DNA of 64,000 nucleotides from Candidatus Micrarchaeota archaeon CG1_02_47_40 (GTDB lineage: Archaea > Micrarchaeota > Micrarchaeia > Anstonellales > CG1-02-47-40). The notes below the pieces were generated by a model, which saw nothing but the letters and a program-made list of their open reading frames with translations, searched no databases and was not told the origin of the DNA. This document shows, piece after piece, positions 1 through 64,000 of the stretch. Numbering within the stretch: position 1 is the stretch's first letter; the number at the start of each line of letters is the position of its first letter. Position numbers and translations under genes: made by a program. The stretch is taken from assembly GCA_001871475.1 (NCBI GenBank), contig MNVE01000002.1, positions 1-64,000 of the forward strand. Reading direction: 5' to 3'.

Positions 1-98
1 CAAACCGATTGGGAGCGTATTTTCTTTATTTTTACGTCAGCTCCCAAGATTTGCCCGAAGGGCAAACCGATTGGGAGCGGATTTTCTTTATTTTTTCC
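1..98. repeat. Tandem 62-bp hairpin repeat (left copy cut by window edge)
   Basis: A segment at 1-35 recurs at 63-97 with one or two changes, a period of 62 bases. The complete copy folds into a nested hairpin. The outer stem GCTCCCAA (40-47) pairs with TTGGGAGC (71-78). The inner stem TTTGCCC (50-56) pairs with GGGCAAA (60-66) around a GAA loop. A T-rich tail follows each copy. It lies upstream of alaS. It could be a terminator array for the gene to the left, or a dispersed structured repeat like those at 34436-34609. Confidence 0.75.
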
Positions 99-150
99 AG
101 CCGAGTATTAGCCTTAAAACCCTTTTTTCCCCAATAAGGAAGCGATATTT

Positions 151-2817
151 ATGCCAACAAAGGACGAGTTAAGGCAGACATTCTCAAAAGAATGGAAAAA
201 GCACTACGAAATAAATGCGCTAAAGGAAAAAGGCTTCACCAGGCAGGAGTGCAAAAAGTGCAAAAGACACTTCTGGGCGATACAAGAGAGAAGCACGTGC
301 GCGGACTCTTCCTGCACAGGATACGAATTCATAGGAAACCCCCCTTCAAGCCAGAAGCTTGATTACATAGACACCTGGAAGAAAATAGAAAAATACTTCA
401 CCAAGCACGGGCACACCTCAATAGAACCATATCCCACAGTAGCACGCTGGCGCGATGACTTATACTTCACAATTGCCTCAATAAACGACTTTCAGCCTTA
501 TGTAGTAAATGGCGAAATAGAGCCTCCTGCAAACCCATTAATCGTTCCTCAACCCTGCATCCGCTTCTCCGACATCTCAAATGTAGGAATTACGGGAAGG
601 CACTACACCAACTTCGTGATGGTCGGGCAGCACGCCTTCAACACGAAAAAGACAGGCATGTTCTACTGGAAGGATGAAGCGCTCTCGCATGATTTGGGTT
701 ATTTAAAGACGCTTGGCATCCCAGAAGAAAAGCTGATTTTTCTTGAGGATGTCTGGATGGGAGGGGGCAATTTCGGCCCTTCAATGGAATATTTTGTCGG
801 CGGATTGGAGCTTGGAAACTGCGTCTTCATGCAATACGCCTTCAGGAGGGAAAAGCAAAGCGAACTCTCCACGAAAGTGATAGATATGGGCGCAGGGCTT
901 TCGCGCCTGGCATGGATTACGCACGGCTCCCCCACTTCCTACGAGGTGGTTTTCGGGCCAGTCATAGAGCAGATGAAAAAAAATGCAAGCCTGAAAATAG
1001 ACCAATCGCTTTTTGAGAGATATGCAAAATACGCGGGAATTATTGACGCAGAGGATGCTACGCACATGGCAGCGCAAAAAAAGTTCATTTCCGATTCCAT
1101 GCACGCTGATTTTGGGCAGGTGGCGGAAAAGCTCCGTCCAATACACTCCCTTTACGCCTGCGCCGACCATCTTTGCACCTTCCTTTTCACCTCTACCGAC
1201 GGAATGCTTCCCTCAAACTCAGGGGGCGGCTATAACCTGCGAATGATTCTGCGGCGCGTCTTTGCGGCGGATGAGGAATTCTCCTTCTCTTTGGATTATG
1301 CGAAAATACTGCAAGGGCACGCAAATTACCTAAAGCCCATTTTCCCAAAACTGCAAGAGGGAGTGCCCACTGCGATAGATGTAGTGGAAGAAGAGAGGAA
1401 AAAATACGCGCAAACTCTCCTAAAAGGGAGGGGGAAGCTTACAAGCATGATTTCAAAGGCAGAAAAAGAGAACAAACCGATTTCCTTCGGAACTTTAAAA
1501 ACCCTTTACGAGTCGGATGGAATCCCCCCTGAATTAGCAGTTGAGCTTGGAAAGGAAAAGGGAGTAAAGATTGAATTCACGGATGATTTCTACTCAAAAA
1601 TAAGAACGCCGGATGAGGAAGTGGAAGGGGCGAAAAAACCGGATGTGGAAGGAATAGAAAAAACAGCCATTCTCTATTACTCCGAAAATATATTTGAGTT
1701 TGAGGCAAAAATAATCACAATGCGCGGCAATTGCCTGGCGCTTGACAAAACTGCTTTTTACCCGGAATCGGGAGGGCAGGTTTTTGATTCGGGCACAATA
1801 GGGGGCGAACCCATTGAAGAGGTTATAAAGGAGGCGGGAGTAGTCCTGCACAAGGTAAAGAATATCTCAAAATTCCGTGAAGGAATGATGGTGAAATGCA
1901 TGGTGGAGAGGGAAAAGAGGACAAATGCAACAAGGCACCATACCGCGGCGCATCTTTTGAATGCAGTCTGCAGGGAAATACTCGGGCCACACGTGTGGCA
2001 GGGCGGCTCGCACAAGGATGAAGAGAAGGCGCACCTTGACATTACCCATTATAAAAAAATAACCACCGAGGAGCAGGAGAAGATAGAACAGAGAGTGAAC
2101 AATTACATCTCAAAAAATCTGCCAATAAAATCCGAAGTGCTCGCAAGAAACGTTGCGGAAGAAAAATACGGCTTCCGCCTTTATCAGGGGGGGGCGGTGC
2201 CTGGAAAGGAATTGAGGGTCGTCTCAATAGGCGAGCTTGACCATGAGGCATGCGGGGGAACGCACCAAATGCTGAAACACACCGGGGAAATAGGTGTTTT
2301 CAAAATAATAAAGTGCGAGGGGATACAGGATGGGGTTGTGCGCATTTCATACAAATGCGGTCCGGCGGCAGTAAAATACATACAAGAAAGAGAAAGATTG
2401 CTTTCGGATTCCGCAGGGGTGCTTGGAATAGATGAGAAGCAACTGCCGCAAAGCATAAAGCGCTTCTTTGAGGAGTGGAAGGAGAAGGGAAAGAGAATTG
2501 ACGAGCTTTCGGAAATGATTGCTAAAATGGAAGCGGGAAGGCTTATAGAAGAGGCAAAAAAGGAAAAGGGGCAGGTACTGCAAACTGCATCAAGCGCCGA
2601 TTCCCTTCTTCTCAAAAAAATAGCAGCTGAAATTTCCACTTCCCAGGAAGCAGTGGGAATACTTCTCTACAACGGTGAAAAAGACGTGGTTTGCGCAGTT
2701 GGCGGTGCGCCAAACCTTGACGCTTCCGCCATCCTCTCCGAATTCTGCAAAAAGCACTCCGGAAAAGGAGGCGGCTCAAAAAAGATTGCTTTTGGGAAAA
2801 TAGAAAGATTGCCTTGA
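151..2817 (+). CDS. alaS: Alanyl-tRNA synthetase, archaeal type
   Basis: Charges tRNA-Ala with alanine in the cytoplasm. The 888-residue protein has the archaeal N-terminal Cys-rich extension (C34, C37 and two further Cys near residues 50-55), then the class II catalytic core. The editing domain carries its two metal-binding motifs: HHTAAH at 596-601 and CGGTH at 701-705. A C-terminal DHHA1-like region follows. Length is normal for archaeal AlaRS. The ATG at 151 is preceded by a purine-rich AAGGAAG segment, and a TTAAAA box lies near 112. It converges on the GPI gene with a one-base gap after the stop. Family assignment is secure. Confidence 0.97.
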   Translation: MPTKDELRQTFSKEWKKHYEINALKEKGFTRQECKKCKRHFWAIQERSTCADSSCTGYEFIGNPPSSQKLDYIDTWKKIEKYFTKHGHTSIEPYPTVARWRDDLYFTIASINDFQPYVVNGEIEPPANPLIVPQPCIRFSDISNVGITGRHYTNFVMVGQHAFNTKKTGMFYWKDEALSHDLGYLKTLGIPEEKLIFLEDVWMGGGNFGPSMEYFVGGLELGNCVFMQYAFRREKQSELSTKVIDMGAGLSRLAWITHGSPTSYEVVFGPVIEQMKKNASLKIDQSLFERYAKYAGIIDAEDATHMAAQKKFISDSMHADFGQVAEKLRPIHSLYACADHLCTFLFTSTDGMLPSNSGGGYNLRMILRRVFAADEEFSFSLDYAKILQGHANYLKPIFPKLQEGVPTAIDVVEEERKKYAQTLLKGRGKLTSMISKAEKENKPISFGTLKTLYESDGIPPELAVELGKEKGVKIEFTDDFYSKIRTPDEEVEGAKKPDVEGIEKTAILYYSENIFEFEAKIITMRGNCLALDKTAFYPESGGQVFDSGTIGGEPIEEVIKEAGVVLHKVKNISKFREGMMVKCMVEREKRTNATRHHTAAHLLNAVCREILGPHVWQGGSHKDEEKAHLDITHYKKITTEEQEKIEQRVNNYISKNLPIKSEVLARNVAEEKYGFRLYQGGAVPGKELRVVSIGELDHEACGGTHQMLKHTGEIGVFKIIKCEGIQDGVVRISYKCGPAAVKYIQERERLLSDSAGVLGIDEKQLPQSIKRFFEEWKEKGKRIDELSEMIAKMEAGRLIEEAKKEKGQVLQTASSADSLLLKKIAAEISTSQEAVGILLYNGEKDVVCAVGGAPNLDASAILSEFCKKHSGKGGGSKKIAFGKIERLP

Positions 2818-2818
2818 C

Positions 2819-3550
2819 TTATTTCAGAAGGTTCGGCTCCAGCAAAAACTCAACCAGCTTCCCCTCATTTTTCATTATCTCAAGCAGGTTTTTCCCCTTG
2901 AGTTTTCCATACGCTTCAAATCGTTCCCCAAAAGAATCCGCATCAAATATGCCGATTTTCGGCACTTTCACATACTTCTCATTTTCCACGAGTTTTCCGT
3001 CCGTTTTCTCAAAATAAGCGGCTCCCTTCATCTTCTTATACTCCGAATAATCCGACTCAAAATTCTTCTCTACAATATTTGCCATCACAAGAAGCTTTCC
3101 GCAAGGGTTTATGGTCACATGCCCGAAGTTGGGGGGCACTATAACAACCTCCCCGGCTTTAGCCTTCACAAGTGCAACTTCCTTTATCTCTCCCTTCTCC
3201 TTTTTCTGCAATAAGTAATGCGCATTCCCAGAAAGCACTCCATACACTTCGCAGAAACTCAAATCACCCTTTGCAACCGGATGGTAATGCCCGGAGGTTT
3301 TTGCAAACTCGTATCCAAGTTTTCCCGGTGGGATTGCCGTAATATCATATCTTAAACTCCCTTCCTGCGCAACCCCCCTGTACATATAATACATATTCCT
3401 TTTCATTTCCGCTTTTTTTGCAAAGCATTTGTCAGCCAAAACATCCCGCATCTCCCCAAGCGTGCGCACCTGGACGGGAATCTCCCGTTCGTTGCAAAAG
3501 AGCCTGAAATTCTCTTCGTAAAGTTCAATCTTCTTCCCTTCAATAAGCAT
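2819..3550 (-). CDS. pgi: Glucose-6-phosphate isomerase, archaeal cupin type
   Basis: Interconverts glucose 6-phosphate and fructose 6-phosphate. It belongs to the metal-dependent cupin isomerase family of Euryarchaeota, unrelated to the classical PGI. The cupin motif shows H88, H90, E101 and H144 as likely metal ligands, numbered from the chosen start, followed by the IVPPNFGHVTIN segment. I start at 3550, where GGAGGGTGAGG lies just upstream. An in-frame ATG at 3580 would overlap the preceding gene by 22 bases. It is the last gene of a four-gene minus-strand run with the two aromatic-precursor genes. Confidence 0.93.
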   Translation of the reverse strand: MLIEGKKIELYEENFRLFCNEREIPVQVRTLGEMRDVLADKCFAKKAEMKRNMYYMYRGVAQEGSLRYDITAIPPGKLGYEFAKTSGHYHPVAKGDLSFCEVYGVLSGNAHYLLQKKEKGEIKEVALVKAKAGEVVIVPPNFGHVTINPCGKLLVMANIVEKNFESDYSEYKKMKGAAYFEKTDGKLVENEKYVKVPKIGIFDADSFGERFEAYGKLKGKNLLEIMKNEGKLVEFLLEPNLLK

Positions 3551-3558
3551 GCCTTCCC

Positions 3559-4020
3559 TCACCCTCCCTTGAAATGCCAAAAATCTCCTTTAGGTCTTCC
3601 AACGCTCACAAATTTTCCTTCCGGCCCCTCAAAGCAAACCAATTTCTCTTTCTTCATCTTTTCAATGAGCACCAGCAGGAATTTTGAGAATTCCCCCAAA
3701 TCCGCCCCGTGCTTTCGCGAGAGCCTTTCGGTTTCCCCCAAAAGCCTAACCAATCTTGTGAAAAACTTCGCGTCAAAGCCGTGCTCTCCTTCATGCGCCT
3801 CCTCAAGACAATGTGCAATCACCATCCTGTTCAAATGCAGTTTCTTCTCAAGATTTTTCATCTCCACGCTCTTTTTCTTTGCCTTTATTCTAAATTCGTT
3901 TGCAAGGTTTGCAATCGCCATCCAGCTTACATTCTCAAGCCCTTCCATTGCGGCTTTGGGAACGGCATACTTTTCCCCAAACGTTTCAAATTTTTCCTTT
4001 TTGCCAGCCATTTTTTTCAT
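3559..4020 (-). CDS. Hypothetical helical protein in the aro/pgi operon
   Basis: A 153-residue, charge-rich, mainly helical protein with a basic start (KKMAGKKEKF). I do not recognise a family. It begins immediately after the dehydroquinate synthase stop codon (TAG followed directly by ATG), so translation is almost certainly coupled. A second ATG three codons in could also serve. It has no signal peptide, membrane segment or cysteine motif. Its position between aromatic biosynthesis and sugar isomerase genes does not suggest a specific role. Confidence 0.75.
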   Translation of the reverse strand: MKKMAGKKEKFETFGEKYAVPKAAMEGLENVSWMAIANLANEFRIKAKKKSVEMKNLEKKLHLNRMVIAHCLEEAHEGEHGFDAKFFTRLVRLLGETERLSRKHGADLGEFSKFLLVLIEKMKKEKLVCFEGPEGKFVSVGRPKGDFWHFKGG

Positions 4021-4923
4021 CTATTGCTCTATTACTCTCTCCTCAACTCTCATTCCGAAATGCCTTGCTCCCCCTTCTCCAAGAACGCACAGTATTTTAT
4101 CCCCTTCTTTCAGCATTGAAATTCCTACTGCTCCCTTTGGCGCCATCACTTTTACGGTTTCGGCATCCTGCGCAATTGTTTTTATTTCCTTTCCTTCTGA
4201 TTTTGCTTCAATGAGCACCATCGGCCTCCATTCTATCTTGTTGCGCACTACCACTGCCTTTCTCGTGCCCCCCTTTCTATTTACAATAAGCACCTCATCC
4301 CCTGCCTTTACTTCATTCAGGTACCTCGTCTTGTCCTCCGGCAGGAGGGTATAAAGGGAAATCGCCCCTGCATTCACCCTAAACGGCCTGGTATTCACGT
4401 GCGGGTTCTCGCTTACTTCCGCCTGCATGAGGACGAATGCGCCTGCCGAATTTCCGATTGCCATTCCTTCATCCGCATTCATCACTTCCCCAGTATCAAT
4501 GCAGCTTCTCCCGAGAATCCCTACTTTTTTTACTGCACTTACCTCCGCTTCCACCACGCGCACGCTTTCCGTTTCCTTCAAATAATCTTTTAGTGCCAGC
4601 AGTTCCTTTCCGCTGACATTTTTCATGAATACTCCTGCAACTCCCTTCTCAAGTGTTTGCATAGCCACTCTTGCCTCGTCAATTCCATTCACTACCGCAA
4701 TCAGTTTTGCCTTTTTTGACATTGCAATCGCGTTCTCAAGTGGAATTACCTTCCAGTTTGCGCACTCAAGAAATATTCTTTCTACTCCCTTTGCCTCAAG
4801 CTTTTCTATCCCTTTCAAATCCGCAAACGAGGCTATCTTCACAAGAGGTTCTGCTTTTCCGCAGAGCACTCCGGCTTCCTTTGCAATCTTTTCATCCTCA
4901 ACCCAGATTTCCTTTTTGTCCAT
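4021..4923 (-). CDS. aroB': 3-dehydroquinate synthase II (archaeal)
   Basis: Catalyses NAD-dependent oxidative deamination and cyclisation of 2-amino-3,7-dideoxy-threo-hept-6-ulosonate to 3-dehydroquinate. This is the archaeal alternative entry to the shikimate pathway. The C-terminal half is the most recognisable part, including the GRSCIDTGEVMNADEGM, NPHVNTRPFRVNAGA and KAGDEVLIVNRKG segments. About 300 residues is somewhat short for the family. The ATG at 4923 follows GGAGTGAG; a GTG at 4932 is an alternative. The gene lies 12 bases after its pathway partner ADH synthase. Confidence 0.93.
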   Translation of the reverse strand: MDKKEIWVEDEKIAKEAGVLCGKAEPLVKIASFADLKGIEKLEAKGVERIFLECANWKVIPLENAIAMSKKAKLIAVVNGIDEARVAMQTLEKGVAGVFMKNVSGKELLALKDYLKETESVRVVEAEVSAVKKVGILGRSCIDTGEVMNADEGMAIGNSAGAFVLMQAEVSENPHVNTRPFRVNAGAISLYTLLPEDKTRYLNEVKAGDEVLIVNRKGGTRKAVVVRNKIEWRPMVLIEAKSEGKEIKTIAQDAETVKVMAPKGAVGISMLKEGDKILCVLGEGGARHFGMRVEERVIEQ

Positions 4924-4935
4924 TTTTCTCACTCC

Positions 4936-5709
4936 CTACTCTTTCACTTCCCTGATTGCCTCCTCTACACCCTTCCCCTCATGCACTAATCTGCAAATCG
5001 CCCTTACCATTCCCTCTGCATCCTTATGCGCAAACACATTCCTTCCGCACGCAACTCCCTTTCCTCCAGCATCTATAGAATCCTTTATCATCTGCAACGA
5101 TTCCCTTGTAGTCACTTTGCTTCCTCCAGCCATAACCACCGGCACCTTCACTCCCCCGCACACTTTCGCAAAGCTTCCCTCATCTCCCGTGTAATTCACC
5201 TTTACAATATCCGCTCCAAGCTCATAGGCGCATCTTGCAGCTATTGCAATCTCATTTGCATCCCCCTTCACTTTCGGACCCCGCACATACATCATCGCAA
5301 GCAGGGGAACTCCGAATTTCTTGCAGTCCCGCGAGACTTCCCCTAAGAATTTGAGCATCTCACCTTCTGCCTCGCACCCTAAATTTATGTGCACACTTAC
5401 TCCGTCCGCCCCGTATGAAAGAGCTTCCTCTACGGTGCAAACCCCCACCTTTCTATTTCCATCCAGGGCAATGGAAGTGGAAACAGACATATGTATGATA
5501 AGAGCGGTTTTTCCAAGAGGGGGCAATTCCTTCACAATTCCCTTGTGCACGAGCACCGCATCCGCTCCTCCAGCCACAACCTTTTTCACAGCAGCACAAA
5601 CATCCTCCAATCCCTCAATGGGCCCCATTCCCACCCCGTGGTCCATGGGAACAACTACGCACTTTCCATCCGCTTTGACAATCTTTGCAAGCCTCTCTTT
5701 CTTATCCAT
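4936..5709 (-). CDS. aroA': 2-amino-3,7-dideoxy-D-threo-hept-6-ulosonate (ADH) synthase
   Basis: A class I aldolase-family enzyme that condenses a hexulose-derived precursor with aspartate semialdehyde to make the substrate of dehydroquinate synthase II. A TIM barrel is evident. VPMDHGVGMGPIEGL sits near the N terminus, and GADIVKVNYTGD holds the likely Schiff-base lysine. VVMAGGSK and the GGKGVACGRNVFAH phosphate-binding segment follow. I start at ATG 5709, nine bases after a GGAGGG. The TATA box at 5746-5754 places the transcript start near 5724, which excludes the upstream ATG at 5742. First gene of the operon. Confidence 0.93.
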   Translation of the reverse strand: MDKKERLAKIVKADGKCVVVPMDHGVGMGPIEGLEDVCAAVKKVVAGGADAVLVHKGIVKELPPLGKTALIIHMSVSTSIALDGNRKVGVCTVEEALSYGADGVSVHINLGCEAEGEMLKFLGEVSRDCKKFGVPLLAMMYVRGPKVKGDANEIAIAARCAYELGADIVKVNYTGDEGSFAKVCGGVKVPVVMAGGSKVTTRESLQMIKDSIDAGGKGVACGRNVFAHKDAEGMVRAICRLVHEGKGVEEAIREVKE

Positions 5710-5745
5710 AAATACCATCCCTCCCCCTGTATTTCTATCCATCTA

Positions 5746-5754
5746 TATTTAAAC
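5746..5754 (-). promoter_or_regulatory. TATA box of the aro operon
   Basis: On the minus strand the sequence reads TTTAAATAT, preceded by an A-rich stretch. Its centre is about 40 bases from the chosen ADH synthase start, giving a short leader that contains the Shine-Dalgarno GGAGGG. Confidence 0.55.
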
Positions 5755-5930
5755 TATTTTTGCCCTCTTTTGTTTGTTTTTCCCTCCCTCCTTTTTACAA
5801 AAAATAAGTGATTTAATTTTGTAATTCATGGCATATTTCCCTTTTTTTTCTGTTTTTTTACAAAATTTCCCACACTCATTTTTAAATGAAAGAAGCTTGC
5901 AGAATATAAACATTCGTGGGGGTATTTTAC

Positions 5931-6113
5931 ATGGAAAAGACACAAAACTATATTTGCAGACTTGCCGGCTTAATAGAGAAGAAATCGCTTAAAAGAAAAT
6001 GGTTCGCCAAGGACTGCAAGCGCATCTATTATCTCTGCACGAAAAGGAACAGGACTTTGCCTGAAGATAATGAGAAATTCTGGCTCTGGCATAGATTGGA
6101 GAAGGAATTATGA
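5931..6113 (+). CDS. Small basic hypothetical protein
   Basis: A 60-residue protein with two internal Cys (C9, C36) and many Lys/Arg, ending in a Trp-containing helix-like tail. I recognise no family. Support for a real gene comes from its context. A TTTTTAAAT box lies at 5878-5886, and a G-rich ribosome site (GTGGGGG) sits eight bases before ATG 5931. It stands alone between the divergent aro operon and the tRNA-Ile on the opposite strand. Confidence 0.55.
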   Translation: MEKTQNYICRLAGLIEKKSLKRKWFAKDCKRIYYLCTKRNRTLPEDNEKFWLWHRLEKEL

Positions 6114-6140
6114 AAAAATTAAATGGGCCGGGAGAGATTT

Positions 6141-6177
6141 TTGAGCCGCCAATTTTCCAAAAAGGAAAATTTCGCGA
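6141..6177 (-). other. tRNA-Ile intron 2 (T-loop, 56/57)
   Basis: A 37-nt intron interrupts the T-loop after TTC. The bulge-helix-bulge consists of exon GAGT paired with intron GCTC (one G-U), 5' bulge TC^T and 3' bulge AA^A, with an inner CGC/GCG helix. Above this is a strong hairpin (ATTTTCC with GGAAAAT). Removal restores the conserved TTCAAAT loop with A58. Confidence 0.88.
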
Positions 6178-6196
6178 GAACTCTCGACCTTTCGAT

Positions 6197-6219
6197 GTCC
6201 GAAAGACCGCTGAAACGTT
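6197..6219 (-). other. tRNA-Ile intron 1 (canonical 37/38 site)
   Basis: A bulge-helix-bulge can be drawn. Exon CTGA (positions 32-35) pairs with intron TCGG (one G-U). The 5' bulge is TA^A and the 3' bulge is AC^A, each cut two nucleotides in. The anticodon stem supplies the outer helix. The intron is 23 nt. Confidence 0.85.
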
Positions 6220-6289
6220 TATCAGTCGAACGCTCCAACCAGGCTAAGCTACCGGCCCAATCATGTATTTTAATTGTACAAAAGCAGAA

Positions 6290-6297
6290 ATTTAAAT
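6290..6297 (-). promoter_or_regulatory. TATA box of tRNA-Ile
   Basis: The palindromic ATTTAAAT is centred about 35 bases before the first tRNA base. This fits an archaeal promoter with a short 5' leader trimmed by RNase P. Confidence 0.55.
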
Positions 6298-6305
6298 GTG
6301 CGTAC

Positions 6306-7313
6306 CTATTTCTTCTCTTCCACAGCCGCCTTCTTTCCCTCAAGCATCTCCGAAACCGCATCCTTAACTTCCTGCTTTATCTCCTTATTTTCGGAAACCT
6401 TGGGCCGCTCATCCTCAATCTCCTTCATCACATCATCTATTCTTGCCTGCATCTTCACCTTCAGCTGGGAAACCCCCTTTGCCGATTCCGCCAAAAACTG
6501 CTTTCTTTTTCCTATCACTTCAACATAATCATTCTGCGCCTTCGTGAATTCCGCGGCTTCCGCCCCTTCAAGCTCGCGCACCTGCTTTATTGCATTCAAC
6601 CTTTGCACCTTCCTATTAAGTTCCACTATGTCAAGCTCGTTCCCGTCAAATTCGCCCAGCCTCTCCTTTGGCAGCCATACCCGCTTATCTGCGGAATACT
6701 CGCGTGCAACCTCCCCTTCATAACCATGCCCGTTTTTGCTCCTCTCAATCTTTCCATCGGAGAGAAGTGCAGGTACGCCTATTCTATTCAGAAGGACAAG
6801 AAGCGACATTTTCGTATCCGCATCCAGCCCCCCCAAATCAAGAGAAGCGTCTCCCTCCTCTTCCGCCATCCTCTTTATCGCCATTCCTTCCTCTTTTGAG
6901 AGGGAGTTTGCAAGAAGAGTCAATCTTGCAATATCTTCCCTGTTATCATAATTCCTCTTTGTCAGCGCCCCCCTTTCCCGCAGAAGATGATATACTGCCC
7001 CCTGCTTCTCGTACATTGCCTTGTCTATTTCCGCCTGCGCATACCCCTTCATCTTTTCATTGAGAATTTCTATTTTTGCGCGGTGCGGGGCAATCACAAG
7101 CAAATCAACTGCCTGCAATTTCTTCTCAATGGGCGCAAGCCTTTCCTCAATCTGCGCAATCTGGCTTTGCAGCGCCTTCACGTGCATTTCATCCTCTTTT
7201 GCGCCGTGGCGCATGAGGAATTCCGCACTGAATTTGTGCTCCCCCTTCTTCCTTGAGTACGCAACGTGGTTCACCAAATCCTGCACGCTTATTATTACCT
7301 CGCCGCTTTCCAT
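6306..7313 (-). CDS. Hypothetical coiled-coil protein
   Basis: A 335-residue cytoplasmic protein with no signal peptide. It has a central coiled coil at about residues 45-150, with heptad-like LQSQIAQIEERLAPIEKKLQAV. A second helical, charged region lies at about 215-335. I do not recognise a family. A globular stretch, DADTKMSLLVLLNRIGVPAL followed by a KRVWLPKE segment, separates the coils. It is the last gene of a minus-strand run ending next to the tRNA. It could be a structural or scaffold protein, but nothing in the sequence decides this. Confidence 0.8.
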   Translation of the reverse strand: MESGEVIISVQDLVNHVAYSRKKGEHKFSAEFLMRHGAKEDEMHVKALQSQIAQIEERLAPIEKKLQAVDLLVIAPHRAKIEILNEKMKGYAQAEIDKAMYEKQGAVYHLLRERGALTKRNYDNREDIARLTLLANSLSKEEGMAIKRMAEEEGDASLDLGGLDADTKMSLLVLLNRIGVPALLSDGKIERSKNGHGYEGEVAREYSADKRVWLPKERLGEFDGNELDIVELNRKVQRLNAIKQVRELEGAEAAEFTKAQNDYVEVIGKRKQFLAESAKGVSQLKVKMQARIDDVMKEIEDERPKVSENKEIKQEVKDAVSEMLEGKKAAVEEKK

Positions 7314-7344
7314 AGTGCCTCATACTCTTCTTATCTTTTTATAA

Positions 7345-8355
7345 TTATCTCTGTCCGCACTGTGCGCTGCACTGCACCGCAACGCCCTTTGGCGCCATTT
7401 CAAGGGTGGTTTGCACACCTCCTTCCTCCTTTTTCACAAGGGGGGCGGCATCAAAACCCCGTGCCCGCAGTTCCCTTGCAAGCGTCTTCTCATTTCCATG
7501 TGTGCAATAAATTTTCTTTGGGTTTGCGCCATTCACATACTCTATTATCCCGTTGAAATCCGCATGGTCAGAGAGGCAGAACACCTTGCCTGCGGAAAAA
7601 CTCCTTTTATACCCCCAGCCCGTTGCAAGCGCGCAAAGCGCCTCCTTTCCATAAACTCCTGACAGCTTCCGGCAGAGCCCCTCGTTTGCCTCCCGCACGG
7701 GAAGAACTGCCGTAAAACCGCCTCCCATGCACATCTCTTCCGCTTCGTGCGTTCCCGCCCTAACCCTTTCAAGCTTCACTCCGAATTTCCCGTAAATCTT
7801 GCACACATCATCAATCTTTTTTGAAACTACTGGAGCGACTCCGCAATACTTGTTCAAAAATCCTATCATCTCCTGTGCTTTGCCTGTTTCATACGCGCCA
7901 AACACAATAGTTTTCTCCTTATTCTGCATAACCCATTTTTGCATCTGTGCAAAAACCTCTTCCCTTTTTGGAAAAACCGCCCCAGGCTCACCGTAAGTTC
8001 CCTCTATGAGAAGATAATCGCATTCTTTCGGCATTTCCGCTCCTTTAGTGGTGATTCCCGCTTCCAATTTGAAATCGCCCGTATATACAAACTTTCCTCC
8101 CTCTACCTGTGCGCTAAGCTGTGTCGAGCCGAGCATGTGCCCTGCGTCAAGAAGTTTTGCATTCTCTAGATTCAGCCTTTCCTTGCTGCTCCCAATTAGA
8201 ACAGCAGTCTCCTCCGAGCAGATTATCTTTTCCGCCTTCTTCCCATAGCTTGCGTGGTCGGAGTGCGCGTGCGAAATGTAAGCGGCATCCCCTCCTTCGC
8301 TTTCCAAGGCTACTGCTAACTCGCCTATCCTAATCCGTTTGTACTGGTCGAACAT
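7345..8355 (-). CDS. Metallo-beta-lactamase fold RNA-processing exonuclease-like protein
   Basis: It resembles archaeal proteins of the CPSF73-like/ligase-associated exonuclease group. The metal motif is HAHSDH (H29, H31, D33, H34). It is followed by AGHMLGS near 74-80, a YTGDF motif, CLSDHADFNG in the C-terminal half, and a final YCTHG His motif. The insert between the two halves is short, as in minimal beta-CASP proteins. Expected activity is metal-dependent RNA or DNA hydrolysis; the substrate is unknown. It is a single gene with a 30-bp gap to the downstream coiled-coil gene. Confidence 0.82.
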   Translation of the reverse strand: MFDQYKRIRIGELAVALESEGGDAAYISHAHSDHASYGKKAEKIICSEETAVLIGSSKERLNLENAKLLDAGHMLGSTQLSAQVEGGKFVYTGDFKLEAGITTKGAEMPKECDYLLIEGTYGEPGAVFPKREEVFAQMQKWVMQNKEKTIVFGAYETGKAQEMIGFLNKYCGVAPVVSKKIDDVCKIYGKFGVKLERVRAGTHEAEEMCMGGGFTAVLPVREANEGLCRKLSGVYGKEALCALATGWGYKRSFSAGKVFCLSDHADFNGIIEYVNGANPKKIYCTHGNEKTLARELRARGFDAAPLVKKEEGGVQTTLEMAPKGVAVQCSAQCGQR

Positions 8356-8390
8356 TGAAGAAAAGAAGGAAGTGAAGAATTAAAAAGAAT

Positions 8391-8843
8391 TCACTCCCGG
8401 TGCTCTTCCAACTCCTTCTCCAATCTATCCAGCTGCTTTGACATCCGTTCAAGCGCACTTCGCATTCCCGAAATGTCATATTGTATATTCTGCAAATACA
8501 CCTTGTCAAACACGATTTTGGGCTTTGGAGCTTCAACATATATCTCGTGCGCGTCCGCCTTCACATTATCAATGCTTTTTTGCAGTGATTCCGATATCCT
8601 TGCAGGCGGTGCAGGAGCTGCAGCCTTTTTCTTCCCCTCTTTTTTTCCCTCGCTTCTCATCATTTTCCTTGCTTCCTTTATCCACTTCTTCACGTTGGAA
8701 AAAGGCGCATTCTTATTCCCTCTAGTGCGCTTATACACCTCGCTTCTAATGGCTACAAGCTTCTCCTGCGTAATCGGCTCTCCCTCCATTCTCTTTAGCA
8801 TGCCGACGATGATATGTATGATTTTTTCTTCCAAATTTACCAC
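8391..8843 (-). CDS. Hypothetical protein with Lys/Ala/Pro linker and C-terminal coil
   Basis: A 150-residue protein in three parts. The first 60 residues are a helical domain that could be DNA- or protein-binding. A low-complexity linker (KKEGKKKAAAPAPP) follows. The C terminus is a coiled coil (MRSALERMSKQLDRLEKELEEH). No family is recognised. It lies between the beta-lactamase-fold gene and the XPF-type nuclease, all on one strand with gaps of 36-50 bases. Confidence 0.72.
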   Translation of the reverse strand: MVNLEEKIIHIIVGMLKRMEGEPITQEKLVAIRSEVYKRTRGNKNAPFSNVKKWIKEARKMMRSEGKKEGKKKAAAPAPPARISESLQKSIDNVKADAHEIYVEAPKPKIVFDKVYLQNIQYDISGMRSALERMSKQLDRLEKELEEHRE

Positions 8844-8892
8844 CTTTTACAGGAATTATTGCATTATGGGGGGTAATTTATTAAGTTTTCCC

Positions 8893-9558
8893 CTACTGTT
8901 CGGCTTCTTCTTCGGTTTTCCCCTCTTTTCCGCTTTCATACTCCCTCTCAATCACGTTTTTTATCATCCTCGCCCTCTTTTCCCCTATCCTCCCTACAGT
9001 ACAAATCTGCTCCGAGGGAGCGCAGAGGATGTTTTTCACGCTCCCAAAGTGTGCCAAGAGCTCTTCTGCCATCTTGGGGCCGATGTTGGGAAGGCTCTGT
9101 ACAACTGCCCTCTGATAATCCAAAAGCGTAAGGCATTTCCTCTTTGCAAACACCGGCAAAGATGCCTTTTTTGATTCCTGCTCATACCTTGCAATTGCAA
9201 ACAAAAGCTCTGCAGTTGCCTCCGGAGTTTTCGTGAAAAACACTCCCGCCCCAAAATCAGCCAGAATGCTTGCGTACGCCCCGAGCATTGCATTGCGCGA
9301 AACCCTTCCACTGCTATTCTCTCCTTCCACTACTACAAGCACCCTCTCATAATTCTCCTGCATTCTTGCAAGCTGCCTAAATAGCCTTCCATCTATTATT
9401 GAATTCTCAAAATCTGCACGGGTTTTTCTCTCGCACACAACCCTTTGCGAGAGAATGTAATCCCCAATCTCCAGGTCGGAAACGCTGACACCTGCGCCAA
9501 GCCCGCGCAGCTTTTCAAGCACCCTCTCCTCCTCCCTCCTGTCCATGCCTATTTCCAT
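8893..9558 (-). CDS. ERCC4/XPF-family structure-specific nuclease, no helicase domain
   Basis: The nuclease core shows GDYIL (32-36) and the catalytic signature ERKTRADF (43-50), matching ERKxxxD. An N-terminal DRRE probably supplies an acidic residue. The C terminus has a tandem helix-hairpin-helix (LPNIGPKMAEELLAHFGSVKNI and VGRIGEKRA). At 221 residues it is the stand-alone, helicase-free form seen in some archaea. It is expected to cut forked or branched DNA as a dimer, often with PCNA. It is followed two bases later by the PIN-like gene, suggesting a shared transcript. Confidence 0.9.
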   Translation of the reverse strand: MEIGMDRREEERVLEKLRGLGAGVSVSDLEIGDYILSQRVVCERKTRADFENSIIDGRLFRQLARMQENYERVLVVVEGENSSGRVSRNAMLGAYASILADFGAGVFFTKTPEATAELLFAIARYEQESKKASLPVFAKRKCLTLLDYQRAVVQSLPNIGPKMAEELLAHFGSVKNILCAPSEQICTVGRIGEKRARMIKNVIEREYESGKEGKTEEEAEQ

Positions 9559-9559
9559 T

Positions 9560-10240
9560 TTACTTCAGCCCTTTTTTCCCCAAAAAAGAGTCAATCTCGT
9601 CAAAGCTTGTGGAGGTGCCTGCGAATTTCAGGGAGTAGAGGGATGCCTCAAGAGCAGGGCGCTCCATCTCCCCAAAATGCGAAAGATAGCCTTTTTCGTA
9701 TGCTATTATGAGAAGCTCGGTTGAGCGCAGAAAGGAAGGCTTCCCGACAATCCTGCCAAATTTTGAAAGCGTTTCAAAATCAATCTTTACCCCGCACTTA
9801 AACTCCTCTTCCAAGTGTCTTGCAAGCGCGTGCGGCTCCTCGCAAAGCATTCGGGTGGTTCTCTCATCCATAAGCAAATTTTTTGAGCCTGCCCGCACCG
9901 CAGCAGCAAGCATCTGCGCCTCCCCTCCATGCACGAGCCTCAAGGGCTTTTTCCCAATGAAAAATGAATTGTTTGCCAAAAAGGCAATCTCCTCCGAGAG
10001 CCCCTGCACTTCTTCAGAGTATTTGCAGAGCACTCCATCCCTTAACGCCTTTCCTATGCGCATCGCGCTCATCGCGTGCGATTTCATTTTCATCGGCCGC
10101 AGCACGCACTCATCCTCAACAGAGGCGGGAATGAGGAATTTTCCCGCAAACTTCGGAGCAAGGAAATAAAAAACATCAATAAGGCAGGAATCCGTAAGGG
10201 AAATAATGGCGGATGAATCGCAAATTATGTCATCTTTCAT
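9560..10240 (-). CDS. PIN-like domain protein
   Basis: The start IICDSSAIISL has a PIN-type acidic residue. Further candidate acids are in VEDEC near 44, in HGGEAQMLAAA near 120 and in LLMDERTTRML near 137. This order resembles predicted archaeal PIN ribonucleases. The C-terminal 70 residues are a helical extension with a LRSTELLIIAYEKGYLS segment. I start at ATG 10240 (MKDDIICDSS); the ATG at 10288 would overlap the upstream gene. It probably acts on RNA. The toxin or housekeeping role is undecided. Confidence 0.72.
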   Translation of the reverse strand: MKDDIICDSSAIISLTDSCLIDVFYFLAPKFAGKFLIPASVEDECVLRPMKMKSHAMSAMRIGKALRDGVLCKYSEEVQGLSEEIAFLANNSFFIGKKPLRLVHGGEAQMLAAAVRAGSKNLLMDERTTRMLCEEPHALARHLEEEFKCGVKIDFETLSKFGRIVGKPSFLRSTELLIIAYEKGYLSHFGEMERPALEASLYSLKFAGTSTSFDEIDSFLGKKGLK

Positions 10241-10262
10241 AAACACACCCAAGGCATTTGTA

Positions 10263-10817
10263 TTACTTTGCAAAAATCTTCCTTGCATCGTTCAGCCTAT
10301 CCAGCAATGTTTTTTTCCCCTTAAACCTGTCAAACATCATCGTGCCGCCGGCATACTTCAATATTTCCCTCTCCTCCACGCCGGTTATTTCCGATGCCCT
10401 TCCCAGTGAAAAGCCCTGCGCGTAAAGGGTTGCGGCTATTTTAAGAAGCGCCTTCTGCTGCAATCCTAGGAAAAACCTCCTGTCCGAGCCGCTTATCTTA
10501 TCCACTGTTTTTAGCATCCCCTCTATGCAATAACCCATCTTCTCCTCGTCATCCCCTTTTGAAACCGCTGCGCATTTCTGCATCTGCTCCTTCATCCTTC
10601 CCAAATATTCCTTATTCGCCCTTCTCTCAAAATACCTCGGCTTTGAGAGTATTTTTGAGAGCACGTAAGAGATTACTGCCAGGGAGAGCATATTCTTTTC
10701 AGGCGTCATTCCAAGGCATTCTATGCACTTGTCATTGATTTTCCTTAGCGCCCTCGCGTCGCCCTTTGAAAACTCCCGATAAATCTCCTCCAAAAGCAAA
10801 GAAGCATTTCCGTTCAT
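10263..10817 (-). CDS. Hypothetical archaeal helical protein with possible HTH
   Basis: A 184-residue all-helical protein. Near the C terminus, ATLYAQGFSLGRASEITGVEEREILKYAG looks like a helix-turn-helix of the kind seen after cyclin folds in TFB-like proteins, followed by a basic helix. I cannot name a family. It is first in the minus-strand run leading to the PIN-like and XPF-type genes, with a 22-base gap before the PIN start, so it may regulate or work with them. Confidence 0.72.
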   Translation of the reverse strand: MNGNASLLLEEIYREFSKGDARALRKINDKCIECLGMTPEKNMLSLAVISYVLSKILSKPRYFERRANKEYLGRMKEQMQKCAAVSKGDDEEKMGYCIEGMLKTVDKISGSDRRFFLGLQQKALLKIAATLYAQGFSLGRASEITGVEEREILKYAGGTMMFDRFKGKKTLLDRLNDARKIFAK

Positions 10818-10887
10818 GCACTCATTCCTGCAATCTGAATTATAAGTTTAACCCTTTTCCCATTTTTTCAGAGGGGGAGAAAATAGC

Positions 10888-10895
10888 TTTATAAA
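10888..10895 (+). promoter_or_regulatory. TATA box of the winged-helix gene
   Basis: TTTATAAA is centred about 32 bases before ATG 10924, predicting a leader of only a few bases. Confidence 0.5.
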
Positions 10896-10923
10896 CCTTT
10901 CCTGAATAAATCATGATACAATC

Positions 10924-11454
10924 ATGACACATCCTGAAAGAAGCGTGATTCCAATGGAAGAGAAAAAAGGAAATGAAACTTATAAAGCTTTGCAAGGCGA
11001 CCAACCGCAGTACCTGTTTGCGGATATAAATAAGCAGGAAATAGAGAGGGAGTTGGAAGAGGTAAAACGCACGGTGAAAGACCCCTTCCTCCTTTCCTCG
11101 CTAATGCTCCGCACGGTGCGTGAAAAAGAGTCAACGAACCTCATACTCAAGAACATAATGGAAAAGATAGAGGGGCTTGAAAAGAAGATAGGGCAGGCAA
11201 AGGCGGTTTTCCCGCCTTCCTCCCCCACTCCTAATACTCTTCTTCCGCAGACGGATGAAGAGATACTATCATTCATAGAAGAGAAAGGCGCCGCCTGCGC
11301 GGCAGACATACAGAAGAAATTCAATTACAAGGGAAAGAACGCCGCCTGCGCGCGCTTAAGCCGGCTTTCCGAGCTTGGGCACCTTGTGAAAAAGCAGGTG
11401 GGAAAGCAGGTATTCTACCATCTTAAAGCTCATTTTGGGGGGAGCGGCCGCTGA
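10924..11454 (+). CDS. Winged-helix (HTH) protein
   Basis: A 176-residue protein. The middle (about 35-95) is helical and charged, with possible coiled-coil pairing. The C terminus (about 108-170) reads as a winged helix: EILSFIEEKGAACAADI, then ACARLSRLSELGHLVKKQ and VGKQVFYHLK. This suggests a DNA-binding regulator. A mutated copy of the ATG context lies 12 bases upstream (ATGATACA). It stands alone, divergent from the gene at 10263-10817 with a TATA box between them. Confidence 0.75.
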   Translation: MTHPERSVIPMEEKKGNETYKALQGDQPQYLFADINKQEIERELEEVKRTVKDPFLLSSLMLRTVREKESTNLILKNIMEKIEGLEKKIGQAKAVFPPSSPTPNTLLPQTDEEILSFIEEKGAACAADIQKKFNYKGKNAACARLSRLSELGHLVKKQVGKQVFYHLKAHFGGSGR

Positions 11455-11513
11455 TTCAGATTATTCACCTCCCACAAAGTATTTTTGTCAGCCGCCCTCC
11501 CTCACATGCTTCT

Positions 11514-11552
11514 GAGGCTCTTGGGGCTTTCCGAAAGGGAAGCCCCGACCTC
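11514..11552 (+). other. GNRA-capped stem-loop in a 318-bp gene-free stretch
   Basis: The gene-free stretch 11455-11772 holds a strong structure. GAGG (11514-11517) pairs with CCTC (11549-11552). Above an asymmetric internal loop (CTCTT opposite GA), GGGGCTTTCC (11523-11532) pairs with GGGAAGCCCC (11537-11546) around a GAAA tetraloop. An ACA trinucleotide lies a few bases downstream. A box H/ACA-type guide RNA is possible but unproven. An unrelated hairpin follows at 11639-11658. Confidence 0.45.
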
Positions 11553-11638
11553 CCACTCTACATTAACCTGAAGAGAAGGAGCGCCCACTCCATTCAAGCA
11601 GAGCAAATATCGCCGCTTTTAATCAGCCCGCTTTAAGT

Positions 11639-11658
11639 GCTTACGGTATAACGTAAGC
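11639..11658. terminator. Perfect 7-bp hairpin
   Basis: GCTTACG pairs with CGTAAGC around GTATAA. No T-run follows on either strand, so a terminator role is weak; it may belong to a structured RNA in this gene-free stretch. Confidence 0.3.
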
Positions 11659-11724
11659 ATACAAAACCCGCGGGCGGGTGCCTGAAAAAGAAAAAACACG
11701 AAGATTTTTCCCCAAAGAAAATGA

Positions 11725-11750
11725 TTGGTGGCGCACCAACCATTTAAATA
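11725..11750 (+). promoter_or_regulatory. Palindromic operator-like site abutting TATA box of the pilin gene
   Basis: TTGGTG-GCG-CACCAA (11725-11739) is a perfect inverted repeat touching the TATA box ATTTAAATA (11742-11750). The TATA centre is about 27 bases before ATG 11773, so the mRNA should be leaderless. A protein bound to the palindrome would overlap the TFB site, the usual place for control in archaea. Confidence 0.55.
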
Positions 11751-11772
11751 ATTTCTCCCCGTATTCCCCTGC

Positions 11773-12264
11773 ATGAAACGCGGCCAGGCGGCAATGGAAT
11801 ACCTCTTCACATACGGATGGGCAATTTTAGCGGTAGTTTCGGCAATCGCGGTGCTCTCGTGGATGGGAGTGTTTTCCGCATCGCAGTTCATCTCCGAGCA
11901 GTGCACCTTCCAGCCGGATTTCCCCTGCACAAATCACATATTATCAACTCAACAAGGAGAAAGCACCGCAACATTGAAATTCCGCATTTCAAACGGCTTC
12001 GGCTCGCAGGTAAGATACACTGATTTCAATGCAACGATTGACGAAGATTTTTTTGTAGGGACAACACCAATCACCCCCACAGATATTATAGGGCAAGGAG
12101 AGCAGACGGATTTTGAAATAAGCGGAATCGGCGTGCAGAAAGGCTCTGTAAAAGAAATATTAATCAATTTAGAATATGCAAACTGCCAAACCGCTTCTGA
12201 TGAAACCTGCACGGACGCAAGCAAGCACGCAATTGCAGGGAAAATAGTCGCAAAAGCGGAATAA
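11773..12264 (+). CDS. Class III signal-peptide prepilin-like protein
   Basis: The N terminus MKRGQAAMEYLFTYGWAIL is a prepilin signal: basic residues, cleavage after Gly4, Gln at +1 and Glu at +5, then a hydrophobic helix to about residue 35. The mature part is about 160 residues, beta-rich, with paired cysteines (CTFQPDFPC, and C...C near 140). It should be processed by the prepilin peptidase and either polymerised or anchored in the membrane. The last 15 bases including the stop are copied repeatedly downstream. Confidence 0.85.
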   Translation: MKRGQAAMEYLFTYGWAILAVVSAIAVLSWMGVFSASQFISEQCTFQPDFPCTNHILSTQQGESTATLKFRISNGFGSQVRYTDFNATIDEDFFVGTTPITPTDIIGQGEQTDFEISGIGVQKGSVKEILINLEYANCQTASDETCTDASKHAIAGKIVAKAE

Positions 12265-12466
12265 GCACAGAAATGGCAAAAGCAGAATAATAAAAAACAA
12301 GAATGGCAAAATCAGAAATAGCAAACACACAGTGATGGCGAAAACAGAAATAGTTGCAAAAGCAGATTAATAAAAAACAAGAATGGCGAAAGCAGGACAA
12401 TCAAAAACAAGAATGGCAAAAGCAGAATAATCAAATACGGAATAGCAAAAAGCAGAATAAACACAA
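12250..12466 (+). repeat. Degenerate repeats of the pilin gene 3' end
   Basis: The gene ends GCAAAAGCGGAATAA. Seven to eight imperfect copies follow (for example GCAAAAGCAGAATAA and GCAAAAGCAGATTAA), spaced irregularly with the interlude AAAAAACAAGAATG. Two copies read ATG GCA AAA GCA GAA TAA, a five-residue start-stop mini-ORF. No other gene is seen here. Confidence 0.8.
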
Positions 12467-12477
12467 GGATGATTTGA

Positions 12478-15400
12478 ATGGGCGGCATCTACATCTCACG
12501 AATTAAACTTCGCTCCTTCAAATCCTTCAAGCACGCGGACATAGAACTCTCAAACGGATTTGTGTGCGTCGCCGGCCCCAACGGAAGCGGCAAGAGCAAC
12601 ATCTGCGACGCGATACGCTTTTCATTGGGGGAAATGAGTCTAAAATCTTTAAGAGTGAAAAAAATACGCGAGCTTATACACTTCTCCTCTTCAAAGGCAG
12701 AGGTGCTCCTTGAGTTTGGCGGGGACAGGAAGTTAGAGGCAAGAAGGGCAATAAGAGAGGATGGAAAGGTAAAATACCGCCTTGACGGGAACCGCACCAC
12801 ACGAACAGCGCTTTTGGAGGCACTCTCCCCCTATGGGCAGGAATCTACCGCGCACAACATAATAGCGCAGGGGCAGATACAGCACATTGTGGAGATGAAC
12901 TCAAAGCAGAGAAGGGAAATAATAGATTCCGTTTCAGGAGTGCATGAGTTTGAGCAGAAAAAAGAGGAGGCAATAAGCGAGCTTGGGAAGGTAGAGGCGA
13001 AAATAAACGATTCAAAGATAGTTTTGGGGGAGCGCGAAGGATTTTTGCGCGAATTGGAAAAGGAAAAGGATGATGCGCTCTCCTACCTGGAAGCGTCCGA
13101 CACGCAGAAGCGCTCAAAGGCAACGATGCTTGGAATTGAGCTTGACAAATTCTCCCGCGCGCATGAAGAAGCGGTAAAGGAATACAATAAACTGCAGGAT
13201 GCAAAAAAGGAAACAGAAGGGAAAATTGCCCTGCTTGAGCAGGAAATAAAAAAGCTTGAAGGGGAAAAAAGCGAATACATAGCAAAAATAAACAAAAAGA
13301 GCCAGCGCGAGGATGCAATAAGGGAAATAGCAGAGCTAAAGGCGGGCATAAGCGCGGCAAATGCCGCAATCATGGAGAAAAATTCCTCGCTAAAGCAGTT
13401 GGCGGAGCGGCTTTCTTCCTTTGAGGGTGAGAAAAAGGAGGCAGAAGATAAAATTTCAGGGTTGCAGGCGCAGGTTAAGGCGCTTTCCGGGCAGGCAAAG
13501 GAAAAGGAAGCGCAAATACAAAAGCTCGGGGGAAAGAACGCCTTTTCCGAACACGTTGCAGAGGCAAAGAGGCTGCACGAAGAGGCGCAATCCTCCCTAT
13601 CATCACTTCTGCAGGAGAAGTCAAAATCGGAATCAGAGCTATCATCTGCACAGGATATGTACAATTTCCGTCTTGAGGAGAAGAAAAGGCTCTCGCAAAG
13701 CGGTGCGCAGGCACTGCCCGAATCCGAATCCTTAAGGAACAAGGAGAAATCCCTTTCAGCAGAGGTTGGCGCGCTTGAGGAGGAGATAGGAAAGCTGTTT
13801 TCCCGTGAAAAAGAGCTCAATAAAAAAATCCCGGACCTGGATAAGGAGCGCCTTGAGCTTGCAGAAAAGGCGGCAAACTTCCGCGCAATCGCAAAGCCGG
13901 CATCGGCAAATCCCGCGCTCCAGCTCATAGCGCAGATGAAGGGGAAAATTCCCGGAATATATGGGACGGTTTCAGAGCTGATTTCGTTTGAGGGGGAATA
14001 TGCGACTGCAGTGGAAGCATCATGCTCCCAAAGGCTGAATTACGTTATTGTGGAGGATTTGGATACCGCTTCAAAAGCAATAGACGTGCTAAAGAAGCAG
14101 AAGGCGGGAAGGTGCACCTTCATCCCCTTAAACAGGAAGCTCTCATTTTCAGATGAGGAAACCGCAAGGCTTGCAAAGAGCGCAAATTCCCTCGGATTTT
14201 TATCCGATTTCATAAAATATGACAGGAAATTTGAGCCTGCAATGAATTATGTTTTTTCAGACACACTGCTCGTAAATACTATTGAAAACGCAAAGAAAAT
14301 AGGCTTTCAAAAAGCAAGAATGATAACGATGCAGGGGGAGCTTCTTGAGAAAAGCGGCATAATAACAGGGGGCATCATCTCCAGGGGAATCTCCGCAGGG
14401 GTGCAGCTCTCAAAAGTTGAGGAGGAGATTTCGCGCGTGAAGGCACAGAGGGATTCCTTTTATGCAGAGCTTGACTCCATACGCGAGGAGATGGGAAAGA
14501 AGAGGAGGAAAAAGGCGGAAGGGGAGGTTGAGCTAAAATCAATACAGCTCAAATTCGATTCGCTAAAGGAGAAGGAAAAAGGCGCGGCTGAATTGGCAGG
14601 GAGGATACGCCAGATTGAGGGGGAAGCTGAAAAACTATCAGGCGCGCTTGAGGAGAAAAAAAAGTTATTGGCAGATTTTGATGGGAAAATTGCGCATGCG
14701 CAGGAAGTGGAGAAAAAGGCAAGGCAGAAAATAGAGGAAGAGGAAAAGAGGGCGCGCGAGCACGAATCAGCGGGGCAGAAAAAGCTAAACGAGCTTATCG
14801 CGCAATTCACAAAGCTTGAGGAGGAGCAGCGGGGCCGCGATAATGAAATCATGCTTCACAAGAAAAGGGAAGAGGAAATTATTACGGAGGCAAAAAAGGC
14901 GCGCGAGGAGGAGAAAAAGCAGAAAGGGGAAATAACCGCGCTCAAAAATGAGAGCGCCTCTTCGCAGAGGCTGGTAGACGCAAAGGAGGAGGAACTGCGC
15001 GAGACTGGAAAGCAGGTGCAAAAATGGTTTGACGCCTCAAAGAAAATAGATGGGGAGATTGCAAAACTTGCTGAAGAGAAGGGGAAGTTTTTGCACTCCA
15101 ATGAGGGAATTTTCCGAAAGCTGGGGGAGCTTGACGTAAAGCGCGCAACGACAGAAACAAGGCTTATAGACCTGAAGGCGGAGTTTGAGGAATACAAGCA
15201 GTATGCGAGAATAGAGGCATCGCGCGAAAAGCTGCTCGAGATGATTAGGGAGAGCGAAGGGGTGCTAAGCGCGCTTGGGAATGTGAATTTAAAAGCGCCG
15301 GAGCTCTACGAGCAGAAGAAAAAGGACATCGCCGAGATAAAGGAAAAGGTTGAGAAGCTCGCAGATGAGCGCTCAGCAGTGCTTGCAATGATTTCTGAAA

Positions 15401-15909
15401 TAGAAAAAAGAAAGCACGCAGTTTTCATGGAAACATACAATTCCATAGCTGAAAATTTCAAGAAGCTCTTTTTGAAAATATTCAAGGAGGGGGAAGAAGG
15501 GATGCTTGTGCTCGAGCAGCCAGCCAACCCATTTGAGGGAGGCCTTTCAATAAAGGTGAAATCAGGAGGAAGGGAAAAGCACATAGAATCCATGTCAGGA
15601 GGGGAAAAATCCCTGATGGCAATCGTATTCATATTTGCAATACAAATGCACAAGCCCGCGCCCTTCTACGTGCTTGATGAGGTGGATGCGGCGCTGGATA
15701 AGGAAAACTCAAAGAAGCTTGCCATGCTCGTCTCCTCCCTGTCTGAACACACGCAGATAATAGCCGTAACGCACAACGATGCCATCCTCTCATCGGCTGA
15801 CACCGCAGTGGGCGTGACAATGACAAGCGACGGCTCAAGGGTGGTGGGCTTGCAGCTCAAAAATTTGGCGAAGCAGGGGAAGCTTCCCGCCCCCGCTCCG
15901 CAGAAATAG
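12478..15909 (+). CDS. smc: Chromosome segregation protein SMC
   Basis: An ABC-type ATPase that organises chromosomes. The 1143-residue protein has Walker A GPNGSGKS at 33-40 and a long coiled coil. The hinge lies at roughly 490-640, beginning IPGIYGTVSELI and containing the Gly-rich ITGGIISRGIS segment. A second coil follows, then the ABC signature MSGGEKS starting at 1039 and Walker B YVLDEVDAALD. Both head halves and the hinge are intact. The ATG at 12478 follows the pilin repeat region. No kleisin gene is adjacent. Confidence 0.97.
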   Translation: MGGIYISRIKLRSFKSFKHADIELSNGFVCVAGPNGSGKSNICDAIRFSLGEMSLKSLRVKKIRELIHFSSSKAEVLLEFGGDRKLEARRAIREDGKVKYRLDGNRTTRTALLEALSPYGQESTAHNIIAQGQIQHIVEMNSKQRREIIDSVSGVHEFEQKKEEAISELGKVEAKINDSKIVLGEREGFLRELEKEKDDALSYLEASDTQKRSKATMLGIELDKFSRAHEEAVKEYNKLQDAKKETEGKIALLEQEIKKLEGEKSEYIAKINKKSQREDAIREIAELKAGISAANAAIMEKNSSLKQLAERLSSFEGEKKEAEDKISGLQAQVKALSGQAKEKEAQIQKLGGKNAFSEHVAEAKRLHEEAQSSLSSLLQEKSKSESELSSAQDMYNFRLEEKKRLSQSGAQALPESESLRNKEKSLSAEVGALEEEIGKLFSREKELNKKIPDLDKERLELAEKAANFRAIAKPASANPALQLIAQMKGKIPGIYGTVSELISFEGEYATAVEASCSQRLNYVIVEDLDTASKAIDVLKKQKAGRCTFIPLNRKLSFSDEETARLAKSANSLGFLSDFIKYDRKFEPAMNYVFSDTLLVNTIENAKKIGFQKARMITMQGELLEKSGIITGGIISRGISAGVQLSKVEEEISRVKAQRDSFYAELDSIREEMGKKRRKKAEGEVELKSIQLKFDSLKEKEKGAAELAGRIRQIEGEAEKLSGALEEKKKLLADFDGKIAHAQEVEKKARQKIEEEEKRAREHESAGQKKLNELIAQFTKLEEEQRGRDNEIMLHKKREEEIITEAKKAREEEKKQKGEITALKNESASSQRLVDAKEEELRETGKQVQKWFDASKKIDGEIAKLAEEKGKFLHSNEGIFRKLGELDVKRATTETRLIDLKAEFEEYKQYARIEASREKLLEMIRESEGVLSALGNVNLKAPELYEQKKKDIAEIKEKVEKLADERSAVLAMISEIEKRKHAVFMETYNSIAENFKKLFLKIFKEGEEGMLVLEQPANPFEGGLSIKVKSGGREKHIESMSGGEKSLMAIVFIFAIQMHKPAPFYVLDEVDAALDKENSKKLAMLVSSLSEHTQIIAVTHNDAILSSADTAVGVTMTSDGSRVVGLQLKNLAKQGKLPAPAPQK

Positions 15910-15945
15910 GAAGACTTATTTAATTGCGCATGCAAATGCTTTTCC

Positions 15946-17751
15946 ATGCCTTCCCAAATATTCGGCCCTACCAGCCAGCCGAGCCCGCCGCAGTCCATTA
16001 CCGGGAATAACAGCCTGAACAATTCGGTTTGGCTTCTTTTCGGCAATTATGCGCCCTCATATCTTGACCCGAAAATTGAATTCACCATATACGAGTCACT
16101 ATACGGGCCGCAACTCGGAAGCCCTCTCCCCTCCTTTCGCATATCCCTGCTTGCCAGTTTTCTGGATCCCTCCACCAGACTGTATGTTGAGTCCTCAAAA
16201 CTCAATTCATCCGGAGGGAGCTACAGCCTGTTGTCTTGGTTTTCCGTATTTCCCTTTACCGATTTTCAGCCTTTCCTTGCGAAACTTGACTCCCTGAAGG
16301 GCTTTCTTGACGAGAATTCCTACAACGCGCTTAACCAATACAAAAAATACCTAAATAATGAGATAAGCCAGGAGGATTTTTTAGCATATGTTTCCAATGC
16401 CGTAAATACTTGCGGCGATTTCGAAATCTCGCTTAACATAAGCAACGTGAATGACTTTCTGGAGCTGAATAAAATACTCGCCAGCGGGGCATCCGAACAG
16501 GAAAGGGTGGGCCTGCTTGCACTGTGGCTGGGGAGGATGTATGACTATTACAATCATGACTTGAAAGGCTATGGCGCCGGGATTTCGTTCTCAAGCCATC
16601 CGGGCCAGGAGGTTATTGACGGCTTCCTCTCGCAATCGGGTCCAATCGGCATCTGCGGGGACATAAACGGAAGCGCAGCATACCTGATAGCGCAGTCGCT
16701 CGGGCTTGAGCAGGCGACTATAATGGCGGGAGTTGCCGACAAATCGCTCCAGAACAGCGCATTCGGGCACACAATTTCATTCATAAAGGGGAAGGAAGGC
16801 TTCTATGCAGTGGATGCCGGCAGCGCCTATTATCTTGACAAGGATCCGAATGCAGCGCTTGACAAAATCTTTTTACTGGAGCAGTATTCCTTTACCCCCT
16901 TTCCGGCATCACGCAGCGCAAAAACATTCTTCTTGGAATCGCCAACGCAGAAAATCCTGTTTGAAACCCTGAAGCTGAAGCCGGAAGAGCTCCTAAAGGA
17001 GCTGCCAGAAGGCATCAACTCAAGCTTTCATGCGGGAGAGCACGGGCAGTTCGGCTTTTCGCTTGGCTACAAGCTGAAAAAAGTGAATCTCGGGCTTTTC
17101 TATGCCGAATCCCCAACCTCCGCATCCAGCTTCACGGGCGCCTATGTTGACTGGAGGAATTTTGAGGGCAGGAAGGATTCCATCTTTCTTCCGAGAATTC
17201 AGATAAGCCTGATGGACGTCAATAGCTTAAGCAGCGACTTTCCCTTATACCTGGCTCAATTGATACCTTATTCGCTGACTCTGGGCTTGGACAAGAAGAC
17301 ACGGCTGGAATTCTTCAGAAAACACAAGCTTCGGCTGACCCCGCTGACAGCCGACCTGTCGTTGACATCGCAGCGCTTTGCAAGCACAATAGGCTACTTC
17401 AGGAATTTCTCGCCAGACTCAAAAGGCACGGGCTTCTATGTCCAGGCAAATGTAGGCTGGGTGGCCGCCCCTGCCGATTTTTACGACCTGAAGGACATCA
17501 GGCCCGTTCCTCAACTTAAAGCAGGCGTGAAGAATGAAAAAGGCTTGCTTGGGGCAAGCATTACCCCCGAAACATGGGGGGACAAGCTGGAGCTGGACGC
17601 CGTTTATAAGCTCATTGACGGCAACAGGCTTTGCCTGCTCGGAACCTTAAGCGTGGATGCCTTGGGGCCCGACGGCAAACTCATTCACGGCGGGATGGTG
17701 GGCTTCCAGATATTCCTAAAAAATGCGCCCTACTTCCCCCGTATACATTAG
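15946..17751 (+). CDS. Transglutaminase-like protein with strand-rich C-terminal half
   Basis: A 601-residue protein of no family I can name. The middle has a transglutaminase-type triad in the right order and spacing: C237 in IGICGDINGSAAYLI, H275 in FGHTISFI, and D290 in FYAVDAGSAYYL. The C-terminal 230 residues are a run of alternating polar/apolar strands (for example FSLGYKLKKVNLGLFYAE and GFYVQANVGWVAAP), ending in aromatics, reminiscent of a beta-barrel or strand-repeat domain. No signal peptide or membrane helix is seen. A TTATTTAATT box about 30 bases upstream suggests a leaderless start at 15946. It could be a protease or a peptide-crosslinking or amidase enzyme. Confidence 0.75.
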   Translation: MPSQIFGPTSQPSPPQSITGNNSLNNSVWLLFGNYAPSYLDPKIEFTIYESLYGPQLGSPLPSFRISLLASFLDPSTRLYVESSKLNSSGGSYSLLSWFSVFPFTDFQPFLAKLDSLKGFLDENSYNALNQYKKYLNNEISQEDFLAYVSNAVNTCGDFEISLNISNVNDFLELNKILASGASEQERVGLLALWLGRMYDYYNHDLKGYGAGISFSSHPGQEVIDGFLSQSGPIGICGDINGSAAYLIAQSLGLEQATIMAGVADKSLQNSAFGHTISFIKGKEGFYAVDAGSAYYLDKDPNAALDKIFLLEQYSFTPFPASRSAKTFFLESPTQKILFETLKLKPEELLKELPEGINSSFHAGEHGQFGFSLGYKLKKVNLGLFYAESPTSASSFTGAYVDWRNFEGRKDSIFLPRIQISLMDVNSLSSDFPLYLAQLIPYSLTLGLDKKTRLEFFRKHKLRLTPLTADLSLTSQRFASTIGYFRNFSPDSKGTGFYVQANVGWVAAPADFYDLKDIRPVPQLKAGVKNEKGLLGASITPETWGDKLELDAVYKLIDGNRLCLLGTLSVDALGPDGKLIHGGMVGFQIFLKNAPYFPRIH

Positions 17752-17778
17752 GCTTTCAATCAGGCATCCCAAAGCACA

Positions 17779-18825
17779 TCAACTGACGGTATAATTCTTC
17801 CCGTCGCTTTCTACCGTTATGCCCCCATCCCGGTCAGTTCTCTTAAGCGCTATTCCCAATACCCTCATCCTCTCAAGAATAGCGGAGTTGGGATTCCCCT
17901 GCGAATTCTGCCCAACGCTCAAGATTGCATCTTTCGGTTTTACGACCGCCAGAAATTCCGAAGAAGTCGCGCTTCCGGAGCCGTATTTTGCGACTTTGAG
18001 CACAGGGCAGGTTATATTTCCCTTCCCCATCATCATGCTTTCAATTCCGGTTTCGGCATTTGAGGTCAAAAGGGCGCAGAAATTCCCATAAGCGACTTTC
18101 GCGACAATGCTGTTTGTTTCAGGGCTTCCAACAGGCTTTTTTTCCTGCGGGTTCAGGAACCTAAAAAGCACCCCGCTGAAAACAGGCGCGTCCCCTGCCT
18201 GGGGATGCCTAATCGGAATTCCGCTTTGCGCGGCATTATAATCAACAGCTTCCGTGAAAGCATCGCTGTGTTCTGCCCCATCCGTCCATATCTCGCTTAC
18301 TGCAAAATTCCTAAGCACCTCCTCAATTCCCCCCCACCTCTTCTCATCATCGGCAGTTATCACAACAGCCTCAATCCTATTCACGCCCAACCCCATCAAT
18401 TGCTGTACTACTTTCCCTCCTCCCTCCTCATCTCCGCAGTCAAAGAGCATTTCAAACTCCCCCTTCTTCAAAAGAATGGATTCGCCATAGCCGACATCAA
18501 AAGCATATACATACAGCTTCTCATTCTCACGCTGGGAGAACACAAACGCATCTCCCAAATCCCTAAAGCCGCTGATGTTTCTTGCAGGGCTGCTCTCATT
18601 TGTCACATACTCGGGTTGTGTAGCATTGAGTGTGGGGACAACTCCAGGAGTTATTCCGCCTTTTGCAGGCTCATACTCCGAGCCGTAAACGATAAGCTGC
18701 CCGCTGGCATTTTCCTTTCCATTCCCCCCGCTAATTCCGGCAGGCGCCTGCTCTCCTCCGCCAGTGCTTCCGGCACATCCAAGAATAAGCTCAAAAACAA
18801 CAAGCAACGCAATCAGCCGTTTCAT
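17779..18825 (-). CDS. Lipoprotein with ComEC-like metallo-beta-lactamase fold, degenerate active site
   Basis: MKRLIALLVVFELILGC is a lipoprotein signal with lipobox LILGC (C17). A Gly/Ser-rich linker follows. The remainder matches the hydrolase domain of ComEC-type proteins: YAFDVGYGESILLKKG, LFDCGDEEGG, then IEAVVITADDEKRWGGIEEVL. The last segment stands where SHxHxDHxGG is normally found, so the metal-binding His residues are missing. The end keeps the ILSVGQNSQGNPN motif. It probably lies on the outer membrane face as a non-catalytic or altered enzyme. It converges on the gene at 15946-17751. Confidence 0.8.
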   Translation of the reverse strand: MKRLIALLVVFELILGCAGSTGGGEQAPAGISGGNGKENASGQLIVYGSEYEPAKGGITPGVVPTLNATQPEYVTNESSPARNISGFRDLGDAFVFSQRENEKLYVYAFDVGYGESILLKKGEFEMLFDCGDEEGGGKVVQQLMGLGVNRIEAVVITADDEKRWGGIEEVLRNFAVSEIWTDGAEHSDAFTEAVDYNAAQSGIPIRHPQAGDAPVFSGVLFRFLNPQEKKPVGSPETNSIVAKVAYGNFCALLTSNAETGIESMMMGKGNITCPVLKVAKYGSGSATSSEFLAVVKPKDAILSVGQNSQGNPNSAILERMRVLGIALKRTDRDGGITVESDGKNYTVS

Positions 18826-18837
18826 TTCATTCTCTCC

Positions 18838-19422
18838 TCACTTCGGGGCGCATTTCACCGCCCAGACTATTTCGCTTCTTGCGCGCTCAAGCTGCCCCCG
18901 CACAACATCCTGCTTTGCGCGGAAATTCGGCAAGAGGGAGTTTGAAAAGCGCAAAGCGGACATCTCCTCATTGAGCGCTTCCATTATCTCAAAATAATAT
19001 AATGCCTCCTTTACCTTTCCCTTTCTCAACTCCTCGAGCATCTGCCTTCTTAGCTCCCCTATGCAGTCGCATATTCCGGTTAAGTAATTTGGCTCTTCAA
19101 CTCCCAAATCCCCTGCCTTTGGGATGCTTTTTTTCTCCATTATCGCAAAAAGCACCTCTGCCTCAACCACTTCCTGCTCGCTCTGCCGGAGAAGATACGA
19201 AAGCTCTCCTGTCCCTTCCCTTGCCTTTTTCAGCCCGTCTTTCGCCATTTTCAAAAACTCGCCCGCTTTCCCCTTCTCCCCGTTGTGCATGCACTTTATG
19301 GAGTTTGCGCAGTTCCTTATTATCTCGCGGGATTTTACGAGCAGCCCGTCCTGTATCCTCTCAAGCGAGGACAGCCTTTTCACCATTCCCTCTATTCCTA
19401 TGTCAATTCTTTTTTTTGCCAT
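18838..19422 (-). CDS. Translin family protein
   Basis: An archaeal translin/TRAX relative. The C-terminal signature is clear: YLTGICDCIGELRRQML, EALYYFEIMEALNEEMSALRF and LLPNFRAKQDVVRGQLERARSE. At about 194 residues the length fits. Family members form octameric shells that bind and cut small RNA or single-stranded DNA. I start at ATG 19422, because a TATA box at 19446-19453 places transcription start there; ATG 19428 is two codons earlier. It diverges from UMP kinase across this shared promoter. Confidence 0.9.
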   Translation of the reverse strand: MAKKRIDIGIEGMVKRLSSLERIQDGLLVKSREIIRNCANSIKCMHNGEKGKAGEFLKMAKDGLKKAREGTGELSYLLRQSEQEVVEAEVLFAIMEKKSIPKAGDLGVEEPNYLTGICDCIGELRRQMLEELRKGKVKEALYYFEIMEALNEEMSALRFSNSLLPNFRAKQDVVRGQLERARSEIVWAVKCAPK

Positions 19423-19445
19423 GCACACATTAGGCAGGGGAGGGC

Positions 19446-19453
19446 TTATAAAT
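19446..19453. promoter_or_regulatory. Shared TATA box, translin / UMP kinase
   Basis: TTATAAAT can act in both directions: about 36 bases before ATG 19485 on the plus strand and about 27 bases before ATG 19422 on the minus strand. This predicts leaderless or nearly leaderless transcripts. Confidence 0.55.
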
Positions 19454-19484
19454 TATTTTGGCGCATCTACCCTTTGGTGCGGCA

Positions 19485-20159
19485 ATGATAATCATACTTT
19501 CAGTTGGCGGAAGCATGGTAAACCCGGGCAAGCCGGACCAGGCATATATCTCCTCCCTATCGCAGATTTTCAAAAATTCTCCGCATTCCTTCGGGATAGT
19601 TGTCGGGGGAGGGAAACTTGCAAGGGAATACGCGGAAGGGGAAAGAAAAAAAGGGAAAGGGGAATTCTGGGCGGATTTGGCTGCAATACGCGCAACGAAG
19701 GAGAATGCAGGACTTTTTTTATCCCATCTTCGCGGAATTTGCTGCCTGAATATCTGCGACGACTTCATTCAGGCGCACGATGCCCTGCAAAAACACAGAA
19801 TAGTGCTCATGGGAGGCACGATTCCCGGCATCACCACTGATGCGGATGCCGCTTTGCTTGCGGAATGCATCGGCGCAAAGAGGCTTGTGAATGTAAGCAA
19901 CGTGGACGGGATTTATGACAAAAATCCTGCTGCGCACAAGGATGCGAAAAAATTCGGCACGCTTTCATTTGAGAAGCTCGTTTCCCTTGCGCAGGTGCAG
20001 GATACGCGCCATGCAGGGGGGCATTTTATTTTTGACATGCTTGCCTGCAAGCTGATTGCGCGCAGTAAAATAGAATCCCATTTCGTTTCCGGGAAGAATC
20101 TTGAAGATGTGAAGAATGCGATTGAGGGAACAAGGCATAATGGAACGGTTGTGAGGTGA
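19485..20159 (+). CDS. pyrH: UMP kinase, archaeal
   Basis: Phosphorylates UMP to UDP with ATP. An amino-acid-kinase fold with IILSVGGSMV at the start, GIVVGGGKLAREYA, then IVLMGGTIPGITTDADAALLAE and VNVSNVDGIYDKNP in the ATP-binding half. The 224-residue length is typical of the archaeal form. I prefer ATG 19485 over a TTG at 19458, because the TATA box at 19446-19453 would leave no leader for the latter. A small basic gene follows seven bases downstream. Confidence 0.95.
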   Translation: MIIILSVGGSMVNPGKPDQAYISSLSQIFKNSPHSFGIVVGGGKLAREYAEGERKKGKGEFWADLAAIRATKENAGLFLSHLRGICCLNICDDFIQAHDALQKHRIVLMGGTIPGITTDADAALLAECIGAKRLVNVSNVDGIYDKNPAAHKDAKKFGTLSFEKLVSLAQVQDTRHAGGHFIFDMLACKLIARSKIESHFVSGKNLEDVKNAIEGTRHNGTVVR

Positions 20160-20166
20160 AATTAAC

Positions 20167-20352
20167 ATGGCAAAGGAAAAAAGAGAGAAAAAGAAGATGA
20201 AAAAAAAGCAGAAGATAAGCATCGGCGAGATATCATTCCCATCTGCAAAAGAACTCAAAGAAGAAGGAAAAAAACGCTCTAAACAGAAGAAAAGCCCTGA
20301 CGAGCGCATGCTGGACGAGCTCTTTTCCGAGCGGAAGAAGATAAGCTACTGA
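20167..20352 (+). CDS. Small Lys-rich protein
   Basis: A 61-residue, very basic protein (MAKEKREKKKMKKKQK start) with a short mixed-charge tail ending SERKKISY. No family is recognised. It lies seven bases after pyrH and is probably co-transcribed. Low complexity means homology would be hard to judge, but the tight spacing supports translation. Confidence 0.6.
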   Translation: MAKEKREKKKMKKKQKISIGEISFPSAKELKEEGKKRSKQKKSPDERMLDELFSERKKISY

Positions 20353-20355
20353 TTT

Positions 20356-20412
20356 TCAGCAGCTGCAGCAGCATCCGCCTTTCTTCTTCTTTTCAGCCTT
20401 TTTTTTGTCCAT
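20356..20412 (-). CDS. Tiny 18-residue Cys-rich protein
   Basis: Minus strand ATG 20412 to TGA 20356 encodes MDKKKAEKKKKGGCCCSC: a Lys-rich head and a Gly-Gly-Cys-Cys-Cys-Ser-Cys tail. A near-perfect Shine-Dalgarno (AAGGAGGTG) sits six bases before the ATG, among the strongest in the window. That is unlikely for random spacer. It converges on the small basic gene with a three-base gap. It could be a metal-binding or thiol peptide. Function is unknown. Confidence 0.55.
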   Translation of the reverse strand: MDKKKAEKKKKGGCCCSC

Positions 20413-20460
20413 TCTCTTCACCTCCTTACTCCATTCTTACTATCTTTTGCCCATCTTCCT

Positions 20461-20635
20461 AATCTATCTTTTAATTTCTCATCAATCTTTACTTCTCTTC
20501 CGCTTCCTTCCATCCGCTTAATCTATCTTTACTCTTCTCCTTCGTTTTCTTCTTCTATCTCATCCGCTTAATCTATTTTTACTTCTTTCCTTTGTTTCTT
20601 TCTTCTCATCCGCTTAATCTATTTTTACTTCTTTC
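20461..20635 (-). repeat. Tandem copies of the hsp20 3' end
   Basis: The hsp20 gene ends GAAGTAAAAATAGATTAA, followed by GCGGATGA. This unit recurs at about 20561-20590 nearly unchanged, again at 20513-20540, and as decayed copies at 20481-20501 and 20461-20480. Each keeps the TAA stop or a close variant. The array fills the spacer between hsp20 and the tiny Cys-rich gene. Confidence 0.8.
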
Positions 20636-21168
20636 CCTTCCGGCTTCTTTTCCTCTTTTGCCTTCTTCAGCCTGACTTCCAGCACCCCGTTCTTATAAGC
20701 CGCTTTCGCGCTTTCCGGAAGCACCCTTTTTGGCAATTCCACTTCGCGCGAGTATTTCCTTTTGGGGTTTTCCACCCTTATTGAAAGCTTTTGCGAAGCC
20801 GCATTCAGCTCTATCTCCTTTTTCTCAACGCCGGGAAGTTCGGCAATCACAACTATTTCATCCTTGTCATCAATAACATCCACAAGAGGGGCGCGCTCAT
20901 TCCCTTCAATCTGCGTCTGCTGCGCAGATGGGCGTATGTTTCCAAACTCATGTATGACCGGCTTTCCATCCTGTCCCATCCTCATTGAAAACCCATACAC
21001 TTTTGCCCCCGGCTGTTTGGACAGCTTCTCCAATCCCCTCTCGTCAAACTGCATTCTTGAAACATTTTCCATCATGGAGCGCATCTCCTCATTCATCCTC
21101 TCAAAAATACCCTCAAAATCCCCTTCAAACGGGTTGAAATTTCCCTTTCTTCTCAAAGGCAACGGCAT
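20614..21168 (-). CDS. hsp20: Small heat-shock protein Hsp20 (alpha-crystallin family)
   Basis: An ATP-independent holdase chaperone. The 184-residue protein has a Phe/Met-rich N-terminal arm (FNPFEGDFEGIFERMNEEM), then the alpha-crystallin domain from about 90: PLVDVIDDKDEIVVIAELPG, LSIRVENPKRKYSREVELP, and the signature YKNGVLEVRLKK. A Lys/Glu tail replaces the usual IXI motif. ATG 21168 follows GAGGTGAT at five bases. The 3' end is duplicated in tandem downstream. Confidence 0.93.
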   Translation of the reverse strand: MPLPLRRKGNFNPFEGDFEGIFERMNEEMRSMMENVSRMQFDERGLEKLSKQPGAKVYGFSMRMGQDGKPVIHEFGNIRPSAQQTQIEGNERAPLVDVIDDKDEIVVIAELPGVEKKEIELNAASQKLSIRVENPKRKYSREVELPKRVLPESAKAAYKNGVLEVRLKKAKEEKKPEGKEVKID

Positions 21169-21200
21169 ATCAATCACCTCTTCAGAAACATCACGCAGAA

Positions 21201-21293
21201 CAGATATTTAATATTTTACTTAATGGCACTCCAAATATTCAATATTTACTTAATGGCACACCAGATATTTATTATTTACTTCATGGCGCGCAC
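21201..21293 (-). repeat. Three tandem copies of the dph2 3' end
   Basis: The dph2 coding end GCCATGAAGTAAATAATAAA is followed by two further copies of about 30 bases, each with GCCATTAAGTAA and an AT-rich TATTxAATATxTG tail. The Met-Lys-stop codons become Ile/Leu-Lys-stop-like in the copies. The array separates dph2 from hsp20. Confidence 0.8.
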
Positions 21294-22190
21294 GATTTTC
21301 AAAAGTTCTCCAATTTCCCTTAAATTCACAATCGGCTTTCCGTATAACTCAACATCATCCGCAATTCTCGGGCAGGCAGTGTTTATGTACGCGCCAAAAA
21401 TATTGAAATTGGAAAGTGCTGAAGGGCTTATCTCATTTGAAACAAGTACAAGCACCTTCTTCCCCTCCTTTTCCAGCCTCCTTTTTGCTTCCAGCGCGCC
21501 TTTCAGATTAAACTGCCCAATCTTCGTACTTACAAATATGCCAAATGTTTTTGCATTTGCAGCAGAAATAAGCGCGCCTTTCTTTTTCCTTGCGAATTTT
21601 TCAATCTCTTCATTCAGCCTTCTTACTTCGCCTGAATACGGATTCGCTCCAAAAATCGGCAAATCAGCCCTAATCGCGCTTGGGTGAAACAATCCGCTTC
21701 CAATATACAATACACAATCCGCTTTTTTTGCCCCTTTCTCTGCGGAAAGCGCATCACACCCCAATATCTGCCCCATATACTTCGTGTGCGCCCCTCCCCG
21801 TTTCACAAACACGCGATGCCCTGCCCTCTCAAGCGCTTCCTTTACCCTTCCGATTTCATGCGCATGCTGAACAGTTGAAACAATTGCAACCTTCCCATAC
21901 TTCACAAGTGCCTTTTCTATCCTCTCAATCAGCTCCTTTCCGACATCCACCCTAACCTCCCTATACTCAACCTCAATTCCCTCTACTTTTCTTTTCCCCA
22001 AAAAATCTGCATGTCCAAAATGAATTATTTTTTTCGCGCCTGTTTTTTTTGCCTCCTCCACGCACAAGTCGCACGCCCCAAAGCAGGCAGAAGAGGAAAC
22101 GAACACTTCATGCCCTTCCCTTTGCAGCTTCTCTGCTTCGCTGGCGGCATCCTTTTTCAGCCCTTCGGGAAACTGGAGGAGGATTCTCAT
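21276..22190 (-). CDS. dph2: Diphthamide synthase subunit Dph2
   Basis: Performs the first step of diphthamide formation, transferring a 3-amino-3-carboxypropyl group from S-adenosylmethionine to a His of EF-2 with a 4Fe-4S cluster. The three expected cysteines are visible in SSSACFGACDLC, in QILGCDALSA and in INTACPRIADD. About 304 residues fits the archaeal homodimeric enzyme. It starts five bases after the ppsA stop region and is probably co-transcribed. Its substrate EF-2 is encoded at 57007-59196. Confidence 0.95.
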   Translation of the reverse strand: MRILLQFPEGLKKDAASEAEKLQREGHEVFVSSSACFGACDLCVEEAKKTGAKKIIHFGHADFLGKRKVEGIEVEYREVRVDVGKELIERIEKALVKYGKVAIVSTVQHAHEIGRVKEALERAGHRVFVKRGGAHTKYMGQILGCDALSAEKGAKKADCVLYIGSGLFHPSAIRADLPIFGANPYSGEVRRLNEEIEKFARKKKGALISAANAKTFGIFVSTKIGQFNLKGALEAKRRLEKEGKKVLVLVSNEISPSALSNFNIFGAYINTACPRIADDVELYGKPIVNLREIGELLKIVRAMK

Positions 22191-22195
22191 TTCAA

Positions 22196-24631
22196 TCAGT
22201 CGCTGTGCTCCAGATTTCCGTGCTCAAGCCCTTCAGAGAGCTTTGCAAGCCTCCTCATCATTATCTTTTTTTCAGCGCTTGCCACATTCCTCCTTGTGCT
22301 TTCTATTGCATCAGGGTTCACGGAAATGCTCGTCACCCCAAACTCCACAAGCTTCTCCGCAAACTCCGGGTACACTGATGGCGCCTGCCCGCATATGGAG
22401 CAGGTCACGCCGTGCTTTGCGCAGGTTTTCACCACCGTCTCAATTGCCTTGAGCACCGCGTGGTTTCTCTCATCAAACGCGTCAGCCATAGTTGAATTGT
22501 CCCGGTCTATTCCGAGTATGAGCTGCGTCAGGTCGTTGGAGCCTATAGAAACCCCATCAATCCCCTCCCCGCATATTTCATCTATCAGGAGCACTGTTGA
22601 GGGCACTTCCACCATAATCCAAAGCTTGAAATCTCGTGTCCGGTGTATTTCAACATCGTGCAGCATGTCCCTTATTGCGCGTATCTCCCCAATCCTGCGC
22701 ACAAACGGAATCATCAGCCAGAGGTTTTTCATGCCGAACTCCTCGCGCACTTTCCTTATTGCCATCAATTCCATCTTGAAAACTTCAGGCTCCCTTATGT
22801 AGCGCGCGCACCCGCGGTAACCCATCATGGGGTTTGCTTCCGCCGGCTCGTATTTCTCCCCGCCTTTCAAATTCCGATACTCGTTTGTCTTGAAATCATT
22901 CGCGCGGTAAACTACAGGGCGCGGATAGAATGCGGCGCACATCTCCCTAATTTTTCCAGCCAGTTTGTCTATGAACTCCTGCTGCCTTCCCTCATCAATC
23001 ATCTTCCTTGGGTGCTCCCCGATGTCTGCCATCATAAACTCGGCGCGGAACAGCCCCACCCCGTCGCAGGGTTTTGCCGCTGTTTTCTGCGCAAAATCCA
23101 CTTCCGCCAGGTTCACGTATATTTTCGTTCCGGTTATCGGAACAAGGAATGCCGCGCCTCCAATCCCGCCAGCCTCTTTTGCTTCAGTTTGCCCTGCCTG
23201 CGCAATTTCCACTTTCCCTTCATAAACCATCCCGTGCGTCGCATCCACTGTAACCATCTGCCCTTCCTTCAGCTCCTTCGTTGCGGTTTTGCTCCCTACA
23301 ATACAGGGGATTCCCATCTCGCGCGAAACTATTGCCGCATGGCAGGTCATCCCGCCGGTATCAGTAACAATTGCACTTGCCTTCTTCATCGCAGGCACGA
23401 AATCAGGCGTGGTCATTTCCGTTACCAGCACCTCCCCCTTCTCCATCTTTTCAGTGTCGCGCGGCGAGGGAACAAGCCTGACCTTTCCGCTGCCAACTCC
23501 CGGCGCAGCCCCAAGCCCCCTTAAAATCATCTTGGCATTCTCAATATTCATTGCACCACCCTGCGTTTTTGTTTGCACTTTCCCCTCTTCACTGCTTTTC
23601 ATCCCCTGCGCTCCTTTCCCCTCACTCACCATCGCCGTGTTTCCCTCCCCTTCCTCTTCAATTATTTTCTTTAGCGTGGTAATCGGCCTTGACTGCACTA
23701 TGTACAATTTTTCTTCTACATACGCCCATTCAATATCCTGCGGCTTTTTGTAATGCTCTTCTATTTTCATTCCCATCCTTGCAAGCTCCATTATCTGCCC
23801 ATCGCTTAATTTCTGCTTTCCTCCTCGTTCCTTCTCCAAATCAGTATGCACATTCTTCCCATCCACCTTCTCAATCATCCAGTCCTGCACAGCCACGTCC
23901 TTTTTCACTATCCTTCCCGCTTTTTTGCTTACTACATAATTATCCGGAGTAGTGGAGCCGGATACAACTATCTCGCCAAGGCCGAATGCCGCCTCTATGG
24001 AAATCAAATCCCGCCGGCAGCTTATCGGATCAACTGAAAACATCACGCCTGCAATTTCCGACTGCACCATCTCCTGCACAACCGCGCACAATCCGACTTT
24101 CATATGGTCAAAGCCATTTTCCTGCCGGTAATAAATCGCGCGCGCTTCAAACAGCGACGCCCAGCACTCCTTCACCGCCTGCACCACTTCCCCCTCCCCT
24201 ATGATATTCAAAAAAGACGCCTGCTGCCCTGCAAAAGACGCCTCGGGCAAATCCTCCGCAGTAGCGGAGCTTCTTACCGCAACGTAAATGTCTTTTCCTT
24301 CCCCTTTCAACTTTCCATACGATTCCTTAATGGTTTTTCTTATCTCCTCGGGTATTTCACCTGCCAATATCCTTCCCTTTATTATTTCCGAAACCTCGTT
24401 CAGCTCGCGGTTGTTGGTTACATCAAGCCCCTGTGCGTGCTCTCTTATTACCTTGTCAATTCGGTTATGCTTTATGAACTCAAAATAAACCCCGCTCGTC
24501 ACGCAAAATCCGTTTGGCACCGGCAATCCTGCGCCAGTCATTTCCCCTAAATTCGCGCCCTTTCCCCCAACTTCCGCAATCCTGCTTTTATCCAGCTGGT
24601 CAAACCAAAGGATTCTTTCCAAGAAAATCAC
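22196..24631 (-). CDS. ppsA: Phosphoenolpyruvate synthase
   Basis: Converts pyruvate, ATP and water to PEP, AMP and phosphate, the entry to gluconeogenesis. The domain order is normal: ATP-grasp domain (GGKGANLGEM, RSSATAEDLPEASFAGQQ), the phosphohistidine domain (TDTGGMTCHAAIVSREMGIP) and the PEP-binding barrel ending GQAPSVYPEFAEKLVEFGVTSISVNPDAI with the catalytic Cys (CSICG). A Gly/Ser/Glu/Lys/Gln low-complexity linker of about 40 residues (near 325-365) separates the first two domains. It shares a TATA element with the divergent NYN gene. Confidence 0.97.
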   Translation of the reverse strand: MIFLERILWFDQLDKSRIAEVGGKGANLGEMTGAGLPVPNGFCVTSGVYFEFIKHNRIDKVIREHAQGLDVTNNRELNEVSEIIKGRILAGEIPEEIRKTIKESYGKLKGEGKDIYVAVRSSATAEDLPEASFAGQQASFLNIIGEGEVVQAVKECWASLFEARAIYYRQENGFDHMKVGLCAVVQEMVQSEIAGVMFSVDPISCRRDLISIEAAFGLGEIVVSGSTTPDNYVVSKKAGRIVKKDVAVQDWMIEKVDGKNVHTDLEKERGGKQKLSDGQIMELARMGMKIEEHYKKPQDIEWAYVEEKLYIVQSRPITTLKKIIEEEGEGNTAMVSEGKGAQGMKSSEEGKVQTKTQGGAMNIENAKMILRGLGAAPGVGSGKVRLVPSPRDTEKMEKGEVLVTEMTTPDFVPAMKKASAIVTDTGGMTCHAAIVSREMGIPCIVGSKTATKELKEGQMVTVDATHGMVYEGKVEIAQAGQTEAKEAGGIGGAAFLVPITGTKIYVNLAEVDFAQKTAAKPCDGVGLFRAEFMMADIGEHPRKMIDEGRQQEFIDKLAGKIREMCAAFYPRPVVYRANDFKTNEYRNLKGGEKYEPAEANPMMGYRGCARYIREPEVFKMELMAIRKVREEFGMKNLWLMIPFVRRIGEIRAIRDMLHDVEIHRTRDFKLWIMVEVPSTVLLIDEICGEGIDGVSIGSNDLTQLILGIDRDNSTMADAFDERNHAVLKAIETVVKTCAKHGVTCSICGQAPSVYPEFAEKLVEFGVTSISVNPDAIESTRRNVASAEKKIMMRRLAKLSEGLEHGNLEHSD

Positions 24632-24667
24632 CCGTAAATATTGAATGCAAACAGAACGCTCCTGATG

Positions 24668-24676
24668 TTTTTAAAG
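24668..24676. promoter_or_regulatory. Bidirectional TATA box, ppsA / NYN gene
   Basis: TTTTTAAAG is centred 25 bases before ATG 24697 (leaderless) and about 41 bases before the ppsA start on the other strand. Confidence 0.5.
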
Positions 24677-24696
24677 CTATTTTCCCTAACTGACTC

Positions 24697-25260
24697 ATGA
24701 CGGAGAAGCTTTCCGAACGCGCTGCCATTTTCATAGACGGCAGCAATTTCTATCATAGTGTCAAGGATACTCTTGATGTGCACGACAATGAAGTTGATTT
24801 CCGCAAACTGATAGAAGAACTCAAACGCGGCAGGCTCCTCATAAGCGTCTATTATTACAATGCCTCGCTGGACAGGAGCTATAATGAGGAAATCTATTGG
24901 AAACAGCAAAAATTCTTTTCAGAGTTAAGAGGGATACCAGGTTTTCACGTAATTCTATGCCATATGAGAAAAATACTGAAGGCAGGAAAAGAGCCGGAGT
25001 TTAAAGTAAAAGGAGACGACATACACTTAGCTACCGACATGCTTTCAATGGCTTATGAACACCTTTATGACACTGCCATTTTGGTTAGCGGAGACGGCGA
25101 TTTCGTTCCGCTTGTCAGAAAAATCCGCAAGCTGGACAAGAAAGTTGAAAATGCCTATTTTCTCATAAGTTGCTCAAATTTCCTGAAAAAAGAATGCGAT
25201 TTCTCAATCCTTCTTGATGAAGTTATAACCGAGAAATGCCTGAAGCAAAGCAAGGATTAA
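24697..25260 (+). CDS. NYN-domain (PIN-like) protein
   Basis: A LabA/DUF88-type NYN domain, predicted to be a metal-dependent ribonuclease. The acidic residues sit in the usual places: FIDGSNFYHSV at 12-22, KGDDIHLATDML near 108-119, and LVSGDGDFVPLVRKIR near 128-143, then the terminal ISCSNFLKKECDF. The 187-residue length is that of the domain alone. A TATA box 25 bases upstream implies leaderless mRNA. It stands alone, followed by a hairpin. Confidence 0.9.
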   Translation: MTEKLSERAAIFIDGSNFYHSVKDTLDVHDNEVDFRKLIEELKRGRLLISVYYYNASLDRSYNEEIYWKQQKFFSELRGIPGFHVILCHMRKILKAGKEPEFKVKGDDIHLATDMLSMAYEHLYDTAILVSGDGDFVPLVRKIRKLDKKVENAYFLISCSNFLKKECDFSILLDEVITEKCLKQSKD

Positions 25261-25303
25261 GCCCGGTGTCGCCCCAAGGGAAACCCTCAAGGCAAGACCG
25301 GGG
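25261..25303 (+). terminator. Nested hairpin after the NYN gene
   Basis: CCCGGT (25262-25267) pairs with ACCGGG (25297-25302). Inside, AGGG-AAA-CCCT forms a small hairpin. A T-run follows about ten bases on. It could terminate the NYN transcript, and its outer-plus-inner shape resembles the elements at 40-78 and 34436-34609. Confidence 0.5.
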
Positions 25304-25347
25304 AGCATATGATATGTTTTTTATCCTCCTCTTTTAAAAGGATTTCC

Positions 25348-25851
25348 ATGACAGGCCTTTTCATCGGTCGCTTCCAGCCGTTTCACCTTGGGCATCTAAA
25401 TGCGATAAAATATGCCCTCTCAAAATGCTCCTCGCTCATAATACTCGTGGGCAGCGCGCAGAAGTCCCGCACAAGGGAAAATCCCTTCACCGCCAAAGAG
25501 AGAATGGAAATGATTTCGCGCACGCTTAAAGCAGAAGGGCTTCTTTCCCGCTGCAAAATACTCCCGATTACGGATATAGAATGCGACGGAAACTGGGTTT
25601 CCCACGTAGTGAAAACAGCGCCGAAATTCGATGCGCTCTATACGAACAACCCGCTTGCGATAAAGCTTTTTTCCTCCGCAGGTTTTGCAGTCAAGAAAAT
25701 TCCTTTTTTTTCGCGCAAATCGCTTGAGGCGACCAAAATAAGAAAGCTGATGGCAGAGGGAAAGGATTGGGAAAAGCTCGTTCCAAAAGAAGTTGCAAAA
25801 TTCATAGGTGAGATAAACGGAATTGGAAGAATGATGAGTTTGGAAATATGA
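25348..25851 (+). CDS. nadM: Nicotinamide-nucleotide adenylyltransferase
   Basis: Makes NAD from NMN and ATP. The archaeal NadM signature GRFQPFHLGHLNAI contains the HxGH nucleotidyl-transfer motif. SAQKSRTRENPFTAKERMEM follows, and the C-terminal SRKSLEATKIRKLM corresponds to the ISTTKIR-like loop. I start at ATG 25348 (MTGLFIGR) with AAAGGA upstream; ATG 25309 would add 13 unrelated residues. 167 residues is typical. Confidence 0.95.
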   Translation: MTGLFIGRFQPFHLGHLNAIKYALSKCSSLIILVGSAQKSRTRENPFTAKERMEMISRTLKAEGLLSRCKILPITDIECDGNWVSHVVKTAPKFDALYTNNPLAIKLFSSAGFAVKKIPFFSRKSLEATKIRKLMAEGKDWEKLVPKEVAKFIGEINGIGRMMSLEI

Positions 25852-25867
25852 ATGCAACTGCACGCAT

Positions 25868-27061
25868 CTATCTCTTCTTCACATAATCCACCGAACTGAC
25901 TACTCCTCCAAGCGCCCTCATTTCAAGCAGAACATCAATCTCTTCCCCGGCAGAATATTCCCCTTCAAAATAAGCCGTACCAGTAGTGCTTTTCAGAGTG
26001 TAATTCTTCCCTTCATGCGAGAGCGTGTTCGGGAATTCAAGCGAAAGGAGGGAATAAACCTTTGCGGAATAATTGCCTTTGAAAATCCCGCCCACTTTAT
26101 TCTCAATCTCTGCAGTGCTGAAATTTGTTCCTTCCCCTGCCATCACTCTGAGCTTTGAAGGCGGGAATGAAACGGCATAATCCGTCAAATCCGCCTCAAC
26201 CTGCGCCCTATCTGTGAAATTCGGCGCAACGCTTATCGCATCCGCGGAAACCGCGCTGACATAAGAAAGGTTCTTCCCCCATATTTCTGCCTGCCGCTCC
26301 TGTGTGATTGCTTCCTTAGGCACAATATAAGAGAGGGGCACATACTCAAGTGAGGGGAATTCCACTTTCAGCTCTCCAATATCTGCATTTCTCTTTTCCC
26401 ATTCAATCTCAAACTCATATGCCTTTGAAACAACTTCTGCAACATTCACCCTCGCTTCAACCTTTGAAACCATCTTCGGCACGAACGAAATTCTTCCCGC
26501 TCCGTCAATTGAAAAGGGCTTTCCCGCAATGCCGGTTATTTGCGCGTCAAACTGCCCTGCCACTTCCTCACCTGCTTCAAAGAGCGGCACCACTTCCTCC
26601 TTAATCGTTCTTCCAATCGTTTCCACATTCCCTACAGTTTCAATGGAAACATTCACCAATGCGGGCATTCCGAAAGAGCCGCGTGCAAAAACACTGGCAT
26701 TCATTCCCTCAAATCTCGCTGCAGCCGCAACCACGTCAGAGCCCCGCTTTAAATTTAGTATAATCATATTCTCCTTTGGCTTCACATAATACGCAGCCAA
26801 CCCATCTTTTTTCAATCCCTCGCAAATTGCTTCAATTTCCGCCATGCTCCCGTTCCCCACTACCGTAAGTGCGGGCTCATAAAACTCAAGTGTCAGCGTT
26901 GTTTTTATGCCTCCCACATACGTTTTTGCCGTTTCCTCTTCCTTGCCGCCTTGCGGGGAGGAATTATACCCGCTGTAAAGCGAAATCCCCTCAAAAACGA
27001 ATGCCAGAACGACGATGATTACTAATAGTTTTATTAGATTATCCTTGTTTAACTTAATCAT
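25868..27061 (-). CDS. Membrane-anchored hypothetical protein
   Basis: A 397-residue protein with one N-terminal membrane helix (about 10-28, LIKLLVIIVVLAFVFEGISL) and a large domain expected outside the cell. The exposed part alternates beta-rich segments with N-glycosylation-type NxS/T sites (NGS, NFT, NYT) and lacks cysteine pairs. I recognise no family. It stands alone, divergent from the FKBP gene. Confidence 0.75.
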   Translation of the reverse strand: MIKLNKDNLIKLLVIIVVLAFVFEGISLYSGYNSSPQGGKEEETAKTYVGGIKTTLTLEFYEPALTVVGNGSMAEIEAICEGLKKDGLAAYYVKPKENMIILNLKRGSDVVAAAARFEGMNASVFARGSFGMPALVNVSIETVGNVETIGRTIKEEVVPLFEAGEEVAGQFDAQITGIAGKPFSIDGAGRISFVPKMVSKVEARVNVAEVVSKAYEFEIEWEKRNADIGELKVEFPSLEYVPLSYIVPKEAITQERQAEIWGKNLSYVSAVSADAISVAPNFTDRAQVEADLTDYAVSFPPSKLRVMAGEGTNFSTAEIENKVGGIFKGNYSAKVYSLLSLEFPNTLSHEGKNYTLKSTTGTAYFEGEYSAGEEIDVLLEMRALGGVVSSVDYVKKR

Positions 27062-27114
27062 AAAATCAATTAGTATTTCCTACCGAAATCTTAAAAAGAG
27101 TGGTGAAGAACAAA

Positions 27115-27708
27115 ATGGAAAAAGAATTCGTTCTTGTAAGCTATAGTGGGCGTGTTGACACGACCGGCGATAAGGCGGAGAGCGCCAAAAATAAGCTGAT
27201 AATACTCGGCACAGGCCAGATGATTCCGAAGCTGGAAGGGGCGCTTCTTAAAATGAAAGAAGGGGAGGAGAAGGAAGTGCCGCTTTCCTCCAGTGAGGCG
27301 TTCGGGGAGCGCAACCAGAACCTTGTGCGTGTAATCCCGCAAAGCACATTTGAAAAGCAAAAAATCGCCCCCTACCCCGGGCTTGCCCTTTCGTTGAACA
27401 ACGCATTCGCGCGCGTGAAATCCGTGAATTCGGGAAGGGTGATGGTAGATTTCAACCATCCTCTTGCAGGGGAGAAACTCACATATACGCTAAAGCTTGA
27501 GAAAAGGCTTTCAGGTCGGGATGAAAAGCTTAAAGCGCTCCTTCTTGACTTTGGCGTTGAGGCGGACATCACTGATGAGAAGGGAAAAACCGTTTTTAAG
27601 GCAAAAAATCTCACGCAGGCAAAGGATCAGGAGAAGCTCAAAAAAACAATCGCAGAAACAATAAAACTCTTTTTCCCGGAGATAAAGGAAGTCGAATTCA
27701 CAAGCTGA
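27115..27708 (+). CDS. FKBP-type peptidyl-prolyl isomerase, SlyD-like
   Basis: Assists folding by cis-trans isomerisation of prolyl bonds. The FKBP core shows VLVSYSGRVD, then LGTGQMIPKLEGALLKMKEGEEKEVPL. An insert-in-flap domain follows (about 85-130, with LVRVIPQSTF), and the core closes with DFNHPLAGEKLTYTLKL. A further 60 residues at the C terminus form an extra alpha-beta domain seen in some archaeal FKBPs. ATG 27115 is preferred; a GTG at 27100 adds five residues. Confidence 0.92.
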   Translation: MEKEFVLVSYSGRVDTTGDKAESAKNKLIILGTGQMIPKLEGALLKMKEGEEKEVPLSSSEAFGERNQNLVRVIPQSTFEKQKIAPYPGLALSLNNAFARVKSVNSGRVMVDFNHPLAGEKLTYTLKLEKRLSGRDEKLKALLLDFGVEADITDEKGKTVFKAKNLTQAKDQEKLKKTIAETIKLFFPEIKEVEFTS

Positions 27709-27736
27709 CGACGAGGCGATTGCAATAGACGCTAAA

Positions 27737-28459
27737 ATGTTTGCAAACCTGCAGGAAACCGCATATTACAAGAGGATTAACGATTACTTTCTGCGCGACT
27801 TTGAGCGCTTTGAGGATACGGCGCGCTTTGCAAAATTTTCCCCCTCTCCTGCACACAGCCTCTACACCTCCTTTTCCCTCCCCATAAAAATAAATTTCCC
27901 CCTTTTCGAGCCCCGCGTTCCTTACGCTACGGCGGAGAATTACTTCCAGCCCATGCTTATTGATGGGGAAAAGCAGCCGATAAAATTCGCACAGGACTGC
28001 ACCCGCTCAATTTCCCTTTACGAGGGGAACCTTGTGGTGATTTCAAAATTCGTCTCAAGACGCGAGGGAAAGGAATATTTCCAGTCCTACTGCCTTTTGA
28101 AATTTTCCCCAACGGAATTTTCCCTAACAAAAGATGAAAATTCCCTGCAAATAAAAGCAAACTGCAGAAAAAAGGTGAAGAATATACTAACCGAAGAGGA
28201 AGAAGAAAAAGAGTTCTCATTTACATTCAACCATAAGGACATTTCCCACTCCATAATACAGAAAAAGATGGGCGTTTCCACGAAAGTGCGCGAAGTATAT
28301 GCGGAAAGGAACACAAACCTCCTTTCCGGCGATTTGGAGAATTACCTCATTTCCGTGCCCCATCTGAACCCGCATCCCTACCTTCTTGACTGCCATGCCG
28401 AACTGGGCTTTGCCTCCAGACGGGATTTTCAGATAAATGGATGGAAATACTTTTTGTAA
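27737..28459 (+). CDS. Hypothetical protein
   Basis: A 240-residue protein with no recognised family, signal peptide or membrane helix. It is rich in Phe and Tyr, especially in its first 90 residues, and likely beta-rich (SLYEGNLVVISKFVSRREGKEYFQSYCLLKF). It lies 28 bases after the FKBP stop and may share its transcript. The downstream spacer is repeat-rich. Confidence 0.7.
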   Translation: MFANLQETAYYKRINDYFLRDFERFEDTARFAKFSPSPAHSLYTSFSLPIKINFPLFEPRVPYATAENYFQPMLIDGEKQPIKFAQDCTRSISLYEGNLVVISKFVSRREGKEYFQSYCLLKFSPTEFSLTKDENSLQIKANCRKKVKNILTEEEEEKEFSFTFNHKDISHSIIQKKMGVSTKVREVYAERNTNLLSGDLENYLISVPHLNPHPYLLDCHAELGFASRRDFQINGWKYFL

Positions 28460-28475
28460 TTCTTGGAGTATCGTT

Positions 28476-28596
28476 TTCTTTTTTTGAGTGAAACCTATAT
28501 TTCTTTTTGGGGATGAAGAGCTCCAGCACAACGTCCTTTTCTTTTTTGGAGTGAAACCCTTAGAACCTTTTTTCTTTTTGGAAAAGAAAAAAGGTT
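28476..28596. repeat. Direct repeats and a perfect 15-bp inverted repeat
   Basis: A TTTTCTTTTTTxGAGTGAAACC unit occurs twice, near 28482-28503 and 28535-28558. A third, partial T-rich copy forms one arm of a perfect palindrome: 28564-28578 (AACCTTTTTTCTTTT) pairs with 28582-28596 around TGG. The array lies between two genes on the plus strand. The hairpin with T-rich arms could act as a terminator. Confidence 0.7.
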
Positions 28597-28668
28597 ATAT
28601 GGGGTCGGACTTCTACCCCCTGCTCTCTTTTTAAAGCGCCCGCTCCGTCCTTCTCATCGGTGATTGAA

Positions 28669-28842
28669 ATGATGATGGATTTGGAAGGAATGAACATGAA
28701 TGAAGTAAAGGAGCTTATCGGGCAGTTGAGGGAAATGAAGTTTGAGGCATACATGCAGGCGCAGGACTCCCGCGCGTATCTTCACGTGCAGGAGCAGGCA
28801 ACAGAGGCGATAAACCCGTTTGAGGGGATAAGCGTGATATGA
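28669..28842 (+). CDS. Small acidic helical protein
   Basis: About 57 residues starting MMMDLEGMNMNEV, predicted to be two helices. No family is known to me. GGTGAT precedes the ATG cluster, and TTTTTAAAG lies about 37 bases upstream, supporting expression. It ends 63 bases before the toxin-antitoxin pair, whose own TATA lies in the gap. Confidence 0.5.
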   Translation: MMMDLEGMNMNEVKELIGQLREMKFEAYMQAQDSRAYLHVQEQATEAINPFEGISVI

Positions 28843-28863
28843 ATGGGAAAGGATGCACAACCA

Positions 28864-28871
28864 TTATATAT
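28864..28871 (+). promoter_or_regulatory. TATA box and ribosome site of the toxin-antitoxin pair
   Basis: TTATATAT lies 38 bases before ATG 28906. AGGTGAG at 28896-28902 is the likely ribosome binding site for the antitoxin. Confidence 0.5.
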
Positions 28872-28905
28872 CAGTTGTATCAATAAACACCCAGTAGGTG
28901 AGCAT

Positions 28906-29145
28906 ATGAACGTAAATTTGGGTGTACCTTACGAAGCAATTCTGCGCAGAATCATAGAGAAAGGCTATGCCGGAAACCAAACGGAAGCCATAAGGCAGGC
29001 GCTGGTTGAATTTGACCGCAAGATTAAAGATGAGGAGCTTGTCTTGGTGGAAAAAGGCGTTGAATACGAGATGCAGAGGATAAAATCCGGGGCGGTTAAG
29101 ACGCATACTCTTGAAGATGCGATAAAAAGGAAGGTATTTGAATGA
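28906..29145 (+). CDS. Ribbon-helix-helix type antitoxin
   Basis: A 79-residue protein whose N terminus (MNVNLGVPYEAILRRII, then GNQTEAIRQALVEF) fits a ribbon-helix-helix DNA-binding fold. The C terminus carries a toxin-binding tail, EMQRIKSGAVKTHTLEDAI. It overlaps the RelE-type toxin by four bases (ATGA), the classic order of a type II module. It would neutralise the toxin and repress the shared promoter. Confidence 0.85.
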   Translation: MNVNLGVPYEAILRRIIEKGYAGNQTEAIRQALVEFDRKIKDEELVLVEKGVEYEMQRIKSGAVKTHTLEDAIKRKVFE

Positions 29146-29402
29146 GGGTTGTCCTTTCGGATGCGGCAGAGGAAGACATCAAGGCGTTTGACAAACAGCT
29201 TAAGCAATTCCTCAAAGCCCACCTAATAAAAATATCGCAAATGCCTCCAAGAAGGCATCTTAAGCACGGATTGCCTTTTTTTGTTGAGGAAGTGACAAAG
29301 CAGGCGAGGTTCGTATATCGAGAAGAGGAAGACAGTTTTTTAGTTTTGAGGTGCTTTGCAACCCATAAAGAATATGAAAGATGGCATCAGTGGTTTAAGT
29401 AA
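29142..29402 (+). CDS. RelE/ParE-type toxin
   Basis: An 86-residue protein of the RelE fold: LSDAAEEDIKAFDKQLKQFLKAHL, then PRRHLKHGLPFFVEEV, ARFVYREEEDSFLVLRCFATHKEYERW. The basic and aromatic residues near the end (R, H, Y) fit an mRNA interferase active site. It is paired with the upstream antitoxin. The ATG overlaps the antitoxin stop. Confidence 0.87.
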   Translation: MRVVLSDAAEEDIKAFDKQLKQFLKAHLIKISQMPPRRHLKHGLPFFVEEVTKQARFVYREEEDSFLVLRCFATHKEYERWHQWFK

Positions 29403-29417
29403 AAAAGGCGAAAAAAC

Positions 29418-29654
29418 ATGATTTCAAAATGCGCTAAGTGCAAATGCACGACAAAAAAGGTTTCAGATGCAAACAAGCTATTCATGGACAAATACCTTAT
29501 TACGGATGCCACTGTTTATGCCTGCCCTAATTGCGGAGAGGAATATCTGGATAGCTGCGAGTACGAGCGCATAAGGAAAAAGATAGGGGCGCTTGAGCCG
29601 AACCTGCGCTCAGTGCAGGAAGTTCTTGCAAAAGTGAAATTTCTGGTTTTATGA
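29418..29654 (+). CDS. YgiT/MqsA-type zinc-finger protein
   Basis: A 78-residue protein with two CxxC pairs (C5, C8 and C36, C39) that would bind zinc, as in the N-terminal domain of MqsA-type antitoxins. The C-terminal part is helical. It follows the RelE-type toxin by 15 bases and overlaps the next small gene (ATGA). It may be a second antitoxin-like regulator in the same operon. Confidence 0.8.
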   Translation: MISKCAKCKCTTKKVSDANKLFMDKYLITDATVYACPNCGEEYLDSCEYERIRKKIGALEPNLRSVQEVLAKVKFLVL

Positions 29655-29833
29655 TGGCAAAGCGCAAAATCAGCAAAGAAGAAGTCATTCGTGTGCATAA
29701 AGCAGTTGAGTCTGAAATGCGAAAGATAGATTCTAGACAGGTAAAAACGTATACTTGGGAAGAAGTAAAGAGAATGCTGGCACTAAGCAGAAATATAAAA
29801 AGAAAAGGAAAAAGAAAGCATCTAGCCAAATAA
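29651..29833 (+). CDS. Antitoxin-tail-like small protein
   Basis: A 60-residue basic protein. Its middle, EMRKIDSRQVKTYTWEEVKRML, resembles the toxin-binding tail of the antitoxin at 28906-29145 (EMQRIKSGAVKTHTLEDAI) but lacks a DNA-binding head. It is coupled to the zinc-finger gene by a four-base overlap. It is probably the toxin-neutralising half of a split antitoxin. The 3' end overlaps the ribosomal P1 gene by 12 bases. Confidence 0.65.
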   Translation: MMAKRKISKEEVIRVHKAVESEMRKIDSRQVKTYTWEEVKRMLALSRNIKRKGKRKHLAK

Positions 29834-30127
29834 GCTTGCAAGCCCTTCAGCTGCTGCCTCTTCCTTCTTTCCCGCGTCCTCTTCCTTCTTCTCCTCTTTC
29901 TTCTCGGCAGGGGCGGAAGCGGGTGCAGTGGCAACAGGCGCCATTGCAGACTGTTTTAGGAGCTCGTCAAAATTGACGCCGGAAACCGCTTCAGCCAGGA
30001 CTTTCGCCCTTGCCTCGTCGCTTTCCGCTCCGGCAGCCTTTACAACCGCGCTTATTCCTTCCTTGCTTACTTCCTTTCCCGCGCCCTTCAGAAGAAGGAC
30101 AGCGTGCAGATATGGGTCTATTTTCAT
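29822..30127 (-). CDS. rpl12: Ribosomal protein P1 (archaeal L12)
   Basis: An acidic stalk protein that recruits EF-1A and EF-2 to the ribosome. The N-terminal dimerisation domain (YLHAVLLLKGAGKEVSKEGISAVVKAAG) is followed by an Ala/Pro hinge, a Lys/Glu stretch and the factor-binding tail EGLASLFG. 101 residues is normal. It ends the minus-strand L1-P0-P1 operon. Confidence 0.96.
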   Translation of the reverse strand: MKIDPYLHAVLLLKGAGKEVSKEGISAVVKAAGAESDEARAKVLAEAVSGVNFDELLKQSAMAPVATAPASAPAEKKEEKKEEDAGKKEEAAAEGLASLFG

Positions 30128-30158
30128 AAGAAAACCTCCTTAATATTTTTTGTCATCT

Positions 30159-31085
30159 TTACTCTTTCTTTTCCTCTTTTTGTGCGTCTTCAGCTTTTTT
30201 CTCTTCTTTTTTTGCCACAGCCGCGCCGGTCATCTTCCCAAGTGCGTTTGCCTCCCTAACTGCCTTCTGCAATAAAATATCCGCGACGCTTTCCGAGTAA
30301 ATGTCCCCGTTGAGCGCCATATTTCTTGCCTGCGAAAGAGCGTTTGAGAGCATTATGCCGACAGTCTGTTCGGTTGGGTAGCCGGAGTTTATTGAAACGT
30401 TGTTTGCCTGCATTATCGCATTTATTATCCCGCTTCTGATTTCCGCCTCATCTATCTTAAGGTGCTCCCTGTCAAACACGATTCCTTCCTCATCGCTTGC
30501 GCCTGCCATCTCCACTCCGGTTTCAAATGGCAGTATGCCAAGCTTCTGCAGTGCCTTGCAAACGGCGGCAGGTATTTTTTCCCCTTTCTTTGCGACCACC
30601 GAATCCTTTGCAATTACAATCTTTCCCCCCTTTATCTGCGCATTTATGTTCGCTCCTTTCAATTCAGTAAGCGCAGGCCCAGGAGGAAGGTTTGTTTCCC
30701 CTGCCTCCACCTTAATATCCTCGTTTGCCGCCTGCCCGGGCTTTGCAGCCACCTTCCCGCGGTTCTTTCTGAAATACTGCGAGAGCGCGTAAGGGCTCAA
30801 TGAGGAGAGGAGCAATGCTGACGGGTTTTTGAGTTTTGAAAGAAGCCCCTGCCCCTTTCCCGCCTTTTCAATCGCGCGGGAGAGCACGCTGTTTTTAGCA
30901 ACCACGAATTCCACATTTCCGCGCAAACCTTTGCGCGCTTTTTGCAGAAACCTGTCAGGAATCTTCTTCAAATCAACCAAGCCAAGCACTTTTGCTGAAG
31001 CTATCTTTTTTGCAAGCGCTTCCACCTGCCTTTTCTTTTTGGCAATAGCCCTCCTTTCCTTTTTCTCTTCTTTTTTTCTTGCCAT
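30159..31085 (-). CDS. rplP0: Ribosomal protein P0 (uL10)
   Basis: Anchors the P1 dimers to 23S rRNA. An rRNA-binding domain (about 1-100) is followed by an inserted domain (about 105-185, GPALTELKGANINAQIKGGKIVIAKDSVV) and the P1-binding helices. The tail ends in a Lys/Glu run (KAEDAQKEEKKE) and lacks the usual GLxxLFG factor-binding motif. The start is ATG 31085 (MARKKEEKK). The second gene of the operon. Confidence 0.95.
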   Translation of the reverse strand: MARKKEEKKERRAIAKKKRQVEALAKKIASAKVLGLVDLKKIPDRFLQKARKGLRGNVEFVVAKNSVLSRAIEKAGKGQGLLSKLKNPSALLLSSLSPYALSQYFRKNRGKVAAKPGQAANEDIKVEAGETNLPPGPALTELKGANINAQIKGGKIVIAKDSVVAKKGEKIPAAVCKALQKLGILPFETGVEMAGASDEEGIVFDREHLKIDEAEIRSGIINAIMQANNVSINSGYPTEQTVGIMLSNALSQARNMALNGDIYSESVADILLQKAVREANALGKMTGAAVAKKEEKKAEDAQKEEKKE

Positions 31086-31099
31086 AAATATCAACTGTT

Positions 31100-31750
31100 T
31101 TAATCTGCCTTATTCTCTCCCGCCTTAATCGCTTTTCCCATGGTCAGTTTCACGTAAATATTCTTTATGCTGGGAAATCCAACTTTTTCAACTACTCTGT
31201 CAAATACTGCTTCTGCATTCTCCCCAAGCTCCTCAATTCCCATGCTTTCAGTGCCGATTGCGCACTGCGCTACCGGAAGATTTTTTCCCTTTGTTGCCAG
31301 TTTCACGCTCTTTTTCAGCCTCTCCATCATCTGTGAAACTGTCGCGCCCACAATCGGTCTTGGAAGGTTTCCCCTTGAGCCTAATACCTGCCCTAAGCTT
31401 TTTCCGACTGCCATCATGAGGTTTGGCTGTGCCAAAAACACGTATTCGCCTGCCATTTTCTTGAGTTTCTTCTTTTCCTTTCCAAGCAGTGCAATGCTGT
31501 TAGCATCAATAACCAAATCCGCGCCCGCATTCTTTGCGTCAAGCGCAAACTGCTGGTCTGCAAACACCGCAACCTTCTTTGACTTCCCCCTTCCCTTTGG
31601 GAGTATCACGTCAAGGTTGAGCTTGTTTTCGGGCTTTGAGAAATCCACTCCCCTAAAATTGAATATGAGTTCCACTGTCTGCGTGAACTTCCTTTTCCCC
31701 TTTTCCGCAAGGGCTTTTTCTATTGCTTTTCTTAAGTCCGATTTCTGCAT
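31100..31750 (-). CDS. rpl1: Ribosomal protein L1 (uL1)
   Basis: Forms the mobile L1 stalk that handles deacylated tRNA. The ends of the protein build domain I (RKFTQTVELIFNFRGVDFSKPENKLNLDVILPKG and KNIYVKLTMGKAIK). The Rossmann-like domain II holds VFADQQFALDAKNAGADLVI. The signature VGKSLGQVLGSRGNLPRPI is clear. It heads the P0/P1 operon; L11 is not adjacent. L1 often autoregulates this operon in archaea, but I did not identify a binding site. Confidence 0.96.
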   Translation of the reverse strand: MQKSDLRKAIEKALAEKGKRKFTQTVELIFNFRGVDFSKPENKLNLDVILPKGRGKSKKVAVFADQQFALDAKNAGADLVIDANSIALLGKEKKKLKKMAGEYVFLAQPNLMMAVGKSLGQVLGSRGNLPRPIVGATVSQMMERLKKSVKLATKGKNLPVAQCAIGTESMGIEELGENAEAVFDRVVEKVGFPSIKNIYVKLTMGKAIKAGENKAD

Positions 31751-31863
31751 GTTTTCACTCCCTCCTGCTTCTGTTTTAGCAGTAATAACGGGAAAACTCG
31801 TTTAAGTGGGATGTGTTATATCTGCACCTCTTTAAAAACCTTTTGCGCCCCTAACCTTTCCTT

Positions 31864-32427
31864 ATGGAAAATAAAAATCTCCTCAATTTCCTCCATGAGC
31901 TTTCCATGCTCAAGCGCATAAAAAGGGAGGGCTGGCGCATTGCGGGAGTGGAAATGCCGGAAAGCGTGTCTGAACATTCTTTAAGGGCGGCGCAGATTGG
32001 ATACGTTTTGGCGAAGATGGCGGGAAATGCCGATGCGCATCGCGTATGCTCTATGCTCGTATTCCACGATATAGGGGAGTGCAGAATAGGAGATTTGCAC
32101 AAAATCGCCCAAAGGTATGTGAAGGCGGATGAGGAGCGAGTGGTAAGAGAGCAAACAGAGAAATTGGGAGAGGCGGGAAAAGAAATTTTCGCTCTTTGGA
32201 AGGAAGTTGAAGAGCAAAGCACAAAAGAAGGAATTATTGCAAAGGATGCGGATTTTCTGGAAGTTGCAATCACGGCAAAAGAGTACATGGAACTCGGCTA
32301 CCCGTCAGCAAAAGACTGGATAGAAAATGTCGGGGGAAAACTGCGCACTCCTTCAGCAAAAGAACTGTTCTCAATACTCCTAAACTCCTCTTCTTCTGGC
32401 TGGTGGAAGGGGCTAAAGAAGAAATAG
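31864..32427 (+). CDS. HD-domain hydrolase, YfbR-like nucleotidase family
   Basis: A metal-dependent phosphohydrolase of about 187 residues. The HD motifs are H in VSEHSLRAAQIG (about 38), HD in VFHDIGECRIGDL (about 70) and a later D in KDADFLEVAI. This matches the 5'-deoxynucleotidase group that acts on nucleoside monophosphates. A CTTTAAAAA box about 30 bases upstream suggests leaderless mRNA. It diverges from L1 and its end overlaps the HicB-like gene by 15 bases. Confidence 0.87.
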   Translation: MENKNLLNFLHELSMLKRIKREGWRIAGVEMPESVSEHSLRAAQIGYVLAKMAGNADAHRVCSMLVFHDIGECRIGDLHKIAQRYVKADEERVVREQTEKLGEAGKEIFALWKEVEEQSTKEGIIAKDADFLEVAITAKEYMELGYPSAKDWIENVGGKLRTPSAKELFSILLNSSSSGWWKGLKKK

Positions 32428-32589
32428 TTTCACAGCATCCTTCAAATTCTCTAAAGCCTCTTCCTGGCTTTTGCCAAAGCTTGAAATATCAAACTGGGGA
32501 CAGAGGGAAATTGAGTGTCCTGCGGGACACTGCTCCGCGCCTTCGGTGCGGACGAACTGCTCTTCCTCCTTCCAAATGACTGCTGTCAT
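32413..32589 (-). CDS. HicB-like antitoxin with in-frame hairpin insertion
   Basis: The fold signature TAVIWKEEEQFV ... SLCPQFDISSFGKSQEEALENLKDAVKLFL matches small HicB proteins. A segment of about 14 residues (RTEGAEQCPAGHSI) interrupts the normally continuous strand pair and maps to two hairpins at 32515-32552. The ORF opens at ATG 32622, but a TATA box (TATTATAAT, 32621-32629) overlaps that codon, so I start at ATG 32589 (MTAVIW). No HicA toxin gene is adjacent, so it is an orphan. Confidence 0.7.
   Translation of the reverse strand: MTAVIWKEEEQFVRTEGAEQCPAGHSISLCPQFDISSFGKSQEEALENLKDAVKLFLL
32515..32552. repeat. Double hairpin inside the HicB-like gene
   Basis: GTGTCC-TGCG-GGACAC (32515-32530) is followed by TCCGCGC-CTTCG-GTGCGGA (32534-32552, one G-T pair). 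The span corresponds to the extra residues of the HicB-like protein. The GTGTCC/GGACAC stem recurs at 34507-34521. Confidence 0.7.
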
Positions 32590-32694
32590 CTCTCTTCCCT
32601 TCACCATGCTCTTCACCGTCATTATAATAGCTTTCCTCTCTTTATAATCTTGCGGTAGGAAAGCATTTAATCTTTGAATTAATTACTCTCCTCT

Positions 32695-34437
32695 ATGCGC
32701 TTCTCAATACTCGCACACGCCTTCTCACAGCTTGAGGAAACCTCCCTTCGCCTCAAAATGACCGACATATTAGCAGAGCTTTTCACCACCACCTCTCCTG
32801 CAATAGCCGATAAAGTGGTATATTTACTGCAGGGGGCAATTGCCCCTCCTTATGAAGGAATAGACATTGGAATAGGGGAAAAATTCGCAATAGAGGCAAT
32901 CTCCGTCTCCTGCGGCTACTCAAGAAAGGAAGTGGAATCATTATACAAAAAGGAAGGGGACTTGGGGGCAGTCGCCGAAATGCTCATCTCAAAAAAGAGG
33001 CAGTCCTCCCTTTACTCCCAGCCGCTGATGGTGGAAAAAGTATTCGACTCTTTCATGAAATTGGCAAAACTGTCAGGAACCGGCTCGCAGGATGCGAAAA
33101 TAAAGGCATTGGCGGAATTGCTGAATTATGCTGCTCCTCTTGAGGCAAGGTACATCATCCGCTTTCCACTTGGAAAACTGCGCCTGGGGGTAGGCGACCC
33201 AACCATACTGGATGCGCTGTCAGTTTATGCACAGGGGGATAAGGGGATGCGCGAGGAGATAGAACGCGCCTACAACCTCTGCTCCGATTTGGGTTTTGTC
33301 GCAAAATCCTTTCTGGAGGATAAGGAGAGCATAAAGCACTTCAAAATCACTCCCTTCAAACCAATCCGCCCCGCACTCGCGGAGCGCCTCTCAACTTCAG
33401 AGGAGATAATGGAAAAGATAGGAAAATGCGCCATAGACGCAAAATACGATGGATTAAGGATGCAGGTGCACAAAAAAGGGGAAGAGGTTGAAATATACTC
33501 CCGCAAGCTTGAGAAGATGACGCACATGTTCCCTGAAATAGTTGAGGCAGTACGAAAGCTAAAGCAAGATGAACTCATTTTTGAGGGGGAGGCGCTTGCA
33601 TACAGTGAAAGGGAAAAGAAATACTATTCCTTCCAGACAACGATACAGAGAAAAAGAAAATATGGTATCGGCAAGATGAGCGAGGATTTCCCTCTGCGCC
33701 TCTTCGTGTTTGACATTTTGCAGGCGCAAGGAAAGGATTACACTCAAACTCCGTATGCGGAGAGAAGAAAGGCGCTTGAAAAGATATTCTCAAAAAACAG
33801 CACCCTGCCCCCATCCGAGCAAATACTCGCGGAAAATACCGATGAAGTTGAAAAATTCTTTCAAAAATGCATCCAGGAGGGATTGGAAGGCATAATCGCA
33901 AAGGATTTGACTTCCCCCTACATTGCAGGCGCAAGAAAGTTCGCCTGGATAAAACTGAAAAAGTCGTATGGGCAGATGGCAGATTCCATTGACGTAGTGA
34001 TAGTGGGGTATTATTTGGGAAAGGGGCATCGCGCTGATTTCAAGTTCGGGGGATTGCTCGCGGCAGTTTATAATGAAGAGACTGAAAAATTTGAAACCAT
34101 TGCAAGGATAGGGAGCGGATTCACAGAGGAAGAGATGCAGACTTTTCAAAAAATGCTAAAACCCTTAATAGTAAAGGAAAAGCCGAAAGAACTCTCCTCA
34201 AAAATCACGCCTGATTTCTGGTGCGAGCCGAAATACGTCATTACCGTTTCCGCAGATGAAATTTCCCATTCTCCCATGCACACCTGTGGCTATACTGATG
34301 AGAGAGGGTATGCGCTCCGCTTTCCGAGAATGGTGCAAATCAGGGGAGATAAGGGAATATACGACGTTACCACCACGGAGGAAATAAAGAAACTGTTTGA
34401 AATGCAAAGGAAGGGAAAAGGGACGGACGGACTATAG
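32695..34437 (+). CDS. lig: ATP-dependent DNA ligase
   Basis: Seals nicks in replication and repair. A 580-residue archaeal ligase with an N-terminal DNA-binding domain (1-220), a nucleotidyltransferase domain with catalytic K250 in KYDGLRMQVH, then FEGEALAY, the RLFVFDIL region and motif V EGIIAKDL...WIKLKK. The OB domain ends with motif VI-like RFPRMVQIRGDK. A CATTTAATC box 30 bases upstream implies leaderless mRNA. The stop codon lies inside the arm of the structured repeat that follows. Confidence 0.97.
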   Translation: MRFSILAHAFSQLEETSLRLKMTDILAELFTTTSPAIADKVVYLLQGAIAPPYEGIDIGIGEKFAIEAISVSCGYSRKEVESLYKKEGDLGAVAEMLISKKRQSSLYSQPLMVEKVFDSFMKLAKLSGTGSQDAKIKALAELLNYAAPLEARYIIRFPLGKLRLGVGDPTILDALSVYAQGDKGMREEIERAYNLCSDLGFVAKSFLEDKESIKHFKITPFKPIRPALAERLSTSEEIMEKIGKCAIDAKYDGLRMQVHKKGEEVEIYSRKLEKMTHMFPEIVEAVRKLKQDELIFEGEALAYSEREKKYYSFQTTIQRKRKYGIGKMSEDFPLRLFVFDILQAQGKDYTQTPYAERRKALEKIFSKNSTLPPSEQILAENTDEVEKFFQKCIQEGLEGIIAKDLTSPYIAGARKFAWIKLKKSYGQMADSIDVVIVGYYLGKGHRADFKFGGLLAAVYNEETEKFETIARIGSGFTEEEMQTFQKMLKPLIVKEKPKELSSKITPDFWCEPKYVITVSADEISHSPMHTCGYTDERGYALRFPRMVQIRGDKGIYDVTTTEEIKKLFEMQRKGKGTDGL

Positions 34438-34539
34438 CAAACCCGAAAAGTAACTGAACAGAAACTGCCGTCTTCTGCGGCTGTGGAAATTCCTATTCCC
34501 ACAGACGTGTCCAAAGGACACGCAGAGTTCGGGTTTGCT
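34436..34539. repeat. Cloverleaf-like structured repeat 1
   Basis: The outer 12-bp stem AGCAAACCCGAA (34436-34447) pairs perfectly with TTCGGGTTTGCT (34528-34539). It encloses three hairpins: GCCG/CGGC (34467-34481), CTGTGG/CCACAG (34481-34504) and GTGTCC-AAA-GGACAC (34507-34521). The outer arm starts within the ligase stop codon. It is not a tRNA, as no T- or anticodon-arm consensus is present. Confidence 0.75.
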
Positions 34540-34543
34540 AGTT

Positions 34544-34609
34544 GTGCCGCACGATTGACGCGAAGCGTCAAGACTTGTCCAGCAGGACAAGCAGATTTTC
34601 GTGCGGCGC
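34544..34609. repeat. Structured repeat 2 (three-way junction)
   Basis: The outer 11-bp stem at 34544-34554 pairs with 34599-34609 (one G-T). It encloses TTGACGC-GAA-GCGTCAA (34555-34571) and CTTGTCC-AGCA-GGACAAG (34574-34591). It follows element 1 by four bases. A TATA-like run for the next gene follows at once. Confidence 0.75.
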
Positions 34610-34663
34610 TATAACTTAATAAATATAACAAATGCAATTTATTCCGCCAAGAGGCTTGATTTT

Positions 34664-35911
34664 ATGCCAATAAAAGAAGCAGTTGTTTTAGCGGCAGGGC
34701 AGGGAAAGCGCCTGCATCCCTTAACGTATACTCGGCCAAAGTGCATGATAAACCTTGCAGGAAAGCCAATTTTGCGCCACGTGCTTGAAAATTTGAAGGA
34801 AGCAGGAGTGCAAAAAGCATACGTAGTTGTCAGCTACAAAAAGGAAACTATACTCGACTATTTTTCAAAAAATGACATCGGAATAAAAATAGAATTTATA
34901 GAGCAGGGTAAGAAATACGGCACTGCTGCCGCTTTTCTTGAGGCAAAAGGCAGAGTCAGCAATACTTTTTTCGGGGTAGCGGGAGACATAATCACCGAAG
35001 CGAGCGTTTTCAAAAAACTTGCAGGTGCGCATCAGGGGGAGATAACCGCGGCGCTGAAGGAAGTTGAGCACCCGGAGGAATATGGAATTGCCGAGGTAAA
35101 GGGAAATACCATACTTTCCTTTGAGGAAAAGCCCAAAATTCCAAAAACAAAGCTTTCAAACTGCTCCATTTACGCATTCGAGCCGTCAGTATTTGCAAAA
35201 ATGGAAAAGATAAGGCTTTCAAAGAGAGGAGAGTATGAAGTGACTGATTTGCTGAAAACAGGCGGTGCAGCCGCACTTTCAATTTCCGAATACTGGCTTG
35301 ACATGGGCCTGCCCTGGCAGCTTTTTGATGCAAATAAATTCCTGATAGAAAAACTGCCTGCGCAGGCTCGCGGAGTGGAGGATTGCAAGATAAAGGGAAA
35401 GATTTTCCTTGAGGCGGGTGCAGAGATAATTTCAAGCTACATAGATGGTCCGCTTTACGTGGGTGCAAACACCACCATCGGGCCGCACTCTTACATAAAG
35501 GGGTGCACCAGCATAGGCGCAAACTGCTGCATAGGGGATTCCACAACCGTAAAAAACAGCATAATATTTGACAGGACAAATGCAAAGCACTTGGCATACA
35601 TAGGCGACAGCGTTATAGGGGAGGGATGCAACTTCGGAGCAGCTGCGCAGATTGCGAATTTCCGCTTTGATGCCGGAAGCATAAAGGCAAAAGTGAATGA
35701 CGTGGTGATAGACACCAAGCGCAATAAGCTGGGCGCGATAATAGGCGATAATGTGAAGATGGGAGTGCTCTGCTCGGTGATGCCGGGAAAGATGATAGGG
35801 AATGACTGTTGGATAGGCGCAAACGTGATGGTTGAGGAGAATATAGAGCCGAATACGCATGTATTGCTGAAGCAGGAACTAATTAAGAAAAAGGTTGGGG
35901 CAAAGGAATAA
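34664..35911 (+). CDS. Bifunctional sugar-1-phosphate nucleotidylyltransferase / acetyltransferase
   Basis: The N-terminal nucleotidylyltransferase has the signature LAAGQGKRLHPLTYTRPKCMINLAGKP, then GVAGDIITEASVF and EEKPKIPK. From about residue 235 a left-handed beta-helix of hexapeptide repeats follows (YVGANTTIGPHSYIKGCTSIGANCCIG, GVLCSVMPGKMIGNDCWIGANVMV). This is the archaeal GlmU-like arrangement that makes UDP-N-acetylglucosamine or a related sugar nucleotide. I start at ATG 34664 (MPIKEAVVLAAG); ATG 34601 would add residues from the structured repeat. Confidence 0.92.
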   Translation: MPIKEAVVLAAGQGKRLHPLTYTRPKCMINLAGKPILRHVLENLKEAGVQKAYVVVSYKKETILDYFSKNDIGIKIEFIEQGKKYGTAAAFLEAKGRVSNTFFGVAGDIITEASVFKKLAGAHQGEITAALKEVEHPEEYGIAEVKGNTILSFEEKPKIPKTKLSNCSIYAFEPSVFAKMEKIRLSKRGEYEVTDLLKTGGAAALSISEYWLDMGLPWQLFDANKFLIEKLPAQARGVEDCKIKGKIFLEAGAEIISSYIDGPLYVGANTTIGPHSYIKGCTSIGANCCIGDSTTVKNSIIFDRTNAKHLAYIGDSVIGEGCNFGAAAQIANFRFDAGSIKAKVNDVVIDTKRNKLGAIIGDNVKMGVLCSVMPGKMIGNDCWIGANVMVEENIEPNTHVLLKQELIKKKVGAKE

Positions 35912-35919
35912 GCGAAAGC

Positions 35920-36552
35920 CTAACTCCCCTTCCTAGCTAATTTCTTCTTCGTCATCTTCAGCATAAAAAACGCATCCCTTTCCATCTCATCAAGGCGGAA
36001 GGAAATCAATTTCGCTTTCGCTGCAAGCGAAGGAATAACAATATACTCCAGCGAATTCACCCTTCTTTTCGTCTTCTCAATCTCCCTAATTAACTTTCTT
36101 ATTGAATTTTCCGTCTCCGCCAACTTCACAACCATCTGCAATGCCTCTTTAAAATTATCAGCCGCCTCATCTATTTTTGCATTTGATGCAAGAAGGTTTT
36201 TTTCACTTTCGCCATTTCCATTTCCGCTTACTTCCACAGAGGGTATTTTCACTCCCATGACATTGCGCACGTTTATCTTCACCTTCGGCGCCCGCTCGCT
36301 TGACATGGAAGCCGCCTCCACCTCAAACACCCCATGGTAGCTCTGGGCGATTGCAATTGAAGAATACGCCTTTTTCATGTGCGCATTCAATTGCCCCCGC
36401 AAATCGGATGCTTTTTTCAGTATCCTGAAAAATTCCAGCACAAGCGCGTCCCTTTTCTGCTTTAGCAGGGAATGCCCCTTTTTTGCAAGCTTCGCCCTTG
36501 CGCGGGATTTTAGCAGTTCCATCCTTGTCGGGTTGAATCTTTCTTCCACCAT
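35920..36552 (-). CDS. atpD: A-type ATP synthase subunit D
   Basis: The central rotor shaft. The helical hairpin signature is present: FNPTRMELLKSRARAKLAKKGHSLLKQKRDALVLEFF at the N terminus and ETENSIRKLIREIEKTKRRVNSLEYIVIP in the C-terminal helix. 210 residues is typical. It is the last gene of the operon, separated from subunit B by about 80 T-rich bases with no other gene. Confidence 0.97.
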   Translation of the reverse strand: MVEERFNPTRMELLKSRARAKLAKKGHSLLKQKRDALVLEFFRILKKASDLRGQLNAHMKKAYSSIAIAQSYHGVFEVEAASMSSERAPKVKINVRNVMGVKIPSVEVSGNGNGESEKNLLASNAKIDEAADNFKEALQMVVKLAETENSIRKLIREIEKTKRRVNSLEYIVIPSLAAKAKLISFRLDEMERDAFFMLKMTKKKLARKGS

Positions 36553-36631
36553 GCGTTATCATCCAATCTTGTTTTTTTCTTCTCATTCTTTTCTATCATC
36601 ATTTATTCCTGCGCCTTTCTCCTTCCATCCT

Positions 36632-38041
36632 TTACGCTTTCGCCTTTTCTCCTTCCTTTTCTTTTTTATCATAATATCTATTTCCGTATTTTTCTATGAA
36701 CTCGCTTTTCACCCTCTTCAACTCGCTTTTGGGCAGCATGGAAAGCAACTCCCATCCCAAGTCAAGCGTCTGTTCAATGCTCCTGTCCTCATGCGTTCCC
36801 TGCGAGATAAACCTCTTTTCAAACACATCCGCGAATTTCAGGTAAATCCTGTCCGTTTCGGAGAGCGCCTCTTCACCGACTACCGCAGACAGGCTCCTCA
36901 AATCCCTTCCGGTAGCGTAAGCGGCATAAAGCTGGTCAGCCACTCCCCTGTGGTCCTCGCGCGTTCTCTCTTTGCCAATCCCCAAATTCATAAGCCTTGA
37001 CAGGCAGGGAAGCACATCAACAGGCGGAATGATATTTTTTCTGTGAAGCTCGCGCCCAAGCACAATCTGCCCTTCCGTAATATATCCTGTCAAATCCGCA
37101 ATCGGATGCGTAATATCATCCCCTGGCATTGTGAGTATGGAGAACTGCGTAACCGTTCCCTTCTTCCCCTTTATCCTTCCCGCTCTTTCATAAATTGTAG
37201 AGAGGTCGGTGTACATATACCCTGGATACCCTCTTCTTCCAGGCACCTCTTCCCTTGCCGATGCAATCTCCCTTAACGCCTCGCAGTAATTAGTCATGTC
37301 CGTGATAATCACCAGCACGTGCATATCCTTTTCATATGCAAGGTATTCGGCAGTTGTCAGCGCAAGACGCGGGGTAATCAGCCTTTCCACCGAGGGGTCG
37401 TCCGCCAAATTCAAAAAAAGCACCGCCCGCCGTAGCGCACCCGTTTTCTCAAAATCCCTCATGAAAAACGAAGCTTCTTCGTGCGTAATCCCCACAGCGG
37501 CAAACACTACTGCAAATTCTTCCCCCTTGCCTTTCGTTTTTGCCTGCCTTGCAATCTGCACCGCCAATTGGTTGTGCGGCAAGCCGCTTCCCGAGAATAT
37601 TGGCAGCTTCTGTCCGCGCACAAGAGTGTTCATTCCGTCTATTGTGGAAACCCCTGTTTGTATGAAATCCCTCGGCTCATCGCGCGAGAAGGGGTTGATT
37701 GCCGAGCCGTTTATGTCCGGCCTCTGCTTTGCAATCGTTTTAGGCCCCCCGTCTTTCGGATTTCCAAGTCCGTCAAACACCCTTCCAAGCATCTCATCAG
37801 ACACTGCAATCTTCATTGTTTCCCCGAGGAATTTCACCTTTGTCTTCTCCACATCAAGCCCGGCAGTAGTTCCGAAAACCTGCACCACCGCCAAGCCGCG
37901 GCTTGTTTCGAGCACCTGCCCTGTTTTCTTCTCTCCGCTAGGCAGTGTAATCTCAACAAGCTCGTTGTAACCCACTCCCTCAACCCCCTCAACGAAAACA
38001 AGAGGGCCTGCAATCTTATTCACTGTTTTGTATTCCTTCAT
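36632..38041 (-). CDS. atpB: A-type ATP synthase subunit B
   Basis: The non-catalytic nucleotide-binding subunit of the A1 head. The beta-barrel N terminus ([24 protein letters not shown]) is followed by the ATPase core lacking a full Walker A ([14 protein letters not shown]), as expected for [34 protein letters not shown] and SALSRLMN-like [11 protein letters not shown] follow. ATG 38041 with AAAGGTGAT upstream is preferred. 21 bases from subunit A. Confidence 0.97.
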
Positions 38042-38062
38042 CCATATCACCTTTTTGAAAAT

Positions 38063-41000
38063 TTAGCTGGAAGGCTCCTTGGAAAGCCTCTCAAACTCAG
38101 CATCAATTTCCTTTGAAATATCCTCAAACTCATTCAGCTTTGCCTCAACTATCTCCTTTGCCCTTCCGATTTTCTCCCGCACTTTCATCTTCTGCACTGC
38201 CTTGATGCCCGCGCCAAGCTCAATCGCATCCATCGCCTTGTGATGGAATTTGAGTATGTTCCTTAACATCAGGTACTGTTTTTTCATCCCCGAATATGTG
38301 TCAATCTCGTGGTATGCGGACTGCTGCAAAAAGTCCTCCCTTATCATTTTAGTCGCATCCAGTACTGCCTGCTCCTTTTCAGGCAGCGCATCAGGCCCGA
38401 CAAGCTGCACTATTTCCTGCAGCTCCGCCTCCTTTTGCAAAAGCGCCATCGACTCCCTTCTTAATTCCACCCAGTCGCTTGAAATGTGCTCCGCGTACCA
38501 TCCGTCAAGATTTTCAGTGTAGAGAGAATAGGAGCGTAGCCAGTGGAATGCGGGAAAGTGCCGCCTCTGCGCAAGTGACGCATCAAGCGCCAGGAACACT
38601 TTCGTCACGCGCAGAGTGTTCTGCGAAACCGGCTCGTTAATATCCCCTCCCGGGGGCGATACTGCGCCAATAACAGTAATGGAGCCATGCCTCTTCTCCG
38701 AGCCAAGGCACTGCACCCTTCCCGCCCGCTCATAAAATTCCGCCAATCTGCGCGCAAGGTATGCAGGATATCCCTCCTCTCCGGGCATTTCTTCCAGCCT
38801 TCCCCCAATCTCTCTCATCGCCTCTGCCCAGCGCGAGGTGGAGTCAGCCATAAGCGCAACATCATACCCCATATCCCTGTAGTATTCTGCAATGGTAATA
38901 CCAGTGTAAACCGATGCCTCCCTTGCGGCTACGGGCATGTTTGAGGTGTTTGCTATAAGCACCGTCCTTTCCATGAGGGGTTTTTTTGTTTTTGGGTCTT
39001 CCAGTTTGGGAAATTCGGTAAGCACTTCCGTCATCTCATTGCCGCGCTCGCCGCATCCCACATACACCACAATCTGCGTGTCGCTCCACTTTGCGAACTG
39101 GTGCTGCGTGACTGTATTGTGCAAAAGCAACCCTCCGTCCCCCCCTACAAAATTTTCAATTCCCGGCACGGAAACATCAAAAACTTCAAAAGGGCCGTTG
39201 ATTTCATTAATTGCGATTATTTCATCACAGTAAATGTACTCAAGGGCATTGGCAAGTTTCAGAATTTCCTGCGCCTGCACTTGATTTCCGCACTTTACGC
39301 AAACAAGCTCTGCAAATCTCCTGAAAATCTTTGCGCCCATTCTTTCCTTTCCGCTTATGTAATTGTGGATTTCTATTCCCGCCTTTTTCAATTCGTTATA
39401 TTTTACTCCGCTGTTCTTGTATAACGCATTTACCACTCCAGCATCCAGACTCACTGTGTCCGTTGCCGAATAAGAAGCATCCTTTGATTCAACATACTTC
39501 CTTATTCTGGCTATTTTTTCATATCCTTCGCCTTCAAGCGCCTCATACAGCCTCTGCAGGTTTTCCCTTCCTCTTGCGAATATCCTGTAATGCTCTTTTC
39601 CGTTTATCTCCCTCCTGCTTATGCTGTTGAGCACTCCGAACCTGGAAAGCGCGTATGAAATCTGCGTTTTAAGCTCACTGCTTGCGGTTGAAAATTCCGC
39701 CTCCCCGCCATAAAAAGAGCCGTCCCCAAGAAAGAAACCCTTCAGAAACGCGCCAACGCACTTATTGCCTGATGCAAGAACTCTTTGCGGAATTCTCTTT
39801 GTGCATGCATTCTTCCCAATCTCAAGCATTTCTACAAATTTTGCAAGAATGCCGCTCATAACCAGGGCGTTAGGGGTTTTTCCTGCCTGTTTTTCAATTT
39901 TTGCCTCCAATCCAAACACTTCCTTTGAAAGAGCCATGAACCTTCCAAGACGCTCCTCATCACTATTCGTAAACACCAGCGTCCTGCCTCCGCGCACATA
40001 ACCCTCCGCGCAGAACAGCCCCAAAAATTCAGCCATCGCGGGGGTCATCTTTTCAGGAATGCAAAAAGGAGCGCCCCGTCTTTCGCCTCTAAGTATTTTA
40101 GGCTGCGGCAGGGGCTTTTTCATTTTTGAATAAACTTCCTTCACCCATTTTAATTTGGGAAGGCAGGATTTCTTTCTTGTCAGGCTGTGCAGGGTCATTT
40201 CCGCAATGTCAAGTGCGATATTTTCCCTGCGTGCCTCCCTTATCAGCTGTGCAAGCTCTCCTCTAATTTCCTCATCTATCACCCTTGCCTCTTCCATGCG
40301 ATAAGCGTCAATTCCAGCATCATCATTTTCAACGCCAATTTTTCTTATCGCAACAAGGCTTTCGCCTTTTTTGAGGCAGCCCGCTTTCGTTTCTGCCATC
40401 TTTCCGTCCGTGCCGACGCTAAACAAGCGGTGGACAGGAGTAACTTTCACGCTTCTGCCGCTCCTTGTCTTTATCTCAATCAGGGAATCGCTCATCCCCT
40501 TATAAAAACTTGTGCTTATGCTTTTTTTCAGCTTTCCATTCTCAAGAGAATACAATCCAATCGGCTTATTCAGCGAAATAAACTCTTCATTGATTCCGTT
40601 TTCAACAAAACCGTTTCTGCACGCCCACTCATAAATCTCTCTCATTGTTTTAAGGGAGCCGTCGGCAAGCATGACGGGCGTGTCCCCACAGACGCATTTT
40701 CCGCTCCCAAAAGGTCCCGGCACGCAGGCAGTCCCCCCTTTTGCAATCGGAAAGAACATATCCACAATCCTTTGCCCGGTAATTAAGGGTATGTTCGGGT
40801 CCATTTTTTCATTATACTCGCGCGGCTTTCTTACAGACCAGCGCTGCAGCATGCAAATTTCATGCGTTTTCTTCCCGTCACTTATTTTCGCAACCATTTC
40901 CTCAACGGTGTATTTTCCCTTTCTTATTTTCGCCACCCTGCCGGAAACCGGCGCCATCACCCGATGCTCAATCACGCTCGTTTCCTTCACCGTCCCTATA

Positions 41001-41398
41001 ATATCCCCGCGCTTTACTTTTGCGCCTTCCTTCACTTTCGGCACAAAATCCCATTTTCTTTTCCTATCCAGCGCGCTCACCGCAATGCCGCGCGCAATGA
41101 ATGCGCTTTTGCTCTTTTTTGCAATCTGCTCAAGCGGCCGCTGTATCCCGTCGTAAATCGAAGTCAACAGCCCAGGCCCAAGCTCCACGGAAAGCGGCTC
41201 GTGCGTGTTTTTGACAGGCTCGCCCGGCATCAGTCCGCTTGTATCCTCATACACCTGGATGGTGGAATATTTCCCTTCCATCTTGATTATCTCACCCATC
41301 AGCTCCTCTTTCCCTACCTTCACCAGGTCGTACATTTTCGCACCTTCAACATCCCGTGCAACTACGACGGGGCCGCTGACTTTGTAAATTTCTCCCAT
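38063..41398 (-). CDS. atpA: A-type ATP synthase subunit A, intein-containing precursor
   Basis: The catalytic subunit, translated as a precursor of about 1,111 residues. A 527-residue intein splits the P-loop: GPFGSGK is followed by the intein, then TVTQHQFAKWSDTQIVVYVGCGERGNEM. The spliced protein of about 584 residues is normal for the family, with the A-specific bulge domain (about 115-190). ATG 41398 has GAGGTG six bases upstream; a GTG three codons earlier is the alternative. Splicing is needed to rebuild the ATP-binding loop, so ATP synthase activity depends on it. Confidence 0.97.
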   Translation of the reverse strand: MGEIYKVSGPVVVARDVEGAKMYDLVKVGKEELMGEIIKMEGKYSTIQVYEDTSGLMPGEPVKNTHEPLSVELGPGLLTSIYDGIQRPLEQIAKKSKSAFIARGIAVSALDRKRKWDFVPKVKEGAKVKRGDIIGTVKETSVIEHRVMAPVSGRVAKIRKGKYTVEEMVAKISDGKKTHEICMLQRWSVRKPREYNEKMDPNIPLITGQRIVDMFFPIAKGGTACVPGPFGSGKCVCGDTPVMLADGSLKTMREIYEWACRNGFVENGINEEFISLNKPIGLYSLENGKLKKSISTSFYKGMSDSLIEIKTRSGRSVKVTPVHRLFSVGTDGKMAETKAGCLKKGESLVAIRKIGVENDDAGIDAYRMEEARVIDEEIRGELAQLIREARRENIALDIAEMTLHSLTRKKSCLPKLKWVKEVYSKMKKPLPQPKILRGERRGAPFCIPEKMTPAMAEFLGLFCAEGYVRGGRTLVFTNSDEERLGRFMALSKEVFGLEAKIEKQAGKTPNALVMSGILAKFVEMLEIGKNACTKRIPQRVLASGNKCVGAFLKGFFLGDGSFYGGEAEFSTASSELKTQISYALSRFGVLNSISRREINGKEHYRIFARGRENLQRLYEALEGEGYEKIARIRKYVESKDASYSATDTVSLDAGVVNALYKNSGVKYNELKKAGIEIHNYISGKERMGAKIFRRFAELVCVKCGNQVQAQEILKLANALEYIYCDEIIAINEINGPFEVFDVSVPGIENFVGGDGGLLLHNTVTQHQFAKWSDTQIVVYVGCGERGNEMTEVLTEFPKLEDPKTKKPLMERTVLIANTSNMPVAAREASVYTGITIAEYYRDMGYDVALMADSTSRWAEAMREIGGRLEEMPGEEGYPAYLARRLAEFYERAGRVQCLGSEKRHGSITVIGAVSPPGGDINEPVSQNTLRVTKVFLALDASLAQRRHFPAFHWLRSYSLYTENLDGWYAEHISSDWVELRRESMALLQKEAELQEIVQLVGPDALPEKEQAVLDATKMIREDFLQQSAYHEIDTYSGMKKQYLMLRNILKFHHKAMDAIELGAGIKAVQKMKVREKIGRAKEIVEAKLNEFEDISKEIDAEFERLSKEPSS
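39116..40696 (-). mobile_element. Intein in atpA with LAGLIDADG endonuclease
   Basis: It starts with Cys (CVCGDTPVMLADG), carries the TPVHRLF block B motif, and ends VFDVSVPGIENFVGGDGGLLLHN before Thr. The penultimate His, terminal Asn and +1 Thr are intact, so splicing should work. The endonuclease motifs LGLFCAEGYV and LKGFFLGDGSF each keep the acidic residue, suggesting active homing. Insertion after the P-loop Lys is a known VMA intein site in archaea. Confidence 0.95.
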
Positions 41399-41418
41399 TT
41401 TTTTCACCTCTAGAAATG

Positions 41419-41751
41419 CTACTGCACTTTCAGCTCAATCCCAAGCGCCCTTTTTATCAATTTTGAAATTGACTCGCTCTGCTCAAGCGGGCCTTCCATA
41501 CCCGGGACGGTTATCACAATCGGCTTTGCAGCCGCCTCTATCCTCTGCTTTGTTTTCCTGTCGCACTCTTCTACAATCTTTTCAGTCGTTATGATTATGC
41601 CAAGCGTCTGGTCATCCAAAAGCTCGTTTATTTTCTTGCAGGATTCGGCGGATTCACTTACGATGAACGTCCTGTCCACTCCGGCAAGGCGGAATCCCGC
41701 CACAACGAAGCTCCCCCCTACTACCGCAATCTCTTCTTTTTCCAAATCCAT
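41419..41751 (-). CDS. atpF: A-type ATP synthase subunit F
   Basis: A small rotor-associated subunit. A Rossmann-like fold with IAVVGGSFVVAGFRLAGVDRTFIV, LGIIITTEKIVEECDRK and PIVITVPGMEGPL. About 110 residues fits. ATG 41751 follows GGGGAG. Tight spacing to subunits C and A. Confidence 0.95.
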   Translation of the reverse strand: MDLEKEEIAVVGGSFVVAGFRLAGVDRTFIVSESAESCKKINELLDDQTLGIIITTEKIVEECDRKTKQRIEAAAKPIVITVPGMEGPLEQSESISKLIKRALGIELKVQ

Positions 41752-41765
41752 TTTTTTTCTCCCCT

Positions 41766-42875
41766 TCAATTTACCGTTATCAACATTTCCCTAATCTGCT
41801 GCGGGGAAAGCCCGTACTGCTTTCCCCTGACAATCTTTCTTATATTTGCCATCTCCTGCCCCTTCAGGAACAAATAACCCACAAGCGCACCGAGCGAGAG
41901 CACGCTGCGGTGAAACGAGTGCAGTTTTTTTCTTGCGGTTCTCTTCTCAATTTCAACTTCAACGCCTGCAAGCGATTTCTCCTTTGAAAATCTTCCTGCC
42001 ATTCCCGCCATTCCAAGCTGGCTTTCCACAGCCCCTACCGCATCCTCAAGTGTTTGCGCCCTTCCAAGCTCCAGCATGAACCTCTGCTTCAGCTTCCCTC
42101 CGTTTATCATTTGCGTGCCGGAGCATTTTTTTCCCTTTTGCAGCAGCGCCTTTTCCCGCAGGGCATTCATCAGGTTTTTTGCGTCAATTTCCATTTCAGC
42201 AAGCTCAAGCAATGCCTTCCCCTCGCTCTCGCCTGCAAGCGCTGCTGCGCCCGCCTCAAGGTTTTCATAGTATTTTTTTTCAACATGCTCAATTATTCCT
42301 TCGACATTCCCCCTTTCCTCAAGCTCGCGCGGAATCTGGTATAACCCCCCGCGCAAAAACGAAAGCGCCTCCCTCAAATCCTTCGCGCCCGCCATTCTGT
42401 TTAACATTTTCTCCCCGAGTTCGCCTGCCGGTATGAGTAATTCCCTTATCTCTTCCTTTCTTGAAAGTGCGTGCCCCAAAAGTATGGTTTTTATGTTTGT
42501 GATATCATAGCGGCGCAGTATTGCCGCAACCGCCCCCCGCGCCCCCTTGGGCGCAATCCGGAGCATCTTGTTTGCATCACGTGCAAAATTCCTGCCTGTT
42601 GCCATCTCAACAAGTTCCTCTCCCTTATATTTTACTGAGAGTGCGCTTATGTCATTTTTGTAGTGCGTGGTTTCAAGCAGGCCTATAAGCGACCCGGTGC
42701 TCTCCACCAAAATCAGCTTTTCCATCTGCTCCTGCGAGAGCAGGTTTGCTTTCATTGCATGCACGCGCGCATTCGCATACCCGTATGCAAGCGCCTTGTT
42801 CTTCATCCTTCCCCTGACTGTTTGCACTAGGCGCGGCAGAAATGCCCCGAATTTTGGCATTTGCACAGTTTTCAT
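41766..42875 (-). CDS. atpC: A-type ATP synthase subunit C
   Basis: Links the rotor ring to the central stalk. A helical protein starting YGYANARVHAMKANLLSQEQMEKLI, with repeated three-helix units and a late MANIRKIVRGKQYGLSPQQIREML signature. About 369 residues. ATG 42875 has AAAAGGG upstream; a TTG at 42905 would overlap subunit E. Confidence 0.95.
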   Translation of the reverse strand: MKTVQMPKFGAFLPRLVQTVRGRMKNKALAYGYANARVHAMKANLLSQEQMEKLILVESTGSLIGLLETTHYKNDISALSVKYKGEELVEMATGRNFARDANKMLRIAPKGARGAVAAILRRYDITNIKTILLGHALSRKEEIRELLIPAGELGEKMLNRMAGAKDLREALSFLRGGLYQIPRELEERGNVEGIIEHVEKKYYENLEAGAAALAGESEGKALLELAEMEIDAKNLMNALREKALLQKGKKCSGTQMINGGKLKQRFMLELGRAQTLEDAVGAVESQLGMAGMAGRFSKEKSLAGVEVEIEKRTARKKLHSFHRSVLSLGALVGYLFLKGQEMANIRKIVRGKQYGLSPQQIREMLITVN

Positions 42876-42894
42876 TTTTTCCCTTTTCTGATTT

Positions 42895-43464
42895 CTACTT
42901 GCCAAACAGCTTTTCGTAGATTAGGCTTCTCACAACATCCCGCTTCTCCTCAAAGAGCGCCTCAAATGTCTTGTGGGAGCACACCTTTCCATCTGAAGAT
43001 TCCACAAGCGCCCCCCCCGAGCACTCCGCAAAACCCTTCTGCTCAAAATTTATTCCTGCGGATTTTGCCGCCTTAACATCCTCTTTCCTTATTCTGACAA
43101 TGCAGGTTCCGCCCACTTCGCGCGTGCCTTCCCGCACAAGTTTTTGGAGGGTTTTGGGGTAATCCCTTGACTTTGCGCCCCTGGCAAACTCATGCCAGAC
43201 TATTTTTAGCCCGTCCTCAACTGCGTCATCCTTTGCGCGGGAAATCAGCTTTCCCGCTTCAAGGTGCGCTCCGGCAACAAGCTCTGCGCGCTGCTCAACA
43301 ACTGCCTTTTTTGCTTCCTCGCGTGCCGCTTCAATGGCAGTGGAAGCTTTCTTTTTTGCCTCCCCAATCATTTCAGCCGCACTTGCATCTGCCTTGCGCA
43401 CTATTTCGCCTGCCCGCTCGCGTGCGCTCTTGCCTATCTCTTTTCCGAGATTTTCCAGGCTCAT
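42895..43464 (-). CDS. atpE: A-type ATP synthase subunit E
   Basis: A peripheral stalk subunit. The long N-terminal coiled coil (KEIGKSARERAGEIVRKADASAAEMIGEAKKKASTAIEAA) ends in a globular C-terminal domain (LVREGTREVGGTCIVRIRKEDV, GGALVESSDGKV). About 189 residues is normal. ATG 43464 follows GGAGGGTG at six bases, favoured over an upstream ATG at 43515. Confidence 0.95.
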   Translation of the reverse strand: MSLENLGKEIGKSARERAGEIVRKADASAAEMIGEAKKKASTAIEAAREEAKKAVVEQRAELVAGAHLEAGKLISRAKDDAVEDGLKIVWHEFARGAKSRDYPKTLQKLVREGTREVGGTCIVRIRKEDVKAAKSAGINFEQKGFAECSGGALVESSDGKVCSHKTFEALFEEKRDVVRSLIYEKLFGK

Positions 43465-43477
43465 TTGAAACACCCTC

Positions 43478-43711
43478 CTAAGCCCCGCCGGTGTTGAGCG
43501 CCAGGAGTATCGCAATCACGAACCCGAAGATGACGATGGTTTCCGGAAGCGCTAAGTATACAAGCAGTTTGCTTGATTCTTCAGGCCTCTCCGCAATCAC
43601 TCCCATTGCCGCCGCACCGATTGTCGCCTGCGCCCATCCTGTTGCGATTGCGCCGCCGACTATTGCCATTGCCGCACCGATTGCGACAAGCCCTGTTCCT
43701 ATTTCTGCCAT
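43478..43711 (-). CDS. atpK: A-type ATP synthase subunit K (proteolipid ring)
   Basis: A 77-residue two-helix proteolipid that forms the ion-translocating ring. Helix 1 (about 7-40) contains Q28. Helix 2 (49-74) carries the ion-binding Glu E57 in LPETIVIFGFVIAI, followed by Thr. The Gln plus Glu-Thr pattern resembles sodium-binding rings. ATG 43711 has GAGGTG six bases upstream. Confidence 0.95.
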   Translation of the reverse strand: MAEIGTGLVAIGAAMAIVGGAIATGWAQATIGAAAMGVIAERPEESSKLLVYLALPETIVIFGFVIAILLALNTGGA

Positions 43712-43737
43712 TTCATACACCTCTTTTTTTCAAAATT

Positions 43738-45660
43738 TTATTTTTCCTCCATTGAAAACGGAGAGAATTTCTTTCCCCCTCCATGGAAGAATTTACCGTA
43801 AAACTCAACCAGATTCAGCCTTGCTCCCTGCACGAGCGATTCAAACATCGCCAAAAACGTGTTGGCTATGTGAAGCAAAAGCACGACTGCGCACACCAGG
43901 AAAAACACAAACGGGTTTGCGCGGTTTGGCAGAGCCACCCCTTCAAACAACAGCTTGTTTATTATTGCTTCCGCCACCACCACCCCGGCAATCCCCACTG
44001 CCGCAATCCGCGCGTAGGAAAGTGCGTTCCCGGCAATTCCTGGTATTTCAAACACTCCCATAATTCCGTCCGCCCGAACAACAAGCAGAAGGGAAACCGC
44101 AAAAATTATCCCGCCTGCGAGCACCTCATCAATGGGCAGTGCAAGAAGGCTTGCGGAAAACATCAAATGCGGAACCAAAAGCAGCCCGCTTGCGAGTATT
44201 CCAATCCAGCCGAGTTTTGCCATCGCGTGCGTTTTGGAATGCCCCCACTCATTTACAAAGCCAAGGAACAGCCCTAAACTTAGGTGCAGCACCCCTACCA
44301 ATATTGTAATGAGCAGAAGCGTCCCTATATCATGCAATCTGCTTAAGTGAAAAGCGCTTCCGAAAACCACTACCAGAAAGCTTCCGCCGACATGCACTCC
44401 CATTTCTTCCATAAGCGTTTTGAAGGTAAACCCAAACCACTCATCAAAGAGAATCCCGAAAATCATTGAGGGGATTGAGGCAATCGCCCAAAGCACTGCA
44501 AACCCTCTCAACATGCCCGGCTTTGTTTTCGCAATTATCATGCCTGCAAGAAGGAGCGAAATAATCCCATACCCGACATCCCCTACCATCATCCCGTATA
44601 ATATGGGAAAGGTAAGTGCGAGTATCATTGAAGGGTCTATTTCCCTTGCCCTTGGAAGTGAGAAAAATTCAACCAAAAACTCAAAAGGCGAGAACGGCTT
44701 TGGGTTTGCAAGAAGTGTCGGCGGCTCGTCTTTTCCTTTTATTCTGCTGACGAATATTCTTCCGCCAAACCTGCGCTTCAATTCTTCATGCAGCTTCCAG
44801 TAATTTTTCTCAAGCAGCCAGCCATGCAGTATGAATGTTTCTTCGGTAGCGCGAAAATCGGAAACAGCAGTGCAGCGCGCCTCCCATATCTTCAGCACTT
44901 TGTCAATTTCAATTATCTTTCCGTAATACTCTTTTGAAATTACTTCATACTCCTTTCCTATTTCAGCAAGCCTTTTCTTTTGTTTATGTATTTCCTCTTC
45001 TGCAATTGCAATGTTCTCAAGGGGCGTTCCGGCAATCTTCCCCGCCTGCACGAACTCAAAGCCATGCGCCTCAAGCGTTCCCTTCACGTTCTCTTTTTTA
45101 GGCGCGCAAACAACGCACGCAAAATCCGCCGCTGTCTGCCCCCGCCCCTTCATCATGCAGGTGTTTTTCGTTTTTGCAAGCGCTCCCTTCAGTATTTCAT
45201 ATTTTTTTCTCTTTACGATTCCGGCATGGCACTCAATCGTTTCCGCCTCAAGCTTCCCAAAATCAACATCCAACCCCGCGAGTTTTGCAAGTTTTTCCTT
45301 CTTTTCCGCAAGCGAGTCAATTCTTTCTTCAATCCGTTCCCTTTCCGCTTCAAGCTCCCTCAATCTTGCGTCTATTTTTATCTTGCCGCATTCAGCAATT
45401 GCCTGCTCAAGAGGCATTTCGGATTTATGGTTTTCCTTTTCCCCGGGCTGCTTTTCAAGCAGGTTTTTTATCCCCCTTATCCTTGTAAGCTGCTCTGACA
45501 CGATTTGGTAAACGTGCAGCGGGTTTTCCCTTCCTGCCTCTTCTCCCTCCACCTTCCTTATCTCAAGAAGCCCTAGCGTGTGCAGTGAGGAGATTAGCGC
45601 AGGCTCGTCACGCCTCATTCCGATAACCCTTATCTTCTGCATCTTTGCAGGCCTAAACAT
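43738..45660 (-). CDS. atpI: A-type ATP synthase subunit I (membrane stator a)
   Basis: A 640-residue stator. The soluble N-terminal half has coiled coils (about 90-130 and 220-260). The membrane half from about 340 has seven to eight helices. It includes FPILYGMMVGDVGYGIISLLLAG and, near the C terminus, SYARIAAVGIAGVVVAEAI. The essential Arg lies in the SYARI helix. ATG 45660 follows GGAAGGT. This start region is duplicated 45 bases upstream. Confidence 0.96.
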   Translation of the reverse strand: MFRPAKMQKIRVIGMRRDEPALISSLHTLGLLEIRKVEGEEAGRENPLHVYQIVSEQLTRIRGIKNLLEKQPGEKENHKSEMPLEQAIAECGKIKIDARLRELEAERERIEERIDSLAEKKEKLAKLAGLDVDFGKLEAETIECHAGIVKRKKYEILKGALAKTKNTCMMKGRGQTAADFACVVCAPKKENVKGTLEAHGFEFVQAGKIAGTPLENIAIAEEEIHKQKKRLAEIGKEYEVISKEYYGKIIEIDKVLKIWEARCTAVSDFRATEETFILHGWLLEKNYWKLHEELKRRFGGRIFVSRIKGKDEPPTLLANPKPFSPFEFLVEFFSLPRAREIDPSMILALTFPILYGMMVGDVGYGIISLLLAGMIIAKTKPGMLRGFAVLWAIASIPSMIFGILFDEWFGFTFKTLMEEMGVHVGGSFLVVVFGSAFHLSRLHDIGTLLLITILVGVLHLSLGLFLGFVNEWGHSKTHAMAKLGWIGILASGLLLVPHLMFSASLLALPIDEVLAGGIIFAVSLLLVVRADGIMGVFEIPGIAGNALSYARIAAVGIAGVVVAEAIINKLLFEGVALPNRANPFVFFLVCAVVLLLHIANTFLAMFESLVQGARLNLVEFYGKFFHGGGKKFSPFSMEEK

Positions 45661-45666
45661 AGTATA

Positions 45667-45793
45667 CCTTCCGCTTGCCTCCCGTTCATCTCATTCTCTA
45701 AACATAGTATGCCTTCCCGCTATCTTCCAGTTATCCCATTCTTCAAGCATTTCCTTATTCCCTTTTTATCTCATTCTTCAAGTATTCTTTTTG
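45667..45793 (-). repeat. Duplicated gene ends between ahaH and atpI
   Basis: The atpI start region AAGGTATACTATGTTTAG has a copy ending at 45698 (AAGGCATACTATGTTTAG) 45 bases upstream. That copy starts a four-residue mini-ORF (ATG TTT AGA GAA TGA). The ahaH 3' end ATACTTGAAGAATGAGATAA is echoed as ATGCTTGAAGAATGGGATAA about 40 bases on. Both neighbouring gene ends were therefore copied into one 110-bp spacer. Confidence 0.75.
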
Positions 45794-46118
45794 CAATCTG
45801 CTTTGCAGCCATCCGGCTTGCCTTCTTTCCCCGCAGTTCCTTTGCCTTCTTGGCTGCTTCATGCACAATCTTTTCCGTTTCCTCTTCAATTCTTCTTTTT
45901 CCATACTGTATTATCTTATTCTTCTCGGCAACTGCGCGCTCCTGCGCCTTCTGCATTATTTCATTTGCCCCTTCCTTTGCGCCGTGCGTGATTTTTTCCG
46001 CCTTTTTTCCAGCCTCTTCAATCTCCCTTGCGGATTCCTGCTCCATCTTCCTTATTTTGGAGACTTCATTTGCAATTCCGTCGCCATCTACTTCAATCTG
46101 GCTGCCGTGTTCGTTCAT
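45771..46118 (-). CDS. ahaH: A-type ATP synthase subunit H (peripheral stalk)
   Basis: A 115-residue, almost entirely coiled-coil protein rich in Lys/Glu/Ala (ESAREIEEAGKKAEKITHGAKEGANEIMQKA). It pairs with subunit E in the peripheral stalk. It is first in the operon, so the order is H-I-K-E-C-F-A-B-D, as in methanogens. TATA TTATATAAA lies about 50 bases upstream. Confidence 0.92.
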   Translation of the reverse strand: MNEHGSQIEVDGDGIANEVSKIRKMEQESAREIEEAGKKAEKITHGAKEGANEIMQKAQERAVAEKNKIIQYGKRRIEEETEKIVHEAAKKAKELRGKKASRMAAKQIAKRILEE

Positions 46119-46165
46119 TTTCCCACCCGCTAAAGTAAAGATTGGTCTAATAATATCCGATAAGA

Positions 46166-46175
46166 TTTATATAAT
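46166..46175 (-). promoter_or_regulatory. TATA box of the ATP synthase operon
   Basis: On the minus strand TATATAAATC with flanking AT-rich sequence. Its centre is about 50 bases before the ahaH ATG, with GGTGGG near the start codon. The rest of 46119-46360 is AT-rich promoter sequence for ahaH and rpoH; no further gene was seen. Confidence 0.5.
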
Positions 46176-46360
46176 ATTGGGGTTTGGGAAACTTTCAATC
46201 TTTTCCAAAAGAATTTTGGGCGCGCCTCCAAACTGGCAGCATAACAAACAAATTTCCCCGCACTACCAATTTAAAAATCTTTTGTTTCATAATATCTGAA
46301 CACACATTCCAATAACGTTAGTATAATTACTGTGGTGCTATGCGAAAGGAACCCCCCTTA

Positions 46361-46579
46361 ATGCACGATGTAGTTCCAAAACACGAGCTCCTAACACCGG
46401 AGGAGAAGGAAAAACTTTTTGGCGAGCTAAAGCTGGCTCCTGCGAACCTGCCGAAAATCTACTCAAGCGATCCGGCACTGACGCTTTTTGGAATAAAGGC
46501 AAATCTCGGCGACGTGATAAAGATAACGCGTGTTGAATCCACATGCACTGCATTGCATTACCGTATAGTAATAGAGTAA
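46361..46579 (+). CDS. rpoH: RNA polymerase subunit H (Rpb5-like)
   Basis: The archaeal Rpb5 C-terminal homologue. HDVVPKHELLTPEEKEKLF, then LPKIYSSDPALTLFGIKANLGDVIKI and a terminal YRIV match the family throughout. About 72 residues. ATG 46361 fits the family start. ATG 46340 lies only 20 bases from a TATA-like GTATAATTA, so it is unlikely. First gene of the polymerase operon. Confidence 0.95.
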   Translation: MHDVVPKHELLTPEEKEKLFGELKLAPANLPKIYSSDPALTLFGIKANLGDVIKITRVESTCTALHYRIVIE

Positions 46580-46677
46580 GGCAGTAATAACGAGCGCAAG
46601 ATAATAAAACAGAAATAAAGTCAGAATAACAAAACAGGACAGCAACAAAATCGCAGTTGGAGAAGGTGAGTTTGGAT

Positions 46678-48138
46678 ATGACAAAAGAGCTTCTGGACGC
46701 ATTTTTTGCAGACAACAGCCTTGTCCAGCAGCACCTTGCCTCTTATAATAAATTCATAGAGAAGAAAGTGCAGCTTATTATAGACCGCACCGGCACCATA
46801 CAGCCCTCAATAGAGGGTTTTGAGCTCAAATTCGGCGCTGTGCGGCTTGAAAAGCCCATGATAGTGGAGGCGGACGGCTCGCGCAGAACTATCTTGCCGA
46901 TGGAGGCAAGATTGCGCAACCTTACCTATTCCGCCCCGATTTTCCTTGAAATCATCCCGGTGCATAATGGTGTGGAAAAGCGCACATACTCCGAAGTGTT
47001 CATAGGCGAGCTTCCCGTGATGGTGAAATCAAAGCTCTGCCACCTTGAAGGAATGAATGAGGAAGAGCTCATAGAGGCAGGGGAAGACCCGGCAGACATG
47101 GGCGGCTACTTTCTGATAAATGGCTCCGAGCGCGTGCTCGTTTCCATAGAAGACCTGGCGCAAAACCGCATAATGGTTTCAAAGGAAAAGGACGATTCAC
47201 TGACGGTTTCAAAGGTTTTTTCCACACGCCTCGGCTTTCGCGCAAGGTGCGTTGTTGAGAGGACTGAGGAGGGAATGATGCGCGTCGCATTTCCCGCATC
47301 CCCGCGCGATTTGCACTTTACTTCCATGCTCCGCGCACTCGGGCTCTCTTCAACCGAGCAGCTTCTTTCTGCATTTTCCGAGGATGAGCGGATACGCGCA
47401 GACATTCTGCTAAATTTGGAAGCAGACACCACAACAAATCAGAAAAACGCTTTTGAATACCTGGGGAAGCGCGCCGCTCCGGGGCAGGCGGACGATTACC
47501 GCGTGAAGCGGGCAGAGGTACTCATAGACACTTACCTGCTCCCCCACATAGGCACCGAAGCGGAAGACAGGCTGAAAAAAGGATATTACCTTGCGAAAAT
47601 GGCGGAGAGGGCGATAAAAGTCGCTTACAAGATGCTTCCTTCCGATGACAAGGACCATTATGCGAACAAGAGGATAAAACTGACAGGGGATTTGATGGAG
47701 GAGCTTTTCCGCTACTCATTCCAATTCCTCGTAAAGGATATTTCATATCAGGCAGGCAGGGCTGACGCAAGAGGCAGGCGCCTAGTTGTGCAGACACTTG
47801 TGCGCCCTGACGCGCTTTCAGACAGGATAAAATATTCAATGGCAACCGGAAACTGGATTGCAGGCCAGACAGGGGTTTCGCAACTGCTTGACCGGACGAG
47901 CTACCTCTCAACGATTTCGCACTTGCGCAGAATCATCTCGCCCCTTTCAAGGAAGCACCCGCACTTCAAGGCGCGCGACCTGCACGGCACGCACTGGGGA
48001 AAGCTCTGCCCCAACGAATCTCCAGAAGGGCCTTCCTGCGCACTCGTGAAAAATTTAGCGCTGCTCTGCAACGTTTCAACAGGGGAAGAAGAGGAGAGCG
48101 TTGAAAAAATAATAAAGGAGCAAAAGGTTTCGCTTTAG
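46678..48138 (+). CDS. rpoB2: RNA polymerase subunit B''
   Basis: The N-terminal half of the split beta-like subunit, about 486 residues. Typical segments are GYFLINGSERVLVSIEDLAQNRIMV, YYLAKMAERAIKVAYKMLPSDDKDHYANKRIKLTGDLMEELF and LHGTHWGKLCPNESPEGPSCALVKNLAL. The ATG at 46678 has AAGGTGAG upstream. It is separated from rpoB1 by nine bases, the normal B''/B' split of euryarchaea and DPANN rather than a frameshift. Confidence 0.97.
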   Translation: MTKELLDAFFADNSLVQQHLASYNKFIEKKVQLIIDRTGTIQPSIEGFELKFGAVRLEKPMIVEADGSRRTILPMEARLRNLTYSAPIFLEIIPVHNGVEKRTYSEVFIGELPVMVKSKLCHLEGMNEEELIEAGEDPADMGGYFLINGSERVLVSIEDLAQNRIMVSKEKDDSLTVSKVFSTRLGFRARCVVERTEEGMMRVAFPASPRDLHFTSMLRALGLSSTEQLLSAFSEDERIRADILLNLEADTTTNQKNAFEYLGKRAAPGQADDYRVKRAEVLIDTYLLPHIGTEAEDRLKKGYYLAKMAERAIKVAYKMLPSDDKDHYANKRIKLTGDLMEELFRYSFQFLVKDISYQAGRADARGRRLVVQTLVRPDALSDRIKYSMATGNWIAGQTGVSQLLDRTSYLSTISHLRRIISPLSRKHPHFKARDLHGTHWGKLCPNESPEGPSCALVKNLALLCNVSTGEEEESVEKIIKEQKVSL

Positions 48139-48147
48139 GTTTTGACT

Positions 48148-49992
48148 ATGCCTGCAAAAATAAAAAGGAAAAAATTCCGCACTGGAAAAACAAGCGTCTA
48201 CCTAAATGGGCGGCTTGTCGGATTCAGCGAGTCCGGTGCAGAGCTTCTTGCAACACTGCGCGAGCAGAGGAGGAGCGCAGCGATTTCTTCCGAGGTGAAT
48301 TTCCACCTGAATGAAAGGACGGAAGAGCTTTACGTAAACACGGATGCGGGGCGCGCACGCCGCCCGTACATAATAGTTGAGAACGGCAAAAGCAAGCTCA
48401 TCCCCTCAATAATCCCGCAGATACGCGCCGGGGAAATTTCCTGGGCAAAGCTTGTGCAGCTTGGCATAATAGAATACCTGGATGCGGAAGAGGAGGAGGG
48501 GGCATACATAGCGCTGAAGGAGGAGGAGCTGACGCCCCAGCACACCCATCTTGAAATAGACCCAATCTCCATAGTGGGAGTGACGGTATCCGTCCTTCCC
48601 TACCCGGAGTACAATTCCTCCCCAAGAATTACGATGGCATGCGCAATGGCAAAGCAGTCGCTTGGCACTTATATTATTAACTACAACCTGCGCACGGATT
48701 CCCGCGCGCACATAATGTCCTACCCGCAGCAGCCCCTTGCGCAGACAAGGCCGTATAAATTGCTCAAATTTGCCGAGAGGGCGGCTGGGCAGAACTTTGT
48801 CGTTGCAATCACCTCTTACCGCGGCTATAACATGGGGGACGCGATTGTGATGAACAAGAGCGCGATAGACAGGGGCCTGGGAAGGAGCGTATTCTACAAA
48901 AATTACGAGGCAGAGGAGCGCCGCTACCCCGGCGGGCAGAAGGACAAGTTTGAAATACCCCCTGCAACTACCGCCGGCTACCGGGACGAGCAGGCTTACA
49001 AATACCTTGATTCGGATGGAATAGTAATGCCCGAAGTGGAAGTCCGGAATAAGGAGGTTTTGGTAGGCAAAACATCCCCCCCGAGATTTTTAGAGGAGGT
49101 TACCGTGTTCGGCGTGGTTGAGGAGAAGAAAAGGGAAAACTCGCTGGCGGTAAAAAGCGGGGAGAACGGAAGCGTGGATTCGGTGATGGTTACGGATTCG
49201 CTTTCTGGAAACAAGATGGCAAAGATACGCCTGCGCTCAATAAAAATACCGGAAATAGGAGACAAGTTCGCATCGCGCCACGGGCAGAAAGGAGTGATAG
49301 GCTTGGTAATGCCCCAGCACGACATGCCATTCACAAAAGACGGCATCGTGCCTGACCTGATAATAAACCCGCACGCAATCCCCTCGCGCATGACTGTCGG
49401 GCACCTGCTTGAGATGCTTGGGGGAAAGTCAGCATGCATGAGCGGAAAGTTCGCGGACGCAAGCGCGTTTGCAGGCGACACTGGAAATGATTTCCGCAAG
49501 ATACTCTCCGAGTTCGGCATGCAGGAGTATGGGGAGGAAACCCTTTACGATGGATTGACGGGGGAGAAGATAAAGGCAAAAATCTACATCGGCGTAATTT
49601 ATTACCAAAAGCTTCACCACCTGGTTTCAAACAAGATGCACGTGCGCTCAAGGGGGCCGGTGCAGCTTCTGACGCACCAGCCGACAGAAGGAAGGGCGCG
49701 TGAAGGGGGGTTGCGATTCGGGGAGATGGAGCGCGACTGCCTCATAGGATACGGCGCATCCATGCTGCTGCGCGAACGCATGCTTGAAGAATCTGACCGC
49801 ACCATAGAGCTTGTGTGCTCAAAGTGCGGCTCAATCGCAGTCCACGACCACATAAAAAACAGGGACTACTGCCCTGTGTGCGATTCAACTTCGCTTGAGA
49901 TGGTGGAGATGAGCTATGCGTTCAAGCTCCTGCTTGACGAGATAAAATCGCTCGGAATATTTCCAAGGCTGCTGCTGAAAATGAAATGCTGA
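48148..49992 (+). CDS. rpoB1: RNA polymerase subunit B'
   Basis: The C-terminal half of the beta-like subunit, about 614 residues. It contains GQNFVVAITSYRGYNMGDAIVMNKSAIDRGLGRS, GDKFASRHGQKGVIGLV, GRAREGGLRFGEMERDCLIGYGAS and the C-terminal zinc finger CSKCGSIAV...CPVCDS. The start is ATG 48148, with a TTG at 48142 possible. The final codons (CTGAAAATGAAATGCTGA) seed the tandem repeat that follows. Confidence 0.97.
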   Translation: MPAKIKRKKFRTGKTSVYLNGRLVGFSESGAELLATLREQRRSAAISSEVNFHLNERTEELYVNTDAGRARRPYIIVENGKSKLIPSIIPQIRAGEISWAKLVQLGIIEYLDAEEEEGAYIALKEEELTPQHTHLEIDPISIVGVTVSVLPYPEYNSSPRITMACAMAKQSLGTYIINYNLRTDSRAHIMSYPQQPLAQTRPYKLLKFAERAAGQNFVVAITSYRGYNMGDAIVMNKSAIDRGLGRSVFYKNYEAEERRYPGGQKDKFEIPPATTAGYRDEQAYKYLDSDGIVMPEVEVRNKEVLVGKTSPPRFLEEVTVFGVVEEKKRENSLAVKSGENGSVDSVMVTDSLSGNKMAKIRLRSIKIPEIGDKFASRHGQKGVIGLVMPQHDMPFTKDGIVPDLIINPHAIPSRMTVGHLLEMLGGKSACMSGKFADASAFAGDTGNDFRKILSEFGMQEYGEETLYDGLTGEKIKAKIYIGVIYYQKLHHLVSNKMHVRSRGPVQLLTHQPTEGRAREGGLRFGEMERDCLIGYGASMLLRERMLEESDRTIELVCSKCGSIAVHDHIKNRDYCPVCDSTSLEMVEMSYAFKLLLDEIKSLGIFPRLLLKMKC

Positions 49993-50100
49993 AAATGAAA
50001 TGCTGAAAATGAAATGCTGAAAATGAAATGCTGAAAATGAAATGCTGAAAATGAAGTGCTGAAAATGAAATGCTGAAAATGAAATGCTGAAAATGAAATG
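49975..50100 (+). repeat. Nine-copy 14-bp tandem repeat from rpoB1 3' end
   Basis: The unit CTGAAAATGAAATG is repeated nine times without gaps (9 x 14 = 126 bases); only the sixth copy differs by one base (AAGTG). The first copy encodes the last residues of rpoB1, and the rpoB1 stop is at its junction with copy two. Nearly every unit junction spells ATG AAA TGC TGA, a three-residue mini-ORF. It ends nine bases before the rpoA1 ATG. Confidence 0.95.
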
Positions 50101-50109
50101 CTGATATAT

Positions 50110-52650
50110 ATGGAAAGAATAGTGCAGAAAATGATTGAGAAGATAAAGTTTTCCGTGTTCTCGCCAGAGGCAATAAGGAAGCTTTCCGCCGCGAAAATAA
50201 CAATACCTGACACCTACAACGACGACTCCTATCCAATAGACGGAGGGCTTGTTGACCCGCGCCTCGGAGTCATCGACCCGGGGTTAAAATGCAAAACCTG
50301 CGGGGGAAAACTGCGAAGCTGCCCAGGGCACTTCGGGCACATTGAGCTTGTGCGCCCTGTAATACATCCTGAATTCTCAAAAATAATGCTCTACGTTATG
50401 CGCACTACCTGCCCATCCTGCTGCCGCGTCCTTCTTGAGGAAGAGGACATAAAGGAACTGGCGGCGAAAATAGTGCAGTCCGATGATGTGGAGGATGAGA
50501 TGAAATCAAAAACGAAAAAGGTTTCAAAATGCCCCCACTGCTCCGAGAAGGTGCCTGAAATAAAGCTCCTAAAGCCCACCACCTTCTTTAAGGACAAGAC
50601 AATGCTTCTTCCAACTGAAGTGCGCGACTGGCTTTCCAAAGTGTCAAATGAGGATTTGCGCGTGCTTGGCTTGGACCCGCTTTACGCCCGCCCAGAATGG
50701 ATGGTAATAACCGCCCTCCTAGTCCCTCCTGTTTCCGTCCGCCCCTCCATTACTCTTGAAACCGGAGACCGCTCCGAGGATGATTTGACGCACAAGCTTG
50801 TAGATATAATGAGGATAAACCAACGTCTTGATGCGAACATAAATGCAGGAGCGCCCCAGCTCATCATAGAAGACCTCTGGGAGCTTCTCCAATACCACGT
50901 GACCACTTACTTTAACAATGAGACTGCGAACATCCCTCCTGCGCGCCACCGCTCCGGCAGGCCGCTCAAAACCCTTTCGCAGAGGCTGAAGGGGAAAGAG
51001 GGAAGATTCCGCTACAACCTCTCGGGAAAGAGGGTGAATTTCTCCGCGCGCACGGTAATCTCCCCTGACCCAAACATTTCCATAGATGATGTGGGGGTTC
51101 CGCGCGAGTTTGCGGAAGAGCTTACCATTCCTATGCGCGCAACAAGCTGGAATCTTGAGGCATGCCGCCAGTATATACTGCGCGAGGAATACCCAAAGGC
51201 GGAATACGTTACGCGCGCAGACGGAAAGAGGCTTCGCGTCACGGAAACCACACGCAAGGAAATTTCCGACACGCTTGAGCCCGGCTGCATCATAGACAGG
51301 CAGCTTGTTAACGGCGACACGGTGCTTTTCAACCGCCAGCCGTCCCTTCACCGCATTTCAATAATGTGCCATTCAGTAAAGGTGCTTCCAGGCAGGACAC
51401 TGCGCCTGAACCCATCCGACTGCCCGCCATACAATGCGGACTACGACGGGGATGAGATGAACCTGCACGCGATACAAACAGAGGAGGCGCAGGTGGAGGC
51501 GGAAGTTCTGATGAAGGTGCACAACCAGATAATCTCCCCGCGCCACGGCGCGCCGATAATAAAGCCGCAGGAAGACCACGTGTCAGGGGCGTTCTTCCTT
51601 ACCCGCGATTCTACTGTATTCACAAAATCACAGGCGTGCACACTGCTTGCGATAGCGGGCATAACCCGGCTTCCGCAGCCTGACCGCAAGGACGGCTATT
51701 CCGGAAAGCTCATTTTCTCAATGCTCCTGCCAAAAGACCTTTCCCTGCACATAAAAGTTTCCCACTCAAAGGAGAAGGCGGAATATTCGCAGGACGTTAT
51801 AATAAAAAATGGAGTGCTCGTTGATGGGGCGCTTGAGAAGAAATCCTACGAAAACGCCATAATACAGAAAATAGTTTCGCTGCACGGCACGGATGCCGCT
51901 CGCAAATTCATAGACGATTCCACGAGGATAGCGCTTGAGGCGGTGACATTGCAGGGATTGTCGGTTTCCCTTGCAAACTATACTCTCTCTCCCGAAGCGC
52001 AAAAACAGCTCTTGGAAATAGACAACGCGGTAACAAAGGAGATAGAAACCGCGCTGATGCAGCATCGGAACAGGACGTTAAAGCGCCACCCGGGAAAAAC
52101 CCTGCGCGAAACCCTTGAGCAGATGATTATGGAAATCACCTCGCGCCACCGCGAGGGGATAGGGGTTGTGGTTGAGAGACAGCTCGGGACGCACAACACT
52201 TCAATAATCATGGCGAAAATCGGGGCGCGCGGCTCACTTTTGAATGCAATACAGATGGCAGGTTCGGTTGGGCAGCAGGCAATCCGCTCAAAGCGCCCCT
52301 CGCGCGGATACAGCAGGAGGGCGCTTGTGCACTTTAAGAGGGAGGATTTGGGCTCTGCCGCGCGCGGATACGTTTCAAGTTCTTTTGCAAAGGGCCTCAA
52401 CCCGTGCGAGTTCTTCTTCCACTCAATGGGCGGAAGGGAATCCATGGTGAACACCGCCATACGAACAGCCCGCTCCGGCTACATGCAAAGGAGGCTGATT
52501 AACGCTTTACAGGATTTGGTGGTTGCCCGCGACCTCTCGGTGCGGGACTCGCGCGGAGTATACGTGCAGTTTAGATACGGCGGCGATGGGGTGGACCCCT
52601 CAAAGGTCTCCTCGCTGGCAGAATCCGAAGAAAAGGAAAAAGAGGATTAA
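50110..52650 (+). CDS. rpoA1: RNA polymerase subunit A'
   Basis: The N-terminal part of the beta'-like subunit, about 846 residues. Zinc sites CKTCGGKLRSCPGHFGH and CPSC...CPHC lie in the first 140 residues. The catalytic Mg loop NADYDGDEMNLH is at about 442-453, and RPSRGYSRRALVHF lies near the end. ATG 50110 (MERIVQ) is preferred; ATG 50098 lies inside the last repeat unit. It is followed by rpoA2 after eleven bases. Confidence 0.97.
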   Translation: MERIVQKMIEKIKFSVFSPEAIRKLSAAKITIPDTYNDDSYPIDGGLVDPRLGVIDPGLKCKTCGGKLRSCPGHFGHIELVRPVIHPEFSKIMLYVMRTTCPSCCRVLLEEEDIKELAAKIVQSDDVEDEMKSKTKKVSKCPHCSEKVPEIKLLKPTTFFKDKTMLLPTEVRDWLSKVSNEDLRVLGLDPLYARPEWMVITALLVPPVSVRPSITLETGDRSEDDLTHKLVDIMRINQRLDANINAGAPQLIIEDLWELLQYHVTTYFNNETANIPPARHRSGRPLKTLSQRLKGKEGRFRYNLSGKRVNFSARTVISPDPNISIDDVGVPREFAEELTIPMRATSWNLEACRQYILREEYPKAEYVTRADGKRLRVTETTRKEISDTLEPGCIIDRQLVNGDTVLFNRQPSLHRISIMCHSVKVLPGRTLRLNPSDCPPYNADYDGDEMNLHAIQTEEAQVEAEVLMKVHNQIISPRHGAPIIKPQEDHVSGAFFLTRDSTVFTKSQACTLLAIAGITRLPQPDRKDGYSGKLIFSMLLPKDLSLHIKVSHSKEKAEYSQDVIIKNGVLVDGALEKKSYENAIIQKIVSLHGTDAARKFIDDSTRIALEAVTLQGLSVSLANYTLSPEAQKQLLEIDNAVTKEIETALMQHRNRTLKRHPGKTLRETLEQMIMEITSRHREGIGVVVERQLGTHNTSIIMAKIGARGSLLNAIQMAGSVGQQAIRSKRPSRGYSRRALVHFKREDLGSAARGYVSSSFAKGLNPCEFFFHSMGGRESMVNTAIRTARSGYMQRRLINALQDLVVARDLSVRDSRGVYVQFRYGGDGVDPSKVSSLAESEEKEKED

Positions 52651-52661
52651 AGCTGGTATTT

Positions 52662-55103
52662 ATGAAAAAGGAAAAGTCAGAAAAAAAAGAATCAAAAGCG
52701 CTCGTTGATATCGGCGAGGCGGTCGGGATAGTGGCAGCGCAGAGCATAGGCGAGCCCGGCACGCAGATGTCCCTTGCCTACGATGAGAAAGTGCTTGTAA
52801 GCGACTGCGGGGAAGTGAATGCAGTTAAAATAGGCGAATTCATAGACGGGATGATGGAACGCTTCGGCTCCTCATGCGAGGACGGGCACGAAATCTGCAA
52901 GCCAAAAGCGGAAATCATGGTTCCGAGCCTTGCAAAAAACGAAAAGGTGGAGTGGAAACAGGCAACTCTATTAAGCCGGCACGCCTGCAAAGAGAAACTG
53001 CTTGAACTCTCGCTCCGCTCCGGAAGAAAAATAACCGCGACACCCTTCCATTCGTTTGTAATCAGAAGGGACAACTTGCTTGTTCCGGTTTCAGGCTCAA
53101 GCTTGAAAAAAGGAGACAGGCTGCCCGTGCTCCGAAATCTTGCATGCCCCCCAGGCATTGCGGTCAAAGCCGTTGACATAGTTCCCGCACTGCAGATGGC
53201 AATGAAGCACATGAGTTCCTCAAACGGGCTTGTTTATGCATATCCGCGCGAAGGCTCAAAGCCCCTGCCAAGACAGCTTGAGCTGGATGGGGAATTCGGC
53301 TGGCTTTTGGGGATTTACCTTGCAGAAGGGAACTCAACTCATAATTTCACCTCAATATCAAACACTGACTTAACGATTCAGCAGAAAATACGCGATTTTG
53401 CAAAGGCGCACGGACTTACGACAAACGAATACGATAACCCGCGCGGCTTTTCCCTCTCGCACGACATAAGGATAAATTCCGCTCTGCTTGCCGAATTCCT
53501 GAAAGCTGTGTGCGGAACCTCATCCTACTCAAAGCGCGTTCCTTTGTTTGCCTATTCCGCAAACGAAAAATTCATCTCTTCCCTGCTGCGCGGCTATTTT
53601 GACGGCGACGGAAATGTAAGTGTTGAGCGGAGGGTAATTCGTGCTTCTTCAAAGTCAAAGGAGCTTATTGACGGCATCTGCCTCCTGCTTGCGCGCCTTG
53701 GCATTTTCGCCGGCAAAAGAAGCGACAAAAAAACGCACAACATTTCAATCTCATACAGATATGCGCCTTCCTTCCTGCAGAAAATCGGCTCCGACGTTGA
53801 GGGAAAGAGGCTGAAATTGGAAATACTCTCCTCAAGCGAACAGGGCATCGGATACAATCTCGTTGACGTGATTCCGGGAATAGGAAACTCCCTTCTGTCC
53901 GCTGCCAATAAGCTTGGCATCCCCTCAAGGTTCGTGAATAATTTCACAAAAAGACAGAAAATAGGGCGCTCAACACTCATCAAATACCTTGAAGAGTTCG
54001 AACGGCTTTCTGCTGAAAAAAACATTTCCCTGCCCGAACTTCTGCCGCTCAAAAATGCCGCCGATGGCGACGTTCTCTGGGACGAGATAGAAAAAATAGA
54101 GCGCGTTTCTTCTGCAAACAACCGCGTTTATGATTTCACCGTTCCAGGTGCAGAAACATTCACCACCTTTGACGGCGTGATAACGCACAACACGATGCGC
54201 ACCTTCCACTACGCAGGAGTGGCAGAGCAGGTGCCAAGCGGCCTGCCAAGGCTCATTGAAATAGTGGATGCACGCCGCGAGCCGAAAGAGCCGCTGATGG
54301 ATATTTTCCTCAAAGAGCCCCATTGCAACGAGGAAAAAAAGGCGGAAAAAGTCGCGGAGGAAATAGAAAGCACGGTGCTCTCGCAGATTGCAGACATAAG
54401 GGAGAATTTCAAGGACAAGAAGATTGAAATCATGCTTGATGAGCAGGAAATGAAAATCCGCGGAATCGCAGTCGAGGATTTGAAAGAGCCCATAAAGGCG
54501 CAGACTGCAGGCGGTGTTGAAGTGCGGGCGAACAAAATCACCGTGAACCCGAAAATCTCCTCATTGCGCGCAATCCGCAAGGTAACTACAAAACTTGCCT
54601 CCCTTCACATAAAGGGGATTGAAAAAATTTCAAAGGCGATGGTGCTCAAGGGGAAAAACGGGCAGTATTTCATACGCACGAGCGGCTCAAACATCTCCAC
54701 AGTAATGCGCCATGCGAAAGTGATTCCAGAAAAGGTCTATTCAAACGACGTGAAGGAAATAGAAAGATTTCTCGGGATAGAAGCCGCGCGCAACTCCATA
54801 GTGCGCGAGCTGAAGCAGGTTCTTGATTTGCAGAGGCTCAACGTTGACGTGCGCCACTTGATGCTGCTTGCGGATGCGATGTGCATGGACGGGCATATCA
54901 AATCAGTAGGGCGCCACGGGCTTTCCGGGGAGAAGGCGGGCGTGCTTGCAAAGGCGGCATTTGAGGAAACGATAAAGCACTTAATAAGCGCCGCATCTGA
55001 AGGGCAGTACGACAATTTAATAGGCGTAACGGAGAATATAATAATAGGGCAGACGATACCTGTCGGAACAGGCATAGTGCGCCTTAAAATGAAAAAGCAA
55101 TAG
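52662..55103 (+). CDS. rpoA2: RNA polymerase subunit A'', intein-containing precursor
   Basis: An 813-residue precursor. The conserved VGIVAAQSIGEPGTQM is interrupted after Met36 by a 474-residue intein, then TMRTFHYAGVAEQVPSGLPRLIEIVDARREPKEP resumes. The spliced product is 339 residues, normal for A''. The C-terminal DVRHLMLLADAMCMDGHIKSVGRHGLSGEKAGVLAKAAFEETIKHL is intact. Splicing is required for an active polymerase. Confidence 0.97.
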   Translation: MKKEKSEKKESKALVDIGEAVGIVAAQSIGEPGTQMSLAYDEKVLVSDCGEVNAVKIGEFIDGMMERFGSSCEDGHEICKPKAEIMVPSLAKNEKVEWKQATLLSRHACKEKLLELSLRSGRKITATPFHSFVIRRDNLLVPVSGSSLKKGDRLPVLRNLACPPGIAVKAVDIVPALQMAMKHMSSSNGLVYAYPREGSKPLPRQLELDGEFGWLLGIYLAEGNSTHNFTSISNTDLTIQQKIRDFAKAHGLTTNEYDNPRGFSLSHDIRINSALLAEFLKAVCGTSSYSKRVPLFAYSANEKFISSLLRGYFDGDGNVSVERRVIRASSKSKELIDGICLLLARLGIFAGKRSDKKTHNISISYRYAPSFLQKIGSDVEGKRLKLEILSSSEQGIGYNLVDVIPGIGNSLLSAANKLGIPSRFVNNFTKRQKIGRSTLIKYLEEFERLSAEKNISLPELLPLKNAADGDVLWDEIEKIERVSSANNRVYDFTVPGAETFTTFDGVITHNTMRTFHYAGVAEQVPSGLPRLIEIVDARREPKEPLMDIFLKEPHCNEEKKAEKVAEEIESTVLSQIADIRENFKDKKIEIMLDEQEMKIRGIAVEDLKEPIKAQTAGGVEVRANKITVNPKISSLRAIRKVTTKLASLHIKGIEKISKAMVLKGKNGQYFIRTSGSNISTVMRHAKVIPEKVYSNDVKEIERFLGIEAARNSIVRELKQVLDLQRLNVDVRHLMLLADAMCMDGHIKSVGRHGLSGEKAGVLAKAAFEETIKHLISAASEGQYDNLIGVTENIIIGQTIPVGTGIVRLKMKKQ
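52770..54191 (+). mobile_element. Intein in rpoA2 with LAGLIDADG endonuclease
   Basis: It begins with Ser (SLAYDEKVLVSDCGEV), has block B TPFHSFVI, and ends YDFTVPGAETFTTFDGVITHN before +1 Thr. The endonuclease motifs LLGIYLAEGNS and LLRGYFDGDGNV retain their acidic residues. The site, between GEPGTQM and TMRTFH, is the same as that of a known archaeal RpoA'' intein. Confidence 0.95.
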
Positions 55104-55123
55104 CTTAACTTAGGTGAATTATT

Positions 55124-55438
55124 ATGGTTGACATATCAAAGAAAATAAGAATGTGCGCTGAAACCGGAAAGGTCAAATTCGGGGAGCGCGATGCGGTAAA
55201 AGCATCCCTTTTAGGCAGTGCGAAATTGATAATACTCTCCTCAAACTGCCGCCCGGAGGCAAAAAGCGACATATTGCACAATGCTAAAATTTCAGGCATC
55301 CCGACAATCATTTATGAAGGAAACGGCTACGAGCTTGGAAGCGCGTGCGGAGTGCCATACGTGGTTTCCGCAATGAGCGTGTTTGACGCAGGCAACTCCG
55401 ATCTTGTGCCAAAAGAAAAAAAGAAGGAAAAAGAATGA
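55124..55438 (+). CDS. rpl30e: Ribosomal protein L30e
   Basis: A 104-residue L7Ae-fold protein: SKKIRMCAETGKVKFGERDAVKASLLGSAKLIILSSNC, then PTIIYEGNGYELGSACGVPYVVSAMSV. A Lys/Glu tail closes it. In its conserved place between rpoA2 and nusA. Confidence 0.95.
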   Translation: MVDISKKIRMCAETGKVKFGERDAVKASLLGSAKLIILSSNCRPEAKSDILHNAKISGIPTIIYEGNGYELGSACGVPYVVSAMSVFDAGNSDLVPKEKKKEKE

Positions 55439-55444
55439 TTTAAA

Positions 55445-55870
55445 ATGGTTGAGCTTGACAACGATTCGCTGAAATGCATCTCAATATTCGAGGGCATAAC
55501 GGGCGCGCAGGTGGCCGATTGCCTCATAACCCCGGACTCGTTCGTGTTCGTGGTTTCCACAGGCGAGATGGGCCGCGCAATAGGGAAGAATGGAAGCTCA
55601 ATAAACCGCGTCCGCACGGCGTTCAAGAAGCCGGTTTATGTTTATGAAGACTCGCAAACGCTTGAAGGTTTCGTGAAAAGCCTGTTTGCGGACACACCAG
55701 TAAAAAATATAAACATTCACGAGAAAATAGAAGGCAAGACTGCCTATGTTACGGTTTCTGAAAAAGACCGCGGCCAGGCAATAGGGAAAGGGGGCGAGCG
55801 CGTGAAAACCGCGCGCGCGATGCTGCAGCGCCGCTTCGGCTGCGACTTGAAATTGAATTCAAAGGCATAA
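55445..55870 (+). CDS. nusA: NusA-like transcription factor
   Basis: A 141-residue archaeal NusA made of two KH domains (GRAIGKNGSSINRVRTAFKKPVYV and GQAIGKGGERVKTARAMLQRRFG), without the bacterial N-terminal and S1 domains. It binds RNA and probably affects termination. Six bases after L30e. Confidence 0.95.
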   Translation: MVELDNDSLKCISIFEGITGAQVADCLITPDSFVFVVSTGEMGRAIGKNGSSINRVRTAFKKPVYVYEDSQTLEGFVKSLFADTPVKNINIHEKIEGKTAYVTVSEKDRGQAIGKGGERVKTARAMLQRRFGCDLKLNSKA

Positions 55871-55897
55871 AACAAAAAAACACAGAGTGATGATAAA

Positions 55898-56326
55898 ATG
55901 GGAAGAGGAGAATATTCAGCGCTTGACCTTTTGCAGACCAGGAAGAAATTCCGCTGGAAGGAGAAGGCATGGAAGAGAAAAAAGCTTCACCTTAAGGACA
56001 AATACGACCCGCTTGAAGGCGCACCCCAGGGAAAGGGCATAGTCATTGAGAAAAAAGTCCTGGAGCAGAAGCAGCCGCATTCAGGTTTGATAAAATGCGT
56101 CAAGGTGCAGCTTATCAAAAACGGAAAGACTGTGACTGCCTTTGCTCCGCGCAGCGGGGCAATCAACTACATAGACGAGCATGATGAGGTCACAATAGAG
56201 GGGCTTGGAGGCTCGCAGAGAGGGCAGATGGGCTCCATACCCGGCGTCCGCTACAAGGTATCAAAGGTAAACGGCGTTGATTTGCAGATGCTCATAGCAA
56301 AGAGAAAGGAAAAGCCAAAGAGGTAA
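55898..56326 (+). CDS. rps12: Ribosomal protein S12 (uS12)
   Basis: A decoding-centre protein of 142 residues. The fold is clear ([33 protein letters not shown]). The usually invariant PNS loop reads PHSG here (P60, H61, S62), and the PGDG loop reads PRSG. Both lie near the decoding site in other ribosomes. The last 27 bases including the stop are duplicated 39 bases on. Confidence 0.94.
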
Positions 56327-56365
56327 CGGATAAGGGATAAAAGAAAGGAGAAGCCAAAGAGGTAG
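56300..56365 (+). repeat. Duplicated rps12 3' end supplying the rps7 ribosome site
   Basis: 56300-56326 (gene end, ending CCAAAGAGGTAA) recurs at 56339-56365 (ending CCAAAGAGGTAG). The second copy runs into GAGGTAGGAGTG, which is the only Shine-Dalgarno candidate for rps7. Confidence 0.85.
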
Positions 56366-56376
56366 GAGTGATTTTC

Positions 56377-56979
56377 ATGGATGAAAAACTTTTCGGAAAA
56401 TACGATATTGCCGGCGTCGAAATTCCCGATGCTTCGCTAAAGCAGTACATAACTCTTTCCACAAAGCTTCACACGCACGGGAGGCACTCCGCACGCCCGC
56501 TTGCAAAGGGAAAGGTCAGCATAGTGGAGAGGCTTGCAAACAAGCTCATGAGGGGAGGCACAGGAAAGAAGACGAGCGGGAAGATAATACGCACTCACGG
56601 GCGCATGCAGGGGAAGAAGACAAAGGCGCTGAAAATCGTAGAAGGCGCATTCAGCATTGTTGCAAACCGCACGCAGAAAAACCCATTGCAGCTTCTTATT
56701 TCCGCAGTGATAAATTCCGCTCCGCGCGAGGATTTCACGAAGGTTTCCTTCGGCGGGGTATCCTATCAGGTGGCGGTTGACGTATCCGCATCGCGCAGGC
56801 TTGACATGGCATTGCGCAACATCACCCTGGCGGCAATAATGAAGGCTTTTGACGTGAAAAAAAACCTGACTGAAGCGCTTGCCGATGAGATAGAATACGC
56901 GGCAAAAATGGATGCGGCAAACTCCTTTGCAATCAAAAAGAGAGATGAAACCGAAAGGATGGCGCGGGCTGCAAGGTAA
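56377..56979 (+). CDS. rps7: Ribosomal protein S7 (uS7)
   Basis: A primary 16S rRNA-binding protein of the head. IVERLANKLMRGG, KTKALKIVEGAFSIVANRTQKNPLQLLISAVINSAPRED and GVSYQVAVDVSASRRLDMALRNI match the family. About 200 residues. ATG 56377 (MDEKLFGKYD) is used; an upstream start is possible. Confidence 0.96.
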   Translation: MDEKLFGKYDIAGVEIPDASLKQYITLSTKLHTHGRHSARPLAKGKVSIVERLANKLMRGGTGKKTSGKIIRTHGRMQGKKTKALKIVEGAFSIVANRTQKNPLQLLISAVINSAPREDFTKVSFGGVSYQVAVDVSASRRLDMALRNITLAAIMKAFDVKKNLTEALADEIEYAAKMDAANSFAIKKRDETERMARAAR

Positions 56980-57006
56980 TCTCTCCTTTATTTTGAGGTA
57001 TTTCAC

Positions 57007-59196
57007 ATGGTCAGAAAAGAATACGTGGTTGAAGAAGTGCAGAAGCTGATGTACAACGTAGATGACGTGCGCAACGTCGCAATAGTGGCGCACGTGGACC
57101 ACGGCAAAACAACCCTTACCGATTCCCTTGTTGCGCGCGCAGGATTGATTTCAAAGGAGCTTGCAGGGGAAATGCGCATGATGGATTTTGACGAGCAGGA
57201 ACAGGCGCGCGGAATCACCATCAAATCCGCAAACATCTCCCTTGGCTTTGAGCTGAAAGGCAAGGACTACATGATTAATCTTATTGACACTCCCGGGCAT
57301 GTTGATTTTGGAGGGCACGTAACGCGCGCAATGCGCGCAGTGGATGGAATCGTGCTTGTTATCGATTCAGTTGAAGGGATAATGCCCCAGACGGAAACAG
57401 TGCTTCGCCAGTCTTTGAGGGAAATGGCGCGCCCGTGTGTATTCATAAACAAGATAGACAGGCTCATAAACGAGCTGCAGCTTACTCCCGAGGCAATGCA
57501 GGCAAAACTTCTGAAAATAATTGCCGGAGTAAATAAGATAATAAACGATTTTGCCGCAGCGGAGTGCAAGGAGGCATGGCAGATAGACGTGAAAAAAGGC
57601 AACGTTGCATTCGGCTCGGCATTCAACAAGTGGGCGGTTTCCATAGTTTCAATGCAGCGCTTCAACATCTCCTTCAAAGACGTATACGAATACTGCGTAA
57701 AGCGCGACCACAAGACGCTTGTTGAAAAGTCGCCCCTTGACGAGGTAATGCTTGAGATGATGGTCACGCACCTTCCAAACCCAAAAGCCGCGCAAAAATA
57801 CAGAATACCAGTGATTTGGAAGGGGGAGAGCGCTTCTGATGAGGGGAAAGCGATGCTTGCCTGCGATGCCGGCGCAAAAACCGTAGGCGTCGTGTTCGGT
57901 GTAGTGAATGATGAGCATGCGGGAGAAGTGGCAATGGTCCGCGTATTTTCCGGAAGCATACAAAAAGGGGACATGATTTACCTCGCATCAAAATATCACA
58001 CGGAAAAAGTGCAGCAGGTCGCAATTTACATGGGAAAGGACAGAGTGATGTGCGAGAAGGTAATAGCAGGCAACATCGCCGGCATAGTCGGCTTGAAAGA
58101 CGTTTTTGTGGGGGAAACCATCTCCACACAGGAGATTTACCCATTTGAGCAGATAAAGCACTACTCGGAGCCGGTGGTTACAAAATCAATTGAAGCCTCC
58201 GACTCAAAGGATTTGGCAAAACTGATTATTGCATTGCGCGAAATCTCAAAGGAGGATGCCACAATACGCGTTGAAATCAACCAGGAAACAGGCGAGCACC
58301 TCATTTCAGGCATGGGTGAGCTCCATTTAGAGATTATAGAATACAAAATAAGGAATGAGAAAGGCGTCAAGATAAAGACATCGCCCCCCATTGTCGTCTA
58401 CCGCGAAACCATAACCGGCTCCGCCGGGCCGGTAGAGGGCAAATCCCCAAACAAGCACACGAAGCTCAAGCTGGAGATTGAGCCGGTTGAGCCTGGAGTT
58501 TTTGCGGCAATGCTTGATGGGAAGGTGCCTGACGGGCGGCCCAAGGGAAAAGTGCTTGTGGAAGTGCTTGTTGAGGCGGGGATGGACAGGGTGCAGGCAA
58601 AAAACATCTGGGACATAAAGAACAATTCCATACTCATAAATGACACGCGCGGAATACAATACATGAATGAAATAGAAGAGCTTGTTATACAGGGATTTGA
58701 AGAGGCAATGCAGAAGGGTCCGCTTGCAAAGGAGAAGGTGGTGGGGGTAAAGGTGCGCATAATTGACGCGCAGATACACGAAGACCCTGTACACCGCGGG
58801 CCTGCCCAACTGCTTCCCACAATAAAGCGCCCGATATACGCGGGGATGCTTTATGCCGGCACCGTATTGCAGGAGCCAAAGCAGAAAGTGCTCTTTCAGA
58901 TACCCCAAGAGTATACTGCCAACATCATTTCACTTATAGGCGGAAGAAGGGGGCAGATGCTTGACATACAGCAGGAAGGGGAAACTGCCACAATCAATGC
59001 GAAACTGCCTGTTTCAGAGATGTTCGGCTTTGCAAACGAAGTAAGGGGGGCGACTCAAGGCAGGGCGATTTGGTATCAGGAGTATGCAGGCTATGAAACG
59101 CTTCCAAGGGATTTGCTCTTAAAAACAGTGCAGGACATCCGCAAGAGAAAAGGCGACCCGCCCGAACCGCCTACGCCGCAGGACTTTATGGATTGA
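57007..59196 (+). CDS. fusA: Translation elongation factor EF-2
   Basis: The translocase GTPase, 729 residues. G1 AHVDHGKTTLTDSL, G3 DTPGHVDF and G4 NKIDRL are intact. The diphthamide loop HEDPVHRGPAQ places the target His at 596, consistent with a dph2 gene in the window. The C-terminal GRRGQMLDIQQEG and EVRGATQGRA segments are normal. Confidence 0.97.
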   Translation: MVRKEYVVEEVQKLMYNVDDVRNVAIVAHVDHGKTTLTDSLVARAGLISKELAGEMRMMDFDEQEQARGITIKSANISLGFELKGKDYMINLIDTPGHVDFGGHVTRAMRAVDGIVLVIDSVEGIMPQTETVLRQSLREMARPCVFINKIDRLINELQLTPEAMQAKLLKIIAGVNKIINDFAAAECKEAWQIDVKKGNVAFGSAFNKWAVSIVSMQRFNISFKDVYEYCVKRDHKTLVEKSPLDEVMLEMMVTHLPNPKAAQKYRIPVIWKGESASDEGKAMLACDAGAKTVGVVFGVVNDEHAGEVAMVRVFSGSIQKGDMIYLASKYHTEKVQQVAIYMGKDRVMCEKVIAGNIAGIVGLKDVFVGETISTQEIYPFEQIKHYSEPVVTKSIEASDSKDLAKLIIALREISKEDATIRVEINQETGEHLISGMGELHLEIIEYKIRNEKGVKIKTSPPIVVYRETITGSAGPVEGKSPNKHTKLKLEIEPVEPGVFAAMLDGKVPDGRPKGKVLVEVLVEAGMDRVQAKNIWDIKNNSILINDTRGIQYMNEIEELVIQGFEEAMQKGPLAKEKVVGVKVRIIDAQIHEDPVHRGPAQLLPTIKRPIYAGMLYAGTVLQEPKQKVLFQIPQEYTANIISLIGGRRGQMLDIQQEGETATINAKLPVSEMFGFANEVRGATQGRAIWYQEYAGYETLPRDLLLKTVQDIRKRKGDPPEPPTPQDFMD

Positions 59197-59200
59197 TAAC

Positions 59201-59338
59201 ATGCCCGCTCTTACGAATCAAACGTTCATCAATATAAGGAAAGGCGAAAAGGAAGCAAGAGCGGGCAAAGGAATTCTTCTTTCCGATTATCTTGCAAAAA
59301 GCACGAAGGGCAGGGATAATTCTCATTCCCACAAGTAG
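59201..59338 (+). CDS. Candidate small protein after fusA
   Basis: A 45-residue ORF beginning MPALTNQTFINIRKGEKEAR, four bases after the EF-2 stop, ending SHSHK. It has no obvious Shine-Dalgarno but could be coupled to EF-2. Its last 16 bases overlap the end of the convergent gene. No family is recognised; it may be a remnant. Confidence 0.35.
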   Translation: MPALTNQTFINIRKGEKEARAGKGILLSDYLAKSTKGRDNSHSHK

Positions 59339-59838
59339 ACTTTCATCGTTCCCGCTTCTTTGTTCTCCCCATTCAGGAGGATTATTCCCCTTGTAGCAAC
59401 CGCAACATTCTTTGCAGAGGAAGGAACATCAATTCCGATATTATACTCCGCCACTCCTGTGTTTATCTCAATCGTATAATCATAAATCGTATTCAGCAGT
59501 TTCTTGCTTTCCAAATAACTTCCACCAGGAATAATTCCATCCGCATAATCCCTAAACGCAATAATCTTATTCGCATCAAGCACAACAGTTCCAAAGCCCT
59601 GCGCAAACCCTATCTGCCCAATCTCCTCCAGTTCTCCAATCTTCTCATCCCAATCCTCCGGCTGTCCCGGTGTAAGCAATCCATCCGAAACCGCAAGCGC
59701 CTCCTCCTGCAAATTCACTGAACTCTCATTCATGGTCGCCTTTATCCCAAACCAGTAATTCCCCAATATGGAAAGTGCCAGAATGAATATGAGCACTGCG
59801 GCAATCGCATCAAATGAGAAATACTGCCCTTTTTTCAT
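59323..59838 (-). CDS. Prepilin-like protein, KKGQ-FSFDA type
   Basis: The N terminus MKKGQYFSFDAIAAVLIFILALSILG is a class III-like signal: basic tip, Gly4, then a hydrophobic helix. The acidic residue is Asp at +6 rather than Glu at +5. The mature part is about 165 residues, beta-rich at the C terminus. It is last of five secreted or pilus-like genes on this strand. Confidence 0.8.
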   Translation of the reverse strand: MKKGQYFSFDAIAAVLIFILALSILGNYWFGIKATMNESSVNLQEEALAVSDGLLTPGQPEDWDEKIGELEEIGQIGFAQGFGTVVLDANKIIAFRDYADGIIPGGSYLESKKLLNTIYDYTIEINTGVAEYNIGIDVPSSAKNVAVATRGIILLNGENKEAGTMKVYLWE

Positions 59839-59874
59839 GTTGATTACCTCTCCTTACCATAATTACCATTGACG

Positions 59875-60417
59875 TTATTGTTCAACTCCGATATTTGCTC
59901 CTGTTCCCGCCCCTCCGCCTGTCCCCTGCCATTCCCCAACATTCTCATACCTCTGCGCAATCTTCAGCGTCCCTTCATCATTCTCTATTGAGTAATACCC
60001 CTTGCTTGGGGTTATTTCTATTAGATAAACATTGCTTGCTTGGCTCGCACTCACTCCTTCCCCACTAATCGCCTCAAGCGCCTTCGTTCTTATGGGATAA
60101 AGCTGGCTATGCCCTTCCCCTCCCTCCTTCCACTCCACCCTCACAAACCCATCCTTCCCAAAAGACGCACTATATTCTCCCCCAAGCAATCTCTGCTCGC
60201 AATCAAACACCCCGAAAAAACCGCTCCCCGCGGAAAGCGCAGCATTAACGCTCTCCGCAAACGAATTCCCAATCTGGTCAGCAACTGCGGTTTTCCGTAT
60301 AGACGCATCCTTCAAATAGCCAAAAAGAAGCATAGTAGTGGCAGCAGAGAAAACCAGCAGGAAGAATCCTGCGTATGCCAAGAATTCAACAGAGCTTTGC
60401 CCTTTTTTATTCAACAT
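59875..60417 (-). CDS. Class III signal-peptide prepilin-like protein
   Basis: MLNKKGQSSVEFLAYAGFFLLVFSAATTMLL has a canonical KKG/Q cleavage site with Glu at +5. The mature domain is about 175 residues with a Gly/Thr-rich tail. It overlaps the end of the upstream gene by 11 bases. Probably a minor pilin. Confidence 0.85.
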   Translation of the reverse strand: MLNKKGQSSVEFLAYAGFFLLVFSAATTMLLFGYLKDASIRKTAVADQIGNSFAESVNAALSAGSGFFGVFDCEQRLLGGEYSASFGKDGFVRVEWKEGGEGHSQLYPIRTKALEAISGEGVSASQASNVYLIEITPSKGYYSIENDEGTLKIAQRYENVGEWQGTGGGAGTGANIGVEQ

Positions 60418-60841
60418 AATTTATTTCCACCACTCTCAACCCTTCATTATACTCAAGCGCAATCGTATGCAATCCCTGCCCCAAACTACTATCAAGCTTC
60501 CCTGTCGTCTTTTCCGTAATATTCACCCTGCTTTTTGCCACAATCTCCTGCTCCTTTCCCCCAAGCGCAATCCTAAACACCACTTCATTCCCCAAAGCCG
60601 TCACATTCTTCAAATTTTCAGGATAATTCACAGCAATGGTTTTTTTTGCCCCGTCCCCCTGCGCATACACCTCAAATGCCGCATCCGCAATCTTCTGCGC
60701 ATCCATCCGCGCCATGTTCAGGTTCAGCTTTTCCCCTTCAAATCCCGCGCTTCCAAGCAAAATCACAAGCGCGGGCACCAATATCACTATCGCAAAGCCC
60801 GCCATAATCAGCATTTCAGTGGAAACTTGCGCTTTTCTCAT
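60407..60841 (-). CDS. Class III signal-peptide prepilin-like protein
   Basis: MRKAQVSTEMLIMAGFAIVILVPALVILLG has cleavage after Ala with Gln +1 and Glu +5. The mature part is about 140 residues, with a beta-sandwich-like pattern (KKTIAVNYPENLKNVTALGNEVVFRIALGG). Start at ATG 60841. It overlaps its neighbours slightly, implying one transcript. Confidence 0.85.
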   Translation of the reverse strand: MRKAQVSTEMLIMAGFAIVILVPALVILLGSAGFEGEKLNLNMARMDAQKIADAAFEVYAQGDGAKKTIAVNYPENLKNVTALGNEVVFRIALGGKEQEIVAKSRVNITEKTTGKLDSSLGQGLHTIALEYNEGLRVVEINYVE

Positions 60842-62502
60842 TGGCTGCACCCTCCGCTTGGACAGGTCATCAGAGCCTCGTCATACTCATCGCCGTAGTA
60901 AAACAGAAGGTGTTCGGTATCCATCCTAAACTGCCCAAGGCATCCGTCAAGCGGTGTTGAAGCAGACGGGCATATCTCAGCGCACATTGTAGGCGTCTTG
61001 CACCCGCTCATTCCCTTCACTATCAAATTGCCGCCAGCAGTCGGCTCAAAATACTTATGGTCAATCCTATTGTGCTCATTAGTTTCCGCTTTTAATGGAT
61101 CCTGGTCTCCTCCATAAATTCTTCCCACAAGGAATGTTTCTATTCCGAATTCGCTTGCTTGCCCATACCCGCCATTCAAAAATCTCTGCAAATATGAAGG
61201 CGCATCCGCATTCTCAACGTAAAGCTGGCACTTTGAAACCTCCCTCAAATTCTCAATACTGTAAATTCTGTGTTTGTTGTTTATGGTTGCGGCATCCCAA
61301 TCCTCATTGGCAATCAATACATACATTCCATCGGAGATTGACGCCGAATAAGGCCAGCTTCCAGCGGCAAACGGCTTATCAGATTCGTTTGCCAGCGTGA
61401 CGCTTGGCTCATATCCCACAGGGTTTTCATCATATTCTATCCACTCCCGGCAGTTTAAGCAATTCACATCGTAATATCTTACTCCTCCCAGCACTTCTTC
61501 AGAATGCGTTTCAGTATTAGTAATAATCACCGCCCCAACCGCGCTTATGTTTTCCCAGAATGAATACACGCAGGCGCCATATTCCATCGGATTCCCAATG
61601 CCGATGCAAGGTTCCATCCAACCAGTCTTCCATATAATCCTTTCGGGATGCTCCTCTCCTGAAGGCTCATCTCCTTCATATATCTGCCCATAAAACCAGC
61701 CAGCGCCATTTACAATTCCACTCTCATCATTTACCAACTCTTCCGGTTTTACTGAATCCGCATCCTCCAAATTTTCATTGTGAATTATCTGCCTCACCAG
61801 CGGCAAAGAGGGAGTATACCCGCCTTGGGATTGAAGCGACCAATAGCTTCTTCCCACAAGCGGGTCAGGCAATCCTTCTATCGGCACAAAAGCGCTTGCA
61901 GTCAGACTTTTAGCCAAATACATTTTCCCCTCAAAATCAGTAATATTCACGTCCACTTCAAAACTAACCTTCACGCTCCAGGGAGTATTTTGCTCAACGC
62001 TTGCCCCATCTAATTTCAATTTCCCGAACTTCACCTCAAAACCCATTTCATTTGCAGTGCCATTCACGCTTTCCATCCACTGCCTCAAAGTAAACTGCGG
62101 CTGGCTTATGATTGTAATGCCTTCACCCTCAAGTGCTACAAGCTCCTCATCAGCACCAACAGACGCGCAGTTTATGTTCGTTCCCCCAATCTGCACACTT
62201 CCATTTTCAGCCAAAGCGATTATTGTGTTCTTAACTCCTCCCAATTCACCCAGCCCACCATAGTTTTGTTCAAGCTCATACTGCGCCAAGCATCCCATTG
62301 CCCTGTAAGTTGATAAATTCGCCGCCTCGCTTAATTTCCCGTCCGTAATCTGCGAAAGCAAGAAAGCAAAAGAATCCGTCTTTATTTTCTCTGGCAATCT
62401 TTTCTCCTTTATCTTATTCTCTTCAGCCCAAATGCTCAAGCTGATTAAAAGTATTGAGAGAAGCACTACAAACATTGCAGTGAAGAATATTCCCTTTTTC
62501 AT
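60838..62502 (-). CDS. Large secreted or membrane-anchored protein of the pilin cluster
   Basis: A 554-residue protein with an N-terminal anchor (MKKGIFFTAMFVVLLSILLISL) lacking the Glu of true prepilins, then a large exposed region with many Cys (CLAQYE, NCLNCREW, CKTPTMCAEICP). No family is recognised. It overlaps the next gene by four bases. Its size and position suggest a tip or adhesin subunit, by inference. Confidence 0.78.
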   Translation of the reverse strand: MKKGIFFTAMFVVLLSILLISLSIWAEENKIKEKRLPEKIKTDSFAFLLSQITDGKLSEAANLSTYRAMGCLAQYELEQNYGGLGELGGVKNTIIALAENGSVQIGGTNINCASVGADEELVALEGEGITIISQPQFTLRQWMESVNGTANEMGFEVKFGKLKLDGASVEQNTPWSVKVSFEVDVNITDFEGKMYLAKSLTASAFVPIEGLPDPLVGRSYWSLQSQGGYTPSLPLVRQIIHNENLEDADSVKPEELVNDESGIVNGAGWFYGQIYEGDEPSGEEHPERIIWKTGWMEPCIGIGNPMEYGACVYSFWENISAVGAVIITNTETHSEEVLGGVRYYDVNCLNCREWIEYDENPVGYEPSVTLANESDKPFAAGSWPYSASISDGMYVLIANEDWDAATINNKHRIYSIENLREVSKCQLYVENADAPSYLQRFLNGGYGQASEFGIETFLVGRIYGGDQDPLKAETNEHNRIDHKYFEPTAGGNLIVKGMSGCKTPTMCAEICPSASTPLDGCLGQFRMDTEHLLFYYGDEYDEALMTCPSGGCSQ

Positions 62503-63059
62503 ATATACACCGAAACCCTTACCAGTCCTACGTAAATTTCACCGGGATTATATGTGCTTGCAGGCATGGCGCACACTTCCCCCTCTCCGCAATTAACCCC
62601 CCCCATCCCGCTTGGCATTACTGAATACCCGCTTACAGGGCTTTTCGCATTCGCCTCAAATTTCTTCATCCCTTTCGCGTGATTTGAAGTCGGGTCAGTC
62701 GCAGTATCGTATGCACTAATCCAGCTGCCGCTTTGTGCATCATAAACATCAAACCTAAAGCCGTATTGTTCAGGGATGATTGCTTTCGCCACATCCAAGG
62801 GCGTACCTCCCACGCTTCCCCCGCTTGCGCCAAGCCCTGCCTCCCCAATCTGCTCAAGGCAGGTTTTCCCGCTGCAATCCGCCTCATCAAGTGCAGACAG
62901 CGTATCCTTTGCAAGGTAATACGCCTGCATATATGCTCCGCCTGATGACTCGGGAACGGAGTAAATAAGAAAGAGGGAATAAACAGTAACCACTGCAAGC
63001 ATCAGCGCAACAAACGCGTCAATCGTGAAAACCAATCCCTTTTTCTTCAAGAAATCCAT
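62499..63059 (-). CDS. Prepilin-like protein, KKKG-FTIDA type
   Basis: MDFLKKKGLVFTIDAFVALMLAVVTVYSLFLIY resembles the gene at 59323-59838, sharing a KG-xxF(S/T)xDA start. About 175 mature residues contain two Cys pairs (CSGKTC, and C...C near 155-165). First of the five-gene cluster. Confidence 0.8.
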   Translation of the reverse strand: MDFLKKKGLVFTIDAFVALMLAVVTVYSLFLIYSVPESSGGAYMQAYYLAKDTLSALDEADCSGKTCLEQIGEAGLGASGGSVGGTPLDVAKAIIPEQYGFRFDVYDAQSGSWISAYDTATDPTSNHAKGMKKFEANAKSPVSGYSVMPSGMGGVNCGEGEVCAMPASTYNPGEIYVGLVRVSVYI

Positions 63060-63133
63060 CCCCTCTTATTTTTTTTATTTTCGCTGTCTTTTACAATTAC
63101 CCGAACCCATCTCCCCCTTTTCTTGTTGCTTCC

Positions 63134-64000
63134 TCATACATTTACCTTAAACCCTTCCCCTCTTATCTTTGCCATTACCCCTTCCGAAACCGCCTCAACA
63201 AAACCTCCAAAAAGCGCACTTTCGCTTAAAATTCCCCCAAGCCACCCCTTCTCCTTTTTCTCAATCTTGCATACTCTCGGCTTTCCCTTTAAGCCTGCAA
63301 GCCTTCCCGCCTCTTCTACTGCCGTCTCTTTTCCCCCCAGTTTATCCACAAGCCCTAAAGAGTAAGCCTGCCTTCCAGTCAATATCCTGCTGTCAAATAT
63401 CCTCTCCTCATTCTCATTTATCTTTCCCTTCCTTCCATCAATCACCGCTTTCTTGAACTCCGCATACTCCTCTTCTACAATTCCCTGCAATATACCTATC
63501 TCCTCCTCGCTTGCCTTTCTTGCAGGGTTTCCAATATCCTTAAACTTCCCTTCCGCTATGCTTGTTTCATTCAGCCCGATTTTTTCAAAAAGCCCGCTCA
63601 TTTCCAGGTAAGTTATCCTCGCGCCGATATTTCCCGTAAGCGCGCTTGGTTCGGAAACTATGTAATCCGTTCCCGCGCCTATGTAATACCCTCCAGATGC
63701 TGCCATCTCCCTAAAATACGCAACAGTCGGCTTTTTTGCATTCACCACCGCTTCATGCACTTCATGCGTCGCAACCACGGAGCCGCCTGGCGTGTTTATC
63801 ACGAGCATTATCGCGCCCACTCCCTCTTCCTCATCCGCTTCTTCAATCAATTTTGCAATATCCTCCGAACCCATTATCCCGCCAAAGAAAAGAGTCGGCT
63901 CAATCCCCTGCGCCACAATCTCCCCGTTTATTTCCACTACCCCTATGCACTTCTCCCCAAGCCCTCCGGCATTCAGAAACGGCATGATAATTAATACAGC
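63134..64000 (-). CDS. sppA: Signal peptide peptidase SppA (5' end beyond window)
   Basis: A membrane serine protease of the Ser-Lys type. The visible 283 residues from ATG 63985 contain VINTPGGSV, the nucleophile S97 in MAASGGYYIG, and the Lys-bearing EGKFKDIGNPARKAS. The reading frame stays open to the window edge, with AVLII upstream of the ATG resembling the end of a membrane helix, so the gene is probably partial here. It faces the pilin-like cluster on the same strand with a 75-base AT-rich gap. Confidence 0.9.
   Translation of the reverse strand, partial: AVLIIMPFLNAGGLGEKCIGVVEINGEIVAQGIEPTLFFGGIMGSEDIAKLIEEADEEEGVGAIMLVINTPGGSVVATHEVHEAVVNAKKPTVAYFREMAASGGYYIGAGTDYIVSEPSALTGNIGARITYLEMSGLFEKIGLNETSIAEGKFKDIGNPARKASEEEIGILQGIVEEEYAEFKKAVIDGRKGKINENEERIFDSRILTGRQAYSLGLVDKLGGKETAVEEAGRLAGLKGKPRVCKIEKKEKGWLGGILSESALFGGFVEAVSEGVMAKIRGEGFKVNV

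Follow-up and report, generated by a model that had tools for sequence, protein, structure and literature searches.

A tRNA-Ile(GAU) gene with two putative archaeal introns, one in the T-loop, in a Micrarchaeota genome whose tRNA genes carry many T-loop introns

The minus strand at positions 6124-6258 of the window, by which we mean the whole 64,000-nt stretch of DNA analysed here, holds a tRNA gene interrupted in both its anticodon loop and its T-loop. Introns of the T-loop tend to be recorded as isolated curiosities, chiefly of Thermoproteales. The first-pass annotation had read the locus as a tRNA-Ile(GAT) gene with two introns, and this reading held: Rfam cmscan matched the strand to the tRNA model (40.4 bits, cut-off 29, E = 4.3e-5) with two inserts, one in the anticodon loop and one in the T-loop, and homologues without introns were found. 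ARAGORN reported zero tRNAs in the window, as is expected of a gene with introns outside the anticodon loop.

The gene lies in the interior of a 206-kb contig, and its parts were delimited on the minus strand by the Rfam tRNA model and by homologues. Exon 1 (nt 1-37; 6220-6258) holds the acceptor 5' strand, the D-arm and the anticodon arm to A37, and agrees at every position with its uninterrupted counterpart in G003, which belongs to the same order and to another family. A 23-nt intron that is missing from two intronless homologues (6197-6219; L025 and L026) separates it from exon 2 (nt 38-56; 6178-6196), and a 37-nt intron in the T-loop (6141-6177) separates exon 2 from exon 3 (nt 57-73; 6124-6140), which carries AAAU, the T-stem 3' strand, the acceptor 3' strand and the discriminator A. 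Removal of both introns restores a standard tRNA, as with other archaeal bulge-helix-bulge (BHB) introns; the predicted 75-nt consensus form proved identical to the G003 gene at 75/75 positions, and it is 99% identical to the gene in G052. Because the match is to an uninterrupted homologue, it sets the T-loop intron uniquely at 56/57, the site claimed before, with no splicing motif assumed. The sequence allows 37/38 or 38/39 for the anticodon intron (a 1-nt ambiguity), and the motif places it at 37/38. A second intact tRNA-Ile(GAU) gene, named in advance as a finding that would count against this reading, was looked for and not found in the assembly, a metagenome-assembled genome (MAG) that is 93% complete.

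BHB motifs with 4-bp central helices had been proposed for both introns; the central helices stood, and the complete hBHBh' form did not. In the T-loop intron, GAGU at nt 51-54 pairs with GCUC of the intron, the 5' bulge consists of U55, C56 and the first intron nucleotide, and an inner helix CGC/GCG follows; a 4-bp central helix joined in register by a 3-bp inner one arises with P = 0.003 under intron shuffling. In the anticodon intron, as read from the sequence, CUGA (32-35) forms a 4-bp helix with UCGG that includes one U-G pair, and the anticodon stem is the outer helix. Both introns have a 3-nt bulge and a 4-bp central helix at their junctions, and neither has both flanking helices of the strict motif: the anticodon intron is hBH, having no inner helix, and the T-loop intron is HBh', its outer helix missing because the outer T-stem pairs are displaced. 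Both forms are recognised sub-types of the wider BHB family and known substrates of epsilon2 endonucleases (PMC6379350, PMC4033280). In its minimum-energy fold, the unspliced RNA pairs the anticodon-intron region otherwise than in the motif; this, like the lack of an outer helix in one motif and of an inner helix in the other, counts against the explanation that we prefer below.

The T-loop intron belongs to a 56/57 class (class A, 34-46 nt) seen at many tRNA genes of this Micrarchaeota order. In this genome it is found in Ile(GAU), Ala(CGC, GGC, UGC), Gly(CCC, GCC), Glu(UUC, CUC), Lys(CUU), Ser(GCU, GGA) and Leu(CAG, UAA). For the first ten analysed, a set that leaves out Ser(GGA) and both Leu genes, 98.6% of the pair cells were formed in the 4+3-bp motif, with 27-50% paired in controls with slid partners, and the covariation score was 0.66 vs 0.25 for shuffled introns (0/500 shuffles). 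Exon and intron change together, from GAGU:GCUC in Ile to AGGU:GCCU in Ser and GGGU:GCCC in the others. Of the 84 genomes of the order, 17 have the class A pattern, the present one being the richest (11 matches; next highest 4), and the reversed pattern gave one chance match in total. Among 27 further cases, the inner helix was at least 3 bp in 23, vs 1.8 expected.

An Rfam search detected 11 tRNAs in the 93%-complete genome vs 28, 41 and 44 in three relatives; since the genome search with RF00005 misses tRNA-Ile(GAU) and most other genes, 11 was not taken as a gene count. Instead, a custom model that spans the D-arm and anticodon arm and ignores the T-arm picked up many of those that had been missed, and their 3' halves were read by eye for introns in targeted stretches. 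T-loop introns at 56/57, 58/59 or 59/60 were seen in about 32 of the 40 genes found, a set collected in part with T-loop or repeat patterns, and in 25 of the 32 genes detected with the Rfam model or scoring among the stronger matches to the T-arm-blind model. Pro(GGG) has a further intron in the T-arm, which is not counted among the roughly 32 of the larger set. Altogether 39/40 genes are interrupted, Gln(UUG) being the sole intron-free one, and we counted ~53 introns, where Pyrobaculum calidifontis has 71 introns in 46 tRNA genes (PMC8450103). Because the standard model finds 11 tRNAs here vs 28-44 in relatives, DPANN genomes apparently short of tRNAs may have hidden ones.

Several other interruptions were noted in this set. 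D-loop introns occur in three tRNA-Val genes (L017/L104, L100, L105), and the intron of tRNA-Arg(UCU) (L098) lies in the anticodon stem. After removal of the anticodon intron, the gene at G000:C15:153203-153288 (L093) and one in G001 (L150) have the anticodon UAU, apparently of a tRNA-Ile(UAU). The same tRNA-Cys gene appears at two contig ends, the start of C11 and the end of C16 (L168, L169), and these contigs probably join.

The T-loop introns at the other two sites, mostly longer than class A, have exactly four base pairs and leave a standard T-loop at 58/59 or 59/60. The helix is of the type GUUC:GAAC at 58/59 and UUCR:YGAA at 59/60; Leu(GAG) is among the genes read in this way. In Asp, Gly(UCC) and Trp, no 4-bp helix was found at any site yielding a standard T-loop. 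In G001, from the same family, about ten tRNA introns lie in the T-loop, six with the full 4-bp helix (five at 59/60, one at 58/59) and four with 3 bp only.

The tRNA-Ile locus itself is syntenic in G001, where the flanking proteins are 45% and 76% identical, the anticodon intron is kept and the T-loop is intact (TTCAAAT). None of the ~30 relatives whose tRNA-Ile was read has a T-loop intron in this gene: the gene either has an anticodon intron and an intact T-loop or is intron-free, and TTCAAAT is uninterrupted in all of them. We rejected an ancient T-loop intron in tRNA-Ile for this reason. As no relative read carries the intron, its recent gain in this lineage would be the simplest reading of the comparison.

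A splicing endonuclease of relaxed specificity, which the first-pass annotation had deduced, is supported by the gene content. The genome encodes a single three-unit chain of 395 aa, close to the ~390 aa of the epsilon2 type, whose residues 6-395 align with the ARMAN-2 enzyme 4FZ2 (E = 6e-136; 54% identity over the full length). All residues checked are conserved: Y160/K161 of the ARMAN-specific loop (ASL), the catalytic Y236/H251/K282 and the recognition pair R275/W384. Its named relatives are nearly all from Micrarchaeota, Burarchaeum included. Cleavage of relaxed motifs is reported for epsilon2 enzymes (PMC6379350, PMC12397907, PMC4033280), and from homology and from the introns of this genome we infer that the present enzyme may likewise have a broad substrate specificity. 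A gene for the RtcB ligase is also present. The RtcB match is split inside one 981-aa frame (G000:C6:15163-17979) by an intein-sized insert, which suggests an intein in RtcB. An intein with a LAGLIDADG domain interrupts the V/A-type ATPase subunit A encoded in the window (38063-41407, minus strand).

We consider it highly probable that the locus is a functional tRNA-Ile(GAU) gene, probably the only one, whose two inserts are archaeal tRNA introns spliced out by proteins. Boundaries, motifs, covariation, enzyme genes and the absence of the T-loop intron in the syntenic orthologue come from sequence, and from them we infer cleavage, ligation and expression. The pre-tRNA-Ile would fold into a relaxed BHB motif around each intron; each 3-nt bulge would be cleaved after its second nucleotide by the epsilon2-type endonuclease, and RtcB would join the exons into the 75-nt tRNA. 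The T-loop intron would have to be removed before the T-arm folds, because it pairs with the 3' side of the 5' strand of the T-stem (nt 51-54).

The gene could instead be a pseudogene that the T-loop insertion disabled, with decoding left to a further Ile(GAU) gene that escaped the search; at 93% completeness a copy may be missing. However, an intact homologue in another family matches the exons exactly, splicing motifs are present at both introns, and similar inserts sit in most tRNA genes of this genome, so that we hold a pseudogene to be very unlikely. Nothing was found in favour of a retained insert, with the functional tRNA keeping an extended T-loop, and we hold this too to be very unlikely: the covarying pairs with T-stem residues 51-54 are incompatible with folding of the T-arm as long as the insert is there, and the orthologues have a standard TTCAAAT loop. 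An artefact of assembly or binning, or a chance insertion of repeat sequence, deserves thought in a MAG with some tRNA genes at contig ends (the Cys gene on two). Yet this gene lies inside a 206-kb contig with synteny conserved in G001, and 16 further genomes of the order carry this intron class, which makes such an origin very improbable.

Many of the 58/59 and 59/60 introns are copies of one structured element, class B, with the layout CCCAUAW-[hairpin]-(CU)AAGGG-YUUCACYCC followed by a second hairpin. Its core, RAGGNYTTCACYCC, has 15 copies in this genome and 0 in the reversed control; about half sit inside tRNA introns, two follow closely after tRNA genes, and the others are dispersed. One intergenic copy lies in the window (28537-28603, core 28548-28561, minus strand); elsewhere in this genome the repeat acts as an intron of tRNA genes, in the T-loop or at the anticodon. 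The core was not found in G001; class B makes up the T-loop intron of tRNA-Phe in G010, while in G006 a tRNA has it inserted in the anticodon loop, and it had no match to known RNA in Rfam. Between Thr(UGU) and Asn, the copies are 92.5% identical and the tRNA bodies 76%. Introns more alike than their host tRNA bodies, as in the transposed introns of Thermoproteales, suggest intron transposition of class B; this bears on class B and not on class A, to which the tRNA-Ile intron belongs.

Other class B copies were also noted. A shared GC-rich stretch with the pattern GGGNAGAAGTCCGACCC, which is possibly part of a small RNA gene, precedes three intergenic copies (L162, G000:C4 at ~95.4 kb; L174, G000:C15:44600-44950; and the window at ~28.6 kb, minus strand). 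At L162 (G000:C4:95420-95500) the core occurs three times in tandem within 80 nt. At L176 (G000:C11:108150-108500), class B is flanked by two coding segments that resemble each other, and it appears to break up the first in the manner of an insertion. Class B-like elements in G014 adjoin tRNA-Pro and tRNA-Ile genes downstream, not inside (L157, G014:C5; L159, G014:C52).

One tentative proposal, which we put at somewhat under even chances, is that class B is a mobile structured repeat, an actively spreading, self-erasing tRNA intron that is met together with its intergenic copies in one genome. Insertions into the T- and anticodon loops of tRNAs would do little harm, since the ends of the repeat would supply relaxed BHB motifs on which the epsilon2 endonuclease can act. 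As a dispersed repeat, class B is a candidate for an intermediate stage in the spread of tRNA introns, itself an open question, and, if the proposal is true, it would give a direct route to test the gain of archaeal tRNA introns.

A single tRNA with introns at 37/38 and 56/57 is of a kind already known, since tRNA-Pro(UGG) of Pyrobaculum islandicum has introns at 25/26, at the canonical site and at 56/57 (PMC4090602). What we rate as new within this known kind is, first, an intron load centred on the T-loop in a member of the Micrarchaeota that has an epsilon2 endonuclease, about four fifths of its tRNA genes having T-loop introns at three fixed sites with 4-bp helices, and, second, the use of a dispersed repeat as an intron. 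No prior report of such a load or of a repeat as intron was found in the literature searched, which took in few subscription papers. The likeness to P. islandicum tRNA-Pro extends to the relaxed, non-canonical BHB-type motifs and to a canonical and a 56/57 intron in one tRNA; the host here is a member of the DPANN with an epsilon2 enzyme rather than the crenarchaeal (alpha-beta)2 form, and T-loop sites dominate its whole tRNA set. The predicted endonuclease resembles that of ARMAN-2 (Ca. Micrarchaeum acidiphilum; PDB 4FZ2, 9W2K; PMC12397907, PMC6379350) as a full-length three-unit homologue that keeps the Tyr/Lys of the ASL and the catalytic residues. Near-alike introns in unrelated tRNAs and rapid gain recall the intron transposition of Thermoproteales (PMC4090602, PMC4033280), whereas class B belongs to another phylum, is a multi-hairpin repeat found also between genes and beside tRNA genes, and is inserted mostly in T-loops. 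In the Asgard groups Atabeyarchaeia and Freyarchaeia, 92-95% of the tRNA genes have introns, often non-canonical (PMC11291895); the present genome is similar in that nearly all of its tRNA genes are interrupted, many by more than one intron, and differs in how large a share of them is interrupted in the T-loop.

Follow-up and report, generated by a model that had tools for sequence, protein, structure and literature searches.

The window (64,000 nucleotides) corresponds to contig 1 of a 16-contig MAG of 1.15 Mb, 93% complete; the named relatives heading the list of an RpoB1 search were mostly Candidatus Micrarchaeota. Six loci of the window (the pilin-like gene at 11773, hsp20, dph2, rpoB1, rps12 and ahaH/atpI) had been described beforehand as carrying copies of gene ends in the neighboring spacers. 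All six were found on reading the window sequence (Table 1), and the units of different loci had no sequence in common, as the preliminary description had held. The array behind the pilin-like gene consisted of approximately 30/15-nt units, including a 30-nt unit in 3.5 copies at 12356-12460, and its longest self-match was 87 nt at lag 106. The dph2 copy was short (12 bases, the stop codon among them). At the ahaH/atpI junction the end of ahaH was also duplicated (45766-45786 copied to 45732-45751, lag 35). The rpoB1 array, the clearest of the six, ran from within the gene up to the start of rpoA1, and the rpoB1-rpoA1 spacer measured 105 nt, compared with 9-35 nt in eight relatives; the rps12 spacer measured 41 nt, compared with 15 nt in the sister genome (see below). 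Two further loci were added: the spacer between the genes for ATP synthase subunits B and D, a similar case which had been overlooked, and the end of gene 63134-63985, whose spacer of 74 nt contrasts with 0 nt in the sister genome. Taken singly, the weak cases at 63134 and 36632 could be due to chance.

Table 1. Gene ends and their repeat units in the window.
Feature	Position	Strand	Remarks
Pilin-like gene, 163 aa	11773-12264	+	Without Pfam match; final ~23 nt are the copy source
Degenerate array derived from the pilin gene end	12250-12460	+	Fills the spacer up to the SMC gene at 12478
End of hsp20, stop and downstream bases included	20503-20636	-	46-nt unit x2.8; HSP20 Pfam match
dph2 gene end with stop	21204-21287	-	30-nt unit x2.8, in the spacer preceding hsp20; Diphthamide_syn match
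ATP synthase subunit B gene end	36597-36656	-	29-nt unit x2.0, in the spacer preceding the subunit D gene; seventh locus
ahaH/atpI junction	45653-45742	-	45-nt unit x2.0, atpI start inside the unit
rpoB1 gene end	49973-50104	+	14-nt unit TGCTGAAAATGAAA x9.4, 98% matches
rps12 gene end and copy	56300-56364	+	Source 56300-56325, copy 56339-56364; 26 nt at lag 39
End of gene 63134-63985	63059-63170	-	Eighth locus, marginal

The frequency of such copies was established on a sample of 739 kb (64% of the 1.15 Mb), in which genes were called with a simple home-made hexamer gene finder that had been checked on the window and on which the gene starts rest. The last 40 nt of each gene (the “tail”) were aligned to up to 150 nt of the downstream spacer, for spacers of at least 25 nt, with a loose (score of at least 12) and a strict (score of at least 14) cut-off. 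A near copy of the tail was present in the gene's own spacer in 38 of 361 cases (10.5%) at the loose cut-off, compared with 0.3% for the spacers of other genes, 0.69% for purine-matched spacers of other genes and 1.4% for dinucleotide shuffles; at the strict cut-off the values were 8.3% and 0.0-0.8% for tails and controls respectively. Inverted copies reached only 0.8% at a score of at least 12. Gene starts matched their upstream spacers in 12 of 450 cases (2.7%), significantly less than tails (p = 5e-6), and the first sample yielded 0.4% for windows from the interior of coding sequences. Duplication of gene ends into spacers is real and genome-wide: the scan against shuffled sequence which the preliminary description had proposed gave a clear excess, and the outcome named there as a refutation did not occur.

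The copies were also unevenly spread among genomes. One other member of the family was found (G001, the sister genome), the nearest relative being of another genus, and its tail rate was 3.5%. In the next nearest sampled family (f5), two genomes had rates of 7.8% (G030) and 6.0% (G012) and the others 0-2.6%; other sampled Micrarchaeota families had 0-0.9%. None of 178 tails from named Micrarchaeota MAGs and none of 49 from E. coli had a copy, and unrelated archaea, the comparison archaea being mostly MAGs, gave 3.0% at the loose and 0.7% at the strict cut-off (8.3% strict here). Tails prevailed over heads in the two f5 genomes too (13 of 186 and 1 of 240 respectively, p = 1.4e-4), and there the affected ends were not purine-rich, the low-purine subsets giving 10.4% and 5.4%. 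The habit is confined to part of one clade, and the “lineage-specific mutational habit” put forward in the preliminary description is well supported.

Comparison with orthologous spacers, likewise proposed beforehand, revealed that the spacers bearing repeats were those which had grown. Among the 106 gene pairs adjacent both here and in the sister genome (reciprocal best hits), the 21 repeat-bearing pairs had a median spacer of 89 nt here, compared with 4 nt in the sister genome, where the counterparts often overlap by 4 to 35 nt; the 85 repeat-free pairs had spacers of 16 and 14 nt respectively. A wider comparison covered 181 pairs and 10 relatives or pools of relatives, leaving aside the dph2 and ahaH/atpI spacers, with growth defined as at least 25 nt over ancestral lengths that are medians over few relatives. 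Fifty-one pairs had grown, and a repeat was found in 28 of these, compared with 2 of the 27 spacers of unchanged length (p = 2.5e-5) and with 4 of 51 grown spacers when other genomes were taken as the focus (p = 3.4e-7). When polarity was read from three genomes, the spacer of this genome had grown relative to both others in 8 cases, 7 of them repeat-bearing. The “spacer growth” envisaged earlier is thus well supported. In the remaining 23 of the 51 grown spacers no repeat was detectable; either the repeats have decayed beyond detection or these spacers grew by another route.

Nineteen of the 20 grown pairs with an ancestral gap below 15 nt copied a gene end and one copied spacer only. The head of a gene was involved in 9 of these 20 pairs, so the earlier emphasis on gene 3' ends was partly misleading, since downstream genes have their starts duplicated as well.

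Any direct repeat (score of at least 14) was found in 61 of 280 codirectional, 17 of 56 convergent and 5 of 99 divergent spacers (23% for the first two classes together and 5% for the third, p < 1e-4), and none of the five divergent repeats touched a gene start. For codirectional spacers, observed numbers of units and those expected under uniform placement were close for tails (17 and 15.8), both ends (10 and 9.5) and spacer only (21 and 19.3); units with a head only were too few (7 observed, 16.4 expected). The copies are local and mostly in tandem: 34 of 53 gaps between copies were of 10 nt or less or were overlaps, though several pairs of copies lay 40-140 nt apart with unlike sequence between them, and no simple tandem event is visible at these. 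Many arrays overshoot two copies by 1-40 nt, a picture that either microhomology at the unit edges or later slippage would give. Best copies in grown spacers were 70-100% identical (median 85%), a range which indicates events of many ages and not an assembly doubling. The source differed more from its copy at codon position 3 (81% identity, compared with 89%, p = 0.001), as is expected if genuine duplicates age while purifying selection acts on the gene from which they came. In-frame duplications inside genes amounted to 11 per 1200 tiles here and to 5-8 per 993-1200 tiles in three large comparison sets; they are not clearly raised, and are proof for neither side. The paucity of divergent repeats and this lack of a clear rise inside genes could both mean targeting of gene 3' ends or transcribed spacers, and not a uniform process with a selection filter.

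These results are probably best explained by local tandem duplications that inflate spacers at tight gene junctions, as a mutational habit of the lineage. Duplications with units of mostly ~14-60 nt would land on junctions of adjacent genes which originally overlapped or lay a few bases apart. A unit longer than the original gap would necessarily take in the stop, the next start or both, which would account for the gene ends in the copies. The upstream frame would stay whole through its stop and the downstream frame from its start, and the duplication would therefore be nearly neutral and retained. The event itself may be replication slippage or template switching at microhomology. Retained copies would then decay, some arrays (rpoB1) re-expanding by slippage, and the spacer would lengthen as the outcome; the lineage would fix such duplications at a raised rate. 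On this explanation the deficit of head-only units has to be ascribed to selection against extra starts.

A rather unlikely alternative is that mutation is directed at the 3' ends of genes or at transcribed spacers, for instance through breaks where transcription terminates or through R-loops on purine-rich sense strands, the mechanism and not a selection filter then setting the position of the copies. The excess of tails over heads, here and in two f5 genomes, would be expected of it, but tail units were placed almost uniformly within operon spacers and the starts of downstream genes were duplicated as well. The low rate in divergent spacers, which together with coding sequence did not rise above other genomes, would fit it too, although a filter would protect the promoters that lie at either end of a divergent spacer. 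In this genome the sense strand of repeat spacers and tails is indeed purine-rich, but the affected ends in f5 are not. A process linked to 3' ends or transcription would suit the purine richness and the scarcity of divergent repeats, but a uniform process with a selection filter explains the placement with fewer assumptions. In a more specific version, which we consider improbable, duplication tied to 3' ends through termination or R-loops would keep prying overlapping operon genes apart, and duplicated stop-starts, as between rpoB1 and rpoA1, would keep them coupled; if this were true, the lineage would be a natural “duplicator” with a mechanism aiming at transcript ends.

That the copies are a selected device, with the extra stops as backup or stop-start copies coupling the next gene by re-initiation, is very improbable. 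Lags between copies were uniform modulo 3 (19, 17 and 14), so the copies are not in frame, and the stop triplet was unchanged in 28 of 43 copies (65%), against 1409 of 2325 (61%) for other triplets. Termination-reinitiation has been demonstrated in archaea (PMC6728339), and each 14-nt unit between rpoB1 and rpoA1 contains ATG AAA TGC TGA, which makes hopping from stop to start as far as rpoA1 conceivable. However, re-initiation relay paths (observed/expected) numbered 13/8.2 with repeats and 19/11.8 without, a signal not specific to repeats, and repeats were just as common in convergent spacers (17 of 56), where there is no downstream gene to couple. The backup stops and re-initiation sites suggested by the preliminary description are therefore not borne out, and the copies are probably not a signal; judged from its sequence, a relay at rpoB1-rpoA1 only, as a single case, is formally possible. 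Chance likeness between purine-rich, low-complexity spacers and purine-rich gene ends has hardly any credit left and is refuted as an explanation for the bulk of the cases. Repeat-bearing spacers were richer in purines on the sense strand (0.69, compared with 0.53), and genes with low-purine ends matched less often (4.7%); yet purine-matched spacers and shuffles remained far below the observed rate (0.69%, 1.4% and 10.5% respectively), long and near-identical cases exist (rpoB1, 98%; L162, 74 nt at 96%; L116, 52 of 52 nt), and chance likeness would not predict growth relative to orthologues. Purine-rich units do inflate the alignment scores somewhat. Least credible of all is a mobile element or MITE which inserts with duplication of its target, the gene end. 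At two loci (L116:19064 and L125:5876) the stop is followed by TTAAAAGGGAAATGRGTGAGAAACCGTAGGTTTCTTAC and then by a copy of the gene's own end, but this 38-nt hairpin had only three matches in the genome, one of them inside a gene tail. The remaining units have no common sequence, and most copies adjoin with no element between them. With a single 38-nt sequence common to two loci, the earlier statement that this is not one mobile repeat stands.

Loss of FEN1 (rad27) is an established cause of short duplications in yeast. In this genome, as in nearly all relatives, FEN1, XPF and RNase HII are present, and the FEN1 found here has an intact PIP box and intact active-site residues. NucS is missing from this genome and from almost every relative, carriers and non-carriers alike. 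Since none of the four separates carriers from non-carriers, loss of these repair genes is rejected as the cause of the raised rate. The clade limit offers a natural comparison for tracing what determines how often short tandem duplications arise in archaea.

A search of the literature for this pattern found no description of it, although several known systems share features with the tandem duplications proposed here. Short tandem duplications of 23-49 bp have been reported in an RPA acetylation mutant (PMC10287905), and inhibition of FEN1/XPF has been linked to short duplications (PMC13202174). Duplications caused by defects of replication or repair (rad27/FEN1, RPA) are, like those described here, local, tandem, with units of tens of bases and not sequence-specific; unlike them, the present cases are fixed evolutionary changes, located in codirectional and convergent spacers of a genome in which FEN1, XPF and RNase HII are present.

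The affected pairs overlap (-4 to -35) or lie near zero in relatives, as overlapping and tightly packed operon genes do (PMC6728339, PMC3887535), and belong to the class on which re-initiation acts. The formation of overlaps has been modeled through point mutation of starts and stops, duplication not being treated (PMC3887535), whereas here overlaps are undone by duplication spanning the junction. Since spacers of different species do not align, their origin in tightly packed prokaryotic genomes can seldom be seen; in the present case over half of the grown spacers are still marked by the event, so that the birth of a spacer, the loss of an overlap and the effect on translational coupling become datable and testable.

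In the compact genomes of mitochondria, too, spacers arise as what is left of tandem duplications (duplication-random loss, PMC5122201), but there whole genes or large blocks are involved, compared with tens of bases at gene junctions here. With respect to VNTRs and minisatellites of bacteria and archaea, most cases differ in having two to three decayed copies tied to the end of a gene and units unrelated across loci; structurally, the rpoB1 (14 nt x9.4), L162 and L127 arrays are ordinary minisatellites.

Every 14-nt unit of the array running from rpoB1 to rpoA1 contained a four-codon mini-ORF (ATG AAA TGC TGA), so that, judging from the sequence, the array could be crossed by stop-start hopping at any copy number. 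Two unrelated genes of the studied genome, in stretches L116 and L125, were followed after their stop codons by the same hairpin, GTGAGAAACCGTAGGTTTCTTAC, together with a common flank, and the end of each gene was itself copied 3' of its hairpin. This hairpin had 3 matches genome-wide.

In stretch L155, a gene of 4.4 kb carried a GA-rich array that started at its 3' end and continued for 214 nt in the spacer. The array was interrupted by a run of N, which probably marks an assembly gap in an array of greater length.

Tail copies were present at 6-8% in G030 and G012, two genomes from family f5 (sampled in L135, L136, L183-L187, L226-L230, L140, L141, L193, L194 and L221-L225), with no purine bias, and repeats in the grown spacers of both genomes were rare at the stricter cut. 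Unrelated archaea showed a low background of tail copies, AT-rich for the most part, together with isolated strong ones, such as that of an Altiarchaeota MAG (score 36). Two genes in the window carried inteins.

Coordinates of the features described (local to each stretch)
Feature	Location	Strand	Domains
Mini-ORF units, rpoB1 to rpoA1	window 49973-50110		
Hairpin and flank	L116:19026-19141		
Hairpin and flank	L125:5838-5860		
4.4 kb gene and GA-rich array	L155:1750-6415		
Tail copy, Altiarchaeota MAG	L067:2714-2890		
ATP synthase subunit A gene with intein	window 38063-41407	-	splicing, LAGLIDADG
rpoA2 with intein	window 52662-55103	+	splicing, LAGLIDADG
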